A program made the translations under genes and the position numbers. From Sphingomonas koreensis (GTDB lineage Bacteria > Pseudomonadota > Alphaproteobacteria > Sphingomonadales > Sphingomonadaceae), in NCBI RefSeq assembly GCF_002797435.1, contig NZ_PGEN01000001.1, positions 1,796,501-1,860,500 of the forward strand: a stretch of DNA of 64,000 nt, read 5' to 3'. The notes below the pieces were generated by a model, which searched no databases, was not told where the DNA came from, and saw only the letters and a list, made by a program, of their open reading frames with translations. This document shows, piece after piece, positions 1 to 64,000 of the stretch (position 1 is the stretch's first letter; the number at the start of each line of letters is the position of its first letter).

Positions 1-1380
1 CGCGGTGAGGACGTTGCGGCCATATTGATAGTAGCCGTCCAGCTTCCAGCCGCCGCCGAAATCATAGTCGAACCCGCCGACGAACCGCTCGGTCGTGTTC
101 TCGTTGGCGCGCTTGATCGGACCGAAATCGTTATACGGCCTGCCGAGCGTGAAGGAGCCGATGTTGTTCGTGACCATGATGTCGCGGATCGACGAATGGA
201 GGAAGGCGTTGTCGCGCAGGATCGTCGCCGCCGCGCCCTGATCGCGCACCGGCGGCGAGTTGCCGTAGCCGCCGCTGCGGCCATAGCTCGCCTCGACGAA
301 GACGTTGAGCTTGTCGGTCACCTCATAGTCGATATGGCCGAAGGCCACGCGGCGGGTGGTCGGCACGATCAGCGTCCACCCGTCCTGCGGATAGAGGCCC
401 TTGTTACCGCCCGTGAAGTTGCTCGCCAGCGTGCTGCCCGCGCCATAATTGGCGTAGTTGCCGTAGTTGAACGGGATCGGCGTGCCACCGGGGCCGAACT
501 GGATGCCGCGCAGTGCGCCGCCGACGCCGGCATTGGCACCGGTGATCAGGCCGCCATAGGCCATGTTGATGAAGGTGACGCCGCGCTCATAGACGCGTGA
601 GGGCACGCCGGCCGGCCGCGGGCCGACATAGGAGATCAGGCCCGGCTGCTCAGCAAAGGATTCGCGCCCGAACGGGTCGGTGACGCCCTTGGACTTCACA
701 TATTCGCCGCCGATCACGATGTGCCCGCGTCCGTCGGAGAAGGGTGCGCCGAACGCCAGCGCCGCGCGGGTCTCGCGTGCGTCGCCGCGATCGCTGATGC
801 CCATCGAGGCTTCGCCCTTGATCCCCTCGAGCCGCTTGTTGAGCAGCACGTTGACCACGCCCGACACCGCGTCCGAACCATAGGCCGCCGATGCACCGCC
901 GGTGACCACGTCGATACGATCGACCAGGATCTGCGGGATCAGGTTGAGATCGACCTGCCCGGTCGCGGCCGAGGGCACGAAGCGGCGGCTATCGACCAGC
1001 GTCAGTGTGCGGATCACGCCCAGCGCCCGCAGGTCGGCCGAGAACTGACCGGTACCCAGCGTCGCCGCAGTGTTGGTCTGCGGGCCCTGCGTGTTGCGGA
1101 ACGAGGGGACTTCGCCCAGGAAATCGCCGATGCTGCTCGATCCGCGCGCTTCGAGGATCTCGGCACCCAGCACCTTGGTCGGGGTCGGCGCCTCGACGTC
1201 GCGGCGCGAAATGCGGCTGCCGGTGACGACGATCTCGCCAGGCTGTTCCTGCGCCGTTTCAGGCTCAGCCGCGCTGTCCTGCGCCTGTGCCACTGCAGGC
1301 ACGGCGCAAATCGCCGTCGCGAGCAGCGCAACGCGCAGCTTCAGCCTGATTCCCGCTCCTTGTCCGTTGTTGAACCGCAT
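1..1380 (-). CDS. TonB-dependent receptor, N-terminal part (runs off left edge)
   Basis: Outer-membrane TonB-dependent transporter for an unknown ligand. Read leftward from ATG at 1378-1380, the frame is open to base 1 (about 460 residues; the C-terminal beta-barrel lies outside). It shows a signal peptide ending near AVAQAQD, a TonB-box-like EIVVTGSRI segment, and a plug domain with VDRIDVVTGGASAAYGSDAV. A purine-rich ribosome site (GGGGAGG) precedes the ATG. The family is the large, substrate-diverse sphingomonad group, so the substrate cannot be read from sequence; the neighbouring tyrosine-catabolism genes do not prove an aromatic substrate. Confidence 0.93.
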   Translation of the reverse strand, partial: MRFNNGQGAGIRLKLRVALLATAICAVPAVAQAQDSAAEPETAQEQPGEIVVTGSRISRRDVEAPTPTKVLGAEILEARGSSSIGDFLGEVPSFRNTQGPQTNTAATLGTGQFSADLRALGVIRTLTLVDSRRFVPSAATGQVDLNLIPQILVDRIDVVTGGASAAYGSDAVSGVVNVLLNKRLEGIKGEASMGISDRGDARETRAALAFGAPFSDGRGHIVIGGEYVKSKGVTDPFGRESFAEQPGLISYVGPRPAGVPSRVYERGVTFINMAYGGLITGANAGVGGALRGIQFGPGGTPIPFNYGNYANYGAGSTLASNFTGGNKGLYPQDGWTLIVPTTRRVAFGHIDYEVTDKLNVFVEASYGRSGGYGNSPPVRDQGAAATILRDNAFLHSSIRDIMVTNNIGSFTLGRPYNDFGPIKRANENTTERFVGGFDYDFGGGWKLDGYYQYGRNVLTA

Positions 1381-1442
1381 TGGGCCTCCCCTCTTTTATG
1401 TTGTGAACGTGTTCCGAGGAAACTTACCCCGAACTGAAATCG

Positions 1443-1477
1443 TGTCAATACGTGAAACACTGTTTCGTAATACGTGA
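1443..1477 (-). promoter_or_regulatory. Promoter/operator of the TonB receptor
   Basis: Upstream of the leftward receptor gene lies the perfect inverted repeat GAAACA-C-TGTTTC (1454-1466). It is flanked by two direct copies of AATACGTGA (1447-1455 and 1469-1477). On the minus strand TTGACA (about 1443-1448) followed 16 bases later by TAAGTT resembles a -35/-10 pair. The symmetric element overlaps the promoter and looks like a repressor site. The regulator is unknown. Confidence 0.45.
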
Positions 1478-1559
1478 CAACATCCGTGACACGCGCACGA
1501 ATGCGGCGCGGTCGGAACAACCACGCTTAGAGACGTTCAATCTCAGGATTTTTCCGGAA

Positions 1560-2819
1560 TCAGCTCCGGCGGTACGGGTCCTCGAAAGCAGGAATAACCG
1601 TGCCGCTGCAGTCGCCGAAACCGATGCGATAGCCGTCGCCCCGGCACTGCCCGCGCAGAATCAGCGTATCGCCATCCTCGACAAAGCTGCGCTGCGCACC
1701 ACCGGCAAGCGTCAACGGCTCCTTGCCACCCCAGCTCAGTTCGAGCAGGCTGCCGAAGCTGCCCTTGTCCGGTCCCGATATCGTGCCGGTACCGAGCAGG
1801 TCGCCGACCTCCATCCGGCATCCGGCCGTGCTGTGATGCGCCAGCTGCTGCGCGGCGGAATAATACATCTCGCGATAGCTGGTCCGGCTGATCACCGATT
1901 CCGCGCCGCCCTCCGGCGTCAGGCCAACCTCGAGGTCGATGTCGTAGAGCATCGGACCCGGCTCATCGAGATAGGGGAGCAATGGCTTCTCGCGTGCCGG
2001 CCCATGGGCACGGAACGGCTCCAGCGCCGCCGCGGTCACGATCCACGGGCTGATCGTCGTCGCGGTCGCCTTGCCCTGGAAAGGGCCGAGCGGCTGATAT
2101 TCCCACGCCTGGATATCGCGCGCCGACCAGTCGTTGAGCAGCACATAGCCGAAGATCATCGCATCCGCCTCGGCCACGGTCAGCGGATCGGACGATCCGG
2201 TCCCGACGATCGCCCCCAGCTCCAGCTCGATGTCGAACCGTGCCGACGGGGCGAAGCGCGGTGCGGCGTCTTCCGGCCCCTTCACCTGGCCCCAGGGCCG
2301 CCGCACATCGGTGCCCGAGACGACGACCGACGAGGCACGGCCGTTGTAACCGATCGGGATATGCAGCCAGTTGGGCGGCAACGCATTCTCGGCCCCGCGG
2401 AACATCGTACCTACGTTGAAGGCGTGCTGCCGGCTCGCGTAGAAATCGGTGTATCCGGCCACCCGGAACGGCAGATGCAGCTGCGCGCCGGCCATCGGCA
2501 CAAGATGCGGCTCGACCGCCACGCGCTCCGCAGCGCCCTCGGCGAGCAATGCGATCAACTGTGCGCGCAACGCCCCCCATACGGCCGGGCCTTGGGCCAT
2601 CAGCGTGTTCCAGCCTGGCTCGGCGAACAGCGGCACGTCACCCAGCCGCAGCAACCCCGCCGCCTCCAGTGCGGCCATATCGAGGATCCGGTCGCCGATC
2701 GCGACGCCGCAGCGCGGGCCGCGCGTCGCATCGCTGAACACGCCATAGGGCAGGTTGTTGAGCGGAAAATCGGTGTCGGCCGCGTTGGCGGCCGCGACCC
2801 AGGATCGCAGCGGGCTCAT
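1560..2819 (-). CDS. fahA: Fumarylacetoacetase
   Basis: Cleaves fumarylacetoacetate to fumarate and acetoacetate, the last step of tyrosine/homogentisate breakdown; cytoplasmic. The 419-residue product matches the usual length and has the FAH N-terminal domain and the catalytic FAH domain, with segments such as VAGYTDFYASRQHA, PNWLHIPIGYNGRASS and LLNDWSARDIQAWEYQPLGPF. A longer frame reaches 2906, but the ATG at 2817-2819 (MSPLRSWV) fits the family and leaves only 28 bases after hmgA. It is probably co-transcribed with hmgA. Confidence 0.95.
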   Translation of the reverse strand: MSPLRSWVAAANAADTDFPLNNLPYGVFSDATRGPRCGVAIGDRILDMAALEAAGLLRLGDVPLFAEPGWNTLMAQGPAVWGALRAQLIALLAEGAAERVAVEPHLVPMAGAQLHLPFRVAGYTDFYASRQHAFNVGTMFRGAENALPPNWLHIPIGYNGRASSVVVSGTDVRRPWGQVKGPEDAAPRFAPSARFDIELELGAIVGTGSSDPLTVAEADAMIFGYVLLNDWSARDIQAWEYQPLGPFQGKATATTISPWIVTAAALEPFRAHGPAREKPLLPYLDEPGPMLYDIDLEVGLTPEGGAESVISRTSYREMYYSAAQQLAHHSTAGCRMEVGDLLGTGTISGPDKGSFGSLLELSWGGKEPLTLAGGAQRSFVEDGDTLILRGQCRGDGYRIGFGDCSGTVIPAFEDPYRRS

Positions 2820-2847
2820 AGTATCTCCGGCAGTCAGTGAATCGGCT

Positions 2848-4173
2848 TCAGGCCGGGTCGATCGACCCGTCGAACTTCTTGTCGAGCCCGTCCCAGCAAT
2901 CGGCATAGTCGGACTGCAGCGGCGCCTCGCGCGCCGCCCAGTCGGTCAGATGCTGGGGGAAGCGGGTCTCGAACATGAAGCTCATCGTCTTGTCGAGCTT
3001 CTCGGGCTTGAGCGCGGCGTTGCTCGCCTTTTCGAACGCGTTGCGGTCGGGCCCATGCGGCAGCATGCAATTGTGCAGGCTCATGCCGCCGGGCGCGAAG
3101 CCGTCGGGCTTGGCGTCATACTCGCCATAGATATTGCCCATCAGCTCGCTCATCACATTCTTGTGATACCAGGGCGGGCGGAAGCTGTGCTCGGCGACCA
3201 GCCAGCGTTCGCGGAACAGCACGAAATCGATGTTGGCCGTTCCCGGGATCTCCGACCGCGCGGTCAGCACGGTGAAGATCGACGGATCGGGATGGTCGAA
3301 CAGGATCGCGCCGACGGGGCTGTAGGTCGACAGGTCGTATTTGTAGGGCGCGTAGTTGCCGTGCCACGCCACCACGTCGAGCGGGCTGTGCGGGATCGCG
3401 CTCTGGTGGAACTGACCGCACCATTTGATCGTCAGGGTCGAGGGTGTCTCGCGGTCCTCGAACGCGGCCACCGGCGTCTTGAAATCGCGCGGGTTGGCCA
3501 TGCAGTTGGCGCCGATCGGGCCGCGGTCGGGCAGCGCGAAGGGCTGGCCGTAATTCTCGCAGACAAAGCCGCGGCACGGCCCGTCGATCACCTCGACGCG
3601 ATAGACGAGGCCACGCGGCAGCACCGCGATCTCGCCCGGCGCGATCTCGATCACGCCCAGCTCGGTGCAGAAGCGCAGCCGCCCTTCCTGCGGCACCACC
3701 AGCAGCTCGCCATCGGCCGAGTAGAAATAGGAATCCACCATCGACGCGGTGACCAGATAGACATGGCTCGCCATGCCGGTCTGGGTGTTGACGTCGCCCG
3801 CGGTGGTGACCGTGCGCATGCCGGTCAGCCAGGTCAGCTCGCCCGCGCCGTGCGGAACCGGGTTCCAGCGATACTGGCCAAGGCTGGCGACGCCCGGGAC
3901 GATGTTCGGCGCGGATTTCCAGTGCGGCAGCTCGATCGCGGCGAAGCGGCCGACATGGCGTACGCTCGGGCGGATGCGATAGCACCAGCTGCGCTCATTC
4001 TGTCCGCGCGGCGCGGTGAAGGCGGTTCCCGAAAGCTGTTCGGCATAGAGGCCATAGGGGCATTTCTGCGGCGAGTTCTGCCCCTGGGGCAGCGCGCCGG
4101 GCAGGGCTTCGGTTTCGAAGTCGTTGCCAAAGCCGGGCATATAGCCCACCGCCTGCATGTTGTGCGACGCCAT
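2848..4173 (-). CDS. hmgA: Homogentisate 1,2-dioxygenase
   Basis: Non-haem iron dioxygenase opening the ring of homogentisate to maleylacetoacetate. The 441-residue protein carries the family signature regions [19 protein letters not shown] near the N terminus and, toward the C terminus, [16 protein letters not shown], which contributes iron ligands. The start at 4173 ([11 protein letters not shown]) has GGAGAG just upstream; an earlier in-frame ATG would lie inside the operator. It sits directly before fahA on the same strand and diverges from a MarR-type gene, so repression by that regulator is likely. Confidence 0.95.
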
Positions 4174-4190
4174 GCCACTCTCCATAATTA

Positions 4191-4235
4191 GTTGCATATG
4201 CAACAATTAGTTCTTGCAATAGATGCGAATGCAAC
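4191..4235. promoter_or_regulatory. MarR-type operator between hmgA and marR
   Basis: The hmgA/marR intergenic region contains a perfect 14-bp palindrome GTTGCATATGCAAC (4191-4204). A second, looser copy follows, TTGCA-N11-TGCAA (4214-4234). Two spaced symmetric sites between divergent genes are the usual arrangement for MarR-family repressors. I infer that the adjacent MarR protein binds here and controls both directions. Confidence 0.7.
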
Positions 4236-4250
4236 GATAAGCAAGCGCCC

Positions 4251-4697
4251 ATGAGCGCGAAATCGCCTTCCGGAAAGCCCTTCGATCTCGACCGGTTCCT
4301 TCCCTATCTGCTCAATCAGGCGGGGGAACGGACCGGCAAGAGGTTCGAGCCGGCCTATCGCGAGACCCATGGCTTCAGCCGCACGCAATGGCGTATCCTC
4401 GCGCATCTCGGCAGTTATGGCGAACTCACCGCCGCGACCGTCTCGCGCCGCTCGAATACCGAAAAGACCAAGGTCAGCCGCGCCGTCGCGGCGCTCGAGG
4501 AGGGCGGCTGGCTCGAACGCGTCGCCGCCGACGACCGCCGCGCCGAGCTGCTGCGCCTGACCGCCTCGGGCCACGCCTTGTTCGACGGACTTGCCGAACA
4601 GGCCGTTGCGTTCGATCGCGCACTGCGCAAGAGCCTCGGCGCCGAACAGGCGCAGGCGCTCGAAACGATGCTCAGGCAGTTGGCGGCTGAAGACTAA
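4251..4697 (+). CDS. MarR-family transcriptional regulator
   Basis: 148-residue winged-helix regulator. The MarR core is visible: FSRTQWRILAHL, the recognition region NTEKTKVSRAVAALEEGGWLER, and the wing ADDRRAELLRLTASG. It is transcribed away from hmgA-fahA across a 77-base gap holding two palindromes. It is probably the homogentisate-pathway repressor (functional analogue of HmgR-type regulators), inferred from position rather than from a specific sequence match. Confidence 0.9.
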   Translation: MSAKSPSGKPFDLDRFLPYLLNQAGERTGKRFEPAYRETHGFSRTQWRILAHLGSYGELTAATVSRRSNTEKTKVSRAVAALEEGGWLERVAADDRRAELLRLTASGHALFDGLAEQAVAFDRALRKSLGAEQAQALETMLRQLAAED

Positions 4698-4730
4698 GCG
4701 GCATCAGTCCGCGACGGGAGGAAGATTCGC

Positions 4731-5954
4731 ATGCGCTATGACGTGGTGATCGTGGGGGCGGGACATGGTGGCGCGCAGGCGGCGATCGCGCTGCGCCAGG
4801 CCAAGTTCGAAGGCAGCATCGCGATCATCGGCGACGAGCCCGAGCTGCCCTATGAACGGCCGCCGCTGTCCAAGGAGTATTTCTCGGGCGAGAAGACGTT
4901 CGAGCGAATCATGATCCGTCCTGCGGCCTTCTGGGAAGAGCGCAAGGTCGAGATGCTGCTCGGCCGCCGTGTCGTCAGTGTCGATGCGCCGGCGCATCAG
5001 GTCACCACTTCGGGCGGCGAGGCGATCGACTATGGCCATCTGATCTGGGCGACCGGCGGCGCGCCACGCCGGCTGGGATGCTCGGGCAATGATGCGGCAG
5101 GCGTCCACACCGTGCGCACCCGCGCCGATGCCGACCGGATGATGGCCGAGCTGCCCGGCGTCACCCGCGCGGTGGTGATCGGCGGCGGCTATATCGGGCT
5201 TGAGGCCGCAGCCGTACTCGCCAAGGCGGGCAAGCAGGTGGTGCTATTGGAAGCGCTCGATCGCGTGCTGGCCCGCGTCGCGGGCGAGCCGCTGTCGCGC
5301 TTCTTCGAAGCGGAGCATCGCGCGCATGGCGTCGATGTCCGGCTGGGCGTCGCGGTCGATTGCATCGAGACCGCCGACGGCAAGGCCACGGGCGTACGGC
5401 TCAAGGACGGCGAAGTGATTTCCGCCGAGATGGTGATCGTCGGCATCGGCATCGTACCGGCGGTTCAGCCGCTGCTCGATGCAGGGGCCGAGGGCGGCAA
5501 CGGCGTCGCGGTCGACGGACATTGCCGCACCTCGCTGCCCGATGTGTTCGCGATCGGCGACTGCGCGCTCCACGCCAATCACTATGCCGACGACATGCCC
5601 GTGCGGCTGGAGTCAGTTCAAAACGCCAACGATCAGGCCACCGTCGCAGCCAAGACCATCGCCGGGGCCGAGGCATATTACGATGCGGTGCCTTGGTTCT
5701 GGTCGAACCAGTATGACCTCAAGCTCCAGACCGTCGGCCTCTCGACCGGACATGATGCCGCAGTCCTGCGCGGCGATCCGGCAAACCGGAGCTTCTCGGT
5801 GATCTACCTCAAGGACGGCCACGTCATCGCGCTCGACTGCGTCAATGCCACCAAGGATTATGTCCAGGGCCGCAAGCTGGTGGTCGAGCGGCTGGCGATC
5901 GACCCTGGCCTGCTCGCCGACTCCACGACCCCGCTCAAGGAAATGGCTGGCTGA
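4731..5954 (+). CDS. FAD/NAD(P)-dependent ferredoxin reductase
   Basis: 407-residue pyridine-nucleotide-disulfide oxidoreductase of the rhodocoxin/putidaredoxin reductase type, passing electrons from NAD(P)H to a 2Fe-2S ferredoxin. Visible are the N-terminal FAD dinucleotide fold ([10 protein letters not shown]), the NAD(P) fold ([10 protein letters not shown], about residue 149), the second FAD motif DVFAIGDCA, and the C-terminal reductase domain ([16 protein letters not shown]). A good ribosome site (GGGAGGAAG) precedes ATG 4731. It follows marR by 33 bases. No ferredoxin, P450 or oxygenase lies beside it, so its redox partner is elsewhere. Confidence 0.92.
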
Positions 5955-6327
5955 GACAAGGCGCCCCGGCCGCGCATTGCGCGCCGGCCCATGCCCCGTC
6001 ATCGGCATCAAGCTGAGCGGGACGCTGATGCTTCCTTCGCGAGACTGGACATTGCCGAACCGCGTCCACGCGCGCGGCGCGCAGACAACACCTGCGCGCG
6101 CCACGCGCGCGCGAAAGGCGATCGAAGCCTGCTTCTCGCCCGCTCTGGGGCATGGGCTCTCACACCAGCGCCTTCCCAGGAATTTTCTGATTTTGAAAAT
6201 TTTTCTCTTTTCGCTTGAAATTCTCCATTTTGTCTGACGGTATAGAAATCGGCACGCCGCCATCTCATTCAGGACCGATCGCAAGAAAACGGCCTGGGCA
6301 TGCCGCGAGGAGGAGAAGGGGAATTCT
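5955..6327. other. Intergenic region upstream of the second TonB receptor
   Basis: 373 bases without a credible gene. The left half is very GC-rich with hairpin-forming CGCGCGC runs (about 5965-6120). The right half (6178-6236) is sharply AT-rich, unlike its surroundings, and probably holds the promoter of the receptor gene. It includes GAAATTCTCCATTTTG (6217-6232), which resembles sequences upstream of dgcN and the third serine hydrolase. Confidence 0.5.
6217..6232 (+). promoter_or_regulatory. Candidate shared operator, copy 1
   Basis: GAAATTCTCCATTTTG contains AAAT-N5-ATTT symmetry and lies about 95 bases upstream of the receptor start in an AT-rich tract. Related sequences occur at 19233-19250 and 21294-21311, both in front of genes of the same locus. 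It could be the site of the XRE-cupin regulator at 21549; this is inferred from co-occurrence only. Confidence 0.3.
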
Positions 6328-9024
6328 ATGAAAACTGTTCATCTGGGCTGGCTCGCCAGCACTGCACTTACCATCATCGCCGTTCAGAGCCCGGCCCATG
6401 CGCAGACGGCCCCGGATGCCGCCGCGGAGAACACTCCCGCGGAGGACGACGTCGTGGTGACGGGATCGCGCATTCAGCGCTCGGGCTTCGATGCGCCCAC
6501 TCCGACCACCGTGATCGGTGAAGCCGAACTGGCGCTGGGCAACCGCCCGAGCGTCGCGCAGGTCCTGAACGACGTACCACAGTTTCGCGCGACCTCGACG
6601 CCGACGACCACCGGCGGCAACACCAACAGCGGCGTCTCGACCGCGGACATGCGCGGGCTTGGCGGCGTGCGCACGCTCACCCTGCTCAACGGCCATCGAT
6701 TCTCGGGTTCTGCCGACCTCAACACCGTCCCGCAAAGCCTGGTCAAGCGCATCGACGTCGTCACCGGCGGCGCCTCCGCCGCCTGGGGTTCGGGCGCGGT
6801 CGCCGGCGTGGTCAACATCATCCTCGACGACGACTTCACCGGCTGGAAACTCGGCGCGCAGGCGGGCGTGTCGTCGCGCGGCGACGGTGGGCGCTACGGC
6901 GCCGACATTGCCTGGGGCACCGACTTCGCGGGCGGACGCGGCCACTTCATGGTCGCGGGCGACTATATGAAGGAAGACGGCATCCTCACCCGCAAGGGGC
7001 GGCCCAACCTCGAGGCCGGCCTGTTCGTGCATCCGACCGAAGGCCTCAAGTTCGTCCGGGACCCCAATTCGACGCAAGTTTACAATGGCGGCTCGATCCT
7101 CAGCACCAGTGCCGCTCCCTATGGCCTGGTCTTCGGCCCGGACGGCAACATCAATCCCTTCCCGTTCGGCAGCGTCACCAGCGGCGCGACGACAGTCGGC
7201 GGCGGCGGTCAGAACACCTATGACTATGTTCCGATCAGCGCGCCCTATCAGCGCATCAACGCCTTTGCGCGCGCCAGCTACGACGTGACCGATTCGCTGA
7301 AGGTCTGGGCGCAGTTCAGCTTCCACCGGATGACCGGCAATTACGGCCTATTCCCCGAGACCGCGGCGGACGCGAGCACGCTGATCCGGCCCGACAACGC
7401 CTTCCTGACTGCTGCGAACCGCACCCGTCTGGCCGCGGCGGGCGTCACCGGGCCGTTCCTCCTCGGCCGCTTCCTCGACGATATCGGCTCGAAGCGGGAA
7501 ATGCTGACGCTCCGCTACAGCCGCCGCAACCTCGAGGGCGCGATCGGCCTTGAAGGCAGCTTCGGCAATGGCTGGAAGTACAACGCCTATTACGACCACG
7601 GCGAAGTCCGGCTGGATCAGGGGATCAACAACCAGCGGATCAAGGCCCGCTTCGCCAACGGCGTCGATTCGGTACTTGTTGGCAACACGCCGACCTGCCG
7701 GATCAACGCTGACGCCTCGACCACCAATGACGATCCCAATTGCGTGCCGATCAATATCCTCGGCAATGGCAACATCTCCGACGCGGCGGCGAAATGGGCC
7801 TTTGCCGGCTCGCACCTCATCGCCACGATCAAGCTTGACGCGGCGGGCGCCAGCCTGTCCGGCCAGCCCTTCTCGACCTGGGCCGGGCCGGTCGACATCG
7901 CGCTCGGCACCGACGTCCGCTGGGAAAAGCAGGTCACCAACTATGTCGACCCACTGTCGCTGGCCAACGCGCTCAGCGTGCTCAACTCGTCGGCCACAAA
8001 CGGCGGCTTCAACGTCAAGGAAGCCTTTGTCGAAGCGAATCTTCCCCTGCTCGATGCCGAAGGCGTGGCCAAGCTCGAGATCAACGGCGCTGCCCGCTAC
8101 TCGGACTACAGCACCAGCGGCGGCATCTGGTCGTGGAAGACCGGGGGCACGCTGCGCCTGGTCAACGATCTGCTGCTGCGCGCTGTCTATTCGCGCGACA
8201 TCCGCTCGCCCAGCATCACCGAATATTATCTGAGCCGCTCGGTGAATATCGGCGTTGTCCAGGACCCCTATCGGGGTGGCGCGGTGCAGAGCAACGTCAC
8301 CGTCTATGGTGGCGGCAACAAGAATCTGACGCCGGAGATCTCGCACACGCTGACGCTCGGCGGGTCGTATTCGCCGAGTTTCATCCCGGGCTTCCGCCTG
8401 TCGGTCGACTATTACGACATCAACATCGACAACGTCATCACTGTGATCCCGACGCAGACACTGCTCACCCAGTGTTTTGCCAAGGCGCCGTCCGACCCGA
8501 CCTGCGGCGGAGTCATCGTTCGCAAGGCGAACGGTGAAATCGACACGCTGACGAACCCCTATCTCAACCTCGCCAACTACAACACGCAGGGCCTCGATAT
8601 CGAGGCGTCGTACCGCACGGCGCTAGGCAACGGGCAGTTGACCGTCCGCGCGCTGGCCAACCACGTCTTCCACCTGAAGGTCGATGGCGTCGAGGTATCG
8701 GGCATCGTCGGCGGCGAGACCGCCTTCTCGACGCCGAAATGGCGCGGGAGCACGACGGTGGCGTTCGACAATGCGAATTTCGGCGCCAACCTGCGCGTCC
8801 GCTATGTCGGCGGCGGCACGTACAACGCGCAGAAGATCGTCGATGGTCGCTTCGGCAGCCGCACCTATGTCGATATCGGGCTGCAGGCAAAGGTCGGTTC
8901 GTTCACGCTGTTCGGCAACGTCAACAACCTCTTCGACCGCGATCCGCCGCTCACCCAGTACATCACGCCCAATTACGACGTGATCGGCCGTTACGTATCG
9001 GGCGGAGTGAAGCTCAACTTCTGA
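6328..9024 (+). CDS. TonB-dependent receptor
   Basis: 898-residue outer-membrane receptor, complete. It has a signal peptide ending near AHAQT, a TonB-box-like segment DDVVVTGSRIQ, and a plug (LVKRIDVVTGGASAAWGSGA). The long beta-barrel closes with LFGNVNNLFDRDPP and a terminal aromatic residue (GGVKLNF). Start supported by GGAGAAGGGG upstream. It is the first gene of a locus dominated by secreted D-peptide-type hydrolases, so import of a peptide or amino-acid ligand is a reasonable inference. A strong terminator follows. Confidence 0.95.
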   Translation: MKTVHLGWLASTALTIIAVQSPAHAQTAPDAAAENTPAEDDVVVTGSRIQRSGFDAPTPTTVIGEAELALGNRPSVAQVLNDVPQFRATSTPTTTGGNTNSGVSTADMRGLGGVRTLTLLNGHRFSGSADLNTVPQSLVKRIDVVTGGASAAWGSGAVAGVVNIILDDDFTGWKLGAQAGVSSRGDGGRYGADIAWGTDFAGGRGHFMVAGDYMKEDGILTRKGRPNLEAGLFVHPTEGLKFVRDPNSTQVYNGGSILSTSAAPYGLVFGPDGNINPFPFGSVTSGATTVGGGGQNTYDYVPISAPYQRINAFARASYDVTDSLKVWAQFSFHRMTGNYGLFPETAADASTLIRPDNAFLTAANRTRLAAAGVTGPFLLGRFLDDIGSKREMLTLRYSRRNLEGAIGLEGSFGNGWKYNAYYDHGEVRLDQGINNQRIKARFANGVDSVLVGNTPTCRINADASTTNDDPNCVPINILGNGNISDAAAKWAFAGSHLIATIKLDAAGASLSGQPFSTWAGPVDIALGTDVRWEKQVTNYVDPLSLANALSVLNSSATNGGFNVKEAFVEANLPLLDAEGVAKLEINGAARYSDYSTSGGIWSWKTGGTLRLVNDLLLRAVYSRDIRSPSITEYYLSRSVNIGVVQDPYRGGAVQSNVTVYGGGNKNLTPEISHTLTLGGSYSPSFIPGFRLSVDYYDINIDNVITVIPTQTLLTQCFAKAPSDPTCGGVIVRKANGEIDTLTNPYLNLANYNTQGLDIEASYRTALGNGQLTVRALANHVFHLKVDGVEVSGIVGGETAFSTPKWRGSTTVAFDNANFGANLRVRYVGGGTYNAQKIVDGRFGSRTYVDIGLQAKVGSFTLFGNVNNLFDRDPPLTQYITPNYDVIGRYVSGGVKLNF

Positions 9025-9051
9025 CCCTCGAGCTTCACCTGCACGCCACTG

Positions 9052-9082
9052 GAGGCGGCCGGGCAACCGGCCGCCTCTTTTT
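9052..9082 (+). terminator. Rho-independent terminator after the TonB receptor
   Basis: Perfect 11-bp stem GAGGCGGCCGG (9052-9062) and CCGGCCGCCTC (9067-9077) with loop GCAA, followed by five T residues. It sits 28 bases after the receptor stop codon. Confidence 0.92.
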
Positions 9083-9480
9083 GTGGCGGCCCAACGGACG
9101 AAAAGGCCGCAACCTTGAAAGCCTGGTCGGACGAGGCCTCCGCCGCTGCGTTGCAGCTTCTTTCAGCCAAGCCGGGAGGCAAGACTTGGCGAGGGGATCA
9201 GCTGAGGCTCGGGGAGAGGCAAAGGGATTCCTCCCGTCCTCCCAGCACCAGGCTAGATGATACGCCTCCGACCGGCTCAGCAATCGCATCGGCCGTATGA
9301 TAAGATCGATCTGGCTTGACGGGTCGATCCGCACAGCTGCGCCATCGCCAGATCGGGGTCGGCCAGTTCATGCACCAGACACAGCTTCGCCGCACCTGAC
9401 GAAGGGAGCATCGTCGGGCGCGGCGGCACTGTGGCAACCGCGGCTCAGGGGCGAGCCGCGGCTTCAATCCGTCGTGAAGG
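9083..9480. other. Non-coding stretch between convergent genes
   Basis: About 400 bases between the rightward receptor and the leftward serine hydrolase. The short frames here have no recognisable product. The only structure I see is the hairpin at 9438-9461. Confidence 0.5.
9438..9461 (-). terminator. Hairpin downstream of the first serine hydrolase
   Basis: CCGCGGCTC (9438-9446) and GAGCCGCGG (9453-9461) form a perfect 9-bp stem 20 bases beyond the stop of the leftward hydrolase. There is no clear T-run, so it is at best a weak terminator or an RNA-stabilising hairpin. Confidence 0.45.
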
Positions 9481-11460
9481 TCAGTAGTTCACCGTCATCG
9501 CGATCAGGCCAAAGGTCCAGGCGATGTGAAGCGCCAGCATCATCGCCAGCAGCACCAGCACGGCCCAGATCGTGCGGAACCAACCGCGCTTTTCCTGACG
9601 GACGATGCGCAGGTTCCACAGTGCGATCAGCACGCCGCCGACGAAGATGATCAGTCCGGCTATCTGGAGGAACCACAGCCACGGATCGAAGGAGGGGATT
9701 GCCTTGAGCGTCGTCAGGCTGACCAGCCAGGCGGTGGTGAGCGCGATGACCAGCCCCGAAGCGACGCGGACGCCACGATAGGCCAGCAGCGAGCGGCGCG
9801 AGAGCGTCAGCGGCGCCTTGTAGCTGCGACGGATCAGCGCCGAGACCGGCCATTGCAGGAAGGTCAGCAGCAATACCGCGAAACCGGCATAGAAAGCCGG
9901 CTTGATCCACGCCGCCGACTTGGACACGGGGGCGCGGTCGAACACCATGAAGGGCGAAAGGCCGTCCATGCTCCAGCGCACGACCTTGCCGTCGACCACC
10001 TGCGCAGCGAGCCGCCCATGGCCGTTGGCATTGTGCCAGACGAAGGGCGCGGTCTCGACCCATTTGGTGGGCGCATTGTTGATGTCACGCAGAGCCGGAA
10101 CCGCCAGTTCGCCGTTCGGGCCGACGCTGACCGTGAACTGACCGACAAGCGAGGCCAGCGCGTAGAAGTTCGACTCCGCACGGCGGCTGTTGAGCCAGTT
10201 CCCCGCCATCATCCGCGCATGTTCGGCCGACGTCTTCGCATCGACGCGCGTCGCTGGCATCTCGTTGCCAGGCAGATAGCGGTCGGCGAACTTTTCGAAC
10301 AATGCCTTGCGGACGGGACCGGCTGCCCCTTCCGCCCCGGTCGCGTTGAGCGACAGGTAGAGACCGATCTTCTCGTTCATGAACAGATGGAGCGCTGTGT
10401 GGAACAGCTGGGTATCGCCCAGATGCGCGATCACCTGGCGGCCGTTGATGTTGGTTTCGAAGAAGCCGAGCTCCATCCGATTGAGCGGAGGTAACATCGT
10501 CAGCGGCGTGTCGTGCATCGTCTTCGCGGTTTCGGGCTTCATCAGCCCCGCCCCCTGATTGAGATGCGCGATCATGAACTTGGCCATGTCCGCACCGGTC
10601 GAGGACAGCGATCCGGCGGGTGCCGGGCCGACGATCTCGAACTTCGACGCCGCGTCCGACCCCTTGCGGTATCCCGCAGCCATGTGGGCCTCGAAGCCCT
10701 TGGGCAGCGGCTGGCGGAAGGTCGACTGCGCCATGCCGAGCGGGCGGAAGATGCGCTGCTCGACATAGTCGTCGAACGACATCTTCGATGTGCGCTCGAC
10801 GATATAGCCCGCCAGCGCGGTGCCGTAGTTGGAATAGGCGGGCGTCGTCCCCGCGGCATAGATGCGCTTGGGCTGCACCTTCACATAGTCGCCGAGCGAG
10901 ATGTTGAACTTAATGTCCTCGAAGATGGTGCGCTTGCCATGCTCCTCGAACCCGGCGGTGTGCGTCATCAGCTGGCGCATCGTCACCGGCTTGCCCAGAT
11001 AAGCCGGAATCTTGAAATCGAGATAGGCGTTGACGTCCTTGTCGAGGTCGATCCGGCCCGCCTCGACCTCCTGCATCACCGCGGTCCAGGTGAACAGCTT
11101 CGACACCGATCCGGGGCGGAACAGCGTCCTGTCCGGATCGACCGGGCTACGCTTCGCGACATCGGCATAGCCGAAGCCGCGCTGGGTCAGCACCTGGCCG
11201 TCCTTGACCACGACGATGACGGCGCCCGCCAGATCGCCGCGGGCAAGGGCGTAGGGCATCAGGCCGTCGAGCCAGCCGTCGACATCTTCCTTGGTCAGCG
11301 GCCTGGCGCCCGGCGCCAGGGGGGCCGCTGCCGGGGCAGCGGCCGGAGCCAGCTGCGCCGGCTTCGGGGCGGCGGGGGCGGGCGTTTGCGCCTGCCCCGA
11401 TGCGCCGACGCCCAGAAGCAGGGCGAACGGCAGCAAGGCCTTTTGCACGATCGATCGCAT
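9481..11460 (-). CDS. Serine hydrolase (class C beta-lactamase/PBP4-like) with C-terminal membrane domain
   Basis: 659 residues: signal peptide (LLPFALLLGVGASGQAQ), an Ala/Pro-rich linker, a beta-lactamase-like catalytic domain, a middle domain, and about four C-terminal hydrophobic helices (about residues 515-655). Catalytic motifs are S118-V-S-K121 and Y209-S-N211. The fold is shared by D-aminopeptidases, DD-peptidases and esterases, so the exact reaction is uncertain. It is paralogous in domain order to the gene at 19275-21239. Membrane-anchored periplasmic action is inferred. Confidence 0.88.
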   Translation of the reverse strand: MRSIVQKALLPFALLLGVGASGQAQTPAPAAPKPAQLAPAAAPAAAPLAPGARPLTKEDVDGWLDGLMPYALARGDLAGAVIVVVKDGQVLTQRGFGYADVAKRSPVDPDRTLFRPGSVSKLFTWTAVMQEVEAGRIDLDKDVNAYLDFKIPAYLGKPVTMRQLMTHTAGFEEHGKRTIFEDIKFNISLGDYVKVQPKRIYAAGTTPAYSNYGTALAGYIVERTSKMSFDDYVEQRIFRPLGMAQSTFRQPLPKGFEAHMAAGYRKGSDAASKFEIVGPAPAGSLSSTGADMAKFMIAHLNQGAGLMKPETAKTMHDTPLTMLPPLNRMELGFFETNINGRQVIAHLGDTQLFHTALHLFMNEKIGLYLSLNATGAEGAAGPVRKALFEKFADRYLPGNEMPATRVDAKTSAEHARMMAGNWLNSRRAESNFYALASLVGQFTVSVGPNGELAVPALRDINNAPTKWVETAPFVWHNANGHGRLAAQVVDGKVVRWSMDGLSPFMVFDRAPVSKSAAWIKPAFYAGFAVLLLTFLQWPVSALIRRSYKAPLTLSRRSLLAYRGVRVASGLVIALTTAWLVSLTTLKAIPSFDPWLWFLQIAGLIIFVGGVLIALWNLRIVRQEKRGWFRTIWAVLVLLAMMLALHIAWTFGLIAMTVNY

Positions 11461-11525
11461 CTCTCACTCTCCCGGCGTGCCTCGGTGCGAGGCCGCTCAT
11501 TCTTGTGTGGAACGACGAGGCCGGA

Positions 11526-12815
11526 TCACTCCCCGGCCGGGCGGACGACGGCGCCGCCCTTCATCACGAAGTGCATCGTCTCGAGTTGCCGGACGTCCTT
11601 GAGCGGATCGCCGCGCACCGCGACGATGTCCGCCGCCTTGCCTGCCGCGATCGAGCCGATCTCGTTCTCCAGCCCGATATGCGTCGCACCCCAGACCGTC
11701 GCGGCGCGGATCGTGTCGAGCGGCGTCATCCCCGCCTTCACCATCAATGCGAACTCGCGGGCATTGTCGCCGTGCTTCGACACCGCGGAGTCGGTGCCGA
11801 AGGCGATCTTGACGCCGCCCTGATGCGCGCGCCGCAACGCATCGACCATCAGCGGGCCTACCGTGCGCGCCTTGACGCGCACCGGCTCGGGCATCCAGTC
11901 GGCGGTCGCGGCCTGCTGGGTCACCGTGTCCCCGGCAAGCAGGGTCGGGACGAGATAGCTTCCCTTCGCCTTGAACAGCCGGATCGATTCCGGATCCATG
12001 AACGTGCCGTGCTCGACCGAGTCCACGCCTGCACGCAATGCGGCGTTGACGCCATCAGTGCCATGGGCGTGCGCGGCGACCTTGCGGCCGAGCCGGTGCG
12101 CGGTCTCGACGATCGAGACCAGCTCGGCATCGCTCATCTGCTGGCCAAGGCCTGCCGCGGTGTTCGACATCACCCCGCCGGTCGAGGCGGTCTTGATGAT
12201 GTCGGCGCCCCCCTGGATCGCCTGCCGAACCGCACGCGCGCAATCGTCGGCGCCCGAGCAGAGCGTAGGCGAGCGGAACAGGTCGATGATCTCCTGCCGA
12301 TATCCGTGGACATCGCCATGCCCGCCATGCGCGGCGACCCCGCCGGCGGCGATGATGCGCGGACCGACGATCTTGCCGCTGGCGGTCGCGGCACGCAGCG
12401 CGTTGATCGCCTCTTGGGACGCGCCGAGATCAACGACGGTGGTGAAGCCCGCGCGCACCGTCCGCCCGGCATAGACGACGCCGTCGAACGCCTGGTCGGT
12501 GGTCGATTTGGTCACGGCGTCGAGCCGGCTGGTCGGGCTCGATTCGAAGGTCAAATGGACATGGCTGTCGATGAAGCCCGGCATGACGAACGCGTCGCGC
12601 AGATCGACCACCTTGCCCTCGCCGACATAGCCGTCGCGAATCTCGACGACCTTGCCACGCTCGACGACGATCGTCTTCTCAGTCTCGACCCGTCCACTCG
12701 CCGGGTCGGCAAGCAGGCGGCCGGCCTGGACATAGGTCCGGGCGGGCGCGTCCTGGGCGATGGCGGGCTGGATGAAAGCGGCGCCCGCCAGCGCCGCGAA
12801 AATGACCTTCTTCAT
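11526..12815 (-). CDS. Secreted amidohydrolase (Xaa-Pro dipeptidase/imidazolonepropionase-like)
   Basis: 429-residue metal-dependent amidohydrolase with a signal peptide (MKKVIFAALAGAAFIQPAIAQ), so probably periplasmic. Metal-binding motifs are FIDSHVHL (HxH), a histidine in VAAHAHGTDG, SVEHGTFMD and IAFGTDSAVSKHG. The start at 12815 is preceded by AGGAGAAGG; the longer frame to 12929 lacks family similarity. Relatives cleave dipeptides or N-acyl amino acids. It lies in a leftward run with the other locus hydrolases, 34 bases after dgcA. Confidence 0.9.
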   Translation of the reverse strand: MKKVIFAALAGAAFIQPAIAQDAPARTYVQAGRLLADPASGRVETEKTIVVERGKVVEIRDGYVGEGKVVDLRDAFVMPGFIDSHVHLTFESSPTSRLDAVTKSTTDQAFDGVVYAGRTVRAGFTTVVDLGASQEAINALRAATASGKIVGPRIIAAGGVAAHGGHGDVHGYRQEIIDLFRSPTLCSGADDCARAVRQAIQGGADIIKTASTGGVMSNTAAGLGQQMSDAELVSIVETAHRLGRKVAAHAHGTDGVNAALRAGVDSVEHGTFMDPESIRLFKAKGSYLVPTLLAGDTVTQQAATADWMPEPVRVKARTVGPLMVDALRRAHQGGVKIAFGTDSAVSKHGDNAREFALMVKAGMTPLDTIRAATVWGATHIGLENEIGSIAAGKAADIVAVRGDPLKDVRQLETMHFVMKGGAVVRPAGE

Positions 12816-12849
12816 GCCCCTGTTCCTTCTCCTGTTCGTTGCGGCGCGG

Positions 12850-13854
12850 TCATCCGCGTCCCCAGATGGCTTCGCTGCACCAGGCATCGCCATCGCGATA
12901 CTCGATCGAAGGCGTGCGGTCGGCGGCAAGGAAGATCGGACCGTCGAGGTCGACGATGTCGCAGAGCTGGCCGACGATGAAGGCGGGCGCCATCGCCAGG
13001 CTCGAACTGACCATGTTGCCGACCATCACGCCCAGCCCCAGCTCGCGCGCACGGCGCGCCATGGCGAGGCCCTCGGTCAGCCCGCCGCACTTGTCGAGCT
13101 TGATGTTGACGACGTCGAACCGCCCGACGACCCCGTCGATATCGGCGAGCGTCAGCACGCTCTCGTCCGCCGCAAGCGGGATCGGGCTACTGTAGCCGTC
13201 GAGATCGGCCTCGCGCCCCCGCGCGAGTGGCTGTTCGAGCAGCTTGACGTCCGCCGCGACCAATGCCGCGATCAGCCGATCAAGCTCGCCGATCGCGAAC
13301 CCCTGATTGGCATCGACCCCGATCCAGCATTCGGGCCGCGCCGCGCGCACTGCATCGACCCGTGCGATGTCGAGATCCAGGTCGCCAGTCAGCTTGAGCT
13401 TGAGCGCGCGCGCCTGCGCGAAATCGCGCGCGCCCGCCGCCATCACCTCGGGATCGTCGGCGCCAAGCGTGAAGGTGGTGCGCAGCGGGCGCGGCGCGGG
13501 CAGGTCCGCCAGCTCATGCACCGGCGTATCGCTACGCCGCGCACCCAGCTCCCACAGCGCGCAGTCGATCGCGTTGCGCGCACCGCCGGCGGGCAGCAGG
13601 TTCTGCAACCCGTCGCGGGTGATCCCCGCCTCGACCGCCGCTCGCGCATCCTCGATCGCGGCGGTCATCGCCGGCACGTCGTCACCCAGATAATAGACGC
13701 CCGCTGCCTCGCCGCGTCCGATATGGATGCCGTCCGAAACCGTGACGATCACCACCGGTGCCTCGGTGAAGACATGGCCGGAGATGCGGAACGGCTTGGC
13801 GAGCGGCAGCGATTCGATCGCCACGTCGAGCGTAAGACCGGTGGTGCTGGTCAT
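12850..13854 (-). CDS. dgcA: Enolase-superfamily epimerase, N-acetyl-D-Glu racemase type
   Basis: 334-residue member of the L-Ala-D/L-Glu epimerase branch of the enolase superfamily. The catalytic KxK is visible (LKLKLTGD, K152 and K154), with metal ligands in GVDANQGF (D181), LLEQPL (E207) and LAADES (D230), and the second base in NIKLDKCGG. Two substrates are known in this branch: Ala-Glu dipeptides and N-acetyl-D-glutamate (DgcA). A DgcN-like gene in the same run favours DgcA, racemising N-acetyl-D-Glu to the L form. The symbol rests on that context. Confidence 0.8.
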   Translation of the reverse strand: MTSTTGLTLDVAIESLPLAKPFRISGHVFTEAPVVIVTVSDGIHIGRGEAAGVYYLGDDVPAMTAAIEDARAAVEAGITRDGLQNLLPAGGARNAIDCALWELGARRSDTPVHELADLPAPRPLRTTFTLGADDPEVMAAGARDFAQARALKLKLTGDLDLDIARVDAVRAARPECWIGVDANQGFAIGELDRLIAALVAADVKLLEQPLARGREADLDGYSSPIPLAADESVLTLADIDGVVGRFDVVNIKLDKCGGLTEGLAMARRARELGLGVMVGNMVSSSLAMAPAFIVGQLCDIVDLDGPIFLAADRTPSIEYRDGDAWCSEAIWGRG

Positions 13855-13876
13855 CGAAATTTGTCCTTCATTCGGT

Positions 13877-15316
13877 TCAAGGCGCCGTCCTGGCGGGCGC
13901 CAGCGCCGCCGCGATCCGCGACAGATATTTGTTCCAGTCGAAGCTCTGCCCCTCGGGGGTCCAGCCGAGCCGGACGATCACCGCGTCCTGCGACGGAATC
14001 GCCGCGACGATCTGAAAGCTGTGGCCCCGCGCCATCACGGTATCTTCGGGCAGATCGGGGTAGAGCTTCCGCCCCTCGCCGCCGCTTCCGGCATGGTTCA
14101 GCCAGAGCTGCGCGCCATAGACCGGCCGTGGGGATGCCTTGGTCGGCGTCACCGCGAAATCGATCCATTCGCGGGACAGCAATTGTCTGCCCCCGACCTT
14201 GCCTTTGTTGAGATGAAGCAACCCATAGCGTGCCCAGTCGCGCGCGGTGGCATAGGCATAGGAACTGCCGATCTGCACCCCGGCCTCGTCGGGTTCGATC
14301 AGCGCGCTGGTCATGCCGGTCGGCTCGAACAACCGCTTCTGCGCGAAGCGCGTCATGCCTTCCAGCGTCCCGCCGGTCGCGTTAAACACAATGCGCGACA
14401 GGATGTTGGTCGTCCCCGACGAATAGCTCCAGCTGGTGCCGGGCGCGTCCTTCAGCGGCTTGCTCGCCGCCATCGCGCCCATGTCGCCGGCCTCGAACAA
14501 CATCTTGATCGAGTCATTGCCGGGCACATAGCTTTCGCTGAAGGCCAGCCCGCTCGACATCGTCAGCAACTGGCGCAGCGTGATCTTTCCGCGCGGATCG
14601 CCCTCGCCCTTCCATTCGGGAACCGGCGCGGGTTCGTCCAGCTTCAGCACGCCGTCGTCGACGAGCAGGCCGACCAGCGTTCCCATGATGCTCTTGCTCG
14701 CGGACCAGCCGAGCATCTCGGTGTTGCGGTCGAAGCCCGGTGCATAGCGTTCCGCGACGATCGCCCCGCCCTGCACCACGACGATCGCGCGCGTGTCAGG
14801 ATAGCCGTCCTTGTTCTGCTCATCGAACGCGGCACGCACCGCCTTGTCGAGTGCGGGGCGATCCAGCTTCGCTTCGGCCGCCGCCTGAATCCGGGTCACA
14901 GGAGTGTCGCCGATCGGCCATGGCCTGGCGGCATTCCGGCGTATCGGCTTGAGGCGCGCCGCCTGCGCGTCGAGCGCGGCGGTCGAAACATCGCCGGTCA
15001 GCAAGGTGCAGCCCGCGACCGGGCGATAGAGGGCGGTCCGCGCCGCCGCGCCTGGCGCCGACGCCGTGACCGTCCGCGCCTTGCGGTCGACCGCGAGCGT
15101 CACCGCCTTCATGAAGGGTGCGAAGGGGTGGATATCCTGATTCAGCACATCGGCCTCGGCGCGTTCCGCGACGAAGATGCCGGCGCACGCGATCTGCGCC
15201 GAAACGGCGATGCCGAGATTTTCGGGGGTCGAAATCGCCGGCGCGTCGGCGAGGGCTGGCGTCGCGAGCGAAAGCGCAAGTCCGCAAAGGCAGAGACGGG
15301 AAAGATTCCGCGCCAT
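13877..15316 (-). CDS. Secreted serine hydrolase, beta-lactamase family
   Basis: 479 residues with a signal peptide (LCGLALSLATPALA). It has an extra N-terminal region of about 130 residues and a beta-lactamase-like catalytic domain with S205-A-S-K208 and a YSSGTTN motif in place of the second motif. The C-terminal part (RGHSFQIVAAIPSQDAVIVRLG) is typical of 6-aminohexanoate-dimer-hydrolase/esterase-like members. Start at 15316 chosen because it begins the signal peptide. It is 22 bases upstream of dgcA and 4 bases after the deacylase, so part of the same leftward operon. Confidence 0.87.
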   Translation of the reverse strand: MARNLSRLCLCGLALSLATPALADAPAISTPENLGIAVSAQIACAGIFVAERAEADVLNQDIHPFAPFMKAVTLAVDRKARTVTASAPGAAARTALYRPVAGCTLLTGDVSTAALDAQAARLKPIRRNAARPWPIGDTPVTRIQAAAEAKLDRPALDKAVRAAFDEQNKDGYPDTRAIVVVQGGAIVAERYAPGFDRNTEMLGWSASKSIMGTLVGLLVDDGVLKLDEPAPVPEWKGEGDPRGKITLRQLLTMSSGLAFSESYVPGNDSIKMLFEAGDMGAMAASKPLKDAPGTSWSYSSGTTNILSRIVFNATGGTLEGMTRFAQKRLFEPTGMTSALIEPDEAGVQIGSSYAYATARDWARYGLLHLNKGKVGGRQLLSREWIDFAVTPTKASPRPVYGAQLWLNHAGSGGEGRKLYPDLPEDTVMARGHSFQIVAAIPSQDAVIVRLGWTPEGQSFDWNKYLSRIAAALAPARTAP

Positions 15317-15320
15317 GGCC

Positions 15321-16940
15321 TTAGACCCCACAGCCATGGCGAAGCACCTTGCCGGCCTTGGCGCCGCTATGCTTGCCGTCGGCGAAGGTGACGACGCCGT
15401 TGACGATCACCGTCTCGATTCCTGTCGGCGAGGCGGTCGGCTTGTCCCAGTTCGCCACGTCGTCGAGCGTATCGAGATCGAACACGACGATATCGGCGCG
15501 CATCCCGTCGCGGATCAGCCCGCGATCGGTCAGCCCCATGCGCTGCGCCGGCCAGCCGGTCATCTTGCGCACCGCATCCTCCAGCGTCAGGACCGGACGA
15601 CGCTTCACATATTCGGCTATGATACGAGGGAAGGTGCCATAGGCGCGCGGATGCGGCAGGCCGAGGTCATCCATCTCGCCGAACTTCTCCGACGCCGCCG
15701 CATCGCTGCCGATGCTGACCCAGGGCTGTTTGAGTGCGGCCTCGATATCCTGCTCGTTCATCATGAAATAGAGCGCGACCGAACGGTTGGGCAGGCCCTC
15801 AAGCAGGATGTCCCATGCGACGTCGGCAGGATCGCGTTTCAGCGTGGCGCCGATCTCGGCCAGGCTCTTGCCGTGGTACGGTCGGTATTTGTCGCTGAAA
15901 CTGTTGGCGAGACGGACATTCTGGAACCCGCCCGACGCATGGACGAGGTTCGACCAGCCGGGCATCGATCCTGCGGCGACCTCCTTCTTCATCCGCTCGC
16001 GCAATTTTGGGTCGCGCAGCCGTTCGATCCCCTTCTGCACACCGTCGGCCCAAACCCAGCTCGGCGCGATGATCTCAAGGCCAGTCCCGCCGGCGGTGTA
16101 GGGATAGAGGTCCGCCGCGACATCCACCCCGCGCGCCCGTGCCGCGTTGATCGCGGCCAGCGCCTGCGGCATCAGCTTGCCCCAGCCCGGCGCATAGGCG
16201 CCTTTAAGGTGGAAGATTTCGACCTTCACCCCGCCCTTCTCGCCGATCTCGATCGCTTCCTCGACCGCCTTGACCAGCCCTTCGCTCTCGTCGCGCATGT
16301 GGGTGGCGTAGAAGCCGTCGCATTGCGCCGCGACCTTCGCCAGCGTGACGAGGTCCGATGTCGTCTGGAAGCTGCTCGGCGGGTAGATCAGCGCGCTGGT
16401 GATGCCGAACGCGCCATTCTGCATCGCGAGTTTCACCTCGCGCCCCATCTCCTCGAGCTGCGCGGCGGTCGGCGATCCGGCGCCGTCGCCCATCACCTTT
16501 ATCCGCGCCTGCGTCGCCGAATAGTAAGTGCCGAAGTTGATCGAGATGCCCTGCTGCTCGAGCTTGCCGAAGTAGGCCGGAATCTCGGCGGCCGGCACCG
16601 GGGTGCCACCCTCGCCCGCAATCACCGTGGTCACGCCCATGCGCAGCTTGTTCTCGGCCGCGCCGTTCTTGAGCAGGACACTGCCCGACTGGTCCATCAT
16701 GTCGATGAAGCCGGGCGAGACATAGCGGTCGCGCGCGTTGATCTCCTTCGCGCCTCGGCCCGAAACCTGACCGATGCGGACCACGCGACCGTCCTTCACC
16801 GCGACATCGGCGCGGACCCAGGGGCTGCCCGCGCCGTCGAGCACGCGGCCGCCCCGAATCACGATGTCATATTCGGGCGCGGGCGCGTTCGCGACCAGCA
16901 GCAACGACAGGGCGCCGAACAGGATCTTACGCTTCATCAT
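15321..16940 (-). CDS. D-aminoacylase-like amidohydrolase (N-acyl-D-amino-acid deacylase family)
   Basis: 539 residues with a short signal peptide (ILFGALSLLLVANAPAP). The amidohydrolase composite domain starts with YDIVIRGGRVLDGAGSPWVRADVAVKDGRVVRIG, and conserved stretches include FYATHMRDES, KVEIFHLKG and DAVRKMTGWPAQRMGL. In the usual metal-binding position PGFIDxHxH it reads PGFIDMMDQSGS, so the canonical HxH is absent, as in a divergent subfamily. Expected chemistry is removal of acyl groups from D-amino acids, but activity is uncertain. Start at 16938-16940 follows GGGAG. Confidence 0.82.
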   Translation of the reverse strand: MMKRKILFGALSLLLVANAPAPEYDIVIRGGRVLDGAGSPWVRADVAVKDGRVVRIGQVSGRGAKEINARDRYVSPGFIDMMDQSGSVLLKNGAAENKLRMGVTTVIAGEGGTPVPAAEIPAYFGKLEQQGISINFGTYYSATQARIKVMGDGAGSPTAAQLEEMGREVKLAMQNGAFGITSALIYPPSSFQTTSDLVTLAKVAAQCDGFYATHMRDESEGLVKAVEEAIEIGEKGGVKVEIFHLKGAYAPGWGKLMPQALAAINAARARGVDVAADLYPYTAGGTGLEIIAPSWVWADGVQKGIERLRDPKLRERMKKEVAAGSMPGWSNLVHASGGFQNVRLANSFSDKYRPYHGKSLAEIGATLKRDPADVAWDILLEGLPNRSVALYFMMNEQDIEAALKQPWVSIGSDAAASEKFGEMDDLGLPHPRAYGTFPRIIAEYVKRRPVLTLEDAVRKMTGWPAQRMGLTDRGLIRDGMRADIVVFDLDTLDDVANWDKPTASPTGIETVIVNGVVTFADGKHSGAKAGKVLRHGCGV

Positions 16941-16983
16941 TCCATCTCCCTGCCGCCGGCCGATAATCCGACGACTCCTGTTG

Positions 16984-18078
16984 TCATTTCCTGGCGGCGA
17001 GCTGCGCATCGGCGCGCACCGTATCGACGACTTCGCGCACGGCAGCGATCACGACTTCGGGGCGATCGACCTGGATATAGTGTGTCGCGTCGGGCACGAT
17101 CTGCTGGCGTCCGCGGGTCGAGAAGGCCGCCTGTTCGGTATGGAGATTCTTCCACTCCTGCTTGAAGCGTTCGCCTTGCTCCGCCTTCAACCCCAGCCCT
17201 TCCAGCTGTTCGGGCTTCATCGGCGCCATCGCTGTCAGCACGATCAGCGGCCGGTTCCCGAAACTATGGACAGCGCGCGCATCGGCCATGGTCTGGTCGA
17301 ACCCGTCGAGTTCGGACGCCGACCCCCGGATCGAGGTGCTGCCATAGGCGGCGGCCTTCGCGAGCCCGTCGCCAAGCTTCTTGGTTTCCGCTGCGGTCCG
17401 AAGCTTCGGGCCTTCGCTTCGGGTAATGAGAAAACGCACGAGTCCGGTCCAGGCGAGGGCCTTTGCGCCGTGCATGATCGTCGATGCGCGATTGGGGTGA
17501 GCGTTGATGCCCGACACCTTTCCGAGCCGCGCGACCTGGTCGGGGTGCGACGGATCGACCATCACCAACCCCGCGACTTGATCGCCATATTTGCCGACAT
17601 AGGTCCGCGTGTAGGGGCCACCGATCGAGTGGCCGACGAGCATCAGCGGGTCATCGACCCCCGCCCGCTTCAGCAGCGTGTGGAGATCGTCGGCGACGGC
17701 GGAGGCGCGCTGAGGGGCATCCTTGGGGGCGCTCCACATGATGCCCGCTCGATCATAGGCGCAGGTGCGCGTGAAGCGCGCGATCTGGTCATGCACCAGC
17801 GTCCAGTCGGTCGTCCCGCCCGTTCCCAGCCCGGACTCGAGGATGACCGTCGGCGAGCCCGTGCCACGGCAATCGATATGCATTTTCCGCCCGCCGACAT
17901 CGACCAGCTTGCCGGGCGGCGGATAGTTCGCCTGCGCATTGCGGCGGCCCAGCGCCTCATAGATCGTCCCGATGATCACGATGATCATGAGGAGGGCCAG
18001 CAGGCCGAGCAGGATGCGCTTCAGCCATCGCAGGGCCCGCCTCCATCCGCCCGGCTTCTTGATCGCAGCGTCGGACAT
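16984..18078 (-). CDS. Alpha/beta hydrolase, membrane-anchored
   Basis: 364 residues with one N-terminal transmembrane helix (about residues 18-42, LLGLLALLMIIVIIGTIY) and an alpha/beta-hydrolase domain. The nucleophile elbow is GHSIGG (serine about residue 159); other landmarks are YDRAGIMWS and a late histidine in PDATHYIQVDRPEVV. The substrate is unknown. It lies between the deacylase and dgcN genes in the leftward run with short gaps, so co-expression with them is likely. Confidence 0.87.
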   Translation of the reverse strand: MSDAAIKKPGGWRRALRWLKRILLGLLALLMIIVIIGTIYEALGRRNAQANYPPPGKLVDVGGRKMHIDCRGTGSPTVILESGLGTGGTTDWTLVHDQIARFTRTCAYDRAGIMWSAPKDAPQRASAVADDLHTLLKRAGVDDPLMLVGHSIGGPYTRTYVGKYGDQVAGLVMVDPSHPDQVARLGKVSGINAHPNRASTIMHGAKALAWTGLVRFLITRSEGPKLRTAAETKKLGDGLAKAAAYGSTSIRGSASELDGFDQTMADARAVHSFGNRPLIVLTAMAPMKPEQLEGLGLKAEQGERFKQEWKNLHTEQAAFSTRGRQQIVPDATHYIQVDRPEVVIAAVREVVDTVRADAQLAARK

Positions 18079-18109
18079 CAGACGTTCCTTTCGATGGCTG
18101 AGCCGGCGC

Positions 18110-19156
18110 TCATGCTAGGCAGGCGTTCACGAGACGGTCGAACATTTCGCCCCCGCGAATGGGATCGGCGACCGGCATGCCCAGCCGCGCGCTTTCCATT
18201 CTCATGAGATCGGTCGCAGCCTGCGCATCCATATGTGCGGTGTTGAACGACACGCCCGCGCAGCGGATCGCGGGATTGGTGCGCGCGCCCAGACGCAGGT
18301 TGAGGTCGATGGTCTCCTCGATGCTCGGCAATGCGTAGCCGGGCAGCCCCATCACCTCGGTGCGACCGGGCTCATGGCAGACCACGATCGTGTCGGGCTG
18401 GCTGCCATGGAGCAGACCCAGCGACACCGCCGCATAGGCGGGGTGGAACAGCGAGCCCTGCCCTTCGATCACGTCCCAGTGATCCGCGGCGGCATCGGGG
18501 CTCACCGCCTCGGCAGCGCCCGCCTCGAAATCGGAGACCACGGCGTCCATCGGTATGCCGCCGCCGGCGATCATGATGCCGGTCTGTCCGGTCGCGCGGA
18601 AATCGGCATCCACCCCGCGGGCGGCAAAGGCCCGCGCGATCGCCAGCGCGGTATATTTCTTTCCCAGCGCGCAGTCGGTTCCGACGGTGAGCAGGCGCTT
18701 GCCCGTCCGCTTGCGGCCGGACCCGACCGGCAGACCGGCGGGCGGGTGGCGCACGTCGATCAGCTGCCGGCCAAGACGCTGTGCCCGTTCGGCTAGTCCA
18801 GGGATATCGGCGAGCCGCATATGCATACCGCTGACGATATCGAGCCCGGCGTCGAGTGCCTCGACCAGCGCCGGGATCCAGCTCGCGGCGATGACGCCGC
18901 CGCTGTTGGCGACCCCGATCAGCAGCGATTGCGCGCCCCGCGCATGGGCCTGTGCCGGGGTCAACTGCTCCAGGCCCGCGCTGACCGTCGCCCCGGGCAA
19001 CGCATATTCGCCGACGCACTTCTCGGGCGCCCAGTCGCGCAGCCCGAACGCGGTCTTGGCATAGCCGCGCTCGGTCGTATCGCCGAGGAACAGCAGATAG
19101 GGCTGCGGCAGGATCAATGACCCGGTACTCGCATCGAGAGAGGTTTGGATGTTCAC
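18110..19156 (-). CDS. dgcN: DUF1611-family protein, D-glutamate N-acetyltransferase type
   Basis: 348-residue DUF1611 protein. It has an N-terminal Rossmann-like domain and a C-terminal P-loop domain with the nucleotide-binding stretch GTDCALGKKYTALAIA, followed by ATGQTGIMIAGGGIP and IEGQGSLFHPAYA. Members named DgcN acetylate D-glutamate in a pathway with the racemase DgcA, which is present in the same run. First gene of the leftward operon that continues into the alpha/beta hydrolase, deacylase, hydrolase and dgcA genes. The functional name follows family knowledge plus context. Confidence 0.82.
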   Translation of the reverse strand: MNIQTSLDASTGSLILPQPYLLFLGDTTERGYAKTAFGLRDWAPEKCVGEYALPGATVSAGLEQLTPAQAHARGAQSLLIGVANSGGVIAASWIPALVEALDAGLDIVSGMHMRLADIPGLAERAQRLGRQLIDVRHPPAGLPVGSGRKRTGKRLLTVGTDCALGKKYTALAIARAFAARGVDADFRATGQTGIMIAGGGIPMDAVVSDFEAGAAEAVSPDAAADHWDVIEGQGSLFHPAYAAVSLGLLHGSQPDTIVVCHEPGRTEVMGLPGYALPSIEETIDLNLRLGARTNPAIRCAGVSFNTAHMDAQAATDLMRMESARLGMPVADPIRGGEMFDRLVNACLA

Positions 19157-19232
19157 GTACTCACCCTGCTAAGTCAGAAGCCGGACATTCGAGGCGATTG
19201 AACTCCGCACGCCTGCGACATCCTGATTGGAC

Positions 19233-19250
19233 AATAATTCTCCATTTAGA
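19233..19250. promoter_or_regulatory. Candidate shared operator, copy 2
   Basis: AATAATTCTCCATTTAGA about 77 bases upstream of dgcN shares the core ATTCTCCATTT with 6217-6232. It lies in an AT-rich interval between dgcN and the end of the next upstream gene and is a plausible promoter/operator for the dgcN operon. Confidence 0.3.
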
Positions 19251-19274
19251 AAACACAACATAATTCGTCGTGCT

Positions 19275-21239
19275 TCAGAATGCGGTGCCCCAGCCGATAA
19301 GATGGAAGACGGTGGCGAACCACAGCAGCACGACCGAGCCAATCACCAGCACCACGCTCCAGATGCGGCGGAACTTGCCCGGCACACCTTTCCAGACTAG
19401 CCACAGGTTCCAGACCGCAACGCTAAGCAGCGCAATCAGGACGAGCGGCGTCGCGATCCGCAACGCGATCAATATCCCGTCGAGTTCACCATTCATCGAA
19501 GAGAAGTCAGACAACAGTGCCGAGGCGAACACCGGCCAGGCGACCATCACTGCCACCGCAAGTCCGGCAAGCGCGCAGGTCAGGCGATAGGCCCGCCATT
19601 CCGCGACGCTGCGCGCCGGACGGGCACCATAATATCGCCGGACGAGCGCGGTGATCGGCCAGAACAGCGCGGTCAGCGCGAGCGCGGCAAGGCTCGCCAA
19701 CAGCGCCGGAGCCAGCCAGGCGCTGGAGCTGTACCACGGAACGGGTTCGAACAGCATGAAGGGCGACGACGAATCGATCCCGAAGCGAACGACACGGCCA
19801 TTTTCCACTTTCGCCGCCAGGCGCATCCTGCCACCCACCTCACGCCAGACGAAGGGAGCGATCTCGACCCATTTTCGGGGCGCTCCCCCGACAGTCTGCG
19901 CCGCATCGAAGACCAGGCCGCCGTTGGCATCGAGCGTCACCTTGAACTGCCCGGCAATTTCGGCCGCCTTCAGAAAGCTCGTCTCCAGCCTGCGGGTCTT
20001 GTTGTAGGTTCCGACCATCATCCGCGCATGCTCGCGTGCCGTCGCGGCATCGACGCGGCCGTCACGCTGGGCAGCGGGGAAGTAACGATCGGCGAAGCCC
20101 TCGAACAACTGGCTGCGAATCGCGCCCGACACCTTGTTCGAGCCCGCAGCGTTCATCGACATATAGAGGCCGACCTTCTCGGCCGGGAACAGCCATAGCT
20201 GACTGTGGAACTCGATCGAATCGCCGCCGTGCGAGATCACCTTCCGGCCGTTGATATTCTGCTCGTAGAAGCCCAGCGCCATGCCGTTGAGAGGCGGAAT
20301 CGCCCGGGTGATGCTGTCGTGCATGAGGCGCGCGGTCTCGGGCTTGAGCAACGGCCCGCCATTGTCGAGATGCGCGATCATGAAGCGCCCGAGATCGGCG
20401 CCCGACGCGGCCATGCCGCCGGCCGGGGCGAAGCTGTTGAGTTCCGGCCGCCCCGGCTTGCCCGAGCCAAGCGCATAGCCCTTTGCGAGCAGTGGTTCGA
20501 GCCGGGCAGGCAGCTTCGCGCGCAGGGTCGAGTGCGTCATGCCGGCCGGTGCGAAAATCCGCTGCTCGACGTAGTTGTCGAAAGGCATGCCCGAAACCCG
20601 CTCGACAATGTAACCGGCGAGCGCGGTGCCATAGTTCGAATAGGCGGGCGTACTGCCAGGCGCGTAGATCCGCGCCGGAACCTGGCGCTTCATCGCCACG
20701 GCAAGGGTCGGAATATCCTTGATGTCGTAGCTGTTGAGGCCGCGTTGCACCTCATCGAAACCCGCAGTGTGGGTCATCAGATTGCGCATCGTGACGGGCT
20801 TGCCGGCATAGGGCGGAATCTTGAAATCGAGATAGGCGTTGATGTCCGTGTCGAGGTCGATCTTACCCGCCTCGACCATCTGCATCACGGCAGTCCAGGT
20901 GATCGTCTTCGACACCGACGCCTGCTTGAACAGCGTGGTTTCGGGATCGACCGACCGCCGGTTCGCGACATCAGCAAAGCCGAAGCCTCTCTGGGTGAGA
21001 ACCGCCCCGTCCTTGACCACGACGACAACCGCTCCCGCGGCATTTCCGCGTTCGAGCGCATAGGGCATGTAGCCGTCCAGCCAGATATCGACGTCGGCCT
21101 TGGTGATCTCCCGGGCCGGGACGCTCGCAGCCACAGCTTCAGCGGTTGCAGTGGTGGGAGCCGGGTTCGACGCCGCAGCGCCTGCCAGCATCGCCAAGGC
21201 GAATGCGCCCGCCATCTTGATCGATCTGCCAAACCGCAT
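19275..21239 (-). CDS. Serine hydrolase (class C beta-lactamase/PBP4-like) with C-terminal membrane domain, paralogue 2
   Basis: 654 residues with the same layout as the hydrolase at 9481-11460: signal peptide (AGAFALAMLAGAAAS), catalytic domain with S108-V-S-K111 and an AYSNYGTA motif, middle domain, and four C-terminal transmembrane helices (about residues 505-650). Start at 21239 has GGAG upstream; the frame extends further to 21494, but that part is arginine-rich and lacks similarity. The two genes flank the dgc operon, which suggests duplication within the locus and processing of related D-peptide or ester substrates. Confidence 0.87.
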   Translation of the reverse strand: MRFGRSIKMAGAFALAMLAGAAASNPAPTTATAEAVAASVPAREITKADVDIWLDGYMPYALERGNAAGAVVVVVKDGAVLTQRGFGFADVANRRSVDPETTLFKQASVSKTITWTAVMQMVEAGKIDLDTDINAYLDFKIPPYAGKPVTMRNLMTHTAGFDEVQRGLNSYDIKDIPTLAVAMKRQVPARIYAPGSTPAYSNYGTALAGYIVERVSGMPFDNYVEQRIFAPAGMTHSTLRAKLPARLEPLLAKGYALGSGKPGRPELNSFAPAGGMAASGADLGRFMIAHLDNGGPLLKPETARLMHDSITRAIPPLNGMALGFYEQNINGRKVISHGGDSIEFHSQLWLFPAEKVGLYMSMNAAGSNKVSGAIRSQLFEGFADRYFPAAQRDGRVDAATAREHARMMVGTYNKTRRLETSFLKAAEIAGQFKVTLDANGGLVFDAAQTVGGAPRKWVEIAPFVWREVGGRMRLAAKVENGRVVRFGIDSSSPFMLFEPVPWYSSSAWLAPALLASLAALALTALFWPITALVRRYYGARPARSVAEWRAYRLTCALAGLAVAVMVAWPVFASALLSDFSSMNGELDGILIALRIATPLVLIALLSVAVWNLWLVWKGVPGKFRRIWSVVLVIGSVVLLWFATVFHLIGWGTAF

Positions 21240-21548
21240 CTTGCTCTCCGATGCCGCCTCTCCCAACGCAGAGAGCACGACGATTTCCCAAATGAAATTT
21301 TTTTCATTTTGAGACACTCCATCTAGCACCGCTTTGTCAATGGCCGATTTAGGCGCTTGCGATCTGCGCCGGAGGAGGGCCGGCCGGCCGCCGCCTCTCG
21401 TGCCCCGCTCAGCCGGAACCGAAGGGGCGCTTGCATTGCGCTCATCGTTTGGACCGTTATAGTTGCAGGCGAGTTCTATTCTTGATTGCGACAAGATGAT
21501 CCTGCACCGAAACGAGCTTGACCAACATTCACCAGAACGCGGCGTCGC
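21240..21548. other. Divergent regulatory region (serine hydrolase / XRE-cupin regulator)
   Basis: 309 bases between divergent genes. It contains an AT-rich palindrome AAATGAAA-TTTT-TTTCATTT (21290-21309) near the hydrolase gene. I see no additional credible gene here. Confidence 0.55.
21290..21311. promoter_or_regulatory. Candidate shared operator, copy 3
   Basis: An 8-bp inverted repeat with a T4 spacer (21290-21309) lies about 50 bases upstream of the hydrolase start. Its GAAATTTTTTTCATTTTG portion (21294-21311) resembles the motif at 6217-6232. It sits next to the XRE-cupin regulator gene, so autoregulation plus control of the hydrolase is a fair guess. Confidence 0.35.
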
Positions 21549-22193
21549 ATGAAGGACGGCCAGCCTACCCTCGGAAAGTTGCTGCGTGGCCTGCGCGATC
21601 GTAATCGCTGGACTCTAAAGGAAATGAGCGAGCAAACGGGAATTCCCGTCTCGACGCTTTCCAAGATCGAGCACGACCGCCTCACGCTCTCTTACGACAA
21701 GCTCCTGCAGCTCAGCCGGCGGCTGAATATTCGCATGTCGGAACTGTTCGCCGAGAATGACGGCAGCGAAACGCAGGTTACCGCACGGCGCAGCGTCGGC
21801 GATCTCAGCCGTGCCGTTCGGGTCAAGACGCCCAACTACGACTATTTCTATCTGTGCACGGAGTTGCGGCGGAAGCGGATGCTTCCGATCATGACGCGCA
21901 TTCGTGCCAAGACCCCCGAGGAATTCGGCGAGCTCGTTCGGCATCCCGGCGAGGAATTCGTCTTCGTCGTGTCAGGCCGGATCGTTGTGCATACCGAATT
22001 CTACGACCCCGTCGCTCTCGAAGAGGGGCAATCGATCTACATCGATTCGAATATGGGCCACGCCTACATCACGGGCGAAGGGTGCGACGAGGCGGTCGTG
22101 CTCGGCGTATGTTCCAGCGCGGAAAGTGATCTCATGGGCTCGCTCATGAACCTCCATGGCGAGGACGCTGAAAGAGCGCCCGCCGGCGAGTGA
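21549..22193 (+). CDS. XRE-family regulator with C-terminal cupin domain
   Basis: 214 residues: an N-terminal helix-turn-helix (LGKLLRGLRDRNRWTLKEMSEQTGIPVSTLSKIE, about residues 8-41) and a C-terminal cupin sensor (HPGEEFVFVVSGRIVVHTEFYDPVALEEG). This architecture is common for regulators of amino-acid and polyamine catabolism that sense a small ligand in the cupin. Divergent from the third serine hydrolase and adjacent to the dgc locus, it is the best candidate for the locus regulator. Confidence 0.9.
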   Translation: MKDGQPTLGKLLRGLRDRNRWTLKEMSEQTGIPVSTLSKIEHDRLTLSYDKLLQLSRRLNIRMSELFAENDGSETQVTARRSVGDLSRAVRVKTPNYDYFYLCTELRRKRMLPIMTRIRAKTPEEFGELVRHPGEEFVFVVSGRIVVHTEFYDPVALEEGQSIYIDSNMGHAYITGEGCDEAVVLGVCSSAESDLMGSLMNLHGEDAERAPAGE

Positions 22194-22443
22194 AGGATGT
22201 GCCAACCGCCACATCGCCAGGATTGACGCGGATTGGAGGGACGTTCGTCCGATCCGGTGAAGGCCGCAACCGCTGAACCGAACGTCAATCGAAAGTGGAC
22301 GGACTCGATCCGGCGCCGGCAAAGAATCGTCTTCTTGTTCCGGTACGTGCAGCGCGAGCGCAAAGGGGTCGTTGCCACCTGCTGCTTTGGCTTCACCGTG
22401 AGGCGAACCGGGCCATCCCGGGCGGCCGGTTCGAACGGGCCCT

Positions 22444-22785
22444 TCAGCCCGACATGGGCTGCAACATGCGATGCGAGGCATGGCTGAGGGCATCCAGCAC
22501 ACGGTCGATCACGCCGGCGTTGCTTACCGCCTTGGGAAGCTCGCGACGCGCGAACTGTTGCAAACGGTCCACGTCGCGCTGCGGCACTGCGAGCCTGACC
22601 GACATCCTTGTGATGTCTTCAACCCTTCTTCCCTGCACGGTTTTTCCCGACGCGAGAAAATGATCGAGCAGACGCTTGCGGTCGGCGAAGGTCCAGCCCA
22701 ACGCGTCGAGCTCAACTGGGGTCAGTGAAAGAAGGGCCAGCGCGAACTCCATGACGTCGTCGAATGGGAGCACGATATGCACCAT
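22444..22785 (-). CDS. Hypothetical protein, 113 residues
   Basis: I do not recognise this product. Predicted mostly helical, it starts MVHIVLPFDDVMEFALALLS and is rich in Arg/Leu further on. It is last in a leftward run after the Usg-like gene (41-base gap). A longer frame starts with GTG at 22863 inside the Usg gene but has no spaced ribosome site, so ATG 22785 is preferred. A real gene is likely but not certain. Confidence 0.5.
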   Translation of the reverse strand: MVHIVLPFDDVMEFALALLSLTPVELDALGWTFADRKRLLDHFLASGKTVQGRRVEDITRMSVRLAVPQRDVDRLQQFARRELPKAVSNAGVIDRVLDALSHASHRMLQPMSG

Positions 22786-22826
22786 TCTGCCGCCACGCTC
22801 GCGCCATCGCTGACCAAGCGACCGCT

Positions 22827-23096
22827 TCACGGGATCGAGATGACGCCATCGACTGCGCGCCACTCCACCGGTCCGATCAGATGGTTGCCGGCAACCCGGA
22901 CGGAATGGAGCGCTGCCTCGATTTCCCGCTGCCAGTGATCGAGAAAGGCGAACAGCGCGGGGAAATCAGGCGCCAGATCATAGTCCTGCCAGGCGAACAG
23001 CTGGAGCAGCGACGGCGCGTCGGGCCGATAGTAATAGATCTCCGCCATGGTCAGGCTATAGCCGTCGAGTTGGGCGAGAAATGCGCGGTCGCTCAT
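22827..23096 (-). CDS. usg: Usg-like family protein
   Basis: 89-residue protein of the alphaproteobacterial Usg family, whose function is not known. Characteristic segments are LTMAEIYYYRPDAPSLLQ, FAWQDYDLAPDFPAL and LDHWQREIEAALHSVRVA. It overlaps the upstream gene by an ATGA junction, showing translational coupling, and lies divergent from groES-groEL, so an association with stress proteins is possible. Confidence 0.85.
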   Translation of the reverse strand: MSDRAFLAQLDGYSLTMAEIYYYRPDAPSLLQLFAWQDYDLAPDFPALFAFLDHWQREIEAALHSVRVAGNHLIGPVEWRAVDGVISIP

Positions 23097-23329
23097 TGCA
23101 CTTGCGACCCCGGTTTCGCGCCTTGATCAAGGGCGCGCATGGCCTCGAGGACCTCGTCGACCGGGACGGCGCGCTGCGCGCCGGGCGGTTTGCGTAGCGC
23201 CGGATGGTCTTCGACCGCCGAACGATCGGATGCCCAGGATGCAAGGATCGCGCGCTTCACTTCCGGCTCCAGGCTCGGATGGCGCGCAACGTCGAAGGGA
23301 TGCAAGAAACGCGAAAATGGCTGCGACAT
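23093..23329 (-). CDS. Small conserved hypothetical protein, 78 residues
   Basis: Short soluble protein with FLHPFDVARHPSLEPEVKRA followed by ILASWASDRSAVEDHPALRKPP, a pattern I associate with small alphaproteobacterial proteins of unknown function. Start chosen at ATG 23329 (MSQPFSRF) with a GGAGG-like site upstream; its stop overlaps the start of usg (ATGA). First gene of the leftward trio divergent from groES. Confidence 0.75.
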   Translation of the reverse strand: MSQPFSRFLHPFDVARHPSLEPEVKRAILASWASDRSAVEDHPALRKPPGAQRAVPVDEVLEAMRALDQGAKPGSQVQ

Positions 23330-23483
23330 AGCTCGGCCTCCTTCCTTCGTGTCGCTCCTTTCTCGTCGCGCGGATCGGATCCGCATGGGGAATTTTGTCG
23401 CGGTAGCCGGCCTCGTCAAGGGGTTGGACGACAACGAGATTGGCACTGTCGAGACGAGGTTGCCAAATTTTTCGCGCGACCCT

Positions 23484-23511
23484 CTTGAACGCAAAAATTG
23501 GCTTTCCTAGC
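23484..23511 (+). promoter_or_regulatory. Possible heat-shock (sigma-32) promoter of groESL
   Basis: CTTGAA (23484-23489) is followed 17 bases later by CCTAG, about 70 bases before groES. It resembles the alphaproteobacterial RpoH pattern CTTGAA-N17/18-CYTAT. The -10 part is imperfect, and I see no CIRCE inverted repeat. Confidence 0.4.
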
Positions 23512-23579
23512 TCTGCGCCGCCTCAAGTTCGAACGAACGAGAGGGCTATCACATTCTGTTTTGCATCTGGAGGTTATGC

Positions 23580-25563
<1,984 letters not shown>

Positions 25564-25571
25564 TCCGCCTT

Positions 25572-25600
25572 GGGGAGCCCGGGAACGGGCTCCCCCTCTT
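25572..25600 (+). terminator. Rho-independent terminator of groESL
   Basis: GGGGAGCCCG (25572-25581), loop GGAA, CGGGCTCCCC (25586-25595), then a pyrimidine tail CTCTT. It lies 9 bases after the groEL stop. Confidence 0.88.
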
Positions 25601-25646
25601 ACCGCCAGACTCGAAGCCGTGCGGTGCGCCTTCAAATAAGTCGCAT
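25596..25646 (-). mobile_element. Relic of an IS5-family transposase gene
   Basis: About 45 bases (accgccagactcgaag...) match 29430-29474 inside the IS5-family transposase with only four or five differences. On the minus strand they encode KAHRTASSLAVRGG, against KAYRTASSLAVKRG in the transposase. No terminal repeats or other parts of the element surround it, so it is a short leftover or a recombination scar abutting the groEL terminator. Confidence 0.65.
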
Positions 25647-25684
25647 CACGCGAAGTAGGCTTACCGAACGAGGGCGGCCAAAGC

Positions 25685-26194
25685 TCAGATCTGCAATACT
25701 ACCGATTCGGCAAGCCCGCGGTAGAATTGACCGACGCATTCGAAATCACTCGAGCCGAGCACAATCAACCCTCCTAGGGATATGCGGGTCAGTGGCGAAC
25801 CGGGGCCCGCTGTCCATCCCAAGGTCATCAGTCGAGGATCATCCCGATCTTGGTGCCTTGCAACCCCGCCGCAATGGAAGAGCGAGTTGCGCGACCTTCC
25901 AAGCGCAACAAGGCGTCCAATATCGTCCTCAGCACCGACGGCATCCCGCCGAAACCGTTGAAGCTTGTTCGCAGTGTTCCATTGATTTGGGTTGTCGAAC
26001 TCGCCGCGTTCCCGAAACGCGGCGTCGACCAGCAAGTTTAGGAACCTGTCGAGTTCGCGTAGACCGTTGGCGATCGCCTTCGACTGGAGGGAATGCGTTA
26101 TCTGCGGCTGTTTCCGGCGTGTGTGAGGCCATTGCGCAAATACTTCGGCGCCGCGACGAAGGGTGTCCTGCGTCCAATTGATCTCGTGGGTCAT
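25685..26194 (-). CDS. Hypothetical protein with HEPN-like motif
   Basis: 169 residues, not recognised. Predicted helical in its first two thirds, with LGRSRNSLFHCGG near residue 100, which fits the RX4-6H signature of HEPN domains (R-N-S-L-F-H). HEPN proteins are often RNases or toxins, but the match is a short motif only. ATG at 26194 has AGGA upstream. Lower GC than the flanking genes and the nearby IS relic suggest acquired DNA. Confidence 0.6.
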   Translation of the reverse strand: MTHEINWTQDTLRRGAEVFAQWPHTRRKQPQITHSLQSKAIANGLRELDRFLNLLVDAAFRERGEFDNPNQWNTANKLQRFRRDAVGAEDDIGRLVALGRSRNSLFHCGGVARHQDRDDPRLMTLGWTAGPGSPLTRISLGGLIVLGSSDFECVGQFYRGLAESVVLQI

Positions 26195-26308
26195 ACAGTC
26201 CTTCGAGAAGCTTGGGCGGGTTAGCTGCTATGTTCCGAGACCATTGATCCACCGGCCGGTGTGCAGCGCGTCGATCGAAGGATCTACCGAGCGTAGATGT
26301 CCGACGGG

Positions 26309-26584
26309 TCAGCCACTCGCGTACGCTGCGATGGCAAGTTCGACGGCTTCACACCCATCAGCACTCGCGACCGCGAGGTCCAGTGGGCGGCCATCGAGGC
26401 TGGCGTGATAGGCGTTGAGAAACGCGATCGCGGCATCTGCACCGAGAAGGTTCCAGGCAAGCAAGGTAACGCGGCTCTGCCGCTCGACTGCATCAGGGGC
26501 GAGGTGCTTCGTCCTGTTCCCGAACATTCTGCGTTTAGGTGCTGCCGTTTCCCGCAGAGGATTGTCTTCGTTCGCCTCGCTCAA
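26309..26584 (-). CDS. MbcA/ParS (DUF2384)-like protein
   Basis: 91 residues. The C-terminal half, [21 protein letters not shown] followed by [11 protein letters not shown], resembles the toxin-binding domain of MbcA/ParS/Xre antitoxins (typical GGRPLDLL...GAEAV). The expected partner toxin (RES or similar) is not adjacent. The start may be TTG 26584, overlapping the stop of the IF-1-like gene as TTGA, or ATG 26527. Confidence 0.55.
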
Positions 26585-26841
26585 CGCCGATTTCCTTTGC
26601 GCAACTGAGTGCCCGAATGTGCCACCCGCTCGCGGTAGACGAGCCGACCCTTTTCCATGTCATAAGGCGACATCTCCACCTGCACGCGATCCCCTACCAG
26701 CGTGCGGATGCGAAACTTCCGCATCTTGCCTGCGGTATAGACGATGATCCGGTGCTCGTTCTCTAGCAGAACGCGAAAGCGCCCATCCGGAAGGATTTCC
26801 TCGATCAGTCCATCGAGAGTGATCAGATCCTCCTTGCTCAA
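26581..26841 (-). CDS. infA: Translation initiation factor IF-1 paralogue
   Basis: 86-residue S1/OB-fold protein aligning over its whole length with IF-1: [39 protein letters not shown] and KGRLVYR. The likely start is TTG 26841 (LSKEDLI), since no ATG precedes the domain at a suitable place. It carries an extended basic tail (TQLRKGNRR). Its setting between two small genes, rather than in a housekeeping context, suggests an extra or stress-related IF-1 copy. Confidence 0.85.
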
Positions 26842-26851
26842 GCTGTCAGCC

Positions 26852-27025
26852 TCAGCCGGCCTGGAGCGGCGGCAAAGCGCCCCCAAGCCGATCCTGGAGC
26901 TCCCTGATGCGGGCAGCATAGCCACGCGCGAGTCCGCGATGTGCATGCCGCGCCTCACACGAGGGTGCCTCCGCGGCCCGCATCAACGAGATCTGATGAC
27001 GTGCAAGAAGATAATTGAGATCCAT
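26852..27025 (-). CDS. Small conserved protein, 57 residues
   Basis: Begins [17 protein letters not shown] and ends [11 protein letters not shown]; it is rich in Arg, Ala and His. I recognise this type of short sphingomonad protein, but its function is unknown. GGAG lies 8 bases before ATG 27025. It ends 10 bases before the IF-1-like start, so the three genes probably form one transcript. Confidence 0.65.
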
Positions 27026-27271
27026 GACATGCTCCAGCCGGATGTAAGCGGGAGCGCAGTTGTCTCTCAGCCACTGGCGCCTACGAAGCCGTCTGCCAGC
27101 GATGAGCCACATATAGGTGCGCCGTGGCTCATATTTAACCCCGGCCAAGAGAAACATATTGCTGGGCCGTCGGGTAGAAGCATGCTGGTCGTCGGATACG
27201 GTCGGCATGGGCTGCGACCCTTGCAGCGATAGCGTAGTTGAGGCTTTTGCATCGGAGGCTACTCTGCTGCC

Positions 27272-27841
27272 ATGAAGAGTGGCCGGAAACGCGCGGAGGA
27301 TCGAGAAAGGCTGGTCGGCACACTCTCCCGTGTCGCGCGCGGCGAGCAGGAGGCGCTGCGCGAGCTCTACGCGGCCACCGCCTCGAAACTTTTCGGCGTT
27401 TGCCTCCGTATCTCGCACGACAGAGAAGCTGCCGAGGATATCTTGCAGGACGTGTATCTCAAGGTGTGGAACAAGGCGGGGCGGTTCGACGCAGCGCGGG
27501 CGAGCCCGATCACCTGGCTCTGCGCGATCGCGCGCAACACGGCCATCGATTGGCGCCGCGCAAATCGTGCCGAGCCGCTGCTCCGCGAAGATGCCGCGGC
27601 CCATATCGCCGATGATCGCGCGACCGCGGCCGAGCAGATCGGGGAGGCGCAGGATCGGGCCCGGATCTTCCATTGCCTCGATGCCCTGGAGGCCAGACAG
27701 GGCAGTGCGATCCGTGCCGCCTTTTTCGACGGCTTTACCTATGCGCAGCTTGCCGATCGCATGAAGGTGCCGCTCGGCACGATGAAGAGCTGGGTCCGCC
27801 GTGGCCTAATCCAATTGCGCGATTGTCTCGGCGATGACTGA
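27272..27841 (+). CDS. ECF-type RNA polymerase sigma factor
   Basis: 189-residue group IV sigma factor. Region 2 is LFGVCLRISHDREAAEDILQDVYLKVW with TWLCAIARNTAIDWRR, and region 4 is IRAAFFDGFTYAQLADRMKVPLGTMKSWVRRGL. It overlaps the next gene, an RskA-type anti-sigma factor, by 8 bases, as in SigK/RskA-like pairs. Probably controls an envelope or oxidative stress response; targets unknown, though the fasciclin remnant downstream is often part of such operons. Confidence 0.93.
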   Translation: MKSGRKRAEDRERLVGTLSRVARGEQEALRELYAATASKLFGVCLRISHDREAAEDILQDVYLKVWNKAGRFDAARASPITWLCAIARNTAIDWRRANRAEPLLREDAAAHIADDRATAAEQIGEAQDRARIFHCLDALEARQGSAIRAAFFDGFTYAQLADRMKVPLGTMKSWVRRGLIQLRDCLGDD

Positions 27842-28538
27842 GCCGCTTTCCCCCGACCACGACGTGCTCGCGGCCGAGCTGGCGCTGGGCGTGCTGAATG
27901 GCGCTGAGCGCGCCGAAGCGCTGCGACTGACACTCGCCGACCCCGCCTTCGCCGCCGCCGTCGATGCATGGCGCGCTCGGCTCGAGCCATTGGGCGACGA
28001 TTTCGCCGAGGCGGCCCCGCCTGATCTCTGGCCCGCGATCGAAGCCCGGCTAGAAACGCGTGACGTCGGCGCCGTCCGCCAGCTCCGCTTCTGGCGCTGG
28101 GGGGCGATCGGTTCAAGCGCGCTTGCCGCCTCGCTTGCAGCGCTGCTCGTCTTCGCACCGGCGCCCGAACCGATCACGGTGGTGAAAGAGGTGGTTCGCG
28201 CGCCCGATCAGATGGCGGTGGCGCAGCTGGGCGGGGAAGCGGGCGCCTCGCTAGCCGCCAATTACGATCCAGGACAGGGCACGCTGCGCATCCGCGCGCT
28301 CGAGATGCCGTCCAGCGACCTCGCGCCCGAACTCTGGGTCATCCCCGCGGACGGGGTGCCGCGCTCGCTAGGCCTCGTCAGTCCGCAGGGAACCACCAGC
28401 GTTGCGATCCCCGCAAAGCTGCGCGCGCTGATTGTCGACGGCGCGACGCTCGCGGTCACGATGGAACCCGTCGAGGGTGCGCCCCACGCGGCGCCGAGCA
28501 GCGCCCCGGTCGCCGCCGGAAGAATCTCGAGAATCTGA
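27834..28538 (+). CDS. Anti-sigma factor, RskA family
   Basis: 234 residues: an N-terminal cytoplasmic anti-sigma helix region (DHDVLAAELALGVLNGAERAEA), one transmembrane helix near residues 89-105 (GSSALAASLAALLVFAPA), and a periplasmic RskA domain with PELWVIPADGVPRSLGLV. Holds the upstream sigma factor inactive at the membrane by family analogy. Overlapping start implies coupled translation. Confidence 0.9.
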   Translation: MTEPLSPDHDVLAAELALGVLNGAERAEALRLTLADPAFAAAVDAWRARLEPLGDDFAEAAPPDLWPAIEARLETRDVGAVRQLRFWRWGAIGSSALAASLAALLVFAPAPEPITVVKEVVRAPDQMAVAQLGGEAGASLAANYDPGQGTLRIRALEMPSSDLAPELWVIPADGVPRSLGLVSPQGTTSVAIPAKLRALIVDGATLAVTMEPVEGAPHAAPSSAPVAAGRISRI

Positions 28539-28617
28539 TAGCCGCCGTATCCGCGGCGCGATCCGCTCCGTAGCTTGGCCAGCACCTCCCGGGGTGCCAC
28601 CCAAGAGGAGCAGATCA

Positions 28618-28812
28618 ATGACGCGCACTCTATTCAAAATCGCCTTCACCCTTGCCGGCATGGCGCTGGTCGCCACCGGCGCGCTCGCCGCGCAAAAGAA
28701 CCCGATGGTCGGCGCCGCCGCGACCTACCCGGCCAAGGATCCCACGACGCTGGTCGCCGCGGTGAACGCCAACGGGCTGATGGACACCCTCTTCACATGC
28801 GCAGATTTCTGA
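28618..28812 (+). pseudogene. Fasciclin-domain protein, truncated
   Basis: After GAGGAG and ATG 28618 there is a signal peptide (LAGMALVATGALAAQ) and the beginning of a fasciclin-type secreted protein (NPMVGAAATYPAKDPTTLVA then AVNANGLMDTL). The reading stops after 64 residues, whereas FAS1 proteins need about 180. The sequence switches abruptly near 28788 to the start of an outer-membrane protein gene, so a deletion removed the FAS1 core. Confidence 0.75.
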
Positions 28813-28982
28813 CGGCAAGCATCGCGGCAATAGCCTTAGCCTTCATCCCGCCCGCGCTCGCGCAGGATGGCGAGGCCGAGTTCGACGGTTTCCAGATCGG
28901 GGCCGCTACATCGAATCTCAACACCGCTGCACGAACAACGAGGACGGCATCGACTATCACGTCCGCCTTGGCGGCGATCTAG
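28797..28982 (+). pseudogene. Outer-membrane beta-barrel protein, frameshifted and cut by IS5
   Basis: ATG 28797 opens a signal peptide (FLTASIAAIALAFIPPALAQ) followed by GEAEFDGFQIG. One base appears lost in the G-run near 28901-28904; in the next frame the text continues GRYIESQHRCTNNEDGIDYH, as in outer-membrane barrel proteins. About 60 residues in, the sequence ends at the IS5-family element. Non-functional. Confidence 0.65.
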
Positions 28983-29800
28983 GGTCGGGACGCATTGGTC
29001 ATAGCCAGAAGATGACGGTGGCGGCGAGCGGGATGGCGGAGAAGAAGGCGGTTGGCATCGATCGTAGCGGGTGGCGATCCGGCGCCAGTCCTTCAGACGG
29101 CCGAACATGATCTCGATGCGGCTTCGACGCCTGTAACGGCGTTTGTCGTATTTGATCGGCTCATTGCGGGATTTCCGGCCTGGGATGCAAGGGCCTGATC
29201 CCCTTTCCTCAGGGCGTCCCTGAACCAGTCGGCATCATAGCCCCGGTCGGCGAGCAGCCATTGCGCTTTGGGCAATTCATCGAGCAGTGCCGCTGCGCCG
29301 ATGTAATCGCTGATCTGACCGGCGGTCATGAAGAAGCTTAGCGGACGGCCGTTGGCATCGGTGACGGCATGAAGCTTGGTGTTCATGCCGCCTTTGGTGC
29401 GACCGACCAGCCCTCCGAGATCCCCTTTTTACCGCCAGACTCGAAGCGGTGCGGTACGCCTTCAAATAGGTCGCGTCGATCATCCCCGTCTTGCGCTCAG
29501 CCCCCGCGGTCGACAGCCCTTCCATTATCCGGGCGAAGACGCCCATCTCGCCCCACCGCTTCCAGCGATTGTAGAGCGTCTTGTGCGGCCCATAGTCCTT
29601 CGGTGCATCCCGCCAGCGCAGCCCGTTGCGATTGACGAAGATGATCCCGCTCAGCACCCGACGATCGTCAACCCGCGGCTTGCCGTGGCTCTTTGGAAAA
29701 TACGGCTCCAGCCGCGCCATCGGCTCCTCCGTCAGCCAATACAGGTCACTCCACCCCAGTCTCCTCACAGAGCCTGAATCAAATCGCGCCTCTCACATCA
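28983..29800 (-). mobile_element. IS5-family insertion sequence (IS427-like), decayed
   Basis: About 0.8 kb with a single leftward transposase gene broken into several frames. Boundaries are estimated: on the left where the outer-membrane gene ends, on the right shortly beyond the transposase start. I could not identify convincing terminal inverted repeats by eye. Confidence 0.75.
28999..29768 (-). pseudogene. IS5-family transposase, multiple frameshifts
   Basis: Frame 1 (29768 leftward) encodes DLYWLTEEPMARLEPYFPKS through GMIDATYLKAYRTASSLAV. Frame 2 encodes NTKLHAVTDANGRPLSFFMT and LADRGYDADWFRDAL. Further left MFGRLKDWRRIATRYDR is in yet another frame, and the usual ending (AATVIFWL) needs one more shift. 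IS427-type elements use one programmed frameshift; three breaks indicate decay. Confidence 0.85.
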
Positions 29801-30008
29801 AATAGGGCCTGTCGCTAGGACCGTCCGCTTCGCTCAGACGGTAAATGCACTATGCGACAGATCACCCCGCGCACGCATAGCATTATGACTTTTGGGACTT
29901 TCCGAGCTCCGGCCGCCGATTTCCCTTGCCCCGCCCCTGTCCCATTTTAGGATGATCCGGGGCGAATCAGGGGATTCGTTTGTTGACTTGCGTCATCGGG
30001 GGACAAGC
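29801..30008. other. Intergenic region upstream of fliQ
   Basis: About 200 bases between the IS5 element and the flagellar genes. TTGACTTGCG (about 29983) could be part of a promoter. Nothing else is recognisable. Confidence 0.4.
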
Positions 30009-30278
30009 GTGGAAGCGGACCGCGCGCTTAATCTGCTCAACGACATGTTGTGGAACTGTATGGTCGTCGGCGGGCCGATCCTGATCGCGACCCTGCTGAT
30101 CGGGCTAGCCGTCAGCGTGGTCCAGGTCGCGACCCAGCTTCAGGAAGTGACGCTGAGCTATGTGCCCAAGCTGCTCACCGCCGCGCTGCTGCTGATCCTG
30201 CTCGGGCCGTGGATGATCTCGCGCGTCACCGACTTCGCCCGCGCGCTCTACCTGTCCATCCCCTCGCTCGCCGTCTGA
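30009..30278 (+). CDS. fliQ: Flagellar export apparatus protein FliQ
   Basis: 89-residue two-helix membrane protein of the flagellar type III export gate. Helices are MVVGGPILIATLLIGLAVSV and LTAALLLILLGPWMI, with the family motif QVATQLQEVTLSYVPKL. The start is GTG 30009, giving exactly the family length; a longer frame to 29892 has no similarity. It precedes fliR by 9 bases. Confidence 0.93.
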   Translation: MEADRALNLLNDMLWNCMVVGGPILIATLLIGLAVSVVQVATQLQEVTLSYVPKLLTAALLLILLGPWMISRVTDFARALYLSIPSLAV

Positions 30279-30287
30279 ACCGGCGTC

Positions 30288-31046
30288 ATGGGGGATTTCG
30301 CCGATCAGATCGTCGCCACGCTGCTCGTCAGCCTGCGCATAGCCCCTACCCTCGCCTTCGCCCAGCCCTTCACCCTGCTGCGCGTCCCGGCCAGCATCCG
30401 CCTGATGCTTTCGATCAGCCTCGCCGCATGGCTGGTCGCCGGCAATCCCGCCGCGACCTGGCAGTCGGACTTCTGGAACGCAGGCCTGCCGGTGGTAGTC
30501 GCGAACGAGCTGCTGCTCGGCATCTCCCTGGCGCTGGCGCTTCAGCTCGCCTTCGCCGCGCTGCTCGTGGCCGGCCGGACGATCGACATCCAGGCCGGCT
30601 TCGGGCTCGCCGTGCTGGTCGACCCCACCACGCGGGCGTCGATGCCGCTGGTCGGCACCGTCTTCGCCTATCTCGGTGCGGCAATCTTCTTCGCGATCGG
30701 TGGACCGGCCGATCTGCTGGCGATCTGGGCCGCGTCGGTCGATCGCGTACCGCTGGGCGCTGCGGCGACCGCAGGGGCCGATCCGGGTGTGCTGATCGAT
30801 TATATGGGGGCGGTGTTCCTGCTCGCGATCGGCCTTTCCGGACTGGTGCTGCTGGTGCTGTTCCTGCTCGATCTCGCGATCGCCTTCCTGTCGCGGACGA
30901 TGCCACAGATGAACGTGCTGCTGCTCGGTTTCCAGGTGAAGGCGATCGCGACGCTGGCGGTACTCCCGCTCGCCCTGCCGCTTTCGGGCGCTTTGTTCGT
31001 TCGGCTGCTGCGCCTCGCGCTCGAAACGACGCCGCAGGTGCTCTAG
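30288..31046 (+). CDS. fliR: Flagellar export apparatus protein FliR
   Basis: 252-residue polytopic membrane protein with the FliR pattern (LRIAPTLAFAQPFTLLRVPA, AGRTIDIQAGFGLAVLVDPTT, QMNVLLLGFQVKAIATLAVL). Forms the export-gate core with FliP and FliQ. Directly followed by flhB with no gap. Confidence 0.94.
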   Translation: MGDFADQIVATLLVSLRIAPTLAFAQPFTLLRVPASIRLMLSISLAAWLVAGNPAATWQSDFWNAGLPVVVANELLLGISLALALQLAFAALLVAGRTIDIQAGFGLAVLVDPTTRASMPLVGTVFAYLGAAIFFAIGGPADLLAIWAASVDRVPLGAAATAGADPGVLIDYMGAVFLLAIGLSGLVLLVLFLLDLAIAFLSRTMPQMNVLLLGFQVKAIATLAVLPLALPLSGALFVRLLRLALETTPQVL

Positions 31047-32135
31047 ATGGCGGGCGAACAGCAGGATCAGGACCGCAGCGAAGCGCCCACGCCCTACAAG
31101 CTGCGCCGCGCCCGCGAACGCGGCATGGTGGCGCGCAGCGTCGAGCTCGGCTTCCTCGGCAGCCTGATCGCGCTCGCAGCCTTCATCACCGTTGCCGGCG
31201 GCAGCTTCGCAGCGCGCATCGCGGAGATGATGCGGCTCACCTTCGCCGCCGGGATCGACCGCGCGGCGGACCCCGAACAGGCGCGCGAACTGATCGGCAT
31301 GACCTACTGGACGATGCTTCAGCCGCTGCTGCTGCTCGGCGGCACAGTAATGGCGGTGGTGCTCCTGCTCGAGCTCATTCAGTTGCGCGGCTTCATCTTC
31401 AGCACGCATCCGCTCAAGCCCGATTTCACCCGGCTCAACCCCGCACAGGGGCTGAAACGCCTCTTCTCGACGCGGCTGCTCAAGGAGACGCTCAAGACCC
31501 TGCTCAAGGCTGCGGTCTATAGCGCCGCGCTCTGGCTGATCGTCGCCGAGGCGATCGAGCGCTATGCAATCGCCTCGAGCGAGGCCGAACGGCTGGCCGG
31601 GGTTCTGGCAGCGGCAGGAATGCGGCTAGCACTGGTGTTCATAGCAATTGCCATAGGCTTCGCGATCTTCGACCAGATCCTGGTGCGCGGCGAATTCACC
31701 AAGCAGATGCGCATGAGCCATCGCGAGGTAACGCGCGAGCACAAGGAGCGCGAGGGCGATCCGAGAATCCGCCAGAAGCGCAAGCAGCTCCACAAGGAAT
31801 ATGCCAGCCAGAGTCAGGGTGCCGGCAACCTCCCCGGCTCGGACATGCTGATCGTCAATCCAGAGCATTTCGCGGTGGCGCTGCGCTACGATGCCGACGT
31901 GATGACGGCACCGACCGTCTCGGCCAAGGGCCGCAACCGCCTGGCCCTCGCGCTCAAGGCCGAAGCCGCACGGCTCGGTATTCCGGTGCTACGCCGCCCC
32001 GAGCTGGCGCGCGCGCTCTACCGTCACGCAACCTCAGGCCATGAAATCCCGCCCGAGAACTATGAGGCGGTCGCCGAACTCTATATCCAGCTGCGGCGCG
32101 AGGCCGCTTCCCATCCTCAAAGCCCGGGCGAGTGA
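31047..32135 (+). CDS. flhB: Flagellar export switch protein FlhB
   Basis: 362 residues: four N-terminal transmembrane helices and a C-terminal cytoplasmic domain that switches substrate specificity after self-cleavage. The cleavage motif, usually NPTH, reads NPEH here (residues 271-274, in LIVNPEHFAVALRYD). The asparagine, proline and histidine are kept. Its N terminus (QDQDRSEAPTPYKLRRARERG) is canonical. The stop overlaps the flhA start. Confidence 0.94.
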   Translation: MAGEQQDQDRSEAPTPYKLRRARERGMVARSVELGFLGSLIALAAFITVAGGSFAARIAEMMRLTFAAGIDRAADPEQARELIGMTYWTMLQPLLLLGGTVMAVVLLLELIQLRGFIFSTHPLKPDFTRLNPAQGLKRLFSTRLLKETLKTLLKAAVYSAALWLIVAEAIERYAIASSEAERLAGVLAAAGMRLALVFIAIAIGFAIFDQILVRGEFTKQMRMSHREVTREHKEREGDPRIRQKRKQLHKEYASQSQGAGNLPGSDMLIVNPEHFAVALRYDADVMTAPTVSAKGRNRLALALKAEAARLGIPVLRRPELARALYRHATSGHEIPPENYEAVAELYIQLRREAASHPQSPGE

Positions 32136-34159
32136 TGTTCCAGCGCTTCTACGACAACAACAAGGATCTGGTGCTGGTCGGCGCCACGATCGCGATCCTC
32201 GTGATCCTGTTCGCGCCGATCCCGCCCGCGTTGCTCGATCTAGCGATCATCCTGAATTTCGGCCTCGGCCTCTCGATCATGCTGCTCACCTTCTATGTGG
32301 CGAAGCCGGTCGACTTCTCGACCTTCCCGTCGCTGTTGCTGGTAGCGACGCTCTATCGCCTGTCGCTCAATGTCGCGGCGACGCGCCTGATCCTGACCGG
32401 AGCGGATGCGGGCGAGGTGATCGGATCGATCGGCGAGTTCGCCGTACAGGGCAATTTCGTGATCGGGCTCGTTGTCTTCGCGATCCTGGTCGTGGTGCAA
32501 TATGTTGTGGTGACCAGCGGCGCGCAGCGTGTGTCGGAGGTCGCCGCGCGCTTCACGCTCGATTCGATGCCGGGTCAGCAGATGAGCATCGACGCCGACC
32601 TCAATATGGGCCTGATCGATCAGAAGGAAGCGATACGCCGTCGCGAAGAGCTGGAGAAGGAAGCGAGCTTCTATGGCGCGATGGACGGTGCGTCCAAGTT
32701 CGTGAAGGGCGATGCGATCGCGGGCATCATCATTCTGCTGATCAACATCATTGCCGGGTGGATCGTCGGCGTTACCCAGATGGGCATGGAATGGGGCGAG
32801 GCGCTGCACCGCTTCACCCTGCTGACGATCGGCGACGGCATCGCCACGCAGCTCCCCGCGCTCATCATCTCGATTGCCACCGGCATCATCGTCACCCGCT
32901 CGGCCGCCGACAACAAGCTCAGCACCGAGGTGTTCCGCCAGCTCTCGTCCGAGCCGCGTATTCCGCTGATCGTCGCAGCGGTGCTGCTCGCTTTGCTGCT
33001 GCTGCCCGGCATGCCGAAATGGCCGATCGCGCTTATCGCGCTGGTTGCGTTCGGGGTCTGGTGGCGCGGACGCCGGCGCCGGGGGGCAGGTGTGGCTGCT
33101 GACGATACAGCGCTGGCGGACAATGCTGCGAGCTTGCCAGTGATCGCTCCTCTTGAAATCCGGCTGGGCGCGGCCTTGCGCGAAGCGTGGCGCGAGCAGG
33201 AGCCGCTGATCCTCGAACGGATCGCCGGCGTGCGGCGCGGCCACGAGCAGGAGTTCGGCATGCCGCTTCCGGCGGTCCAGCTGCTCGAAGGCGATGGCCT
33301 GGGCAGCGACGAGTATGAGGTGCGCCTGTTCGGGTCACGCTATGGTGCCGCCGAGATCCATCCCGATCGCGTGCTCGCCATCATCAGCCAGGAAAGCCGT
33401 GACGGCCTTGACGGCATCAAGGCACAGGATCCCGCGTTCGGACTTCCGGCAACCTGGATCACGGCCGCTGACGCGGAAGCAGCACGCGCAGGCGGCCATA
33501 CGATCGTCGATCCCGTTACCGTGCTGATGACGCATTTCACCGACATCGTCCGGACCGAGGCGAGCACGCTGGTGACGCGTCCCGCGGTCGCCGCGCTGCT
33601 CGATGGCGTCCGTTCCCGCCAGCCGGGGATGGTCGAGGAGCTGCTTCCCAACACGCTCACCATTTCCGATGTACAGCGGGTTCTTCAGAACCTTGTCGGC
33701 GAAGGCATTTCGATCGCGAACATCGACCTGATTGTCGAGCATCTCGTCGACCTGGCGCGGACGCAGAAGGACCCGGCCGAGCTGACCGAGCTGATCCGCC
33801 AGCGCATGAGCTACGCGATCTGCAACCAGCTGCGCGGGCGGCACAACGATCTTGCGGTGCTGAGCCTCGATCCGCGCGTCGAGAACCAGATCGCGACCAG
33901 CATCAACGCAAATGGCGGCCGCGCCGGCATCGCGGTCGAGCCCAAGCTTGCCGAGCAGATCATTCGCAAGCTCGCGCCGCTTTCGGAAGAGATGTTCCGT
34001 CAGGGCCGCACGCCCGTGCTGCTGTGCGGCGGCGAATCGCGACGCCACTTGCGATCGCTGACCCGTCGCAGCATCCCCAAGTTATCGATCCTCTCGGTCA
34101 GCGAAATTCCGATGCGAATCAACCTCAAGTCATTCGACGTCGTCCGTCTGGAAGGATAA
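32135..34159 (+). CDS. flhA: Flagellar export apparatus protein FlhA
   Basis: 674 residues: about eight transmembrane helices, the conserved FHIPEP-type loop region (ATLYRLSLNVAATRLIL, FVKGDAIAGIIILLIN), then the large cytoplasmic domain ending with RRSIPKLSILSVSEIPMRI. ATG 32135 overlaps the flhB stop; an upstream GTG at 32132 is less likely. Forms the nonameric export ring with FlhB, FliP, FliQ and FliR. Confidence 0.95.
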   Translation: MFQRFYDNNKDLVLVGATIAILVILFAPIPPALLDLAIILNFGLGLSIMLLTFYVAKPVDFSTFPSLLLVATLYRLSLNVAATRLILTGADAGEVIGSIGEFAVQGNFVIGLVVFAILVVVQYVVVTSGAQRVSEVAARFTLDSMPGQQMSIDADLNMGLIDQKEAIRRREELEKEASFYGAMDGASKFVKGDAIAGIIILLINIIAGWIVGVTQMGMEWGEALHRFTLLTIGDGIATQLPALIISIATGIIVTRSAADNKLSTEVFRQLSSEPRIPLIVAAVLLALLLLPGMPKWPIALIALVAFGVWWRGRRRRGAGVAADDTALADNAASLPVIAPLEIRLGAALREAWREQEPLILERIAGVRRGHEQEFGMPLPAVQLLEGDGLGSDEYEVRLFGSRYGAAEIHPDRVLAIISQESRDGLDGIKAQDPAFGLPATWITAADAEAARAGGHTIVDPVTVLMTHFTDIVRTEASTLVTRPAVAALLDGVRSRQPGMVEELLPNTLTISDVQRVLQNLVGEGISIANIDLIVEHLVDLARTQKDPAELTELIRQRMSYAICNQLRGRHNDLAVLSLDPRVENQIATSINANGGRAGIAVEPKLAEQIIRKLAPLSEEMFRQGRTPVLLCGGESRRHLRSLTRRSIPKLSILSVSEIPMRINLKSFDVVRLEG

Positions 34160-34162
34160 CCC

Positions 34163-35284
34163 ATGCAAGCAACCGACGGACTTTCAATGAGCCCCTTCGA
34201 TCGACTGAACTCATTCCTCAAGCAGGATCCGCAGAACGCGAACCTCGCCGCCGATACGGTCGAGGCGGCCATCGCCGAAGAGAGGCTGGATGAAGCGCAG
34301 GCGCTGCTGGCGCACGGTCCGATCGACGCGCCGCGTGCCGCCTATCTCAATGGGTTGGTCGCGATGGGCCGGCAGGACTGGGCCGGCGCCGCAGCGCTGT
34401 ATCAGGGCATGTTCGATACGGGCGAGACGGCGCCGGCGATCCGCTTCAATCTTGCCTGGTCTCTTGCCATGGAAAAGCACGCCGAGCAGGCTCTGGCCGT
34501 TCTCGACGAAGCGACCGCGCAGGCGCTGCCCCAGGCGGCCGAACTGGAGATCCGCTTGCGGCATGAACTCGGCGAGTTCGACCGTGCCGAAGAGCGCGCA
34601 CATGCGCTGCTGTCGCTTCATCCGGATCATCGCGGCCTCAATGCCGCAGTGGCGACGCTGGCGATCGACGTCGAGGACACCGCGCTCGCCGCGCGCTGCG
34701 CGTCAAAGGCGGGGGACCATCCGGAGGCGCTCACCACGCTCGGGACCCTTGCATTGGAAAGCGAGGACAGCGCCACCGCGCGCGCGCTGTTCGCGCAAGC
34801 GCTTGAACGCGACCCCCAATCGCCTCGCGCCCTGATCGGCCATGGCCTCTCGCGCCTGATCGACGCCGATCATGGGGGCGCCGCCGCCGAACTCGATCGG
34901 GGGGCCGCGCTGTTCGGAACGCATCTCGGCTCATGGATCGCAGCCGGCTGGGCGCATTTCACCGCCGGCGACACCGCAATGGCCCGATCGCGGTTCGAGC
35001 ATGCGCTTGGCCTGGATGACAGCTTTGCGGAATCGCACGGCTCCCTCGCCGCGCTCGACGTGCTTGAAGGCGATCTCGACGGCGCACGCCGGCGCATCGT
35101 AATCGCCAGGCGCCTCGACCGCGCCAGTTTTTCGGCAGCGCTTGCCGAGATGCTGCTGGCCGCAGGGTCCGGCGATACCGAAAGGTCGCGGCATATCTTC
35201 GAAACCGCGCTGGCAACTCCGCTCGATGCAAGCGGCCGCACCCTAGCCCAGTCGTTCGCCCGGCTCGGGGCGCGACTGGGCTAG
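34163..35284 (+). CDS. Tetratricopeptide-repeat protein
   Basis: 373 residues made of successive helical hairpins of TPR type (DWAGAAALYQGMFDTGETAP, ATARALFAQALERDPQSPRAL, TAMARSRFEHALGLDDSFAE). No signal peptide. It starts 4 bases after flhA and is surely co-transcribed, so it likely scaffolds or modulates flagellar assembly or glycosylation; no enzymatic domain is visible. Its 3' end overlaps the convergent next gene by 4 bases. Confidence 0.88.
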   Translation: MQATDGLSMSPFDRLNSFLKQDPQNANLAADTVEAAIAEERLDEAQALLAHGPIDAPRAAYLNGLVAMGRQDWAGAAALYQGMFDTGETAPAIRFNLAWSLAMEKHAEQALAVLDEATAQALPQAAELEIRLRHELGEFDRAEERAHALLSLHPDHRGLNAAVATLAIDVEDTALAARCASKAGDHPEALTTLGTLALESEDSATARALFAQALERDPQSPRALIGHGLSRLIDADHGGAAAELDRGAALFGTHLGSWIAAGWAHFTAGDTAMARSRFEHALGLDDSFAESHGSLAALDVLEGDLDGARRRIVIARRLDRASFSAALAEMLLAAGSGDTERSRHIFETALATPLDASGRTLAQSFARLGARLG

Positions 35285-35628
35285 CCCCCTTCGCCCAACT
35301 GCCGGACCGCGCGATCGATCAGTTCGCCCCCTTCGGGAATGTCGCGCACCGTCGCCAGCACGCGATCCACCAGGGAAGCAAAAGCCGGGTCAGTCCCGGC
35401 CTTCTCGCCAAACTCCTCCAGCAGGAGTGTTCGCACGATCAAGCGACGGCGCTCCTCGGGGTCGATCGCGTCCAGCGATGCGAGCGTACGCGCGCGGTCA
35501 AGCGGTCGCGACTCAGCACCATTTGCCTCCGTCTGAGAGCGACGGGCGCGTACGCGCGCCTCACCGGCGCGCTGCAATTGCTCGCGCAGGAGAAGCAGAA
35601 TCTGATCGACATTACCGATACGGGTCAC
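35281..35628 (-). CDS. Hypothetical protein in the flagellar cluster
   Basis: 115 residues, not recognised. Charged and helical, starting MTRIGNVDQILLLLREQLQR, with no membrane segment. Its place at the end of the leftward flagellar run, 9 bases after a small TPR gene, suggests a cluster-specific chaperone or regulator. A FlgM- or FlgN-like role is possible but no signature is visible. Confidence 0.65.
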   Translation of the reverse strand: MTRIGNVDQILLLLREQLQRAGEARVRARRSQTEANGAESRPLDRARTLASLDAIDPEERRRLIVRTLLLEEFGEKAGTDPAFASLVDRVLATVRDIPEGGELIDRAVRQLGEGG

Positions 35629-35637
35629 CGCTCGCTC

Positions 35638-36195
35638 CTAGTGCATCGTCCCGCGCGAGGCGAACTGGTCGAGCAGCAGGGAGGTCGCCGAAGCTTCGTC
35701 CGTCGTTTCCTCCGCACCAAGCTGCTTGCGGCATTCGGCAATGATCAGCTGCATATCGCCGTTTAGCGGGAGGTTTTCCGCATTTGCAACGACACCGGCT
35801 TCAAGGTTCGCAATCGCTGCCTCGAAGCGGTCTTCGATGAGATTTCGCAATCCACCGGCGAACAGGATGAGATAATGATCGGGCGGGAGCTGTGCATCCA
35901 GCGGCTCCCAGGTGCGCAGCGCACGCGCCGGCTCCCCCGAGGTCAGCTCGAAGAAACCGAGCTGGAAGCGTGCAAGCGCATAGTCTGGCGCAAGAATCAC
36001 GGCCTCGCTCAGGGCCGCGTGCGCCTCAATCGCACGGCCGGCCCCGATCAGCAGCGACCCCCGAAGAAAATGCAGCCGGGCATCGGCGGGATAGCGCAGC
36101 ACCAGCGCCTCGAGCTGAGCGAACGCATCGTCCGCCCCTTCTGCCAAAGCAAGCATCAGCGTTTCCATTTCGGCATCGGAGCAATTTCCGGTCAT
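35638..36195 (-). CDS. Small TPR-like protein in the flagellar cluster
   Basis: 185 residues with TPR-like pairs (ADARLHFLRGSLLIGAGRAI, DYALARFQLGFFELTSGEPA). Soluble, no signal peptide. The start overlaps the stop of the sigma-factor gene (ATGA), so translation is coupled. I infer a flagellar accessory role only from position. Confidence 0.8.
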   Translation of the reverse strand: MTGNCSDAEMETLMLALAEGADDAFAQLEALVLRYPADARLHFLRGSLLIGAGRAIEAHAALSEAVILAPDYALARFQLGFFELTSGEPARALRTWEPLDAQLPPDHYLILFAGGLRNLIEDRFEAAIANLEAGVVANAENLPLNGDMQLIIAECRKQLGAEETTDEASATSLLLDQFASRGTMH

Positions 36196-36929
36196 GTCGT
36201 ATTCCTCATGCGTTGCTTGAGCCTGGCCAATGCGGCCCCGTGAAGCTGGGAAACCCGGCCCTTGGACAGGTGAAGCAGCTCGGCAATATGCGTGAAGCTA
36301 ACACCGTCCTCATAGTGGAGGCGAATGATCATCGCCTCGCGATGCGGCAATCGGGCGATCGCCTCGCGAAGTACCGCCTGAAACTCACGCATCGCGAGCG
36401 ATTCATAGGCGCTCGGGCGAAAATCCGCGCCGCCATCGGGGGCGACCAGCCCCGTCTCCTCAAGGATCAGCCCGATCGCAAGCCCCGAAACGAGCGCAGA
36501 CAGGGCACGCAGCGCGTCCGACTCGGCGGCGGCCTCGCTACCGAGCAGCTGAAGCCGTTCGCGCCGGGCCCGGCCGTGCTGCCGCGATTGTGCCGCAACG
36601 TCGCTTTGCCGGGCCGTGCCATCAGCGATGCTTCCGGCGATCCTGCGCCTCGCAAAGGCACCGAACGCTACGCCCCGCAGGGGATCGTAGCGGTCGATCG
36701 CCTGTAGCAGTCCTTCATAGGCGAAATGCTCGATGTCACCCGCATCCGCTCCGTTGACTGCCCGGCCGCGGTTCTGCCGCGCAATCGAGCGGGCGAGCGC
36801 ACGATAGCGCATGAAGATCGTCTCACGGCAACCAGGTTCGGCTTCGAAGCGCAGCCGCCGCCAGAGCGAGGCCTCGACCCGAGGCGGCACCTCAACAAGT
36901 GCAAGGCCGGTGGCACGTCGACGCTTCAT
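36192..36929 (-). CDS. fliA: FliA-type (sigma-28 like) sigma factor
   Basis: 245 residues of the sigma-70 family. Region 2 is RYRALARSIARQN then DIEHFAYEGLLQAIDRYDP, and region 4 is AIARLPHREAMIIRLHYEDG followed by TAELLHLSKGRVSQLH-type sequence. The internal RRRIAGSIADGTAR segment matches the FliA-like region 3. ATG 36929 overlaps the fliP stop. Probably drives late flagellar genes; divergent enough that the symbol is a best fit. Confidence 0.82.
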   Translation of the reverse strand: MKRRRATGLALVEVPPRVEASLWRRLRFEAEPGCRETIFMRYRALARSIARQNRGRAVNGADAGDIEHFAYEGLLQAIDRYDPLRGVAFGAFARRRIAGSIADGTARQSDVAAQSRQHGRARRERLQLLGSEAAAESDALRALSALVSGLAIGLILEETGLVAPDGGADFRPSAYESLAMREFQAVLREAIARLPHREAMIIRLHYEDGVSFTHIAELLHLSKGRVSQLHGAALARLKQRMRNTT

Positions 36930-37633
36930 CGGAAACTGCCGAGCACCCCGCGAAGGATCAGGCCCCAACCGTCAATCAGCACGAACATCAGGATCTTGAT
37001 CGGCAGCGCGATCGTGGCCGGCGGCACCATCATCATACCAAGCGCGAGCAGAATGCTGGCTACCACAAGATCGATCAGAAGAAACGGAAGGAGGATCACG
37101 AAGCCGATCGTGAAGGCAACCCGCAATTCGTTGAGAATGAAAGCCGGCGCAAGCTTGAGAAGCTCGACCTCTTCGGGCCGCGCGGGGAGCGGCGCCTTGG
37201 CAATCGTATAGATCGCCTCGATATCCTCATCACGGGTTTGAGCGAGCATGAAGTCGCGAAGCGGCACACTGCCCCGCTCTATCGCCTGCTCGACCGTGAT
37301 CGAGCCGGCCATCAGCGGCTGCAGCGCCCGGCTGTTGAGCGCGTCCAGCGTCGGGGACATGGTGAAGGCTGTCAGAAACAACGCCAGCGCGACCAGCACC
37401 GGGTTGGGCGGGGTCTCGGGCATGCCGAACGCATGGCGAACCATCGAGAGCACGATGACGATCCGTATGAAGCTGGTCATGCTGACGACGATCGCCGGGA
37501 GCACCGCCAACATGGTGAGGACCAGCATGGTGCGCACCGCATCGGTCCCGATACCGGCGCCCGGCGGGGCGGCCGCAGCGGGAACGGCGACCAGCAGCGT
37601 GCCTGCGAACGCCATTGCTAAGGAGCGCCTCAC
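36926..37633 (-). CDS. fliP: Flagellar export apparatus protein FliP
   Basis: 235 residues with a cleavable signal-like N terminus (SLAMAFAGTLLVAVPAAAA) and four hydrophobic helices. FliP signatures include TSFIRIVIVLSMVRHAFGMP and FILNELRVAFTIGFVILLPF plus LIDLVVASILLALGMMMVPP. GTG 37633 is chosen because it overlaps the fliO stop (GTGA); the frame extends further upstream without similarity. Confidence 0.94.
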   Translation of the reverse strand: MRRSLAMAFAGTLLVAVPAAAAPPGAGIGTDAVRTMLVLTMLAVLPAIVVSMTSFIRIVIVLSMVRHAFGMPETPPNPVLVALALFLTAFTMSPTLDALNSRALQPLMAGSITVEQAIERGSVPLRDFMLAQTRDEDIEAIYTIAKAPLPARPEEVELLKLAPAFILNELRVAFTIGFVILLPFLLIDLVVASILLALGMMMVPPATIALPIKILMFVLIDGWGLILRGVLGSFR

Positions 37634-38025
37634 GCGTCGGTCTTTCGAACCGCGGGCTGCTCGCGCAGCAGCTGTTGCTGTTGCGCTGAGCAAAGGATGA
37701 CATATTCGACATCGTCGCATCGGACGAGGCAAAGGTCCGCATGCGCGCTGATCCTGCGGGCTTCGATCACGCGGATGCGCTGATCGGCGGGGAGGCCCTT
37801 CGCCAGCAGGCCGCGCAATGCACTCGAGTTCACCCGGCCGCCATTGCGCTTGATCACCACGATGACCGATATCGCAATGCCCAGGCACAACAGCAGTGAA
37901 AGTACGATACGGGTCAGCGACAGATCAAGACCGCCACCGCCCCCAAGTCGCGCGGTGCCGGCAAGGGCCTGCCCGGACCAGAGCGCCGACGCCACAAGCA
38001 CCGCGGCGCCATAGCGCGGCTTCAT
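37630..38025 (-). CDS. fliO: FliO-like flagellar assembly protein
   Basis: 131 residues: signal peptide, one transmembrane helix (LSLLLCLGIAISVIVVIKR), and a C-terminal cytoplasmic domain (IRVIEARRISAHADLCLVRC) typical of FliO. ATG 38025 overlaps the fliN stop (ATGA). Helps FliP assemble into the export gate. Confidence 0.78.
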   Translation of the reverse strand: MKPRYGAAVLVASALWSGQALAGTARLGGGGGLDLSLTRIVLSLLLCLGIAISVIVVIKRNGGRVNSSALRGLLAKGLPADQRIRVIEARRISAHADLCLVRCDDVEYVILCSAQQQQLLREQPAVRKTDA

Positions 38026-38309
38026 TCGGGCCATTGCCCGATCTCGGTCAGCCGGACACCGAATTTCTCGTCGACTGCGACCAGTTCGCCCCTGGCGACG
38101 ACCGCGCCTCCCAAACGCAACTCGACCACCTCGTTGAGTGCCGTCGTCAACGGCACCGCGTCGCCTGGCTGCAGCGCCGAGAGGTCGGCCACAGTAAGCC
38201 GCGCTGTGCCGAGCAGTGCCTCGAGTTCGACGCTGACATTCTCGATGATCTTTGCGCTTACCCGCGTGGGACGGTCATTTGATACGCTGGACGATACGGT
38301 TTTTGTCAC
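38022..38309 (-). CDS. fliN: Flagellar motor switch protein FliN
   Basis: 95 residues with a single SpoA domain (VSVELEALLGTARLTVADLS, LQPGDAVPL, VELRLGGAVVARGELVAVD, FGVRLTEI). Component of the cytoplasmic C-ring. GTG 38309 overlaps the upstream fliM-like stop (GTGA). Confidence 0.93.
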   Translation of the reverse strand: MTKTVSSSVSNDRPTRVSAKIIENVSVELEALLGTARLTVADLSALQPGDAVPLTTALNEVVELRLGGAVVARGELVAVDEKFGVRLTEIGQWPE

Positions 38310-39073
38310 GAGTTTCTTCCAATAATCGGTTCGGCGATTTCGAGGAGAAGACGGTCGGCTTCCCGAGCAATTGCGCAGCTGCCCGAAGACGCTCTGCTGC
38401 CATCGATGGCGAGCGGGGAGGTCGCCGACAGATCGCGATCGAGCACGAGCACATCGCCCGTTGAAAGCGACCTGAGCTCCGCCAGCGTCACTCCGCAGGT
38501 CCCGAGGCTCGCCGTCAGCGCGACTTCAAGCGGTGCGAGCGCGACGTCCGGCGCAACGACCGGCGGCCTGCGCTCGGCGGGCGGCATGAGCCGCAGCAGC
38601 AGCGCAGCGCGTTCGGCCTCCTGCAGCAGAAAGCCCAGGCGCAGGGCCGATCTTGCATATTCGATCTTCCAGATTGCTCCGGCGACAGGCGCAGCGAGGT
38701 TCACCTCCTCGGGCTTCACGCTTTCAATTTCCAGATCCGCCAGGAGCGCCTCACCGAGCGCCTTGAGGCAATCGGCGCCGACGCTATCCAACGTGGCGCG
38801 GTCTGCCTCGGTCTCCTGAGCGCCGGGCTCAAGATGCAAGGCAAGCCTGCCCAGCGTCCGCGTCGCCTCATCGGGTACGAGCAGCCAGCCACCTCGCCCG
38901 CATTGCTGCGGCCTTGCCTTGCTCCAGACCGCCTCGCGCTGCGTTCCGCCAGGCACGATGTCGGCGTCGCCGCCAAACCATACGCGCGACCATCCGTGAA
39001 CGACCTGCGCGATACGCCGATCGAGCCGCCCAAAGCTTGTGCCGGGCGGCAGCCAAAGTGTGGCGTCCGTCAT
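38306..39073 (-). CDS. fliM: FliM/SpoA-type flagellar motor switch protein, short
   Basis: 255 residues; a SpoA-like C-terminal domain (LEVALTASLGTCGVTLAELR, SLSTGDVLVLDRD) and a weak N-terminal part. Typical FliM is about 330 residues with a LSQxEIDALL-type CheY-binding peptide; that peptide is not visible here. Position immediately before fliN supports a FliM role, but coupling to CheY may differ. Confidence 0.68.
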   Translation of the reverse strand: MTDATLWLPPGTSFGRLDRRIAQVVHGWSRVWFGGDADIVPGGTQREAVWSKARPQQCGRGGWLLVPDEATRTLGRLALHLEPGAQETEADRATLDSVGADCLKALGEALLADLEIESVKPEEVNLAAPVAGAIWKIEYARSALRLGFLLQEAERAALLLRLMPPAERRPPVVAPDVALAPLEVALTASLGTCGVTLAELRSLSTGDVLVLDRDLSATSPLAIDGSRASSGSCAIAREADRLLLEIAEPIIGRNS

Positions 39074-40248
39074 CCCTGCCCGCGGATACCGAAGAGCTGC
39101 TGGATCATGTCATTGGAAACGCTCACGATCTGCGACGACGCCTGGAAACCGCGCTGGATCAGGATGAGATCGCCGAACTGCCGCGACAGATCGACGTTCG
39201 ATGCCTCAAGCCGACGTCCGATGACCTGACCGACACGCGGGTCGGCGCTCGCCATGAACTCGACCGCTCCGCTGCCGGTCTTGCCAAAGAGACCCGCACC
39301 GCGCTGCTCCAGGATCTGCGGATCGCGAAAGTCAGCGATCGCGACCGCGCCAAGCTGCACCTTCTGCTCATTCGAGTAGCCAAGTTCGATCTGCCCTTGG
39401 ACGTTGACGCCGACAGACGTCAACGCGCCGGCGGGATAGCCATCCACCGAAGCCGCGCTCAGCGTGGAGACATTGCCGCCCGCAAATGAGCTCACGCCGA
39501 TCGAGAAATCGAACGCAACCGTAAGACCGGACGTCGCATCAACGATATCGAGCCGCGCCGTGGCCGGATCGATGGCGCCGTTGATGAACTTGAGCGTCGT
39601 CGTGGCGACCGTGGCCGTGCCGTTGGTGACCGTCACCGACCATGTCCCGGCGCTTTGCCGCTGGAACTGCGCCTTCCAGACATGCGTCTTTCCGGTCGCG
39701 TCATGCACCTTGATGTTACTGACAGCGTACGGCAGGTCCAGGCTTGCGTCGGCGGAGAGGTTGTTCGCAAACTTGACGGTGGTCGTTATCTTTGGCGGGT
39801 TGGTGCGCGACACGTCGATCGAGAGTGCGACCGGCTGATTGGCAGCATCGAGCGTCGCCAGGCGATAATTGGTGCCGGACAGGACGATGAAACCCTCCTT
39901 GTCGACGCTGAAGCTGCCGGTGGTCGTATAGAGCATCTCGCTGCCGTCGAAGAGCACGAGGAAACCGCTTCCATCAACGGTCAGGTCGAGATCGCGATCG
40001 GTCTGGCGCAGTTCCCCCTGGCGCAGGTCGATCTGCGTCCTGCCGTTGCCGACGCCGCCGCCGCTTCCCTGCCCCTCGAGCGAGAAGGAAAGTCCGCCCT
40101 GGTCGCCGCGGCCAGCATAGTTCTCAAACGTAACCGTCTGCCCCTTGAACCCGGAGGTGTTGAGGTTGGTGACGTTGTTGCTGACCTGCTTGAGCCCGTT
40201 CGAATAGGCGTTGAGCCCGCTCAACCCCACATAGATTGCGCCGAACAT
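39070..40248 (-). CDS. flgE: Flagellar hook protein FlgE
   Basis: 392 residues. N-terminal rod/hook signature LSGLNAYSNGLKQVSNNVTNLNTSG-type stretch (residues 9-33), central D2-like region, and the C-terminal helix NVDLSRQFGDLILIQRGFQASSQIVS. Built by export through the flagellar system; FlgD caps the growing hook. Stop overlaps the fliM-like start (ATGA). Confidence 0.92.
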   Translation of the reverse strand: MFGAIYVGLSGLNAYSNGLKQVSNNVTNLNTSGFKGQTVTFENYAGRGDQGGLSFSLEGQGSGGGVGNGRTQIDLRQGELRQTDRDLDLTVDGSGFLVLFDGSEMLYTTTGSFSVDKEGFIVLSGTNYRLATLDAANQPVALSIDVSRTNPPKITTTVKFANNLSADASLDLPYAVSNIKVHDATGKTHVWKAQFQRQSAGTWSVTVTNGTATVATTTLKFINGAIDPATARLDIVDATSGLTVAFDFSIGVSSFAGGNVSTLSAASVDGYPAGALTSVGVNVQGQIELGYSNEQKVQLGAVAIADFRDPQILEQRGAGLFGKTGSGAVEFMASADPRVGQVIGRRLEASNVDLSRQFGDLILIQRGFQASSQIVSVSNDMIQQLFGIRGQG

Positions 40249-40683
40249 CTACTTCTTCTCCCTCACCTGGGTGATGCTGCCAATGGCGAGCCCGCTGAGC
40301 GTCCGTCCATCGCTGGTCTGGATCGTCACGGTCGGGGCTCCGTTCTGGAAGGACACGGCGGTAACCTTGCCGGAAAGCGTGGCATTCCCTGCCGGCACAT
40401 CGACTTCGCGGCCGAGCAACCCGGTCGCCTGGTTCGTCGCCTGGGCAGAAACCAGGGCCTCGAGACGATCATTCATCGTCTGCGCTTGCTGGATTTGCGA
40501 GAACTGGGCGAGCTGCGAGACGAACTCGAAATTGTCCATCGGCTTCAGCGGATCCTGATAGGTCAGCTGGGTCAGGATAATCTTGAGCAGCGCATCAAAG
40601 CTGAGGCCGAACGCATTTGTAGCAGCCTGGTTCGCGTTGGCGCTCGGCTGCTGCGTCTGAGGGTCGATGGCACCAACTTGCAT
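40249..40683 (-). CDS. flgD: Flagellar hook capping protein FlgD
   Basis: 144 residues: the conserved FlgD N-terminal domain (FDALLKIILTQLTYQDPLKP then FVSQLAQFSQIQQAQ) and a short tail with VSFQNGAPTVTIQTSDGRTL. The C-terminal FlgD-Tudor/Ig part is abbreviated relative to enterobacterial FlgD (about 230). Ends exactly where flgE begins. Confidence 0.92.
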   Translation of the reverse strand: MQVGAIDPQTQQPSANANQAATNAFGLSFDALLKIILTQLTYQDPLKPMDNFEFVSQLAQFSQIQQAQTMNDRLEALVSAQATNQATGLLGREVDVPAGNATLSGKVTAVSFQNGAPTVTIQTSDGRTLSGLAIGSITQVREKK

Positions 40684-40684
40684 C

Positions 40685-41443
40685 TTACTTCTTTCCTGCG
40701 CTTCGGAAGCTTACCGTCCCGGCGATCTGCACGTCGCGCGGCGTCAGCCCGTGGCGGGAGAGGAGTGCCGAGATCTGGTCGGCCAGCCTTTCCCGGTCCT
40801 CGCGGCTCATCGCGTCCACCGCAACGATGACCTGCAGCCCGCGCTCGACATCGCGGATTGCGACGTGCAAGGCCGAGAGCGCGCGCGCAACGCGGACAGG
40901 CGCTCCATAGGGCTGTTCCGGCGGGGCAATTTCAGCTTCCGCGATTTCCGGCGGCTCGACCTGAGGCTCAACCGAAGACGCGATCGCTTGCTCAGGTTCC
41001 CCGGCGTTCCTGATGCGCGGCCCAGCCGGCGCGGCAGGCGCCGCTTTCCGCGTAACGGGCGCGCTGGCATCCACCGGCAAGATCCCGCCCCCCCGCCGCA
41101 CCGACCCGTCGGATTCAAATACTGAGAAGCGCGCTGCAGGATCGTCAAGGCCGCCCCCTTGCGCAACGGCCGTCGGCACCGGGCCGCCGATCTCGGGCTC
41201 GCGATCGTACGCCGTTTGCACCGCGCCGAAGAAACCATCTTCGTTGAAGACCTTCGCATCCCCGGGAATCGCATAGGCATTTTCGGGTAGCGGCGATCCG
41301 TCGGGCACGGCCGGGAGCTGTGGCGAACCTGCGCTCGGTGCGAGCCACTGTTCGAACGCGACCACATCAGGCTCGCGCTGCTGTTCGCTACGCGAAGGCC
41401 GGGCTCCGGGGACGTTTGCGGTGGTTGAAGGCGGATCGATCAT
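40685..41443 (-). CDS. fliK: FliK-like hook-length control protein
   Basis: 252 residues, Pro/Ala-rich low-complexity first two thirds and a compact C-terminal domain (ALHVAIRDVERGLQVIVAVD, REDRERLADQISALLSRHGL). This layout and position upstream of flgD fit FliK, although sequence similarity is weak. ATG 41443 is preferred because it overlaps the upstream stop (ATGA). Confidence 0.6.
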   Translation of the reverse strand: MIDPPSTTANVPGARPSRSEQQREPDVVAFEQWLAPSAGSPQLPAVPDGSPLPENAYAIPGDAKVFNEDGFFGAVQTAYDREPEIGGPVPTAVAQGGGLDDPAARFSVFESDGSVRRGGGILPVDASAPVTRKAAPAAPAGPRIRNAGEPEQAIASSVEPQVEPPEIAEAEIAPPEQPYGAPVRVARALSALHVAIRDVERGLQVIVAVDAMSREDRERLADQISALLSRHGLTPRDVQIAGTVSFRSAGKK

Positions 41444-41889
41444 GCCTGCGTCCATCGATTGGCCAGCCGGTCCTCGACCGTTGCGAGCTCCCGCCCATCG
41501 CGCTGGCGGTACAGCTTGTGGCGACATGCCGAAGCTACCTCGCGGACCTGCCGCAAACGCGCGCCAGCATCGCGCCTCGTAGCTTCACATGCGGCAAGCA
41601 TACGTTGCCCTTCCGCCTCCCCATGGATGGATATCTCAAGCGCCGCAACGCGCTCGATCAGCCTTTCTCCCAGGGCGCCGGCAAGCTCAGGCCCAAAGTC
41701 GGTGGATTCGATATTCCGCTGCCAGCGTTGCTGCGCTTCATCGACCGCTTCCTCGTCCTGAACACGCCGGTGCGTCGCCGCTTCTGCCGCTCGATGCGCC
41801 GCCGCCTCTTCCTGCCAGGCAAGCCGCTCCCGTGCTTCGCAAAGTGCGGCAAGCCGCTTGAGATCGGCAAGATCGCTCCGCTTTGTCAT
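41440..41889 (-). CDS. fliJ: FliJ-like coiled-coil protein
   Basis: 149 residues, almost entirely helical and charged (LKRLAALCEARERLAWQEEA and RVQDEEAVDEAQQRWQRNIE), matching the FliJ stalk-like coiled coil that works with the FliI ATPase. It sits immediately after the fliI fragment, the usual gene order. Start ATG 41889 chosen because it lies 1 base after the fliI stop. Confidence 0.65.
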   Translation of the reverse strand: MTKRSDLADLKRLAALCEARERLAWQEEAAAHRAAEAATHRRVQDEEAVDEAQQRWQRNIESTDFGPELAGALGERLIERVAALEISIHGEAEGQRMLAACEATRRDAGARLRQVREVASACRHKLYRQRDGRELATVEDRLANRWTQA

Positions 41890-41890
41890 G

Positions 41891-42379
41891 CTAGACCCTG
41901 CCCATCGCCGCTCGCAGGCCAGCGATCGTCTCTTCAAGCCCGACATGCTCGTCACGCCCTTGCCGAAGATAGGCGCTCAGATGATCGCGCGCCGCGATCG
42001 CCTGGTCGATCTCGCGGCTTGCGCCACTCTTGTACATGCCGCTCTCGATCAGAATCCGCGCTTCGTCATAGGTTCCGAGCGCTGTGATCGCACGACGGGC
42101 AGCGGCGCGATGCTCTACAGTCATGAACCGGTCCGCCAGCCGGCTGATGCTACGGGTGATATCGATGGCTGGAAACTGGCCGCGCTCCGCCAGCGTTCGT
42201 GACAGGACGATATGCCCGTCGAGCAGCGACTTCATCGTCTCTACGATCGGGTCATCGACATCATCGGTCTCGCTGAGCACGGTCATGATCGCGGTAATCG
42301 ACCCGCCGCCGGCGCGCGCGCCGCAACGCTCGACGATGCGCGGCAACGCGGCAAAGACCCCCGGGGTATAGGCACGAAC
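41891..42379 (-). pseudogene. fliI: fliI, C-terminal fragment cut by IS21
   Basis: 163 residues of the flagellum-specific ATPase C-terminal part: LPRIVERCGARAGGGSITAI, SRTLAERGQFPAIDITRSIS, MVEHRAAARR-like text and a C-terminal helical domain. The Walker A and B motifs and the whole N-terminal two thirds are missing. Similarity stops at 42379, where the IS21-type end TGTCAACGG begins. The leftover cannot be an active ATPase. Confidence 0.88.
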
Positions 42380-42450
42380 TGTCAACGGCGGTCGGATTTC
42401 AGGCCAGCATGGCGGAGTAAAAGCAGGCCATTGAGGATGAACGCGGACTA

Positions 42451-42486
42451 TATGCAAAGGGCCCCGATCGGGGCCCTTTGCATATT
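42451..42486. terminator. 36-bp perfect palindrome downstream of istB
   Basis: ATATGCAAAGGGCCCC (42451-42466), GATC, then GGGGCCCTTTGCATAT (42471-42486). On the minus strand it lies 18 bases after the istB stop and would form a very stable hairpin followed by T-rich text, so it can terminate transcription in both directions and would insulate the IS from fliI. Confidence 0.75.
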
Positions 42487-42503
42487 TGCCGTTTTGCGGC
42501 GGG

Positions 42504-43334
42504 TCAGTCGGCGGGGGTGGCCTGGTTTTGCTCCGCCCTGGCAGCGCGGCGACGGTGGGCGGATTGCTTCAGGCGGTAGCTGTCGCCGTTCATGGTCAGG
42601 ATGCTGACGTGGTGAGTGAGCCTGTCGAGCAGCGCTCCGGTGAGCCGCTCGGACCCGAGGACCTGCGTCCAGTCCTCGAACGGCAGGTTGGAGGTGACGA
42701 TGGTCGATCCGCGCTCGTAACGCTGTGAGAAGGTCTCGAACAACAGTTCCGCGCCCGTGGGGGAGAGCGGAACGTAGCCCAGTTCATCGACGATCAGCAG
42801 CTTCACGGCGGCAAGCTCGCGTTGCATCTTGAGCAGCCGCTTTTCGTCGCGGGCTTCCAGCAACTGGTTCACCAGCGCTGCGGCGGTGGTGAACGCGACC
42901 GTGAAGCCCTTCTGGCAGGCGGCCAGTCCCAGGGCGAGCGCGGCGTGCGTTTTGCCCGTGCCACTGTTGCCAAGCGCGATGATGTTTTCCCGGCGCAAGA
43001 TGTACTCGCAGCGTGCCAGTTCCAGCACGAGCATCTTGTTGAGGCTGGGGATGGCCGTGAAGTCGAAGGTATCGAGGCTCTTCACCGCCGGGAACCGGGC
43101 AGCACGGATCCGGCGCTCGACCGTGCGGCGCTCCCGGTCGATCAGCTCCAGTTCGATGAGACGCAGCAGGTAGCGGGTGTGATCAACGCCATCGCGCGCA
43201 CATTCCCGGGCCAGCTTCTCATACTCGCGCAGGACCGTGGGCAGCTTGAGCTGCTTGAGGTGATGCGCCAGCAGAACCTGCGGCGTGCCCGCCGTCGTAC
43301 CGGGCGGCATCTTGTCGTCCGCCGCCCGGCTCAT
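42504..43334 (-). CDS. istB: IS21-family helper ATPase IstB
   Basis: 276-residue DnaC/IstB-like AAA+ ATPase. Walker A is LGNSGTGKTHAAL (about residues 121-133) and Walker B is KLLIVDELGYVPLS. Start overlaps the istA stop (ATGA). Assists IstA in target selection. Confidence 0.95.
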   Translation of the reverse strand: MSRAADDKMPPGTTAGTPQVLLAHHLKQLKLPTVLREYEKLARECARDGVDHTRYLLRLIELELIDRERRTVERRIRAARFPAVKSLDTFDFTAIPSLNKMLVLELARCEYILRRENIIALGNSGTGKTHAALALGLAACQKGFTVAFTTAAALVNQLLEARDEKRLLKMQRELAAVKLLIVDELGYVPLSPTGAELLFETFSQRYERGSTIVTSNLPFEDWTQVLGSERLTGALLDRLTHHVSILTMNGDSYRLKQSAHRRRAARAEQNQATPAD

Positions 43335-44854
43335 GCCGCCAGCTCCGGCAGGAGAGCGGCGTAGTCGGCGGCGCGCGTCGTCTTCACCTCCATCCTGGGC
43401 AGGTGCGGATAGGCGGTTAGATCGAGCCGGGCAGGCCGACGCTCGATGCGCGCAAGCGCGATCTGCTTGATCGCATCGAAGCCGATCGCACCGATATGGA
43501 TCGCCTCGTTCACCGCGAAGGTGACCACCTCCATCGGGAGCGCTTCCAGAAGGCGCAGCACCTGGATGAACTCGCGCTTGCCCTTGTTGCCCATCCGCGC
43601 CTCCAGAAGATGGCGCAGATGCTGGAACACCTCGGGCAGATCCCAGCCCTGAAGTGCGGCGGCCTGGTCAAGGGCTCCAGGCTTGCTCTCGATCAGCGCC
43701 AGGTAATGCAGTGGGTTCGCCACGAACATGGCTTCGCCATAGCAGCGCGGATGGCGGGCGATCTCCTCGCCGCCGCACAAGATGACGACCTGATCGACGA
43801 AGCCCTTCACCACCACGTCCTGGAAGCCGTAGCGGGTCGGAACCGAGTAGTCGTTGGTCCGGTAGCGCACCAGCGCGGTCGAGGAGACGCGCGCAGCCCT
43901 GGTTTCACACGGCTCGAACGTCCCGACCGGCACAGGACACATTGCCGCGAGATCGGCCACGAGCCGTTCGCCGATCGTCTGGCTGTGCCGCCCAGCCCGC
44001 TCTTCCTGCCGGGCGCGGCAGCGGCGTTCCAGTTCGGCATTGAAGGCATCGTAGCTCGCCGCGTGCGGGATCGGCACCATGAAGTGCGTTCGGGCGTGCT
44101 TCACCAGCCCTTCGACTTTCCCCTTGTCGTTGCCCTTGCCGGGGCGACCGAAGCGATCCGTGAACAGGTAATGGCTGACCAGACCGGTAAACGCACGGGT
44201 GCGCTCGCGCTTACCGTCGCCGCAAATCTTCGCGACCGCGATCGTGGTATTATCGTACAGGATCGAGCGCGGCACAGCGCCGAAGAAAGCGAACGCCGAC
44301 ACGTGCCCGTCGAGAAACGCCTCGGTCGTCTCCGCCGGATAGGCCTTCACGAAGCAGGCGTCCGATTGTGGCAGGTCCATGCAGAAGAAATGCACCTTCT
44401 GCCGGACGCCGCCGATCACGCCCACCGCCTCGCCAAAATCCACCTGCGCGTGGCCCGGTGGATGCGCCAGCGGTACGAACGTCTCGCGGCCGCGCGCCCG
44501 GCATTGCCGGACATAATCCTTCACCACCGTGTAGCCGCCACCGTAGCCATGCTCGTCGCGCAGGCGCTCGAAAATCCGCTTGGCCGTGTGCCGCTGCTTC
44601 ATCGGCGCCGTCCGGTCTTCCGCCAGGATCCGGTCGATCACCGGCAACAACGATCCCAGCTTCGGCTTCGCCACGGGCTTCGTGCGCGTGTAGCCCGGCG
44701 GCAGCGAAAACCGGCACATCTTCGAAATCGTTTCACGGCTCAGGCCGAACACTTTCGCCGCTTCCCGTTGGCTGTTCCCTTCCACGAACACAAAACGACG
44801 AACCGCTGCGTAGACCTCCACGGCAAACATCCCTGGCCGCTCCAAAAGGAGCAA
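43331..44854 (-). CDS. istA: IS21-family transposase IstA
   Basis: 507 residues: N-terminal helix-turn-helix (NSQREAAKVFGLSRETISKM), central DDE integrase core with AHPPGHAQVDFGEAVGVIGG, DNTTIAVAKI and KGKVEGLVKHA, and a C-terminal beta domain. Intact, so the element may still be mobile. Confidence 0.95.
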   Translation of the reverse strand: MLLLERPGMFAVEVYAAVRRFVFVEGNSQREAAKVFGLSRETISKMCRFSLPPGYTRTKPVAKPKLGSLLPVIDRILAEDRTAPMKQRHTAKRIFERLRDEHGYGGGYTVVKDYVRQCRARGRETFVPLAHPPGHAQVDFGEAVGVIGGVRQKVHFFCMDLPQSDACFVKAYPAETTEAFLDGHVSAFAFFGAVPRSILYDNTTIAVAKICGDGKRERTRAFTGLVSHYLFTDRFGRPGKGNDKGKVEGLVKHARTHFMVPIPHAASYDAFNAELERRCRARQEERAGRHSQTIGERLVADLAAMCPVPVGTFEPCETRAARVSSTALVRYRTNDYSVPTRYGFQDVVVKGFVDQVVILCGGEEIARHPRCYGEAMFVANPLHYLALIESKPGALDQAAALQGWDLPEVFQHLRHLLEARMGNKGKREFIQVLRLLEALPMEVVTFAVNEAIHIGAIGFDAIKQIALARIERRPARLDLTAYPHLPRMEVKTTRAADYAALLPELAA

Positions 44855-44874
44855 CCTTATCCAATGGCCGGCTT

Positions 44875-45282
44875 TTACACCGCCGCGCTCAGCAAATCAC
44901 CGGCGCTCCAGTGGCCTGGTTTGTCACCGCCCTGCACAATCGTGTCGATCCGACCAATGGCCCGGAGCATCTCGTCACGGACTTCGTGCAGCTGCGTGCG
45001 ATCCGCCGCACGCGCAGCCTCGCTGGCTTTGACGATCTCGGCGGCCATCGCGGCTGGTGACAGGTTGATGGCAGGGCTGCGCTCGATCCGGCTCAATCGG
45101 TCGTCGGCATCCTTTTGCACTGCGAGCATCTCGCCGAGCGTGTCGCTATAATCGGGAATGCGCTCGCGCGCGGCGGTCAGACCCTCAATCGCAGCGCGCG
45201 TGAGGCTAACGGCTCTGCGCAGTTCCTCGAACGCAACGGCGGGATCGTCTGCGGGGGCGGTTTGGGCAGGTTCTTCGGTCAT
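44875..45282 (-). CDS. DUF6118-like protein, C-terminally truncated by IS21
   Basis: 135 residues, helical, starting MTEEPAQTAPADDPAVAFEE with IPDYSDTLGEMLAVQKDADD. It resembles the DUF6118 proteins that lie beside TraA relaxases in sphingomonad plasmids and integrative elements; those are longer and have membrane helices. The last residues (WSAGDLLSAAV) and the stop codon are read from IS21 sequence, so the gene lost its 3' part. Ends 9 bases before traA's stop side, same strand. Confidence 0.55.
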   Translation of the reverse strand: MTEEPAQTAPADDPAVAFEELRRAVSLTRAAIEGLTAARERIPDYSDTLGEMLAVQKDADDRLSRIERSPAINLSPAAMAAEIVKASEAARAADRTQLHEVRDEMLRAIGRIDTIVQGGDKPGHWSAGDLLSAAV

Positions 45283-45291
45283 GGGGTGACC

Positions 45292-48108
45292 CTAACGGCT
45301 CAATCCGCGCCCGCGCGAGAGGCCGGGACTATTCAGGAGCTCATGGGAAATCGATGACCCGCTGACCTTGCCGATTCCGAGGTCTTTCACCCGATTCCGC
45401 AACAGCGACTCGAGCTGCGGATCGCGGTGCAGGCTCTTGGCCATGTCGGCGAGATTGCTCCTGATCCGGTCGCCGGCATCATAATCTCCGCTGCGCTCAT
45501 GAGCATGAAGCCGGCGTACATTCTGCTGCCAGGCGGCGACGAACTGGTCGGCACGCCGAGCACCGTCGATCCGCAGCTCCGCTTCCAGCGCCATCGCGCG
45601 GATCGCCGCCGCGGTTCTGCCGTTCGCCGCCTGGTCGATGAGCCCGTGATCCGCGTTGAATGCGTTGCGCAGATCGCGCGCCGCATCCGGCCGGATCGCG
45701 TCGAGCTCCCTGCTTGCCCGGGCAAAGGCGGTTCGGTGGTGCGGAAGCTCTTCCACGCCGCGGTTGCGCATGCGCAGGATGTACGCGGCAGCGCGGGCAT
45801 AGCGTTCGACGGCCTTGTCGAGCGATGTCGCCTGTGGCTCGGCTGCAGGTGCACCTCCAAGCTTCAAGCCAGCGAACGGATTGCGTGGCGGCGATGGCTC
45901 ATGCGCCGGTTCCGGCACCCGCTGGTAGTCCGAGGCCATGTCCTTGCCGCGCTCGCGGGACAGCGCGCGCACCAGCTTGCCCGGGTCGGCGAAATCGTCC
46001 CGTCCATAGTAGGCATCAACCGCGTCGCGATGCCGCGACAGCGCGACATAGGCGGCATGGCGATCAATCCCGGGCGTCGCGAGCACATGGACGTGGTCGA
46101 CGGTCACACCCTGCGCCTTATGCACCGTCGCGGCGTAGCCATGATCGATACTGGCATAGTCCTTCACATCGAACCCGACCGCGCGGCCATCGTCGAGCGT
46201 CACCGCCATTCGCGCCGGGGTGACCGACTCCACCTTGCCGAGCGTGCCGTTCTTCACGCCAAGGCTGCGCTCGTTCCGGAGGAACATCACACGATCACCG
46301 GCCGCGAACGCCCGCTCACCGCGCTCGGCGCGAACCGTGACATCCTCGCCTAGTTCACCGCCTGAACGCAGCCGCTCGCGTGCCGCGATATTGAGCGCAC
46401 GGACCTCGTCATTGGTATGCGTCAGGATGATCCGGGTGGAGCCCGGCGAGGCGCGACGATCTCGATCCCAACGCTCGATCAGCTCGCCTCTCGCCTGATC
46501 GCGCGTGTCGGCTGCGTGAATGCGCCCGCGATCCTCGTATGCCGCGATCGCTTCCGCTGTTCTACCGGTCGCGAGCTGGCGGGTCGCGTCGCGCTGCCAG
46601 TCCTCGCGCTGGCGGCGGATCTGGGTGATCTCGACGCCGCCGTGACGCTCGGCCGTGGCACGGAATGCCGCGCCAGCTTCGATCGCCTGAAGCTGCTCGG
46701 GATCGCCAACCAGCACGACCTTGGCGCCGCGCCTCTGTGCTCCGCTAATCACGCGCTCCATCTGGCGCGTGCCAATCATGCCAGCCTCATCGATCACGAG
46801 CACATCCCGATCGGTCAGCAGCTCGCGGCCCTGCGCCCATTGATGTTCCATGCTCGCGATCGTGCGCGACGCGATGCCGGATCCGCTCTCCAAGTTTTCC
46901 GCTGCGATGCCGGACAGCGCGGCGCCCCGAACCGAGTAGCCGGCGCTCTCCCAGGCATCGCGCGCAACCCCGAGCATCGCCGACTTGCCGGTGCCGGCGT
47001 AGCCGATGACGATGCCGAGACCCTTCGTCTCGGTGACATGCTCGAGTGCCGAGCGCTGCTCAGATGATAGGATCATCCCCCGCGCCGCGGCGCGCGCCAG
47101 CGCGGCGTCACGATGATGATCCGCCACGGCGTGATGATGACGGTTCGCCATTACGCTCGCCGCGCGCTCGAGCCGCTGCTCGGTCTCGATCATTGCACGG
47201 CTGGTGAAGCGCTGCTCACCGCATCTGTCCTTGCCAAGCGCAACCAGCTCGGGCGCGGCTTTGACCGCCGCCATAACGCGATCAAACTGCTCCTTACCTT
47301 CACTGTGGCGGTGCACGAACATCGCCAGGTCGCGAGTAGTGAAGGTCGCCTGATTGTGGGTGATCGCGTCGATCGCTAGCGCCGGGTTCGCCAGCAGCTT
47401 TTCGCCATTGGCACGGGCGATGGCGTGGTGCTCTTCGAGCCGCTCCGATGCGAGCCCCTGCGCCGCCATGCGCGACGCAGCCGGGCCAATCTTGTGCTGC
47501 GGTTCGAGGTCGATCCCCTGTGCCTCGAGCGAGCGGTGATCGATGCGTGCATCGATATCGAGTTCGGCGAGCCGCTGGTTGACGTGCTCGGCCCAGCGCT
47601 CGCGCCACTTCTCCAACAGATCGGCACGATTCCAGTCGCGGTTCTTCTTGCCGAATCCGTCCTCACCGACTTCCCGGAGCGTCAGCATCACATGCGCGTG
47701 CGGCTTCGCCAGCCCATCCGCGCCGATATCCCAATGCACGTTGAGGTCGGCGATCATCCCGCGATCGACGAACTCGCGCCGAACAAACTCGCGCGCGAGG
47801 TCAATCCCCATTTCTGGGGATAGCTCGCGCGGAATCGCGAACTCGACTTCTCGTGCCAGCTGCGAGTCGATCCGTTTCTCGGCCGCCTCGACGGCGTTCC
47901 AGAGTTTCTCCCGATCGGCGAAGTGCTCAGGCGTGCTATCCGGCAGCATCACCTCGGAGTGGACGACGCCGGCCTTGTTCGAGAAGTCGTGGTGGCGATC
48001 GAGCCGCTCGTCATAGAGCCGCGACCCCGAACGATACGCGGCGGAGGCGAGCGCCGACGATCCGTTGGCGCGGGAGATGATCTTGGCTGAGAAGTGGTAG
48101 ATCGCCAT
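45292..48108 (-). CDS. traA: Ti-type conjugative relaxase-helicase TraA
   Basis: 938 residues. The N-terminal MobA/MobL relaxase domain has tyrosine near residue 25 (ASAAYRSGSRLYDE) and metal-binding histidines in LNVHWD (H125) and KPHAHVML (H137, H139). The central RecD/TraI-type helicase has Walker A GYAGTGKSAMLG (about 369-380), DVLVIDEAGMIG and KVVLVGDPEQLQAIEAG; a late motif is GYAATVHKAQGVTVDHV. ATG 48108 (MAIYHFSAK) is preferred over GTG 48117. Nicks oriT, which lies just upstream, and unwinds the transferred strand. Confidence 0.95.
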   Translation of the reverse strand: MAIYHFSAKIISRANGSSALASAAYRSGSRLYDERLDRHHDFSNKAGVVHSEVMLPDSTPEHFADREKLWNAVEAAEKRIDSQLAREVEFAIPRELSPEMGIDLAREFVRREFVDRGMIADLNVHWDIGADGLAKPHAHVMLTLREVGEDGFGKKNRDWNRADLLEKWRERWAEHVNQRLAELDIDARIDHRSLEAQGIDLEPQHKIGPAASRMAAQGLASERLEEHHAIARANGEKLLANPALAIDAITHNQATFTTRDLAMFVHRHSEGKEQFDRVMAAVKAAPELVALGKDRCGEQRFTSRAMIETEQRLERAASVMANRHHHAVADHHRDAALARAAARGMILSSEQRSALEHVTETKGLGIVIGYAGTGKSAMLGVARDAWESAGYSVRGAALSGIAAENLESGSGIASRTIASMEHQWAQGRELLTDRDVLVIDEAGMIGTRQMERVISGAQRRGAKVVLVGDPEQLQAIEAGAAFRATAERHGGVEITQIRRQREDWQRDATRQLATGRTAEAIAAYEDRGRIHAADTRDQARGELIERWDRDRRASPGSTRIILTHTNDEVRALNIAARERLRSGGELGEDVTVRAERGERAFAAGDRVMFLRNERSLGVKNGTLGKVESVTPARMAVTLDDGRAVGFDVKDYASIDHGYAATVHKAQGVTVDHVHVLATPGIDRHAAYVALSRHRDAVDAYYGRDDFADPGKLVRALSRERGKDMASDYQRVPEPAHEPSPPRNPFAGLKLGGAPAAEPQATSLDKAVERYARAAAYILRMRNRGVEELPHHRTAFARASRELDAIRPDAARDLRNAFNADHGLIDQAANGRTAAAIRAMALEAELRIDGARRADQFVAAWQQNVRRLHAHERSGDYDAGDRIRSNLADMAKSLHRDPQLESLLRNRVKDLGIGKVSGSSISHELLNSPGLSRGRGLSR

Positions 48109-48138
48109 CGCGATCACACCATCTACACTTCAAGCAGC

Positions 48139-48166
48139 ACGTCGGCACGACGTATAAGCGCGCCCT
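48139..48166. other. Predicted origin of transfer (oriT), IncQ/Ti type
   Basis: In the 171-base gap between traA and the divergent traC-like gene lies the inverted repeat ACGTCG-GCA-CGACGT (48139-48153). It is followed two bases on by TAAGCGCGCCCT (48155-48166). MobA/TraA-family nic regions (RSF1010, Ti plasmids) have an inverted repeat followed by TAAGTGCGCCCT; only one base differs. Nicking is expected within GCGCCCT. Confidence 0.75.
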
Positions 48167-48279
48167 CGAAAGAATTCATCTTTCTCTGGACTGACGAATC
48201 CCACTGCGTTTCAAGGGATTTACGCTGATCGATCGTGCCGATAACTGGTCCGTCCCATCACGCAACGGAGGACAAGTTC

Positions 48280-48603
48280 ATGCGCAAACCACGCGACTAT
48301 GATGCCGAGTTGGAGGCGCTCGACGCCAAGGCCAAGCAGCTAAAGGCGCGCAAGGTTCAGCAGCTCGGCGAACTGGTGATCGCGAGTGGCGCCGATACGC
48401 TTCCGCTCGATCAGCTTGCCGGCGCGCTGCTTGCTGCCGCCGGCACCAGCGACGCAGCGACCAAGAAGGCATGGCGCACGCGCGGCGCCGCGTTCTTTCA
48501 GGGAACGCGCGGGGATGGTGGCGGCAATCGCGGCAACGCGCGCGGCGCTGCGACGCGGGCAGGTGGAGCGCAACCGGATGCAGCTGACGCGGGCGCGGCA
48601 TGA
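48280..48603 (+). CDS. Conjugal transfer protein, TraC/TraD-like (first)
   Basis: 107 residues: MRKPRDYDAELEALDAKAKQ, VQQLGELVIASGADTLPLDQ, with a low-complexity Gly/Ala tail. This is the sphingomonad form of the small accessory protein encoded divergently from traA across oriT; relatives probably bind oriT DNA. GGAGG precedes ATG 48280. It overlaps the next gene by 89 bases. Confidence 0.8.
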   Translation: MRKPRDYDAELEALDAKAKQLKARKVQQLGELVIASGADTLPLDQLAGALLAAAGTSDAATKKAWRTRGAAFFQGTRGDGGGNRGNARGAATRAGGAQPDAADAGAA

Positions 48604-48820
48604 CATGCGCGCCTGGGCGGTGAAGCGCCGCGCGCGCACGCGCCAGCTGATCGAACTTGGAGGGCTCGTCGCCAAGGCCGATCTGATCGCGCTGACTGAT
48701 GACGACCGCGCGGTGATCTTCGGGTTGCTTGTCGCAGCTGCATCGACATTGCGCAGCGAGCGGCGCGATCAGGCACTCACGCTGTGGCGCCGACGCGGCA
48801 AGCGCGCCTTCGGTTCTTAA
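48515..48820 (+). CDS. traD: Conjugal transfer protein TraD-like (second)
   Basis: 101 residues if ATG 48515 is used (80 if ATG 48578). The core RTRQLIELGGLVAKADLIAL followed by TDDDRAVIFGLLVAAAS matches the small TraD protein of Ti-type transfer systems. It overlaps the preceding gene in another frame. A decayed second copy lies at 49352-49531. Confidence 0.78.
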   Translation: MVAAIAATRAALRRGQVERNRMQLTRARHDMRAWAVKRRARTRQLIELGGLVAKADLIALTDDDRAVIFGLLVAAASTLRSERRDQALTLWRRRGKRAFGS

Positions 48821-48942
48821 TGTGCATTGGTGACGTGGTTCGAATTTGAGCCTATCATCCCCGCATTGACGCAAGTCGGGGGACTTAGCTCGGCGTCAAC
48901 CGACAGCAACTGAAGAGCTGCCGCTACGGACGGAGGCTCACC

Positions 48943-49113
48943 ATGTCAGATCATGATCGCGAATATCTTCAACGTCGGCGGCGCGAATGCCTGGCGCAGG
49001 CGGAGTCTGCAAAGGATCCTGCCGTCGCCAACATTCATCGTCAGTTCGCTAAGCAATATGAGCGAGCGCTTAGCTCTGAACGGCACAAAGGCATGCGTGT
49101 AATCACGAGCTAG
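48943..49113 (+). CDS. Small hypothetical protein, 56 residues
   Basis: MSDHDREYLQRRRRECLAQA followed by a charged helical segment (NIHRQFAKQYERAL). Similar short proteins with a Y-L-x-R-R-R-x-E/C start are common in sphingomonads. GGAGG lies 9 bases before the ATG. Function unknown. Confidence 0.6.
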   Translation: MSDHDREYLQRRRRECLAQAESAKDPAVANIHRQFAKQYERALSSERHKGMRVITS

Positions 49114-49171
49114 TCCTCGCGACGGCGCGCGGTAGATTGAACCAAGTCCGAACCGCGAAGTTAGAGAGGAT

Positions 49172-49333
49172 ATGGACAGGACGATTACAACGCCAGAAGC
49201 GCTGGAGGAACAGGCGGCGAGCGCCGAGAGCTTGTCGGAGGCCCAGGCTCTCGCCGCCGAGGCTGATCGGCTGCGCCGGATGGCGACGAGACAGCAATCA
49301 AAGTCGACTGGCTTGCCGCTCCTGCGAAACTAG
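49172..49333 (+). CDS. Small hypothetical protein, 53 residues
   Basis: MDRTITTPEALEEQAASAES followed by an Ala/Glu-rich helix (AQALAAEADRLRRMA). GAGAGGA precedes ATG 49172. Not recognised; a small helical accessory protein if real. It lies between the traD gene and its decayed copy. Confidence 0.4.
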   Translation: MDRTITTPEALEEQAASAESLSEAQALAAEADRLRRMATRQQSKSTGLPLLRN

Positions 49334-49351
49334 TGAGCCTGACTCACGTCG

Positions 49352-49531
49352 GTGGCATGACACGCGCGCCTGGGTCAAAGCTGGCCTAGTCGAGTTTACC
49401 GATGACGCGCGGTGATCTTCGGGTTGCTCGTCCCGGGCGCTGCGACGCTGCGCAGCGAACAGCGCGAGGAGGTGCTTATCCCTTGGCGCCGCCGCGGCAA
49501 GCTCGTGTTCGAAGAGGCGGCGAGCAATTGA
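49352..49531 (+). pseudogene. Decayed second copy of traD
   Basis: About 180 bases match the 3' part of the intact traD at 48590-48820: GGCATGACACGCGCGCCTGG against CGGCATGACATGCGCGCCTGG, and GCGCGGTGATCTTCGGGTTG in both. An internal segment is deleted and a frameshift interrupts the frame after TDDAR. It ends with RRRGKLVFEEAASN. Confidence 0.75.
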
Positions 49532-49638
49532 GCAAAGGGATGCGGGTCGACAGCAACAATTGATCCACTATGGATGTAAAGGATCGGCAAGGATGTTTGC
49601 CGCTACCCTCCCCATCTTCCCGCTGCTGGAGAACTTCA

Positions 49639-50130
49639 TTGTCCGAAGAAAATGCGCTCAACCCGGTGGAGCTTGCCACTGAACTGACGATTGCCTGGCT
49701 CGGCAATCAGAACAATCGTGTGACGGCGGAAGAAGTCCCGGCGTTCCTGCGCACGATGCACGCGACGCTGACTGAACTTTCGGGCGGCACGTCGAGCGAA
49801 GCAGTCGCTGAAGAAGCGCGGTCGAGCGAATTCATTCCCGCCGTATCGGTACGCAAGTCGCTCGGCTCGAAGGATCACATCATCTCGCTGATCGACGGCA
49901 AGCCGTACCGGATGCTGCGCCGCCATCTTTCGCAACACGGCTTGACACCCGAAGAGTATCGCGCGCGTTATAATCTGAAGCCCGATTATCCGATGGTCGC
50001 CGAGAATTATTCGGCGCAGCGCCGCGAGATGGCGAAGAAGATCGGCCTTGGCAGCAAGGGCCGCGGTGGCCAGCCGAAGGCCGCGACGGCAGACGCCCCT
50101 GCGTCGCGCGGGCGCGCCAAGAAGGCGTGA
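49639..50130 (+). CDS. mucR: MucR/Ros-family transcriptional regulator
   Basis: 163 residues. N-terminal helical oligomerisation region (ATELTIAWLGNQNNRVTAEE) and C-terminal zinc-finger-like DNA-binding domain (YRMLRRHLSQHGLTPEEYRA, YNLKPDYPMVAENYSAQRRE). The usual metal-binding cysteine position reads HIISLIDGKPYR, so no Cys is present, while two histidines remain. The start is TTG 49639 with GGAG seven bases upstream; an in-frame ATG at 49570 gives an unlike N terminus. Confidence 0.88.
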   Translation: MSEENALNPVELATELTIAWLGNQNNRVTAEEVPAFLRTMHATLTELSGGTSSEAVAEEARSSEFIPAVSVRKSLGSKDHIISLIDGKPYRMLRRHLSQHGLTPEEYRARYNLKPDYPMVAENYSAQRREMAKKIGLGSKGRGGQPKAATADAPASRGRAKKA

Positions 50131-50169
50131 TATTGCCGCGCTGATCCAGGCGGCGCATAGGCTTCGAGC

Positions 50170-50340
50170 ATGAGTACCGAGCTTCTCGATATTGTTCATG
50201 CGGTCGTTGCCAAAGCACCGCAATGGATCCGGCAGGATCTCCTGTCCAAGGAAGCGCTAGTGCGCGAGCGAGCCGAGGAAGCGCTGGCGGCGATGATTGC
50301 CAGCGCGATCGAGGAAGCGCAGCCGCACAAGGCGGCTTAG
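50170..50340 (+). CDS. Small conserved protein (DUF6771-like), 56 residues
   Basis: MSTELLDIVHAVVAKAPQWI followed by RQDLLSKEALVRERAEEALA. This A-P-x-W-x-R-x-D-L-x-S-K-E/D pattern is one I associate with a small sphingomonad family of unknown function. Same strand as mucR, 39 bases downstream. Confidence 0.65.
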   Translation: MSTELLDIVHAVVAKAPQWIRQDLLSKEALVRERAEEALAAMIASAIEEAQPHKAA

Positions 50341-50362
50341 AATTAGGTGCGAGCGCCGCGCG

Positions 50363-51265
50363 TCAGTCGCGCGGCGCGAGCCGTTCCTCACAAACAGCCT
50401 GCACAAGATCGCGCAGCACGGTGATGCGCTCAGCGAGCCAGCCTAGCTCCTCGGCGGTGATCTTGTAGTGCGGCGAGTAGCGCGCATTCACATAGGCTTG
50501 GCGCAGCAGCTCGAACCGCCGCCGCGTGGTCTTGTCGTCGCGCGGCCAAGCCTCGATCAGCGTGGGCGCGACATCCTCGGCGCGCGAGCGCAGGAAGTTC
50601 AGCTTGTGCGACTTCGGGCTGTAGAGCGACAGCACCAGTAGCGTGCAGTGGTAGAGCCGTTCAGCTGCCTGATGCAGCAGGAACGCGGCGTCACGCTCTT
50701 TCCCTTGTTCGATGTAGAACTGAGCGCCCATGGCAGCGCTCTCAGCTTGGGAGAACCAATAGTCGTAGTTCTCCTGCGCCTCAGCCCGCGCGTCATCCTC
50801 GGGCAAATTCTGCGGCGCGACGAACGGGAACCCCTCGGCGTCGTAAAGCGCGATCCCCTGCCGCAGAATATCGACGAAGAATGGCCGCCCGCGCTCGAGC
50901 TGCTTGTTCACGTCGGCCAGCGTGTGAACGATGAAGTTGACTGGCGCGCTCAGGGATTTGGCGATGGTGACCTCGCGCATCAACCGGTCGTCGGCCGCTG
51001 CCCAATATTCGACGACATCGGTCAGCCGCTCGTCGTTGACGACGACGAGGATGTCATAGTCGGAATGATAGCCGCCGACCGGGTCATCGACCCAGTCACC
51101 GCGCGCGTAGGAGCTGAACAACACGAGCTTGAGGATGCGCGCGGCCTTGCGCTTGGGATCGGTCGTCCGCGCGGTGATCTGCGCGAATTCCTCGAACAGG
51201 ATGCGCACGACCTCACGCAACTCGCGCTGCTTGGCGTGGGGCAGATGATCCAGATCAGTGCGCAT
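50363..51265 (-). CDS. Nucleotidyltransferase-HEPN fusion protein
   Basis: 300 residues joining an N-terminal minimal nucleotidyltransferase (LFSSYARGDW ... YHSDYDILVVV, the GSx-DxD type active site) to a C-terminal HEPN domain (FLLHQAAERLYHCTLLVLSL, YVNARYSPHYKITAEEL). Two-gene versions of this pair are toxin-antitoxin modules in which the transferase modifies and silences the HEPN RNase. Here both are in one chain. ATG 51265 chosen; GTG-type upstream extension lacks similarity. Its role may be element defence or stability. Confidence 0.88.
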   Translation of the reverse strand: MRTDLDHLPHAKQRELREVVRILFEEFAQITARTTDPKRKAARILKLVLFSSYARGDWVDDPVGGYHSDYDILVVVNDERLTDVVEYWAAADDRLMREVTIAKSLSAPVNFIVHTLADVNKQLERGRPFFVDILRQGIALYDAEGFPFVAPQNLPEDDARAEAQENYDYWFSQAESAAMGAQFYIEQGKERDAAFLLHQAAERLYHCTLLVLSLYSPKSHKLNFLRSRAEDVAPTLIEAWPRDDKTTRRRFELLRQAYVNARYSPHYKITAEELGWLAERITVLRDLVQAVCEERLAPRD

Positions 51266-51337
51266 CGGGAATACTCCTAACCGGCGACAGACTTGGCGCA
51301 AGAGACCCGGCGGCGCTCGCGCGCCGCCGGGTAAGCT

Positions 51338-53071
51338 TCAAGCCGCACGGCGCAATGGCTCGGGCTGACTTTGCGACGCTGCCAGATCGCCAATCGCTGC
51401 CGCCCGGCTGACGGTCCCGACCCCGCCCCGCTCGGTGTAGCTGCTAGGCGGGAACGCCATCCAGCCCGGCACCCAGCCCTCAACCTTGGCGCGGCCATTC
51501 TCACCGCTGAGGCAGTCGCGCACGATGCCGCGCTTGACCTTACCGGTGGCGCTGTCGTTTTCGCTCGCGACGCGCTCGCCCGCGACATCGGTCAGCACAT
51601 GCTGCATCACCTCGCGGTCGCGGATCAGGTCGAGCAGCACATCGTCGGCGGTCCAGACCTTCGCCATGTCGGTGCCGAACATCGGCCCGAGCAGCTCGAT
51701 CAACGCGCTGCCTGCCTCCAGCGTCTCGCCCATGACGATCGCCAGCACGTCGAGCACAGCCGGGTCGGGAAGCTCGATCAGCCGCGCGAACAGCCCGGCA
51801 ACCCCATGCTCGCCCTCGTACCCGCCCGTCACGGTCGGTGTCTCCGGATCGAACCCGAGCAATGCCAGCACTGCGCGTCGCTTCTCGTCGAACGCGGCCT
51901 CGGATGCGCAAGCTTCGACGCTCTCAGAAATTGCGTCATTTTGCGCACGCCGTGCGTCAATCCGGACATTCCATAGCGGGGAACCGGCAATTGCGTGCGC
52001 CACCATCAAGCGCAGCGCCAGCGAGGGCTGGCTTGCCAAGTCGGCGCGAACTGCCGCGTGCCTGTGCAGGTCGATGTAGTTTTGGAGTAGTGCGCTGATC
52101 TCGGGCCGGATCGGTTTCTCCACCGCCTCGCCCTTCTCCCGCTTGCGCGCTTCCCGGCAAGAGACATAGCCTTCGTGGATCGCGACATCGCCGCGCGAAC
52201 CCACGGCGATGAACACCTTGCCGCCCTTGCGTTTGGCACAGCGCTCATGCTGCCAGCACTGGAACGCCTCGCCGGTCGGCAGGACGATGACTTCCCATCC
52301 GGCTTCGCGATAGCTCTCGGCCTTGGCTTCCACGGCTGCGGTCTGCGCGGTCCAGAACGTCGCGCTGTCCGCAAAGTAGCGCTCGTCACCGAACAGGTCG
52401 GAGACGATCTCGCCTTGATAGTCCGCGACCTCGAACAGTGCCGCGCTGACCGGGATCGACGACCCGCCGAACAGCCACGCCTTGAGGCTGTAGCCGGTCG
52501 GGCAATAAGCGTCCGGATCGTCGCGCAATGCCAGCCACTCGCGCTGCCGCGCCTTGGACGCGAGGGTCAGATGCCGCACGGTCGCCGCCTCGATCTCGCC
52601 CTTGCGGTAGAGGGTCCGGATGCTAGGCAGCAGGTTACCGAGCGCCAGCGTGCGCTTCACCTGCAGCTCGGTAAGGCCAAAGGTGAGCGCGATGTCCTCG
52701 GGGCTACGCCCTTCGCGCACCAGCCTCGTGAAGCCCTCCCACAAGGTCACCTCGTCTGGGTCCAGCCGCGCGACATTCTCGATCAGCGATGCTTCGAGTG
52801 CCGCCGCGTCGTCCCCCGCCGCCATAATCGCGCACGGCAGCGGTTCGTTCTCGCCGCTCTCAGCTGCGACCTCCAGCGCCGCATAATAGCGCCGCTTGCC
52901 CGCCACGATCTCGAACCGGTCCTCATCGACTGCTGGCCGCACGATCAGCGGTACGATCACGCCCCGCGCTCGAATGGTCGGAAGGATATGCGACAGGTCC
53001 GCCTTACCCTTGGCCCGCATGTTGGCAGCCGAGACGAACAGCTTGGCGGTATCGATGTGCTTGAGTTCCAT
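51338..53071 (-). CDS. ParB/RepB-like nuclease-domain protein
   Basis: 577 residues. N-terminal ParB/sulfiredoxin-type domain (LSHILPTIRARGVIVPLIVR, FEIVAGKRRYYAALEV, ALEASLIENVARLDPDEVTL) and a ParB-type helix-turn-helix (SPEDIALTFGLTELQVKRTL). A long C-terminal region has no recognised domain. No parA gene is adjacent, and it is about twice the size of chromosomal ParB, so it is more likely an element-specific regulator or maintenance protein. AAGGAAA precedes the start. Confidence 0.88.
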   Translation of the reverse strand: MELKHIDTAKLFVSAANMRAKGKADLSHILPTIRARGVIVPLIVRPAVDEDRFEIVAGKRRYYAALEVAAESGENEPLPCAIMAAGDDAAALEASLIENVARLDPDEVTLWEGFTRLVREGRSPEDIALTFGLTELQVKRTLALGNLLPSIRTLYRKGEIEAATVRHLTLASKARQREWLALRDDPDAYCPTGYSLKAWLFGGSSIPVSAALFEVADYQGEIVSDLFGDERYFADSATFWTAQTAAVEAKAESYREAGWEVIVLPTGEAFQCWQHERCAKRKGGKVFIAVGSRGDVAIHEGYVSCREARKREKGEAVEKPIRPEISALLQNYIDLHRHAAVRADLASQPSLALRLMVAHAIAGSPLWNVRIDARRAQNDAISESVEACASEAAFDEKRRAVLALLGFDPETPTVTGGYEGEHGVAGLFARLIELPDPAVLDVLAIVMGETLEAGSALIELLGPMFGTDMAKVWTADDVLLDLIRDREVMQHVLTDVAGERVASENDSATGKVKRGIVRDCLSGENGRAKVEGWVPGWMAFPPSSYTERGGVGTVSRAAAIGDLAASQSQPEPLRRAA

Positions 53072-53780
53072 TTTCCTTACTCCTCAAAACCACTGCAACC
53101 GGCGCCGGAATGGCGGGGTGGGCGGCAGGAGCGAACCGGGAAGTCCCGCCGGCTAAGGCGGGCAGCACCCGCAGGGCCGCAACGAAGAGAAGGAGCTGCG
53201 CGTAGCGCAGCTTGCAGCACGCCGCGGCTGGACTAGAGGGCAGCGACGCCCACCCCGCCAGACATGAAGCCGGAGGCCAACGCCGCCGCGCCTGGCGCGG
53301 CGACCGCAGCCACTGCGCATCAGTGCGCCGGCTCCGCCAGGAGCCCCACAAAGCAGCACCCTCGAAGCCGGGCGGCCGTCGCGGCGGCGTGCGCGCGCAG
53401 CTGTGCGCCAGCCGCCGCCGCGCCCTCCGGTTGGATCGAGTGTGCCACGCGGAAAACAAAGGCGCTGCGGCCCCTAGCGGCTGCGCAGCAGTCCGCCGGT
53501 GTACGCTCAGTCGATTCCGCGTTCCGCTTAGCGGCCCTTGGCCGCCCTCACGTCAGCGATCGTGACCCGAATGGGCCGAGACGCACAGACGACTCGGCGG
53601 CGCGCCAGCGGAGTAGAGCGCGGCCTCGCAAGGCGGGGGACGCCAAGTTCCAGACACCTTTTTGAGGCGTCTCGAAGCGCCTTAGCGAATCTCGCTCCCG
53701 CCCCGCTTGTTCCACAGCGCCAAGTCCATCAGCTCTCGCGGAAGGGGCGCAAAAGCACGCAGAACATGCAGGACCATGCC
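53072..53780. other. Long non-coding stretch upstream of the ParB-like gene
   Basis: About 700 bases between the divergent parB-like and alpA-like genes. Open frames are present on both strands but are arginine/alanine-rich products of high GC with no family similarity. It may hold promoters and centromere-like or recombination sites for the element; I see no clean tandem repeat. Confidence 0.5.
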
Positions 53781-53996
53781 ATGACGACCGAAGCCCCCGA
53801 CCGCATACTCCGGATCAAGACCGTGCTCGAGCGAACGGGTCTGAGCCGATCGACGATGTATCGAAAGATGCAGAACGGCACCTTTCCTCGAAATGTGCAG
53901 ATCAGCACCCGCTGCGCCGGCTGGCGCGAGTCAGCGGTCAACGCATGGATGCGCAATCCGATCTTTTACGAGGCGGACGAACAGGAGGGCGCCTGA
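53781..53996 (+). CDS. AlpA-family DNA-binding regulator
   Basis: 71 residues with the AlpA/excisionase-type helix-turn-helix: RILRIKTVLERTGLSRSTMY followed by FPRNVQI and WRESAVNAWM. Such proteins activate integrase expression or act as excision factors in P4-like elements. AGGA lies 8 bases before ATG 53781; ATG 53766 is an alternative. Convergent with the large recombinase gene, whose stop is 15 bases away. Confidence 0.82.
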   Translation: MTTEAPDRILRIKTVLERTGLSRSTMYRKMQNGTFPRNVQISTRCAGWRESAVNAWMRNPIFYEADEQEGA

Positions 53997-54011
53997 GCGC
54001 CCCAATGCCCC

Positions 54012-55979
54012 TCAATCCGTCTCCCACACCTGATTGAGGATCCGAGCCGCCAGCGCCGCTTTGTCCTGCGGGAGAAAGCGGCCGTAGTGCTTGGCGACCA
54101 TGTCCGGCGTGTCCTGGATGGCGTAGCTCGCCTGCTCGTACGAGCCCGTCTGCTTGAGGATGTGGGTCGCCAGCACATCGCGGACATTGTGCGGTCCGTG
54201 GGGTAGCAAGCCCTTGATGACGCCGCGCCCCGTATAGGGATTGTAGATCCCATAGCGCTGGATCAGCAGCCGCCACGCCTCATAGAAGGTCGCCTGATCA
54301 TAGGCAGCATCTGAGCTGCTCCGTTTGACCGTCTTGATGAAGAAGGTGCCGGGATCGGCTGCGTCGCCAAGCAGCAACCGCCGGTGCCGGGTGATATAAG
54401 TTTCGAGATGCCCGTAGAGCCCGTCGAAGTCAGGCAATAGCAGGCGGAACGGACGCTTCCCGAAGAAGGAGGAGTTGGCGTTCTTGAACGCGACCGATGG
54501 GATTAACACCTCCCAAGCCTGTTCGCGCGCGCTCCAGTGCAGCTCGCCCCGGCGTAGGCTTTCAAGCTGGCGCTCCGTGCGATGGGCCACGCCGCGCGGA
54601 CAGATCAGCAGCTGCCGCAAATTCTTCTGGCGCACGCCCAGGTGGAGACCGAGGCGCAGCATCAGGAAGCCGCGCACCGCCTCAGCCGCTGCGCGGGGAT
54701 AACGGCACATGTCCGGCATCTGCCGGATAATCTCCGCGGTAATCTTGCGATAGGCGCCGACTGGGCTCTCGTCTTCGAGGACCGGCAGAATCGGTTCAAA
54801 CGGGTCGCGATGGACCCGCGCGACGCGGACGATCTCCTTGGAGCGCGCTCGCACATGCGCGTAGCCGGCGTCGCATACGCCATCCCAGTCCGAATGCGCG
54901 CGCTCAACGTCGGCCGCGTCGATGAGGCCGGCGATCGGCTGCAGGCGTAGCGCCAAGTCCGGGTGCTGGCGCATCCAGCCGGTCTCGCGCCGTGTCATCG
55001 CGCCGGCGAGCTCCAGCATGCTCACTTCCCACACGGTGTAGAAGCCGCGGCGCGCCTCGCGCCATTGCAGGTACCAGTCCCACACGGCCGGGAACGCCAG
55101 CAGCGCCATGCACAGACGATCGCGCGGCACGCCTAATCCGCAGACAGGCGGTCCAGGCTCCGCTGACAGCGCACCGAACATCAGCGCCAGATGCTCGATC
55201 TTCTGAGCTACGGTCTCCTCATTCCACACGCCAGTTCGCTTCACGCCGATGCGGGTGAGCGTGGCGGTCTTGAAGGCGATGAGCTCGCCGATCTCGCGAA
55301 CCAGGCCCGGCGGTGCGCGAAGTACCGCCTCGAGCTCATCCGCGTCATCATCCGATTGCGGCAGTGCGCGGGTGCCGAATGCTTTGAGGGTCGGAAAGCG
55401 AAGTCCATAGCGCACTTTTGTCGCTTCAGCCTGATACCGCCGGTAGTCGGTCGAGCCCGTGATGATGACGGTGCGTATCCAACGGAGGATTTCAGCTCGC
55501 TCGCGAGCTGAACGCCGGTCGAAATCTTCCGGCAGGTGCCAGGCCAGCCGGCGCCGCTCGGACGGCGAAGCCGCGAGCCGCTCGTGGCCTGATGTGGCGC
55601 GGCCGGAGGAATCGAGCTTGGCGCGAAAATAGCCGCTGGGCAGGCGGTAACGGTGTTCTGCCCGCGCCAGCATATCAAATGATCGAACCGTGCTCGGCTG
55701 CTTTGCGCCGATCGCCCACTGGCGGAACGTCGTGCGGTCGAATGTCTCTCCCGGTTTCAACAGCGCGCGCTGGAGGTGCGCGTAGTTGTCCCCATGCCGC
55801 CGAAGCTGAAGTGCGAACGCTTCGGGAAAGGATGGTGGGTCGATCCAATCCGCTGTCAGCGGCTCTGGAAACTCGACTATCTCGCGCGGCTTCGGACCCC
55901 GCCGTTTCGACAGGCTGCTAAAATCGTGGGGGACAGCAGCCGTCGAAACGGTGTGCGCGCGCGGGGATACTTTAGGCAA
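54012..55979 (-). CDS. Large atypical tyrosine recombinase
   Basis: 655 residues. The C-terminal third has a tyrosine-recombinase active-site set: R450 in HLGVRQKNLRQLL, a lysine in VAFKNANS (K499), H597 and R600 in HGPHNVRDVLATH, and Y632 in VAKHYGRF. The N-terminal 400 residues are unlike standard integrase arms. Could be the element's second recombinase or a transposon-type (Tn554-like) enzyme. Adjacent integrase and AlpA genes support a role in integration or excision. Confidence 0.7.
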   Translation of the reverse strand: MPKVSPRAHTVSTAAVPHDFSSLSKRRGPKPREIVEFPEPLTADWIDPPSFPEAFALQLRRHGDNYAHLQRALLKPGETFDRTTFRQWAIGAKQPSTVRSFDMLARAEHRYRLPSGYFRAKLDSSGRATSGHERLAASPSERRRLAWHLPEDFDRRSARERAEILRWIRTVIITGSTDYRRYQAEATKVRYGLRFPTLKAFGTRALPQSDDDADELEAVLRAPPGLVREIGELIAFKTATLTRIGVKRTGVWNEETVAQKIEHLALMFGALSAEPGPPVCGLGVPRDRLCMALLAFPAVWDWYLQWREARRGFYTVWEVSMLELAGAMTRRETGWMRQHPDLALRLQPIAGLIDAADVERAHSDWDGVCDAGYAHVRARSKEIVRVARVHRDPFEPILPVLEDESPVGAYRKITAEIIRQMPDMCRYPRAAAEAVRGFLMLRLGLHLGVRQKNLRQLLICPRGVAHRTERQLESLRRGELHWSAREQAWEVLIPSVAFKNANSSFFGKRPFRLLLPDFDGLYGHLETYITRHRRLLLGDAADPGTFFIKTVKRSSSDAAYDQATFYEAWRLLIQRYGIYNPYTGRGVIKGLLPHGPHNVRDVLATHILKQTGSYEQASYAIQDTPDMVAKHYGRFLPQDKAALAARILNQVWETD

Positions 55980-56099
55980 AATGGACTCCTGAGCTTTAAA
56001 GGTTAGCTCAGGCCATGACGCTCTCAGTTCTCGCTTCCCCTAGGTTGTGAGATCAGACGAGCGAAATTTCCTGCGCGGCGCACGGTTCGAGCCGAATCC

Positions 56100-57341
56100 T
56101 TATCGCCTCTGTCGATCCCTGCACGGCGCTGGCGTCCACGCGGGATCCTTTCCGTCAGGTCCGTCGCGCAGCAAGTCGAGATAATCGCTCCACCACTGGT
56201 GCATTGCCACCCGCTCATCCCAATACGCGCCGCGATTGTAGGTGCCGCGCACCGCATCCTTGTCCGCGTGCGCCAGCGACCGCTCAATCGCGTCGGGGCT
56301 CCACTTGCCGCTCTCGTTCAGCAATGTGGAGGCGGTGGTCCGGAGCCCATGTGCCGTCACCTCTCCGGCCGCGTAACCCATGCGACGGAAGGCCTGATTG
56401 ACGGTATTCTCGCTCAGCGGTCTTCGCGACGTGTGAAACGCCGGAAGGATAAAGCCATCGGGGCCCGTCAATTCGTGCAGCTCCGCCAGATATGCTTTCA
56501 TCTGCCGCGAAAGTGGAATGGAATGCGGTCGCCGCATTTTCATTCTGGTCGCGGGAATTCGCCACACGGAATGCTCGAAATCAATTTCGGGCCATAGTGC
56601 CTGGCGGATCTCGCCCGGCCGGGCCATCACGTGCGGTGATATCTGGCAGGCAAGGCGCGTGATGCGATGGCCTGGATAGGCTTCGATCGCGCGCAACAGC
56701 TCCCCGAATGCTGCGGGCTCGAGGATTGCCGCATGGTGCGTGGTCTTGGGCGTGATCAACGCGCCACGCAGCAGCGAGGTCGGATCGCTTTCAGCTCGGC
56801 CGGTCGCCACGCCATATCGAAATACGCGACCGGCAAACGATCTGCAGCGCCGGGCAGTTTCAAGCTTACCCTTCGCCTCAAGCCGTTTCAGCGCCGCGAG
56901 CACGTCGATTGGCTTTAGGTCCGTCAGGGGCTGTCCGCATAAGGGGCGCAACTGCTCCAGCAACCAACCAGCCTTTGTCGTCGTCGTATCGGCGCGCCCT
57001 TCGGCAATCATCTTGCCGATATACTCCCGGGCCACGTCGCCGAAGGTATTCGCCGCTTTATAGTGGGCCAGAAGCTTCGCGCGCTTCCGTTCGGCGAGCG
57101 GATCGACTCCATCGCGCAACTTCTGTCGGGCCTCGTCGCGCTTCTGTCGCGCCTCGGCCAAGGTGACCTCGGGGTAGCGGCCAAACGCTACGCGCTTCTC
57201 CTTGCCGTGATAGCCGTACTTGAAGCGCCAAAGCTTGGAGCCGCTCGGATGCACCTCGATATAGAGGCCGCGCTCGTCAGACTTCTTGTAGATACGATCC
57301 CTTGGCTGAAGGGCGCGAATTTCTAGATCTTTCAAAGCCAT
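56100..57341 (-). CDS. P4-type tyrosine integrase
   Basis: 413 residues. N-terminal DUF4102 arm-binding domain (ERGLYIEVHPSGSKLWRFKY, VAFGRYPEVTLAEARQKRDE), core-binding helices, and catalytic domain with HVMARPGEIRQALW (Arg), EVTAHGLRTTASTLL (H-x-x-R) and the tyrosine in VRGTYNRGAYW. ATG 57341 (MALKDLEIRA) has GGGAG upstream. P4-type integrases usually insert in tRNA 3' ends; no tRNA was found nearby. Confidence 0.94.
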   Translation of the reverse strand: MALKDLEIRALQPRDRIYKKSDERGLYIEVHPSGSKLWRFKYGYHGKEKRVAFGRYPEVTLAEARQKRDEARQKLRDGVDPLAERKRAKLLAHYKAANTFGDVAREYIGKMIAEGRADTTTTKAGWLLEQLRPLCGQPLTDLKPIDVLAALKRLEAKGKLETARRCRSFAGRVFRYGVATGRAESDPTSLLRGALITPKTTHHAAILEPAAFGELLRAIEAYPGHRITRLACQISPHVMARPGEIRQALWPEIDFEHSVWRIPATRMKMRRPHSIPLSRQMKAYLAELHELTGPDGFILPAFHTSRRPLSENTVNQAFRRMGYAAGEVTAHGLRTTASTLLNESGKWSPDAIERSLAHADKDAVRGTYNRGAYWDERVAMHQWWSDYLDLLRDGPDGKDPAWTPAPCRDRQRR

Positions 57342-57775
57342 AACCCAAACTCCCGATTTGATCGGTTCTGTTCGGATGGCGCCAACTTTTCCGGTCGATA
57401 TGGCCCACCGGGCCATCATTTTTCCGGGGCCATTTTATGCCCCAACCGTGGCCCATATGGCCCTGGGATCGACTGAAACCTGCTCGGACATTTTCGCACA
57501 GAACCGAGCAAAAGTGGCAGATTTCTGCCGTTTTTGTCGATGTGCTAGGATGCCCTGAGACAGGGAAATGGTGCCCCACGGAGGACAAAGATGGGCACTC
57601 AGATCATTGGGAAATTTTCATCGCGCGCGGCTGATTATGGGCCGGAGCACGAACCCGCTGCGCGGGAGTGGTGCTGGTGGTGAGGTAACGGCAACGACGC
57701 GGGCGCTCGGCGTGGATTGAGCGGCGCCTGCCATGGGCAGACCCTTTCGGCTCCTTCAACCTGAGGAGTCGAACG
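57342..57775. other. Region upstream of the integrase; candidate attachment/arm-site region
   Basis: 434 bases between the divergent P4-type integrase and the IS91-linked recombinase. Repeated TGGCCC/GGGCCA hexamers occur at 57401, 57410, 57428, 57450 and 57459, including the palindrome GGGCCATATGGGCCAC-like stretch (57449-57464). These could be integrase arm sites. IS91-type sequence probably starts after GAAC at about 57653. Confidence 0.45.
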
Positions 57776-58684
57776 ATGAACGAGCTTGTTCTTGCTGGCG
57801 CGGTCAGTCCGCTGCGTCAGCGGCTGGTCGATGATATGACCATGCGCCGGTTCAGTCCTGAGACGCAGCGCAACTATCTGCGCGATGTCGGGCGGTTCGC
57901 GACGTGGCTGGGTCGCTCGCCCCACACCGCGAGCGCCGAGGATGTCCGCCAGTTCCAGATCGAGCAGCAGGAGGCTGGTGTCCCGGCACCGACCATGAAC
58001 AGCATCGTCGCGGCGTTGCGGTTCTTCTTCAACCACACGCTCGACCGACCCGACCTGGCCCGCAAGCTCGTCCGCACGGCTCATGCCCGCAAGATCCCGG
58101 TGGTCCTGACGTTGGGCGAGGTGAAGCGGCTGCTCGACGCCACGACCTGCCTCAAGCATCAGGCGGCGCTGTCGGTCGCCTATGGCGCGGGGCTGCGCGT
58201 CGCCGAGGTGTCGGCGCTCAAGGTGAGCGATGTCGACAGCAAGCGGATGGTGCTGCGGATCGAGCGTGGCAAGGGCGGAAGGTATCGCAACGCCATGCTG
58301 CCGGAGGGCCTGCTCCTGCTGTTGCGGGACTGGTGGCGCGCGGCACGGCAACAGGGCATCATGCTTCCCGACGGCTGGCTCTTCCCCGGCCAGAACGCGA
58401 CCGTGCCGATCAGTACCCGCCAGCTCTATCGCGTCGTAGTTCAAGCAGCAGAGGCAGCGGATATCGCCAAGCGGGTCGGACCACACACCCTGCGACACAG
58501 CTTTGCGACGCATCTGCTCGAGGACGGCGTCGATATCCGCGTCATCCAGGCGCTGCTCGGCCATGCCAAGCTCAACACAACGGCCTTCTACACCCAGGTC
58601 GCGACCAGGACGATGCGCGCGGTCGTCAGTCCACTCGACCGGTTGGCGCTGGCCTCACCCGACAAAGGCGCATCCGACGGCTGA
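57776..58684 (+). CDS. Tyrosine recombinase of the IS91 element
   Basis: 302 residues, XerD-like. N-terminal SAM-like domain (MTMRRFSPETQRNYLRDVGR), catalytic domain with ALSVAYGAGLRVAEVSALKV (Arg), VGPHTLRHSFATHLLEDGVD (H-x-L-R), LLGHAKLNTTAFYTQVA (H, Tyr). Ribosome site GAGGAG. Commonly found upstream of IS91-type transposases in sphingomonads and rhizobia. Confidence 0.93.
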   Translation: MNELVLAGAVSPLRQRLVDDMTMRRFSPETQRNYLRDVGRFATWLGRSPHTASAEDVRQFQIEQQEAGVPAPTMNSIVAALRFFFNHTLDRPDLARKLVRTAHARKIPVVLTLGEVKRLLDATTCLKHQAALSVAYGAGLRVAEVSALKVSDVDSKRMVLRIERGKGGRYRNAMLPEGLLLLLRDWWRAARQQGIMLPDGWLFPGQNATVPISTRQLYRVVVQAAEAADIAKRVGPHTLRHSFATHLLEDGVDIRVIQALLGHAKLNTTAFYTQVATRTMRAVVSPLDRLALASPDKGASDG

Positions 58685-58690
58685 GGCGGG

Positions 58691-59884
58691 ATGCGCGCCT
58701 CCATCGAGGTCGCCGACATCTTCCGCGCTGCTGGACCTGTTTACCGCTCGGCGCATGCCGGGCATCTGAGCCTGCACCAGCTCAAGATCATGTCGGCGAT
58801 CGAGCAATGTCGCACCGCGGCGATGGGCGGGCATGTCGAGGCCTGTACCGACTGCGGCCATTGGCGCATCGCCTATAACAGCTGTCGCAACCGGCACTGC
58901 CCCAAGTGCCAGGGCGTCGCCGCACGTACCTGGCTCGCCGAGCGCGAGGCCGACCTGCTGCCGGTCGGCTACTTCCATGTCGTGTTCACGCTTCCCGCTG
59001 AGATCGGCGTCATCGCGTTCCAGAACAAGGCGCTGGTCTACGATCTGCTGTTCCGCACGGCGGCGGAGACGATGCAGATCATCGCCGCCGACCCCAGGCA
59101 TCTGGGCGCGCGCATCGGCATTACCGCCGTACTCCACACCTGGGGTTCGGCGCTCACTCATCACCCGCACATCCACATGATCGTCCCGGGCGGCGGCATC
59201 TCGCTCGACGGGGCAAGCTGGATCTCCGCGCGACCGGCGTTCCTCTTGCCCGTGCGCGTACTCGGCGCGCTGTTCCGCCGCCTGTTCCTGACCCGCCTGC
59301 TCGCGCTTCATGATGCTCGTCAGCTCGGCTTCTTCGGCAACCTGGCGCATCTTGCCGACCGACGGGCGTTCCTGAGGCACCTGTCACCAGTCCGCAAGAA
59401 GCGCTGGGTCGTGTATGCCAAGCCGCCGTTCGCGGACCCGCAGGCGGTGCTTGCCTATCTGTCGCGCTACACGCACCGGGTCGCCATCTCGAACAGCCGT
59501 CTGCTCCGGTTCGACGAGGACGGCGTCACGTTCCGCTACAAGGATTATCGCCGCGACAGTGCTGACCGTCAGCAAGTCATGACGCTGGCTACCGACGAGT
59601 TCATCCGCCGCTTTCTGCTGCATGCCCTGCCGCGCGGGTTCCATCGCATCCGCCACTATGGCCTGCTCGCCAGCGGCACCCGACGGACCAGCCTCGAACG
59701 CGCTCGCCAACTTCTTGCGGTCGCGCCACCTGCCGTCGAAGACATGCCTGAGGAACAGCCGAACGTCAGGCCGCCATGCCCATGCTGCGGCGGGCGCATG
59801 GTCATCATCGAGCTCTTCGAACGCCGATATCAGCCTCGCGCACCGCCATCCTTGGCCGTCGTATCCGGGAGCCCGCCGTCGTGA
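58691..59884 (+). CDS. IS91-family HUH transposase
   Basis: 397 residues. Zinc-binding N terminus (ACTDCGHWRIAYNSCRNRHCPKCQ), HUH motif HHPHIHMIVPGG (H160, H162), and two catalytic tyrosines four apart in LAYLSRYTHR (Y256, Y260), as in rolling-circle IS91 enzymes. Its start is 6 bases after the recombinase stop. All catalytic residues are present. Confidence 0.95.
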   Translation: MRASIEVADIFRAAGPVYRSAHAGHLSLHQLKIMSAIEQCRTAAMGGHVEACTDCGHWRIAYNSCRNRHCPKCQGVAARTWLAEREADLLPVGYFHVVFTLPAEIGVIAFQNKALVYDLLFRTAAETMQIIAADPRHLGARIGITAVLHTWGSALTHHPHIHMIVPGGGISLDGASWISARPAFLLPVRVLGALFRRLFLTRLLALHDARQLGFFGNLAHLADRRAFLRHLSPVRKKRWVVYAKPPFADPQAVLAYLSRYTHRVAISNSRLLRFDEDGVTFRYKDYRRDSADRQQVMTLATDEFIRRFLLHALPRGFHRIRHYGLLASGTRRTSLERARQLLAVAPPAVEDMPEEQPNVRPPCPCCGGRMVIIELFERRYQPRAPPSLAVVSGSPPS

Positions 59885-60559
59885 CCCGGCACGGCCGATC
59901 GCCGGTTACCCCCGCGGCATGCCTGTCGCGGAGAATGACGGGTGTTGCCTCGAGCCCGCGCAAAAGCGGACGCATCGCTGCAAAAGTCGGACGGTCCGCT
60001 TCCAAGCGCCCGCCTCATCGCCCGAAAAGCAGCCGGTCCGCTCTCCGATCCGTCCGCCTGCCGGCAACACCCGCCGCCGCCCAGAGCAGGCCAAAACCCA
60101 AAACCACATAGACCAACGCCAGAGGCCCGCGGGTTCGGGCACCGCCGACTTTCCGACGCCTCACGGCGTCCGAAACTCTAAACGGTTGCGGACTGGCAGC
60201 TTCCGGATGCCGGATCTCGCGATGCGGACATTGGCGTCTTTGGCCGGTCAGCCCGCTAAGACCGAGTTCCGGCCTTTCGAGCCAGGAATCGGATTCCCCA
60301 AAATCGGACGCTCATTCACGTACGACAGGGCGGCTGGATCTGTGCCGGTAAACGACTGTCCACTTGAAAATGCGAAACGGCGAAGCGGCCCCTATCGAAA
60401 ATCTAAATGGAGCTTTTGGTGCGGCGTGAAGAGTTGGCCAATACACGTCGCTGCCTAGACCAGAAGTAACGGGCCGAACCAGGATCGTCGGAACGCGGGA
60501 TTATGAAGCGCCGCGAAGAAAGGCGCTCAGAGGCGTCGCTGCCCTTCCTCGCCGGCAGA
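59885..60559. other. Non-coding stretch after the IS91 transposase
   Basis: About 670 bases with no credible gene. GC-rich hairpins at 60120-60175 may be the IS91 end. The stretch 60340-60470 is less GC-rich and looks like foreign intergenic DNA. Open frames here show no family similarity. Confidence 0.45.
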
Positions 60560-60743
60560 AACCTGTTCCACTACATCCGCACTGTCTCGTGACAGATGTC
60601 GATCCCGCGCGCTCGAAGAGCAGGTCCTCGACGTTGCGTTGCGACAGCGGGAACCAGACGTACATCATTACCAAGGGCCGGATCACCTGGGGCGACGAGT
60701 TGAAGTAGCGAAGCGGGCCAGCTGGCTTGCGCGGACGAGGCAT
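60560..60743 (-). pseudogene. IS6-family transposase remnant
   Basis: ATG 60743 leftward encodes MPRPRKPAGPLRYFNSSPQV and VWFPLSQRNVEDLLFER, the N terminus of an IS6/IS240-type transposase. A two-base insertion near 60615 shifts the frame before the expected GIDICHETVRM. The next codon is a stop instead of Trp (TAG for TGG). Similarity ends near 60560. Confidence 0.8.
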
Positions 60744-60892
60744 CCGACTGCCCTACACAGGTTCGCTTTCCAGCCGATGCATTTGCTCTGACAGCACCCG
60801 CCAACGGGCTGTTCGACCACTTCGACGATTTAATCGGCGCAATCGCGCAGGTCGTTCATGATAAGCAGGCCAGGCTGGGGGCGTCGTAGATC
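60744..60892. other. Short unassigned stretch
   Basis: About 150 bases between the IS6 remnant and the methyltransferase remnant. No gene, repeat or IS terminus recognised. Confidence 0.4.
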
Positions 60893-61455
60893 TTACGCGC
60901 GCCACATGACTAGATAGCGAAAGAGCAGCAGTCGCCGAATCGCTGCACCGAGCAACAGCCGCTCCACGTTGCTACGCACCTCCGCAAACGTTGCGGCAGG
61001 CGGCACCTGGATGGCGGCTCCGTATGCCACGCGACAGCCGAAGCGCGGGACGGCGTCAGCAAGGCGCCCGGCGAGCATCCATCCCCGGTCTGCAGCTGAC
61101 GCCGGACGATGAAGGCCGACGATCCGCAGCGTGCCGTCGGGCACCACAAATGACCGTAGTGCGCGCAGTCCGTCCGCGGAGCCAATATGGTGCAGCGTCG
61201 CCACCGAGGCGACGACATCCAAGACGCCGTGGCGCGCCTGGCGGCGGTCGGCGACCTCGAACTCGCTGTTCGAAAAGGCTGTCGGTGAACGCTGCGCAAT
61301 CGCGACGATCGCGGGGTCTTTGTCGATCCCGAGGAGGGGCGCTAGTCGATGACCAGCCTGCCCGCGAGCCAGTCGTCACCGCAGCCGACGTCGAGAGCTT
61401 GACGCCCTTTCGGTGCCAGACGGACGACAAGCTGACCGGAGTGTCGATGGTGGTT
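60893..61455 (-). pseudogene. Class I SAM-dependent methyltransferase, frameshifted
   Basis: Read leftward, QLVVRLAPKGRQALDVGCGDDW carries the SAM-binding glycine motif. A one-base shift near 61355 follows, and the text resumes APLLGIDKDPAIVAIAQRSP then VLDVVASVATLHHIGSADGL to the stop at 60893. A stop codon lies just before the first segment, so the N terminus is also lost. Confidence 0.75.
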
Positions 61456-61680
61456 CCAGAATTTTTACAGGCGGGGAGGTTCAGCACGCACGAGCGCTGT
61501 GTCTAGGGCGACGTTTCATTTGGCTGGCCGTGGTAGCGCCGCAAGCGCATGATGCTGTCGTCAGCGCGGACGCTCGACCATTCCGGTTTCTTCGGACCTA
61601 GCCATCGACGCAGTGGCATGCCACGCTGGCACGATAGGCGAGACCTTCGCCATCACATCTATCTGGATGGACCTCGAGAG

Positions 61681-64000
61681 ATGGCGATCACCGACATCAA
61701 CAACATCTTCGACGCCGAGCCGAAGAGCCTCGCCGAGTTCCTCGGCAGCAATGACCAGGGCTGCTTCATTCCGTCATACCAGCGGGCCTACAACTGGCAC
61801 GACGCCGAGGTCGATCGTCTGTTCGAGGACACGATCACCGGTCTGAACCGCCTACCGGACGCTCCCGCCTCGCTGCGCTTCCTAGGCACCATCATCACCG
61901 TCACCGACAAGTCGCTGCTCGGTGTCGCGGAGCCGATGGACCAGCAGCTCCCCGAGACGGTTATGACGCTCATCGACGGGCAGCAGCGCCTGTCGACGCT
62001 CGTCATCGTCAACATCCTGCTGCACGACGCGATCCGTCAGCTGCGCGGCCAGCTCACGGCCGAGGAGCTCGGAGACGGGTTCGAGCAGGTCGTGACCGAC
62101 TATCTCTACGACCTCGTAAAAACGTTCCAGTTCGTCGGCCGCCCCTCGGATACGATCCACCAGAACTATCCCCGGATCATCCGCGCGAGGGTCGATCAGT
62201 GGGCCCGCCATCAAGACAACGCCCGATACGAGTCGCCGATCGCAAGACTCATCTGGGCATACATTGAGCACACCGCGCCGCGCTCGCCGATCGCCCCGTT
62301 CGTCTACGCCGTTCCGGACGACGATGGAGAGGCGCTCGGTCACGCGGCGCTCGTGAGCGTCGTGGACCATGTGCGGACGGCCCTCGGCCACGTCGCAAGC
62401 GGCAGCTTTGCTGATCGTTCCATAATCGAGCCGCATCGCTCGTCACCGATCAGGTGCAGCAGGCCGAGTTCTGGCTGGCCAAGTTCCCTAGCGCCGTCGT
62501 CGCACGACTACGCGCCGAGATCGGCGAGCGCACGGCAACCCTGCTGCGGCTGATGGCGTTCGGCCGCTACCTGAACACGCGCATGGCTATCACCGTGGTT
62601 ACTACCTCGCAGGAGGACTACGCCTTCGACATCTTCGAGGCGCTGAACACGACCGGTCAGCCACTGACCGCCTTCGAGACCTTTCGCCCCAAGGTGATCG
62701 AGACGGAAGGCATCGCGCAGTTCCACTACACCGCCTCGGCAAGGCACCTCGCCACCATCGAGGCCTTCCTGGACCGATTCGACAAGGCCGACGACCGGCA
62801 GAAGGCGACGAGCTCGATCCTCATCCCCTTCGCGCTCCTAGACAACGGCGGCCGTCTGGAGGCGCGCCTCGCCGCACAGCGCGCGTATCTCCGCACGACC
62901 TACGAGAGGCTCCCCGACCTTGCCGCGAAGCGGTCGTTCACGAAGTCGCTGGCGACCACCTCGACGTTCCTGAAGAATGGCTGGCAGGCACCGGCTGGCG
63001 AGGTCGCCAATCCATCGCCCGGCGGCAAGCCGCTGAACGACCCGGAGGCAGGCTTCTGCTTCGAGGCCATGCGCTCGCTTAAGCACGACATCACTGTTGC
63101 GCCGATGGTTAGGTTCTACGCCGAAGCCGACGGTCAGCCCGGCACGCCGGCGACGCTCGCATACGAGGGTGCGATCAAGGCGATGACCGCATTCTCGATG
63201 ATGTGGCGCGCCGCGAAGGGTGGCACCGCGAGCATCGACAACCGCTATCGTACGCTCGTGTCCGGCGGCACTGACGCGCCTCACCCGCTCGTGCGCCGTC
63301 AGGCGGACGGCAGGCCAACGCGCATGCCGACGCTTGCGGAGCTGCAGTCCTCCCTGATGGCGATGCTAAAGCGAGCCAAGCTTGATACGAGGGAGGCCTG
63401 GGTCGCCGCCGCCGCTCAGCGGGCGATCTACAGCGAGAATGCGCTCGCGGCACGATTCCTGCTCCTCGTCGCGATGCACAACTCTGTCCCTGATGGCGAC
63501 ACTGGGCTGATCACTGGCGATGGGCGGGGGAATCTCGATCTGCTGACGCCCGCCGAGTGGTATTCCCGGACCACCGAGTCCATCGAGCACGTGGCGCCCC
63601 AGTCGAAGGGCAAGTCGGACTGGCCAGCAACGATCTACGACGACAGCCGCGTCGTGCACCAGATCGGCAACCTGCTGCTGTTGCCGCGGCTGGAGAACAA
63701 CGAGGGCGCCAATCATTCTTGGGAGCGAAAGCGCATGCTGCTCGGGATCTTCGCCGCGGAGGGGAAGGCACAGGCGCAGGAGCGGCTGACGGCGGCGCAG
63801 AAGAAGGGCATCACGCTCGGCAAGAAGGCGGAGGCGATCGCGCTTGAGAATCACGTCCTTCCGCTCTGCCGCAGCGCCGCCGGCTATGCGGGGGCTTGGG
63901 ATGCCGCCTTCATCTCGCTGCGGTCGCAGCGGCTTGCCGAATTGGCGTGGGACCGGATGGCCGGCTGGCTAGGCGCCAAGCCAGCCGACACCGGCGCGGG
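61681..64000 (+). pseudogene. GmrSD-type restriction protein (DUF262/DUF1524), frameshifted, runs off right edge
   Basis: From ATG 61681 frame 1 encodes the DUF262 domain, with FIPSYQRAYNWHDAEVDRLF and the nucleotide/ParB-like motif LIDGQQRLSTLVI (about residues 97-109). Between about 62410 and 62435 the coding sense moves by one base: frame 2 continues QAEFWLAKFPSAVVARLRAE through FDIFEALNTTGQPLTAFE. It ends with the DUF1524 HNH region TTESIEHVAPQSKGKSDW and HQIGNLLLLPRLENNEGANH, open to base 64000. Type IV enzymes of this class cut modified phage DNA. The shift may be decay or a sequencing error. Confidence 0.8.

What the first reader, a model, noticed from the sequence alone, without database searches (positions are those of the whole stretch)
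6328..22193. A D-glutamate / D-peptide scavenging locus built around dgcN-dgcA
DgcN-like and DgcA-like genes sit in one leftward run with a D-aminoacylase-like protein, two secreted serine hydrolases of the D-aminopeptidase/PBP fold (a third at 9481), a secreted amidohydrolase and an alpha/beta hydrolase. The run is flanked by a TonB receptor and an XRE-cupin regulator. Seen: the families and order. Known: DgcN/DgcA convert D-Glu to N-acetyl-L-Glu. Inferred: the locus imports and degrades D-Glu-containing peptides, such as peptidoglycan stem peptides or poly-gamma-glutamate.
Basis: partly seen in the sequence, partly recalled or inferred. Interest (0 to 1): 0.72.

Follow-up and report, generated by a model that had tools for sequence, protein, structure and literature searches.

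The report
D-amino-acid peptide degradation gene cluster
A sphingomonad-type bacterium carries an operon that appears to break down peptides holding mirror-image (D-) amino acids and flip the freed D-amino acid to the usable form; it was read as a D-glutamate pathway, but its two key enzymes lack the charged residues that go with glutamate, so it probably handles other D-amino acids.

Summary
The genes are real and in the order stated: eight tightly packed leftward genes (9481-21494) between a convergent TonB receptor and a divergent XRE-cupin regulator. Thirteen of the 14 closest named relatives keep dgcN and dgcA in essentially the same operon, so the hydrolase-dgc linkage is conserved. The D-glutamate label is not supported. 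The genome holds three dgcN-dgcA modules within about 70 kb; only one of them, not the window's, passes NCBI's DgcN cut-off. The window's pair belongs to a separate clade (133 DgcN, 110 DgcA). There the canonical DgcA residues R24, K/R27 and R53 are G, F and Y, and DgcN R29 and R255 are A and L/M/I. Catalytic residues are intact. The switches are coupled in 37 of 37 canonical and 85 of 85 window-clade loci that could be scored. Neighbour genes differ too. Best reading: extracytoplasmic hydrolysis of D-residue-containing peptides or N-acyl-D-amino acids, then acylation and racemisation of a non-acidic, probably hydrophobic, D-amino acid. Substrate, acyl donor and final deacylase are inferred; nothing was assayed. 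Poly-gamma-glutamate has no support.

The parts
6328..9024 (+). TonB-dependent outer-membrane receptor (898 aa), convergent with the operon; presumed importer of the peptide or N-acyl substrate
   Evidence: PF00593 + PF07715; ligand not predictable, NCBIfam matches far below their cut-offs
9481..11460 (-). Serine hydrolase, class C beta-lactamase/D-peptidase fold, signal peptide plus four C-terminal TM helices (SerTM_9481)
   Evidence: PF00144 192 bits; TM scan; SxxK, YxN, HxG motifs invariant in alignment A2 (motif names recalled)
11526..12815 (-). Secreted amidohydrolase of the Cc2672 carboxypeptidase / ochratoxin-amidohydrolase / Xaa-Pro dipeptidase group
   Evidence: PF01979; NF051886 362 bits, below cut-off 500; nearest solved include 9kov, 8ihq, 2qs8, 3mtw (that 8ihq is an ochratoxin hydrolase is recalled); signal-like N-terminus in relatives, by eye
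12850..13854 (-). DgcA-like enolase-superfamily racemase with G26/F29/Y55 at the positions of R24/K-R27/R53 (E. coli numbering)
   Evidence: NF042940 370.2 bits; clade and residue tables
13877..15337 (-). Secreted PF00144 serine hydrolase without TM anchor
   Evidence: signal-like N-terminus in most relatives, by eye
15321..16940 (-). Secreted N-acyl-D-amino-acid deacylase-like amidohydrolase (DAA_C)
   Evidence: PF07969; nearest solved 3gip N-acyl-D-Glu deacylase 236 bits, D-aminoacylase 1rjp 218.5 bits; signal-like N-terminus in most relatives, by eye
16984..18078 (-). Membrane-anchored alpha/beta hydrolase (N-terminal TM 22-40)
   Evidence: PF00561; TM scan
18110..19156 (-). DgcN-like (DUF1611) presumed D-amino-acid N-acyltransferase with A43/M269 at the positions of R29/R255 (7xrj numbering)
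   Evidence: NF041892 458.6 bits, cut-off 480; 352 bits to 7xrj; residue tables
19275..21239 (-).
   Evidence: PF00144 201 bits; AlphaFold model pLDDT 86.9; Foldseek matches include Pab87, SurE with D-Leu, Lip3 DL-peptidase, the ClbP domain and a D-aminopeptidase, among many beta-lactamases
21496..21504 (-). CAGGATCAT, core of a promoter/operator-like box conserved in front of related XRE-cupin genes; tentative
   Evidence: 9-mer in 33 of 123 related XRE upstream regions against 14 of 1110 random stretches; it is the only exact copy in the window, where 0.54 copies are expected by chance
21549..22193 (+). Divergent XRE-cupin regulator
   Evidence: PF12844/PF01381 + PF07883

Best explanation
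The run is an operon for taking up and degrading peptides or N-acyl conjugates that contain a D-amino acid, ending in inversion of the freed D-amino acid. A TonB receptor brings the substrate into the periplasm. Secreted or membrane-anchored hydrolases (three D-peptidase-fold serine hydrolases, an N-acyl-D-amino-acid deacylase, a carboxypeptidase-type amidohydrolase, an alpha/beta hydrolase) cut it up there. The D-amino acid crosses the inner membrane, in relatives probably through an APC-fold transporter encoded next to dgcN; the window run lacks that gene and the genome has one copy, near module B. [quoted passage not shown] Keeping the D-deacylase outside the membrane would avoid a futile cycle with DgcN. 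The D-amino acid is most likely not D-Glu but a non-acidic, probably hydrophobic one. Shown: families, order, conservation, clade, residue switches. Inferred: every reaction, transport step and substrate.
For: (1) Three dgcN-dgcA modules in one genome; only the 1.745-Mb dgcN passes the DgcN cut-off, and it sits beside a PF00375 symporter. (2) Separate clades: DgcA 110 sequences (support 0.999) against 37 canonical (0.965); DgcN 133 (0.989) against 40 (0.972). (3) Of the family-search sequences, 40 of 40 canonical-clade and 0 of 64 window-clade DgcN reach the cut-off. (4) DgcA, canonical to window clade, gaps left out: R24 31/31 to G 103/106; K/R27 34/35 to F 103/108; R53 37/37 to Y 107/110; H232 37/37 to L 82/110. 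DgcN: R29 38/39 to A 127/133; R255 39/40 to L/M/I 127/133. (5) Catalytic K152, K154, D179, E205, D228, K250 in 147 of 147. (6) Coupling of the switches: 37 of 37 and 85 of 85 loci with exactly one DgcA within four genes, none mixed; 48 of 133 and 3 of 40 loci had no such partner and were not scored. (7) Context within eight genes, window clade (n=133) against canonical (n=40), BLAST labels: SerTM-type hydrolase 112 v 2 (at 45% identity or more 98 v 0), XRE-cupin 103 v 1, transporter 96 v 1, M19 76 v 1; LysR 1 v 36, PF00375-type symporter 3 v 28. (8) Transporter model has an APC/LeuT-type fold. (9) Signal-like N-termini of the hydrolases, and none on DgcA/DgcN, in relatives.
Against: No enzyme was assayed. 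That R24 contacts the Glu carboxylate is recalled; the two papers that might show it are not held, and I had no coordinates to place R29/R255 of DgcN. The window clade also gains conserved basic residues (DgcA R163 110/110, R171 108/110, R210 101/110, the last five residues after metal ligand E205; DgcN K153 132/133, R278 110/133), which could bind an acidic group by another route. The deacylase's nearest solved relative is an N-acyl-D-Glu deacylase (236 bits), though D-aminoacylase is nearly as close (218.5). No L-aminoacylase is linked. M19, POT and the transporter are frequent in relatives but absent from the window run; the genome has four M19, one POT and one transporter elsewhere. The canonical DgcA of this genome is itself 3.6 bits below its cut-off. 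69 of the 133 clade DgcN come from a scan keyed on the window's own protein.
Confidence: 0.6

Rival explanations
1. One reading: a second D-Glu pathway in which the window-clade enzymes bind D-Glu through different residues (for example DgcA R210), feeding on muropeptides or N-acyl-D-Glu.
For: Same enzyme families; D-Glu is abundant in peptidoglycan (recalled); deacylase nearest to 3gip; newly conserved R210 near metal ligand E205.
Against: Coupled replacement of conserved basic residues in both enzymes; LysR in 1 and PF00375-type symporter in 3 of 133 window-clade loci, against 36 and 28 of 40 canonical loci; a canonical module already present in the same genome; 0 of 64 window-clade DgcN of the family search reach the equivalog cut-off.
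Confidence: 0.15
2. DgcA of this clade is a dipeptide epimerase (L-Xaa-D-Xaa to L-Xaa-L-Xaa), not an N-acyl-amino-acid racemase; linked POT permease and M19 dipeptidase in relatives feed it.
For: Both Asp of the DLDGP motif, which binds the dipeptide ammonium (recalled), are in 147 of 147; 4gfi and E. coli YcjG are the closest solved relatives; POT within 8 genes in 34 of 133 loci and M19 in 76 of 133.
Against: The same motif is present in the canonical DgcA clade; 105 of 133 window-clade DgcN have a DgcA of this type within 8 genes, and DgcN would have no role in such a scheme; M19 already cleaves L-D dipeptides (recalled specificity).
Confidence: 0.12
3. The acyl donor is succinyl-CoA rather than acetyl-CoA, making this a counterpart of the N-succinylamino-acid racemase pathway that inverts hydrophobic D-amino acids in Geobacillus (recalled).
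For: Newly conserved basic residues DgcN K153 and DgcA R210 could hold a succinyl carboxylate; the known pathway has the same logic.
Against: K153 also occurs in 27 of the 29 other DgcN loci, so it does not track this clade; there is no donor evidence at all.
Confidence: 0.08
4. Genes of the run are mostly unrelated detoxification or esterase functions brought together by chance.
For: PF00144 and amidohydrolase families are promiscuous (recalled); the adjacent HmgA/FAH genes show no conserved link with the module.
Against: Nearly the same operon in the 14 closest named relatives; SerTM-type hydrolase near 112 of 133 window-clade loci against 2 of 40 canonical loci.
Confidence: 0.03

Closest known systems
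DgcN-DgcA D-glutamate pathway (EC 2.3.1.312 / 5.1.1.25; named in passages of PMC10845958 and PMC11747546; original reports recalled, not seen)
   Same: Same two enzyme families (NF041892 and NF042940 are the best NCBIfam models), in one run, catalytic residues of the racemase intact
   Different: Below both equivalog cut-offs; basic residues of the canonical clades replaced in both enzymes; different regulator, transporter and hydrolases; the genome has a separate canonical copy
L-Ala-D/L-Glu epimerase YcjG (PDB 1jpd; gene name recalled)
   Same: Enolase-superfamily protein with KxK, metal ligands and DLDGP motif
   Different: R24, R27, R53 and H232 of 1jpd are G, F, Y and L in the window protein; linked to a DUF1611 partner
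N-succinylamino acid racemase pathway of Geobacillus (recalled)
   Same: Logic: acylate a D-amino acid, racemise the N-acyl form, deacylate
   Different: There a GNAT acyltransferase and an OSBS-type racemase (recalled); here DUF1611 and a DgcA-type racemase, with a secreted hydrolase set
N-acyl-D-glutamate deacylase / D-aminoacylase (3gip, 1rjp)
   Same: Closest solved relatives of 15321-16940 by sequence
   Different: Here with a signal-like N-terminus; specificity cannot be told from scores
S12 D-peptidases (Pab87 2qmi, SurE 6ksv, Lip3 DL-peptidase 9sn1, D-aminopeptidase 1ei5)
   Same: Among the fold matches of the 19275 hydrolase
   Different: Four C-terminal TM helices; about 20% identity, and esterases and beta-lactamases match comparably, so substrate is not transferable
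TonB receptor beside D-aminoacylase in a marine gammaproteobacterium (PMC3400609, passages read)
   Same: Receptor next to a D-aminoacylase gene; N-acyl-D-amino acids proposed there as substrates from context
   Different: No DgcN/DgcA pair is mentioned in the passages read, and DUF1611 has no occurrence in that paper

Membership tests
DgcN-DgcA D-glutamate pathway | DgcN over NCBIfam NF041892 cut-off (480 bits) | tested here: not met
   458.6 bits; 0 of 64 window-clade and 40 of 40 canonical-clade DgcN of the family search reach it
DgcN-DgcA D-glutamate pathway | DgcA over NCBIfam NF042940 cut-off (400 bits) | tested here: not met
   370.2 bits; but the genome's canonical-clade copy also scores only 396.4, so this test is weak alone
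DgcN-DgcA D-glutamate pathway | Conserved basic residues of the canonical clades (DgcA R24, K/R27, R53; DgcN R29, R255) | tested here: not met
   Window has G, F, Y and A, M
DgcN-DgcA D-glutamate pathway | Both genes in one run | tested here: met
   12850-13854 and 18110-19156, same strand, three genes between
DgcN-DgcA D-glutamate pathway | LysR-type regulator and PF00375-type symporter nearby, as in 36 and 28 of 40 canonical-clade loci | tested here: not met
   XRE-cupin instead; no PF00375 among the ten genes
DgcN-DgcA D-glutamate pathway | Turnover of D-Glu with acetyl-CoA and of N-acetyl-D-Glu | not testable with these tools
   needs enzyme assays
Enolase-superfamily racemase/epimerase (mechanism) | KxK, Asp/Glu/Asp metal ligands, second catalytic Lys (roles recalled) | tested here: met
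   K152, K154, D179, E205, D228, K250 present in the window protein and in 147 of 147 clade members
L-Ala-D/L-Glu epimerase | NCBIfam NF011708 cut-off 343 bits | tested here: not met
   227.2 bits
N-acyl-D-amino-acid deacylase family | PF07969 match and D-aminoacylase relatives | tested here: met
   77.2 bits against cut-off 29.7; 3gip, 1rjp
N-acyl-D-glutamate deacylase specificity | Side-chain carboxylate-binding residue of 3gip (recalled to lie near 295) | tested here: inconclusive
   Residues 290-339 of 3gip are not covered by the alignment
S12 D-stereospecific peptidases | Beta-lactamase/PBP fold with SxxK, YxN, HxG | tested here: met
   PF00144 for three proteins; for the two anchored ones, S134, K137, Y226, N228, H363, G365 invariant in 26 aligned sequences
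S12 D-stereospecific peptidases | Cleavage at a D-residue | not testable with these tools
   fold matches only

The most novel reading that the evidence does not exclude
DgcN/DgcA is not a single D-Glu pathway but a radiating family of acylate-and-racemise cassettes for many D-amino acids, with a readable specificity code (DgcN positions 29/255; DgcA positions 24/27/53): R,R + R,K/R,R for D-Glu; A,L/M/I + G,F,Y for hydrophobic D-amino acids; and further codes (position 255 = D, Q, S, N, G, H or L among 29 other loci) for yet other D-amino acids. The linked APC-fold membrane protein, which matched no Pfam or NCBIfam model at the thresholds used, would be a new D-amino-acid transporter family.
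Probability: 0.45. Interest if true: 0.78.

Novelty: new variant of a known kind. Interest (0 to 1): 0.6.

Why it matters
Genes with this resemblance may be labelled as D-glutamate catabolism. If the switch is real, a large clade (133 DgcN sequences here, from sphingomonads, Lysobacter, Steroidobacter, Rudaea and relatives) should be re-annotated as catabolism of other D-amino acids. That bears on how bacteria recycle D-peptides from cell walls and microbial peptides. The coupled residue code makes the question directly testable with two purified enzyme pairs from one genome, and it points to a candidate D-amino-acid transporter family.

Tried and rejected
Aromatic-catabolism link: homogentisate dioxygenase and fumarylacetoacetase lie at 1560-4185, which suggested D-Phe/D-Tyr. 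No gene of the other analysed loci (L020-L239 and the own-genome stretch, flanks of about 10 kb) was labelled as either, so this was dropped. A Leu/Phe/Val-dehydrogenase-type gene lies near 12 of 133 and an Lrp-type gene near 17 of 133 window-clade loci: suggestive but minor.

ClbP-like reading of the TM-anchored hydrolases: the ClbP domain is only one of many matches, so no special relation is claimed.

Final deacylase: a search with one neighbouring M20-type protein found 5 hits in the loci analysed, none within eight genes of a window-clade dgcN. One query only, so other deacylase families are not excluded.

Operator: the 17-base box CCAATCAGGATCATTAT is within 3 mismatches in 50 of 92 related XRE upstream regions against 2 of 222 control stretches, but the window has no copy within 3 mismatches, only the 9-base core, of which 0.54 copies are expected in the window by chance. 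Its regulation is not settled. No 6-base-arm inverted repeat was widely shared (best 5 of 67, shuffles up to 2).

One search was meant to be an M19 protein but the coordinates were those of a DgcN; it added nothing on M19. Paper searches (no paper) gave no direct account of such modules in what they listed: 12 of 29, 15 of 573, 6 of 14 and 15 of 619 papers. The library holds only CC-licensed papers.

Dropped rows: before the trees I removed DgcN outside 290-420 aa, DgcA outside 280-420 aa, weak matches and exact duplicates. Of the 203 DgcN rows, 29 loci outside both clades and 7xrj are in neither count. The coupling count uses only loci with exactly one DgcA within four genes: 85 of 133, 37 of 40 and 10 of 29; the other 70 loci had none. 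Gene calls were made with a home-made codon-usage caller, which missed some genes (for example the dgcN of L229, so that locus is in no count). Family labels of neighbours are best BLAST hits at E 1e-8, without an identity limit unless stated.

Full report
What is there. Leftward from 21494 to 9481 run: a membrane-anchored beta-lactamase/D-peptidase-fold serine hydrolase, a DgcN-like DUF1611 protein, an alpha/beta hydrolase with an N-terminal anchor, a D-aminoacylase-like amidohydrolase, a secreted serine hydrolase, a DgcA-like enolase-superfamily protein, a secreted amidohydrolase and a second anchored serine hydrolase. Gaps are 22-118 bp, with one 17-bp overlap. An XRE-cupin gene diverges at 21549 and a TonB receptor converges at 6328-9024. 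No Rfam match at gathering score and no tRNA lies in the window.

Conservation. A scan of species genomes with the window's DgcN kept the best 80 named loci of at least 587 relatives. In the 14 closest (Sphingopyxis strains, Sphingomonas sp. QA11 and ERG5, a Sphingomonadaceae isolate and MAGs) the order is essentially the same: 19275-type hydrolase, dgcN, a membrane protein, alpha/beta hydrolase, deacylase, 13877-type hydrolase, dgcA, amidohydrolase, 9481-type hydrolase. DgcN, alpha/beta hydrolase, deacylase and amidohydrolase are in 14 of 14; dgcA, each anchored hydrolase and the membrane protein in 13 of 14; the 13877 type in 11 of 14. So the hydrolase-dgc linkage is real. The window lacks the membrane-protein gene, which in relatives overlaps or closely follows dgcN; its genome has exactly one copy, near module B. 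In the family search three other same-genus genomes had one DgcN each and two had none, so the window's module is unusual in its genus, by gain or by loss elsewhere.

Three modules in one genome. The genome (one 4.40-Mb contig) has three dgcN genes at 1745223, 1758792 and 1814649, scoring 523.2, 453.4 and 458.4 bits against a cut-off of 480, each with its own dgcA. Only the first passes. Beside it are a PF00375 symporter, a TonB receptor, an amidohydrolase and a serine hydrolase. In 298 genomes of the family, 85 have a DgcN match and seven of them have six or seven (at most seven candidates per genome were scored). Of the 71 genomes with fetched and classified DgcN, 26 have only the window clade, 19 only the canonical clade and 18 both (7 of these with other types too); the remaining 8 hold other types alone or with one clade. 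Not every copy was fetched.

Why not D-glutamate. DgcA and DgcN trees each separate the window type from the canonical type. The window clade holds 110 DgcA and 133 DgcN, the canonical clade 37 and 40; module B of this genome falls with the window. In E. coli numbering the canonical DgcA keeps R24 (31/31 read), K/R27 (34/35), R53 (37/37) and H232 (37/37), as does E. coli L-Ala-D/L-Glu epimerase; the window clade has G (103/106), F (103/108), Y (107/110) and L (82/110). The first three lie in the 20s and 50s loops that set specificity in this superfamily (recalled). In DgcN, R29 (38/39) and R255 (39/40), also present in the solved 7xrj, become A (127/133) and L/M/I (127/133). Catalytic residues are untouched in 147 of 147 DgcA. 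The two switches are locked together: among loci with exactly one DgcA within four genes, 37 of 37 canonical loci have a basic residue at DgcN 255 and R at DgcA 53, and 85 of 85 window-clade loci have a hydrophobic residue at 255, no basic residue at 29, and none at the three DgcA positions where read; no locus was mixed. Results against: the window clade also gains basic residues, notably DgcA R163, R171 and R210 (110, 108 and 101 of 110; R210 near metal ligand E205) and DgcN K153 (132/133).

Context agrees. Within eight genes, window-clade DgcN (n=133) has a SerTM-type hydrolase in 112, XRE-cupin in 103, a DgcA of its type in 104, the membrane protein in 96, M19 dipeptidase in 76, a D-aminoacylase-type amidohydrolase in 67 and a POT peptide permease in 34; the canonical clade (n=40) has 2, 1, 0, 1, 1, 31 and 0. 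LysR is near 1 of 133 against 36 of 40, the PF00375-type symporter near 3 of 133 against 28 of 40. At 45% identity or more the SerTM, XRE and M19 counts are 98 v 0, 85 v 1 and 65 v 1. The canonical locus of this very genome lies beside module B and supplies some of the single hits. M19, POT and penicillin-amidase assignments of the reference proteins rest on Pfam. Some loci end at contig edges, so counts are lower bounds, and 69 of the 133 come from the scan keyed on the window protein.

Supporting parts. The membrane protein matched no Pfam model (E up to 0.01) or NCBIfam model (E up to 1e-8). Its AlphaFold model (pLDDT 88.2) matches APC/LeuT-fold proteins: best E-value YcsG, then bacterial Asc, AdiC and Nramp metal transporters; TM-scores of 0.72-0.74 to bacterial Asc/LAT and SLC7A10. 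An amino-acid transporter is likely but the fold also carries other solutes. The 19275 hydrolase model (pLDDT 86.9) matches Pab87, SurE bound to D-Leu, Lip3 DL-peptidase and D-aminopeptidase, but also an esterase, LACTB and many class C beta-lactamases: compatible with a D-residue peptidase, not proof. The secreted amidohydrolase groups with Cc2672 carboxypeptidase, a Xaa-Pro dipeptidase and ochratoxin amidohydrolases. Signal-like N-termini on the hydrolases and their absence on DgcN and DgcA are shared with relatives, judged by eye, which puts hydrolysis outside and inversion inside.

Beyond two types. Twenty-nine DgcN loci fall outside both clades, with D, Q, S, N, G, H or L at position 255 and other DgcA codes where a partner was found. 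This suggests several D-amino-acid specificities, but no substrate can be assigned.

What is known. Two papers seen in the library mention the DgcN-DgcA pathway or its enzymes: PMC10845958 and PMC11747546 (passages read). One search matched 573 papers on looser terms, of which 15 were listed and only PMC11747546 was relevant. Two papers hold DUF1611, seen in the listing only. PMC3400609 (passages) had proposed N-acyl-D-amino acids as TonB-receptor substrates from a D-aminoacylase neighbour. PMC13338154 (passages) notes that a Thermotoga dipeptide epimerase takes hydrophobic residues, so such specificities exist in this superfamily. PMC3605383 was searched for residue terms without a hit. I saw no account of a hydrophobic-type DgcN-DgcA clade in searches, in a library limited to CC-licensed papers.

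Verdict. Observation confirmed; D-peptide idea supported; D-glutamate assignment not supported. Confidence 0.6 in the non-acidic reading.

Noticed in passing
L046, L047, L060, L065, L072, L076, L193, L194, L201, L210, L217, L223, L226, L232, L234, L235, L238, mostly upstream of an XRE-cupin gene: A 28-base sigma70-like promoter/box TTGACAATTTTCCAATCAGGATCATTAT is conserved between the divergent XRE-cupin gene and the dgc operon from sphingomonads to Lysobacter. A degenerate form is in 17 of 245 loci (a few loci are the same place fetched twice); a stricter form is in 1 of 196 order genomes, at a single place.
   Followed up: partly
L065:10528-13824(-): M19 dipeptidase and TonB receptor read as one 1098-aa open frame in this genome, where relatives have two genes.
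   Followed up: no
window 42504-59884: Region that from its first residues looks like a mobile element: IS21-like istA/istB, MobA-like relaxase, ParB-like protein and integrases, downstream of flagellar-type genes; names from recall, not searched.
   Followed up: no
L005:5595-14959: Tryptophan-halogenase-family gene, TonB receptor, GntP permease and GH20 hexosaminidase next to module B of the same genome (the receptor by its sequence start).
   Followed up: no
window 1560-4185: Fumarylacetoacetase and homogentisate dioxygenase beside the TonB receptor; link with the dgc module not seen in the other loci analysed.
   Followed up: yes
canonical dgcN loci, for example L122:15141-17534(+): Penicillin-amidase family gene near 10 of 40 canonical dgcN loci, hinting at N-acyl substrates.
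   Followed up: no
L074 / L178 (G242): The genome that shares a 678046-base contig length with Sphingosinicella microcystinivorans DSM 19791 has seven DgcN matches; a link with the D-residues of microcystin is only a thought.
   Followed up: no
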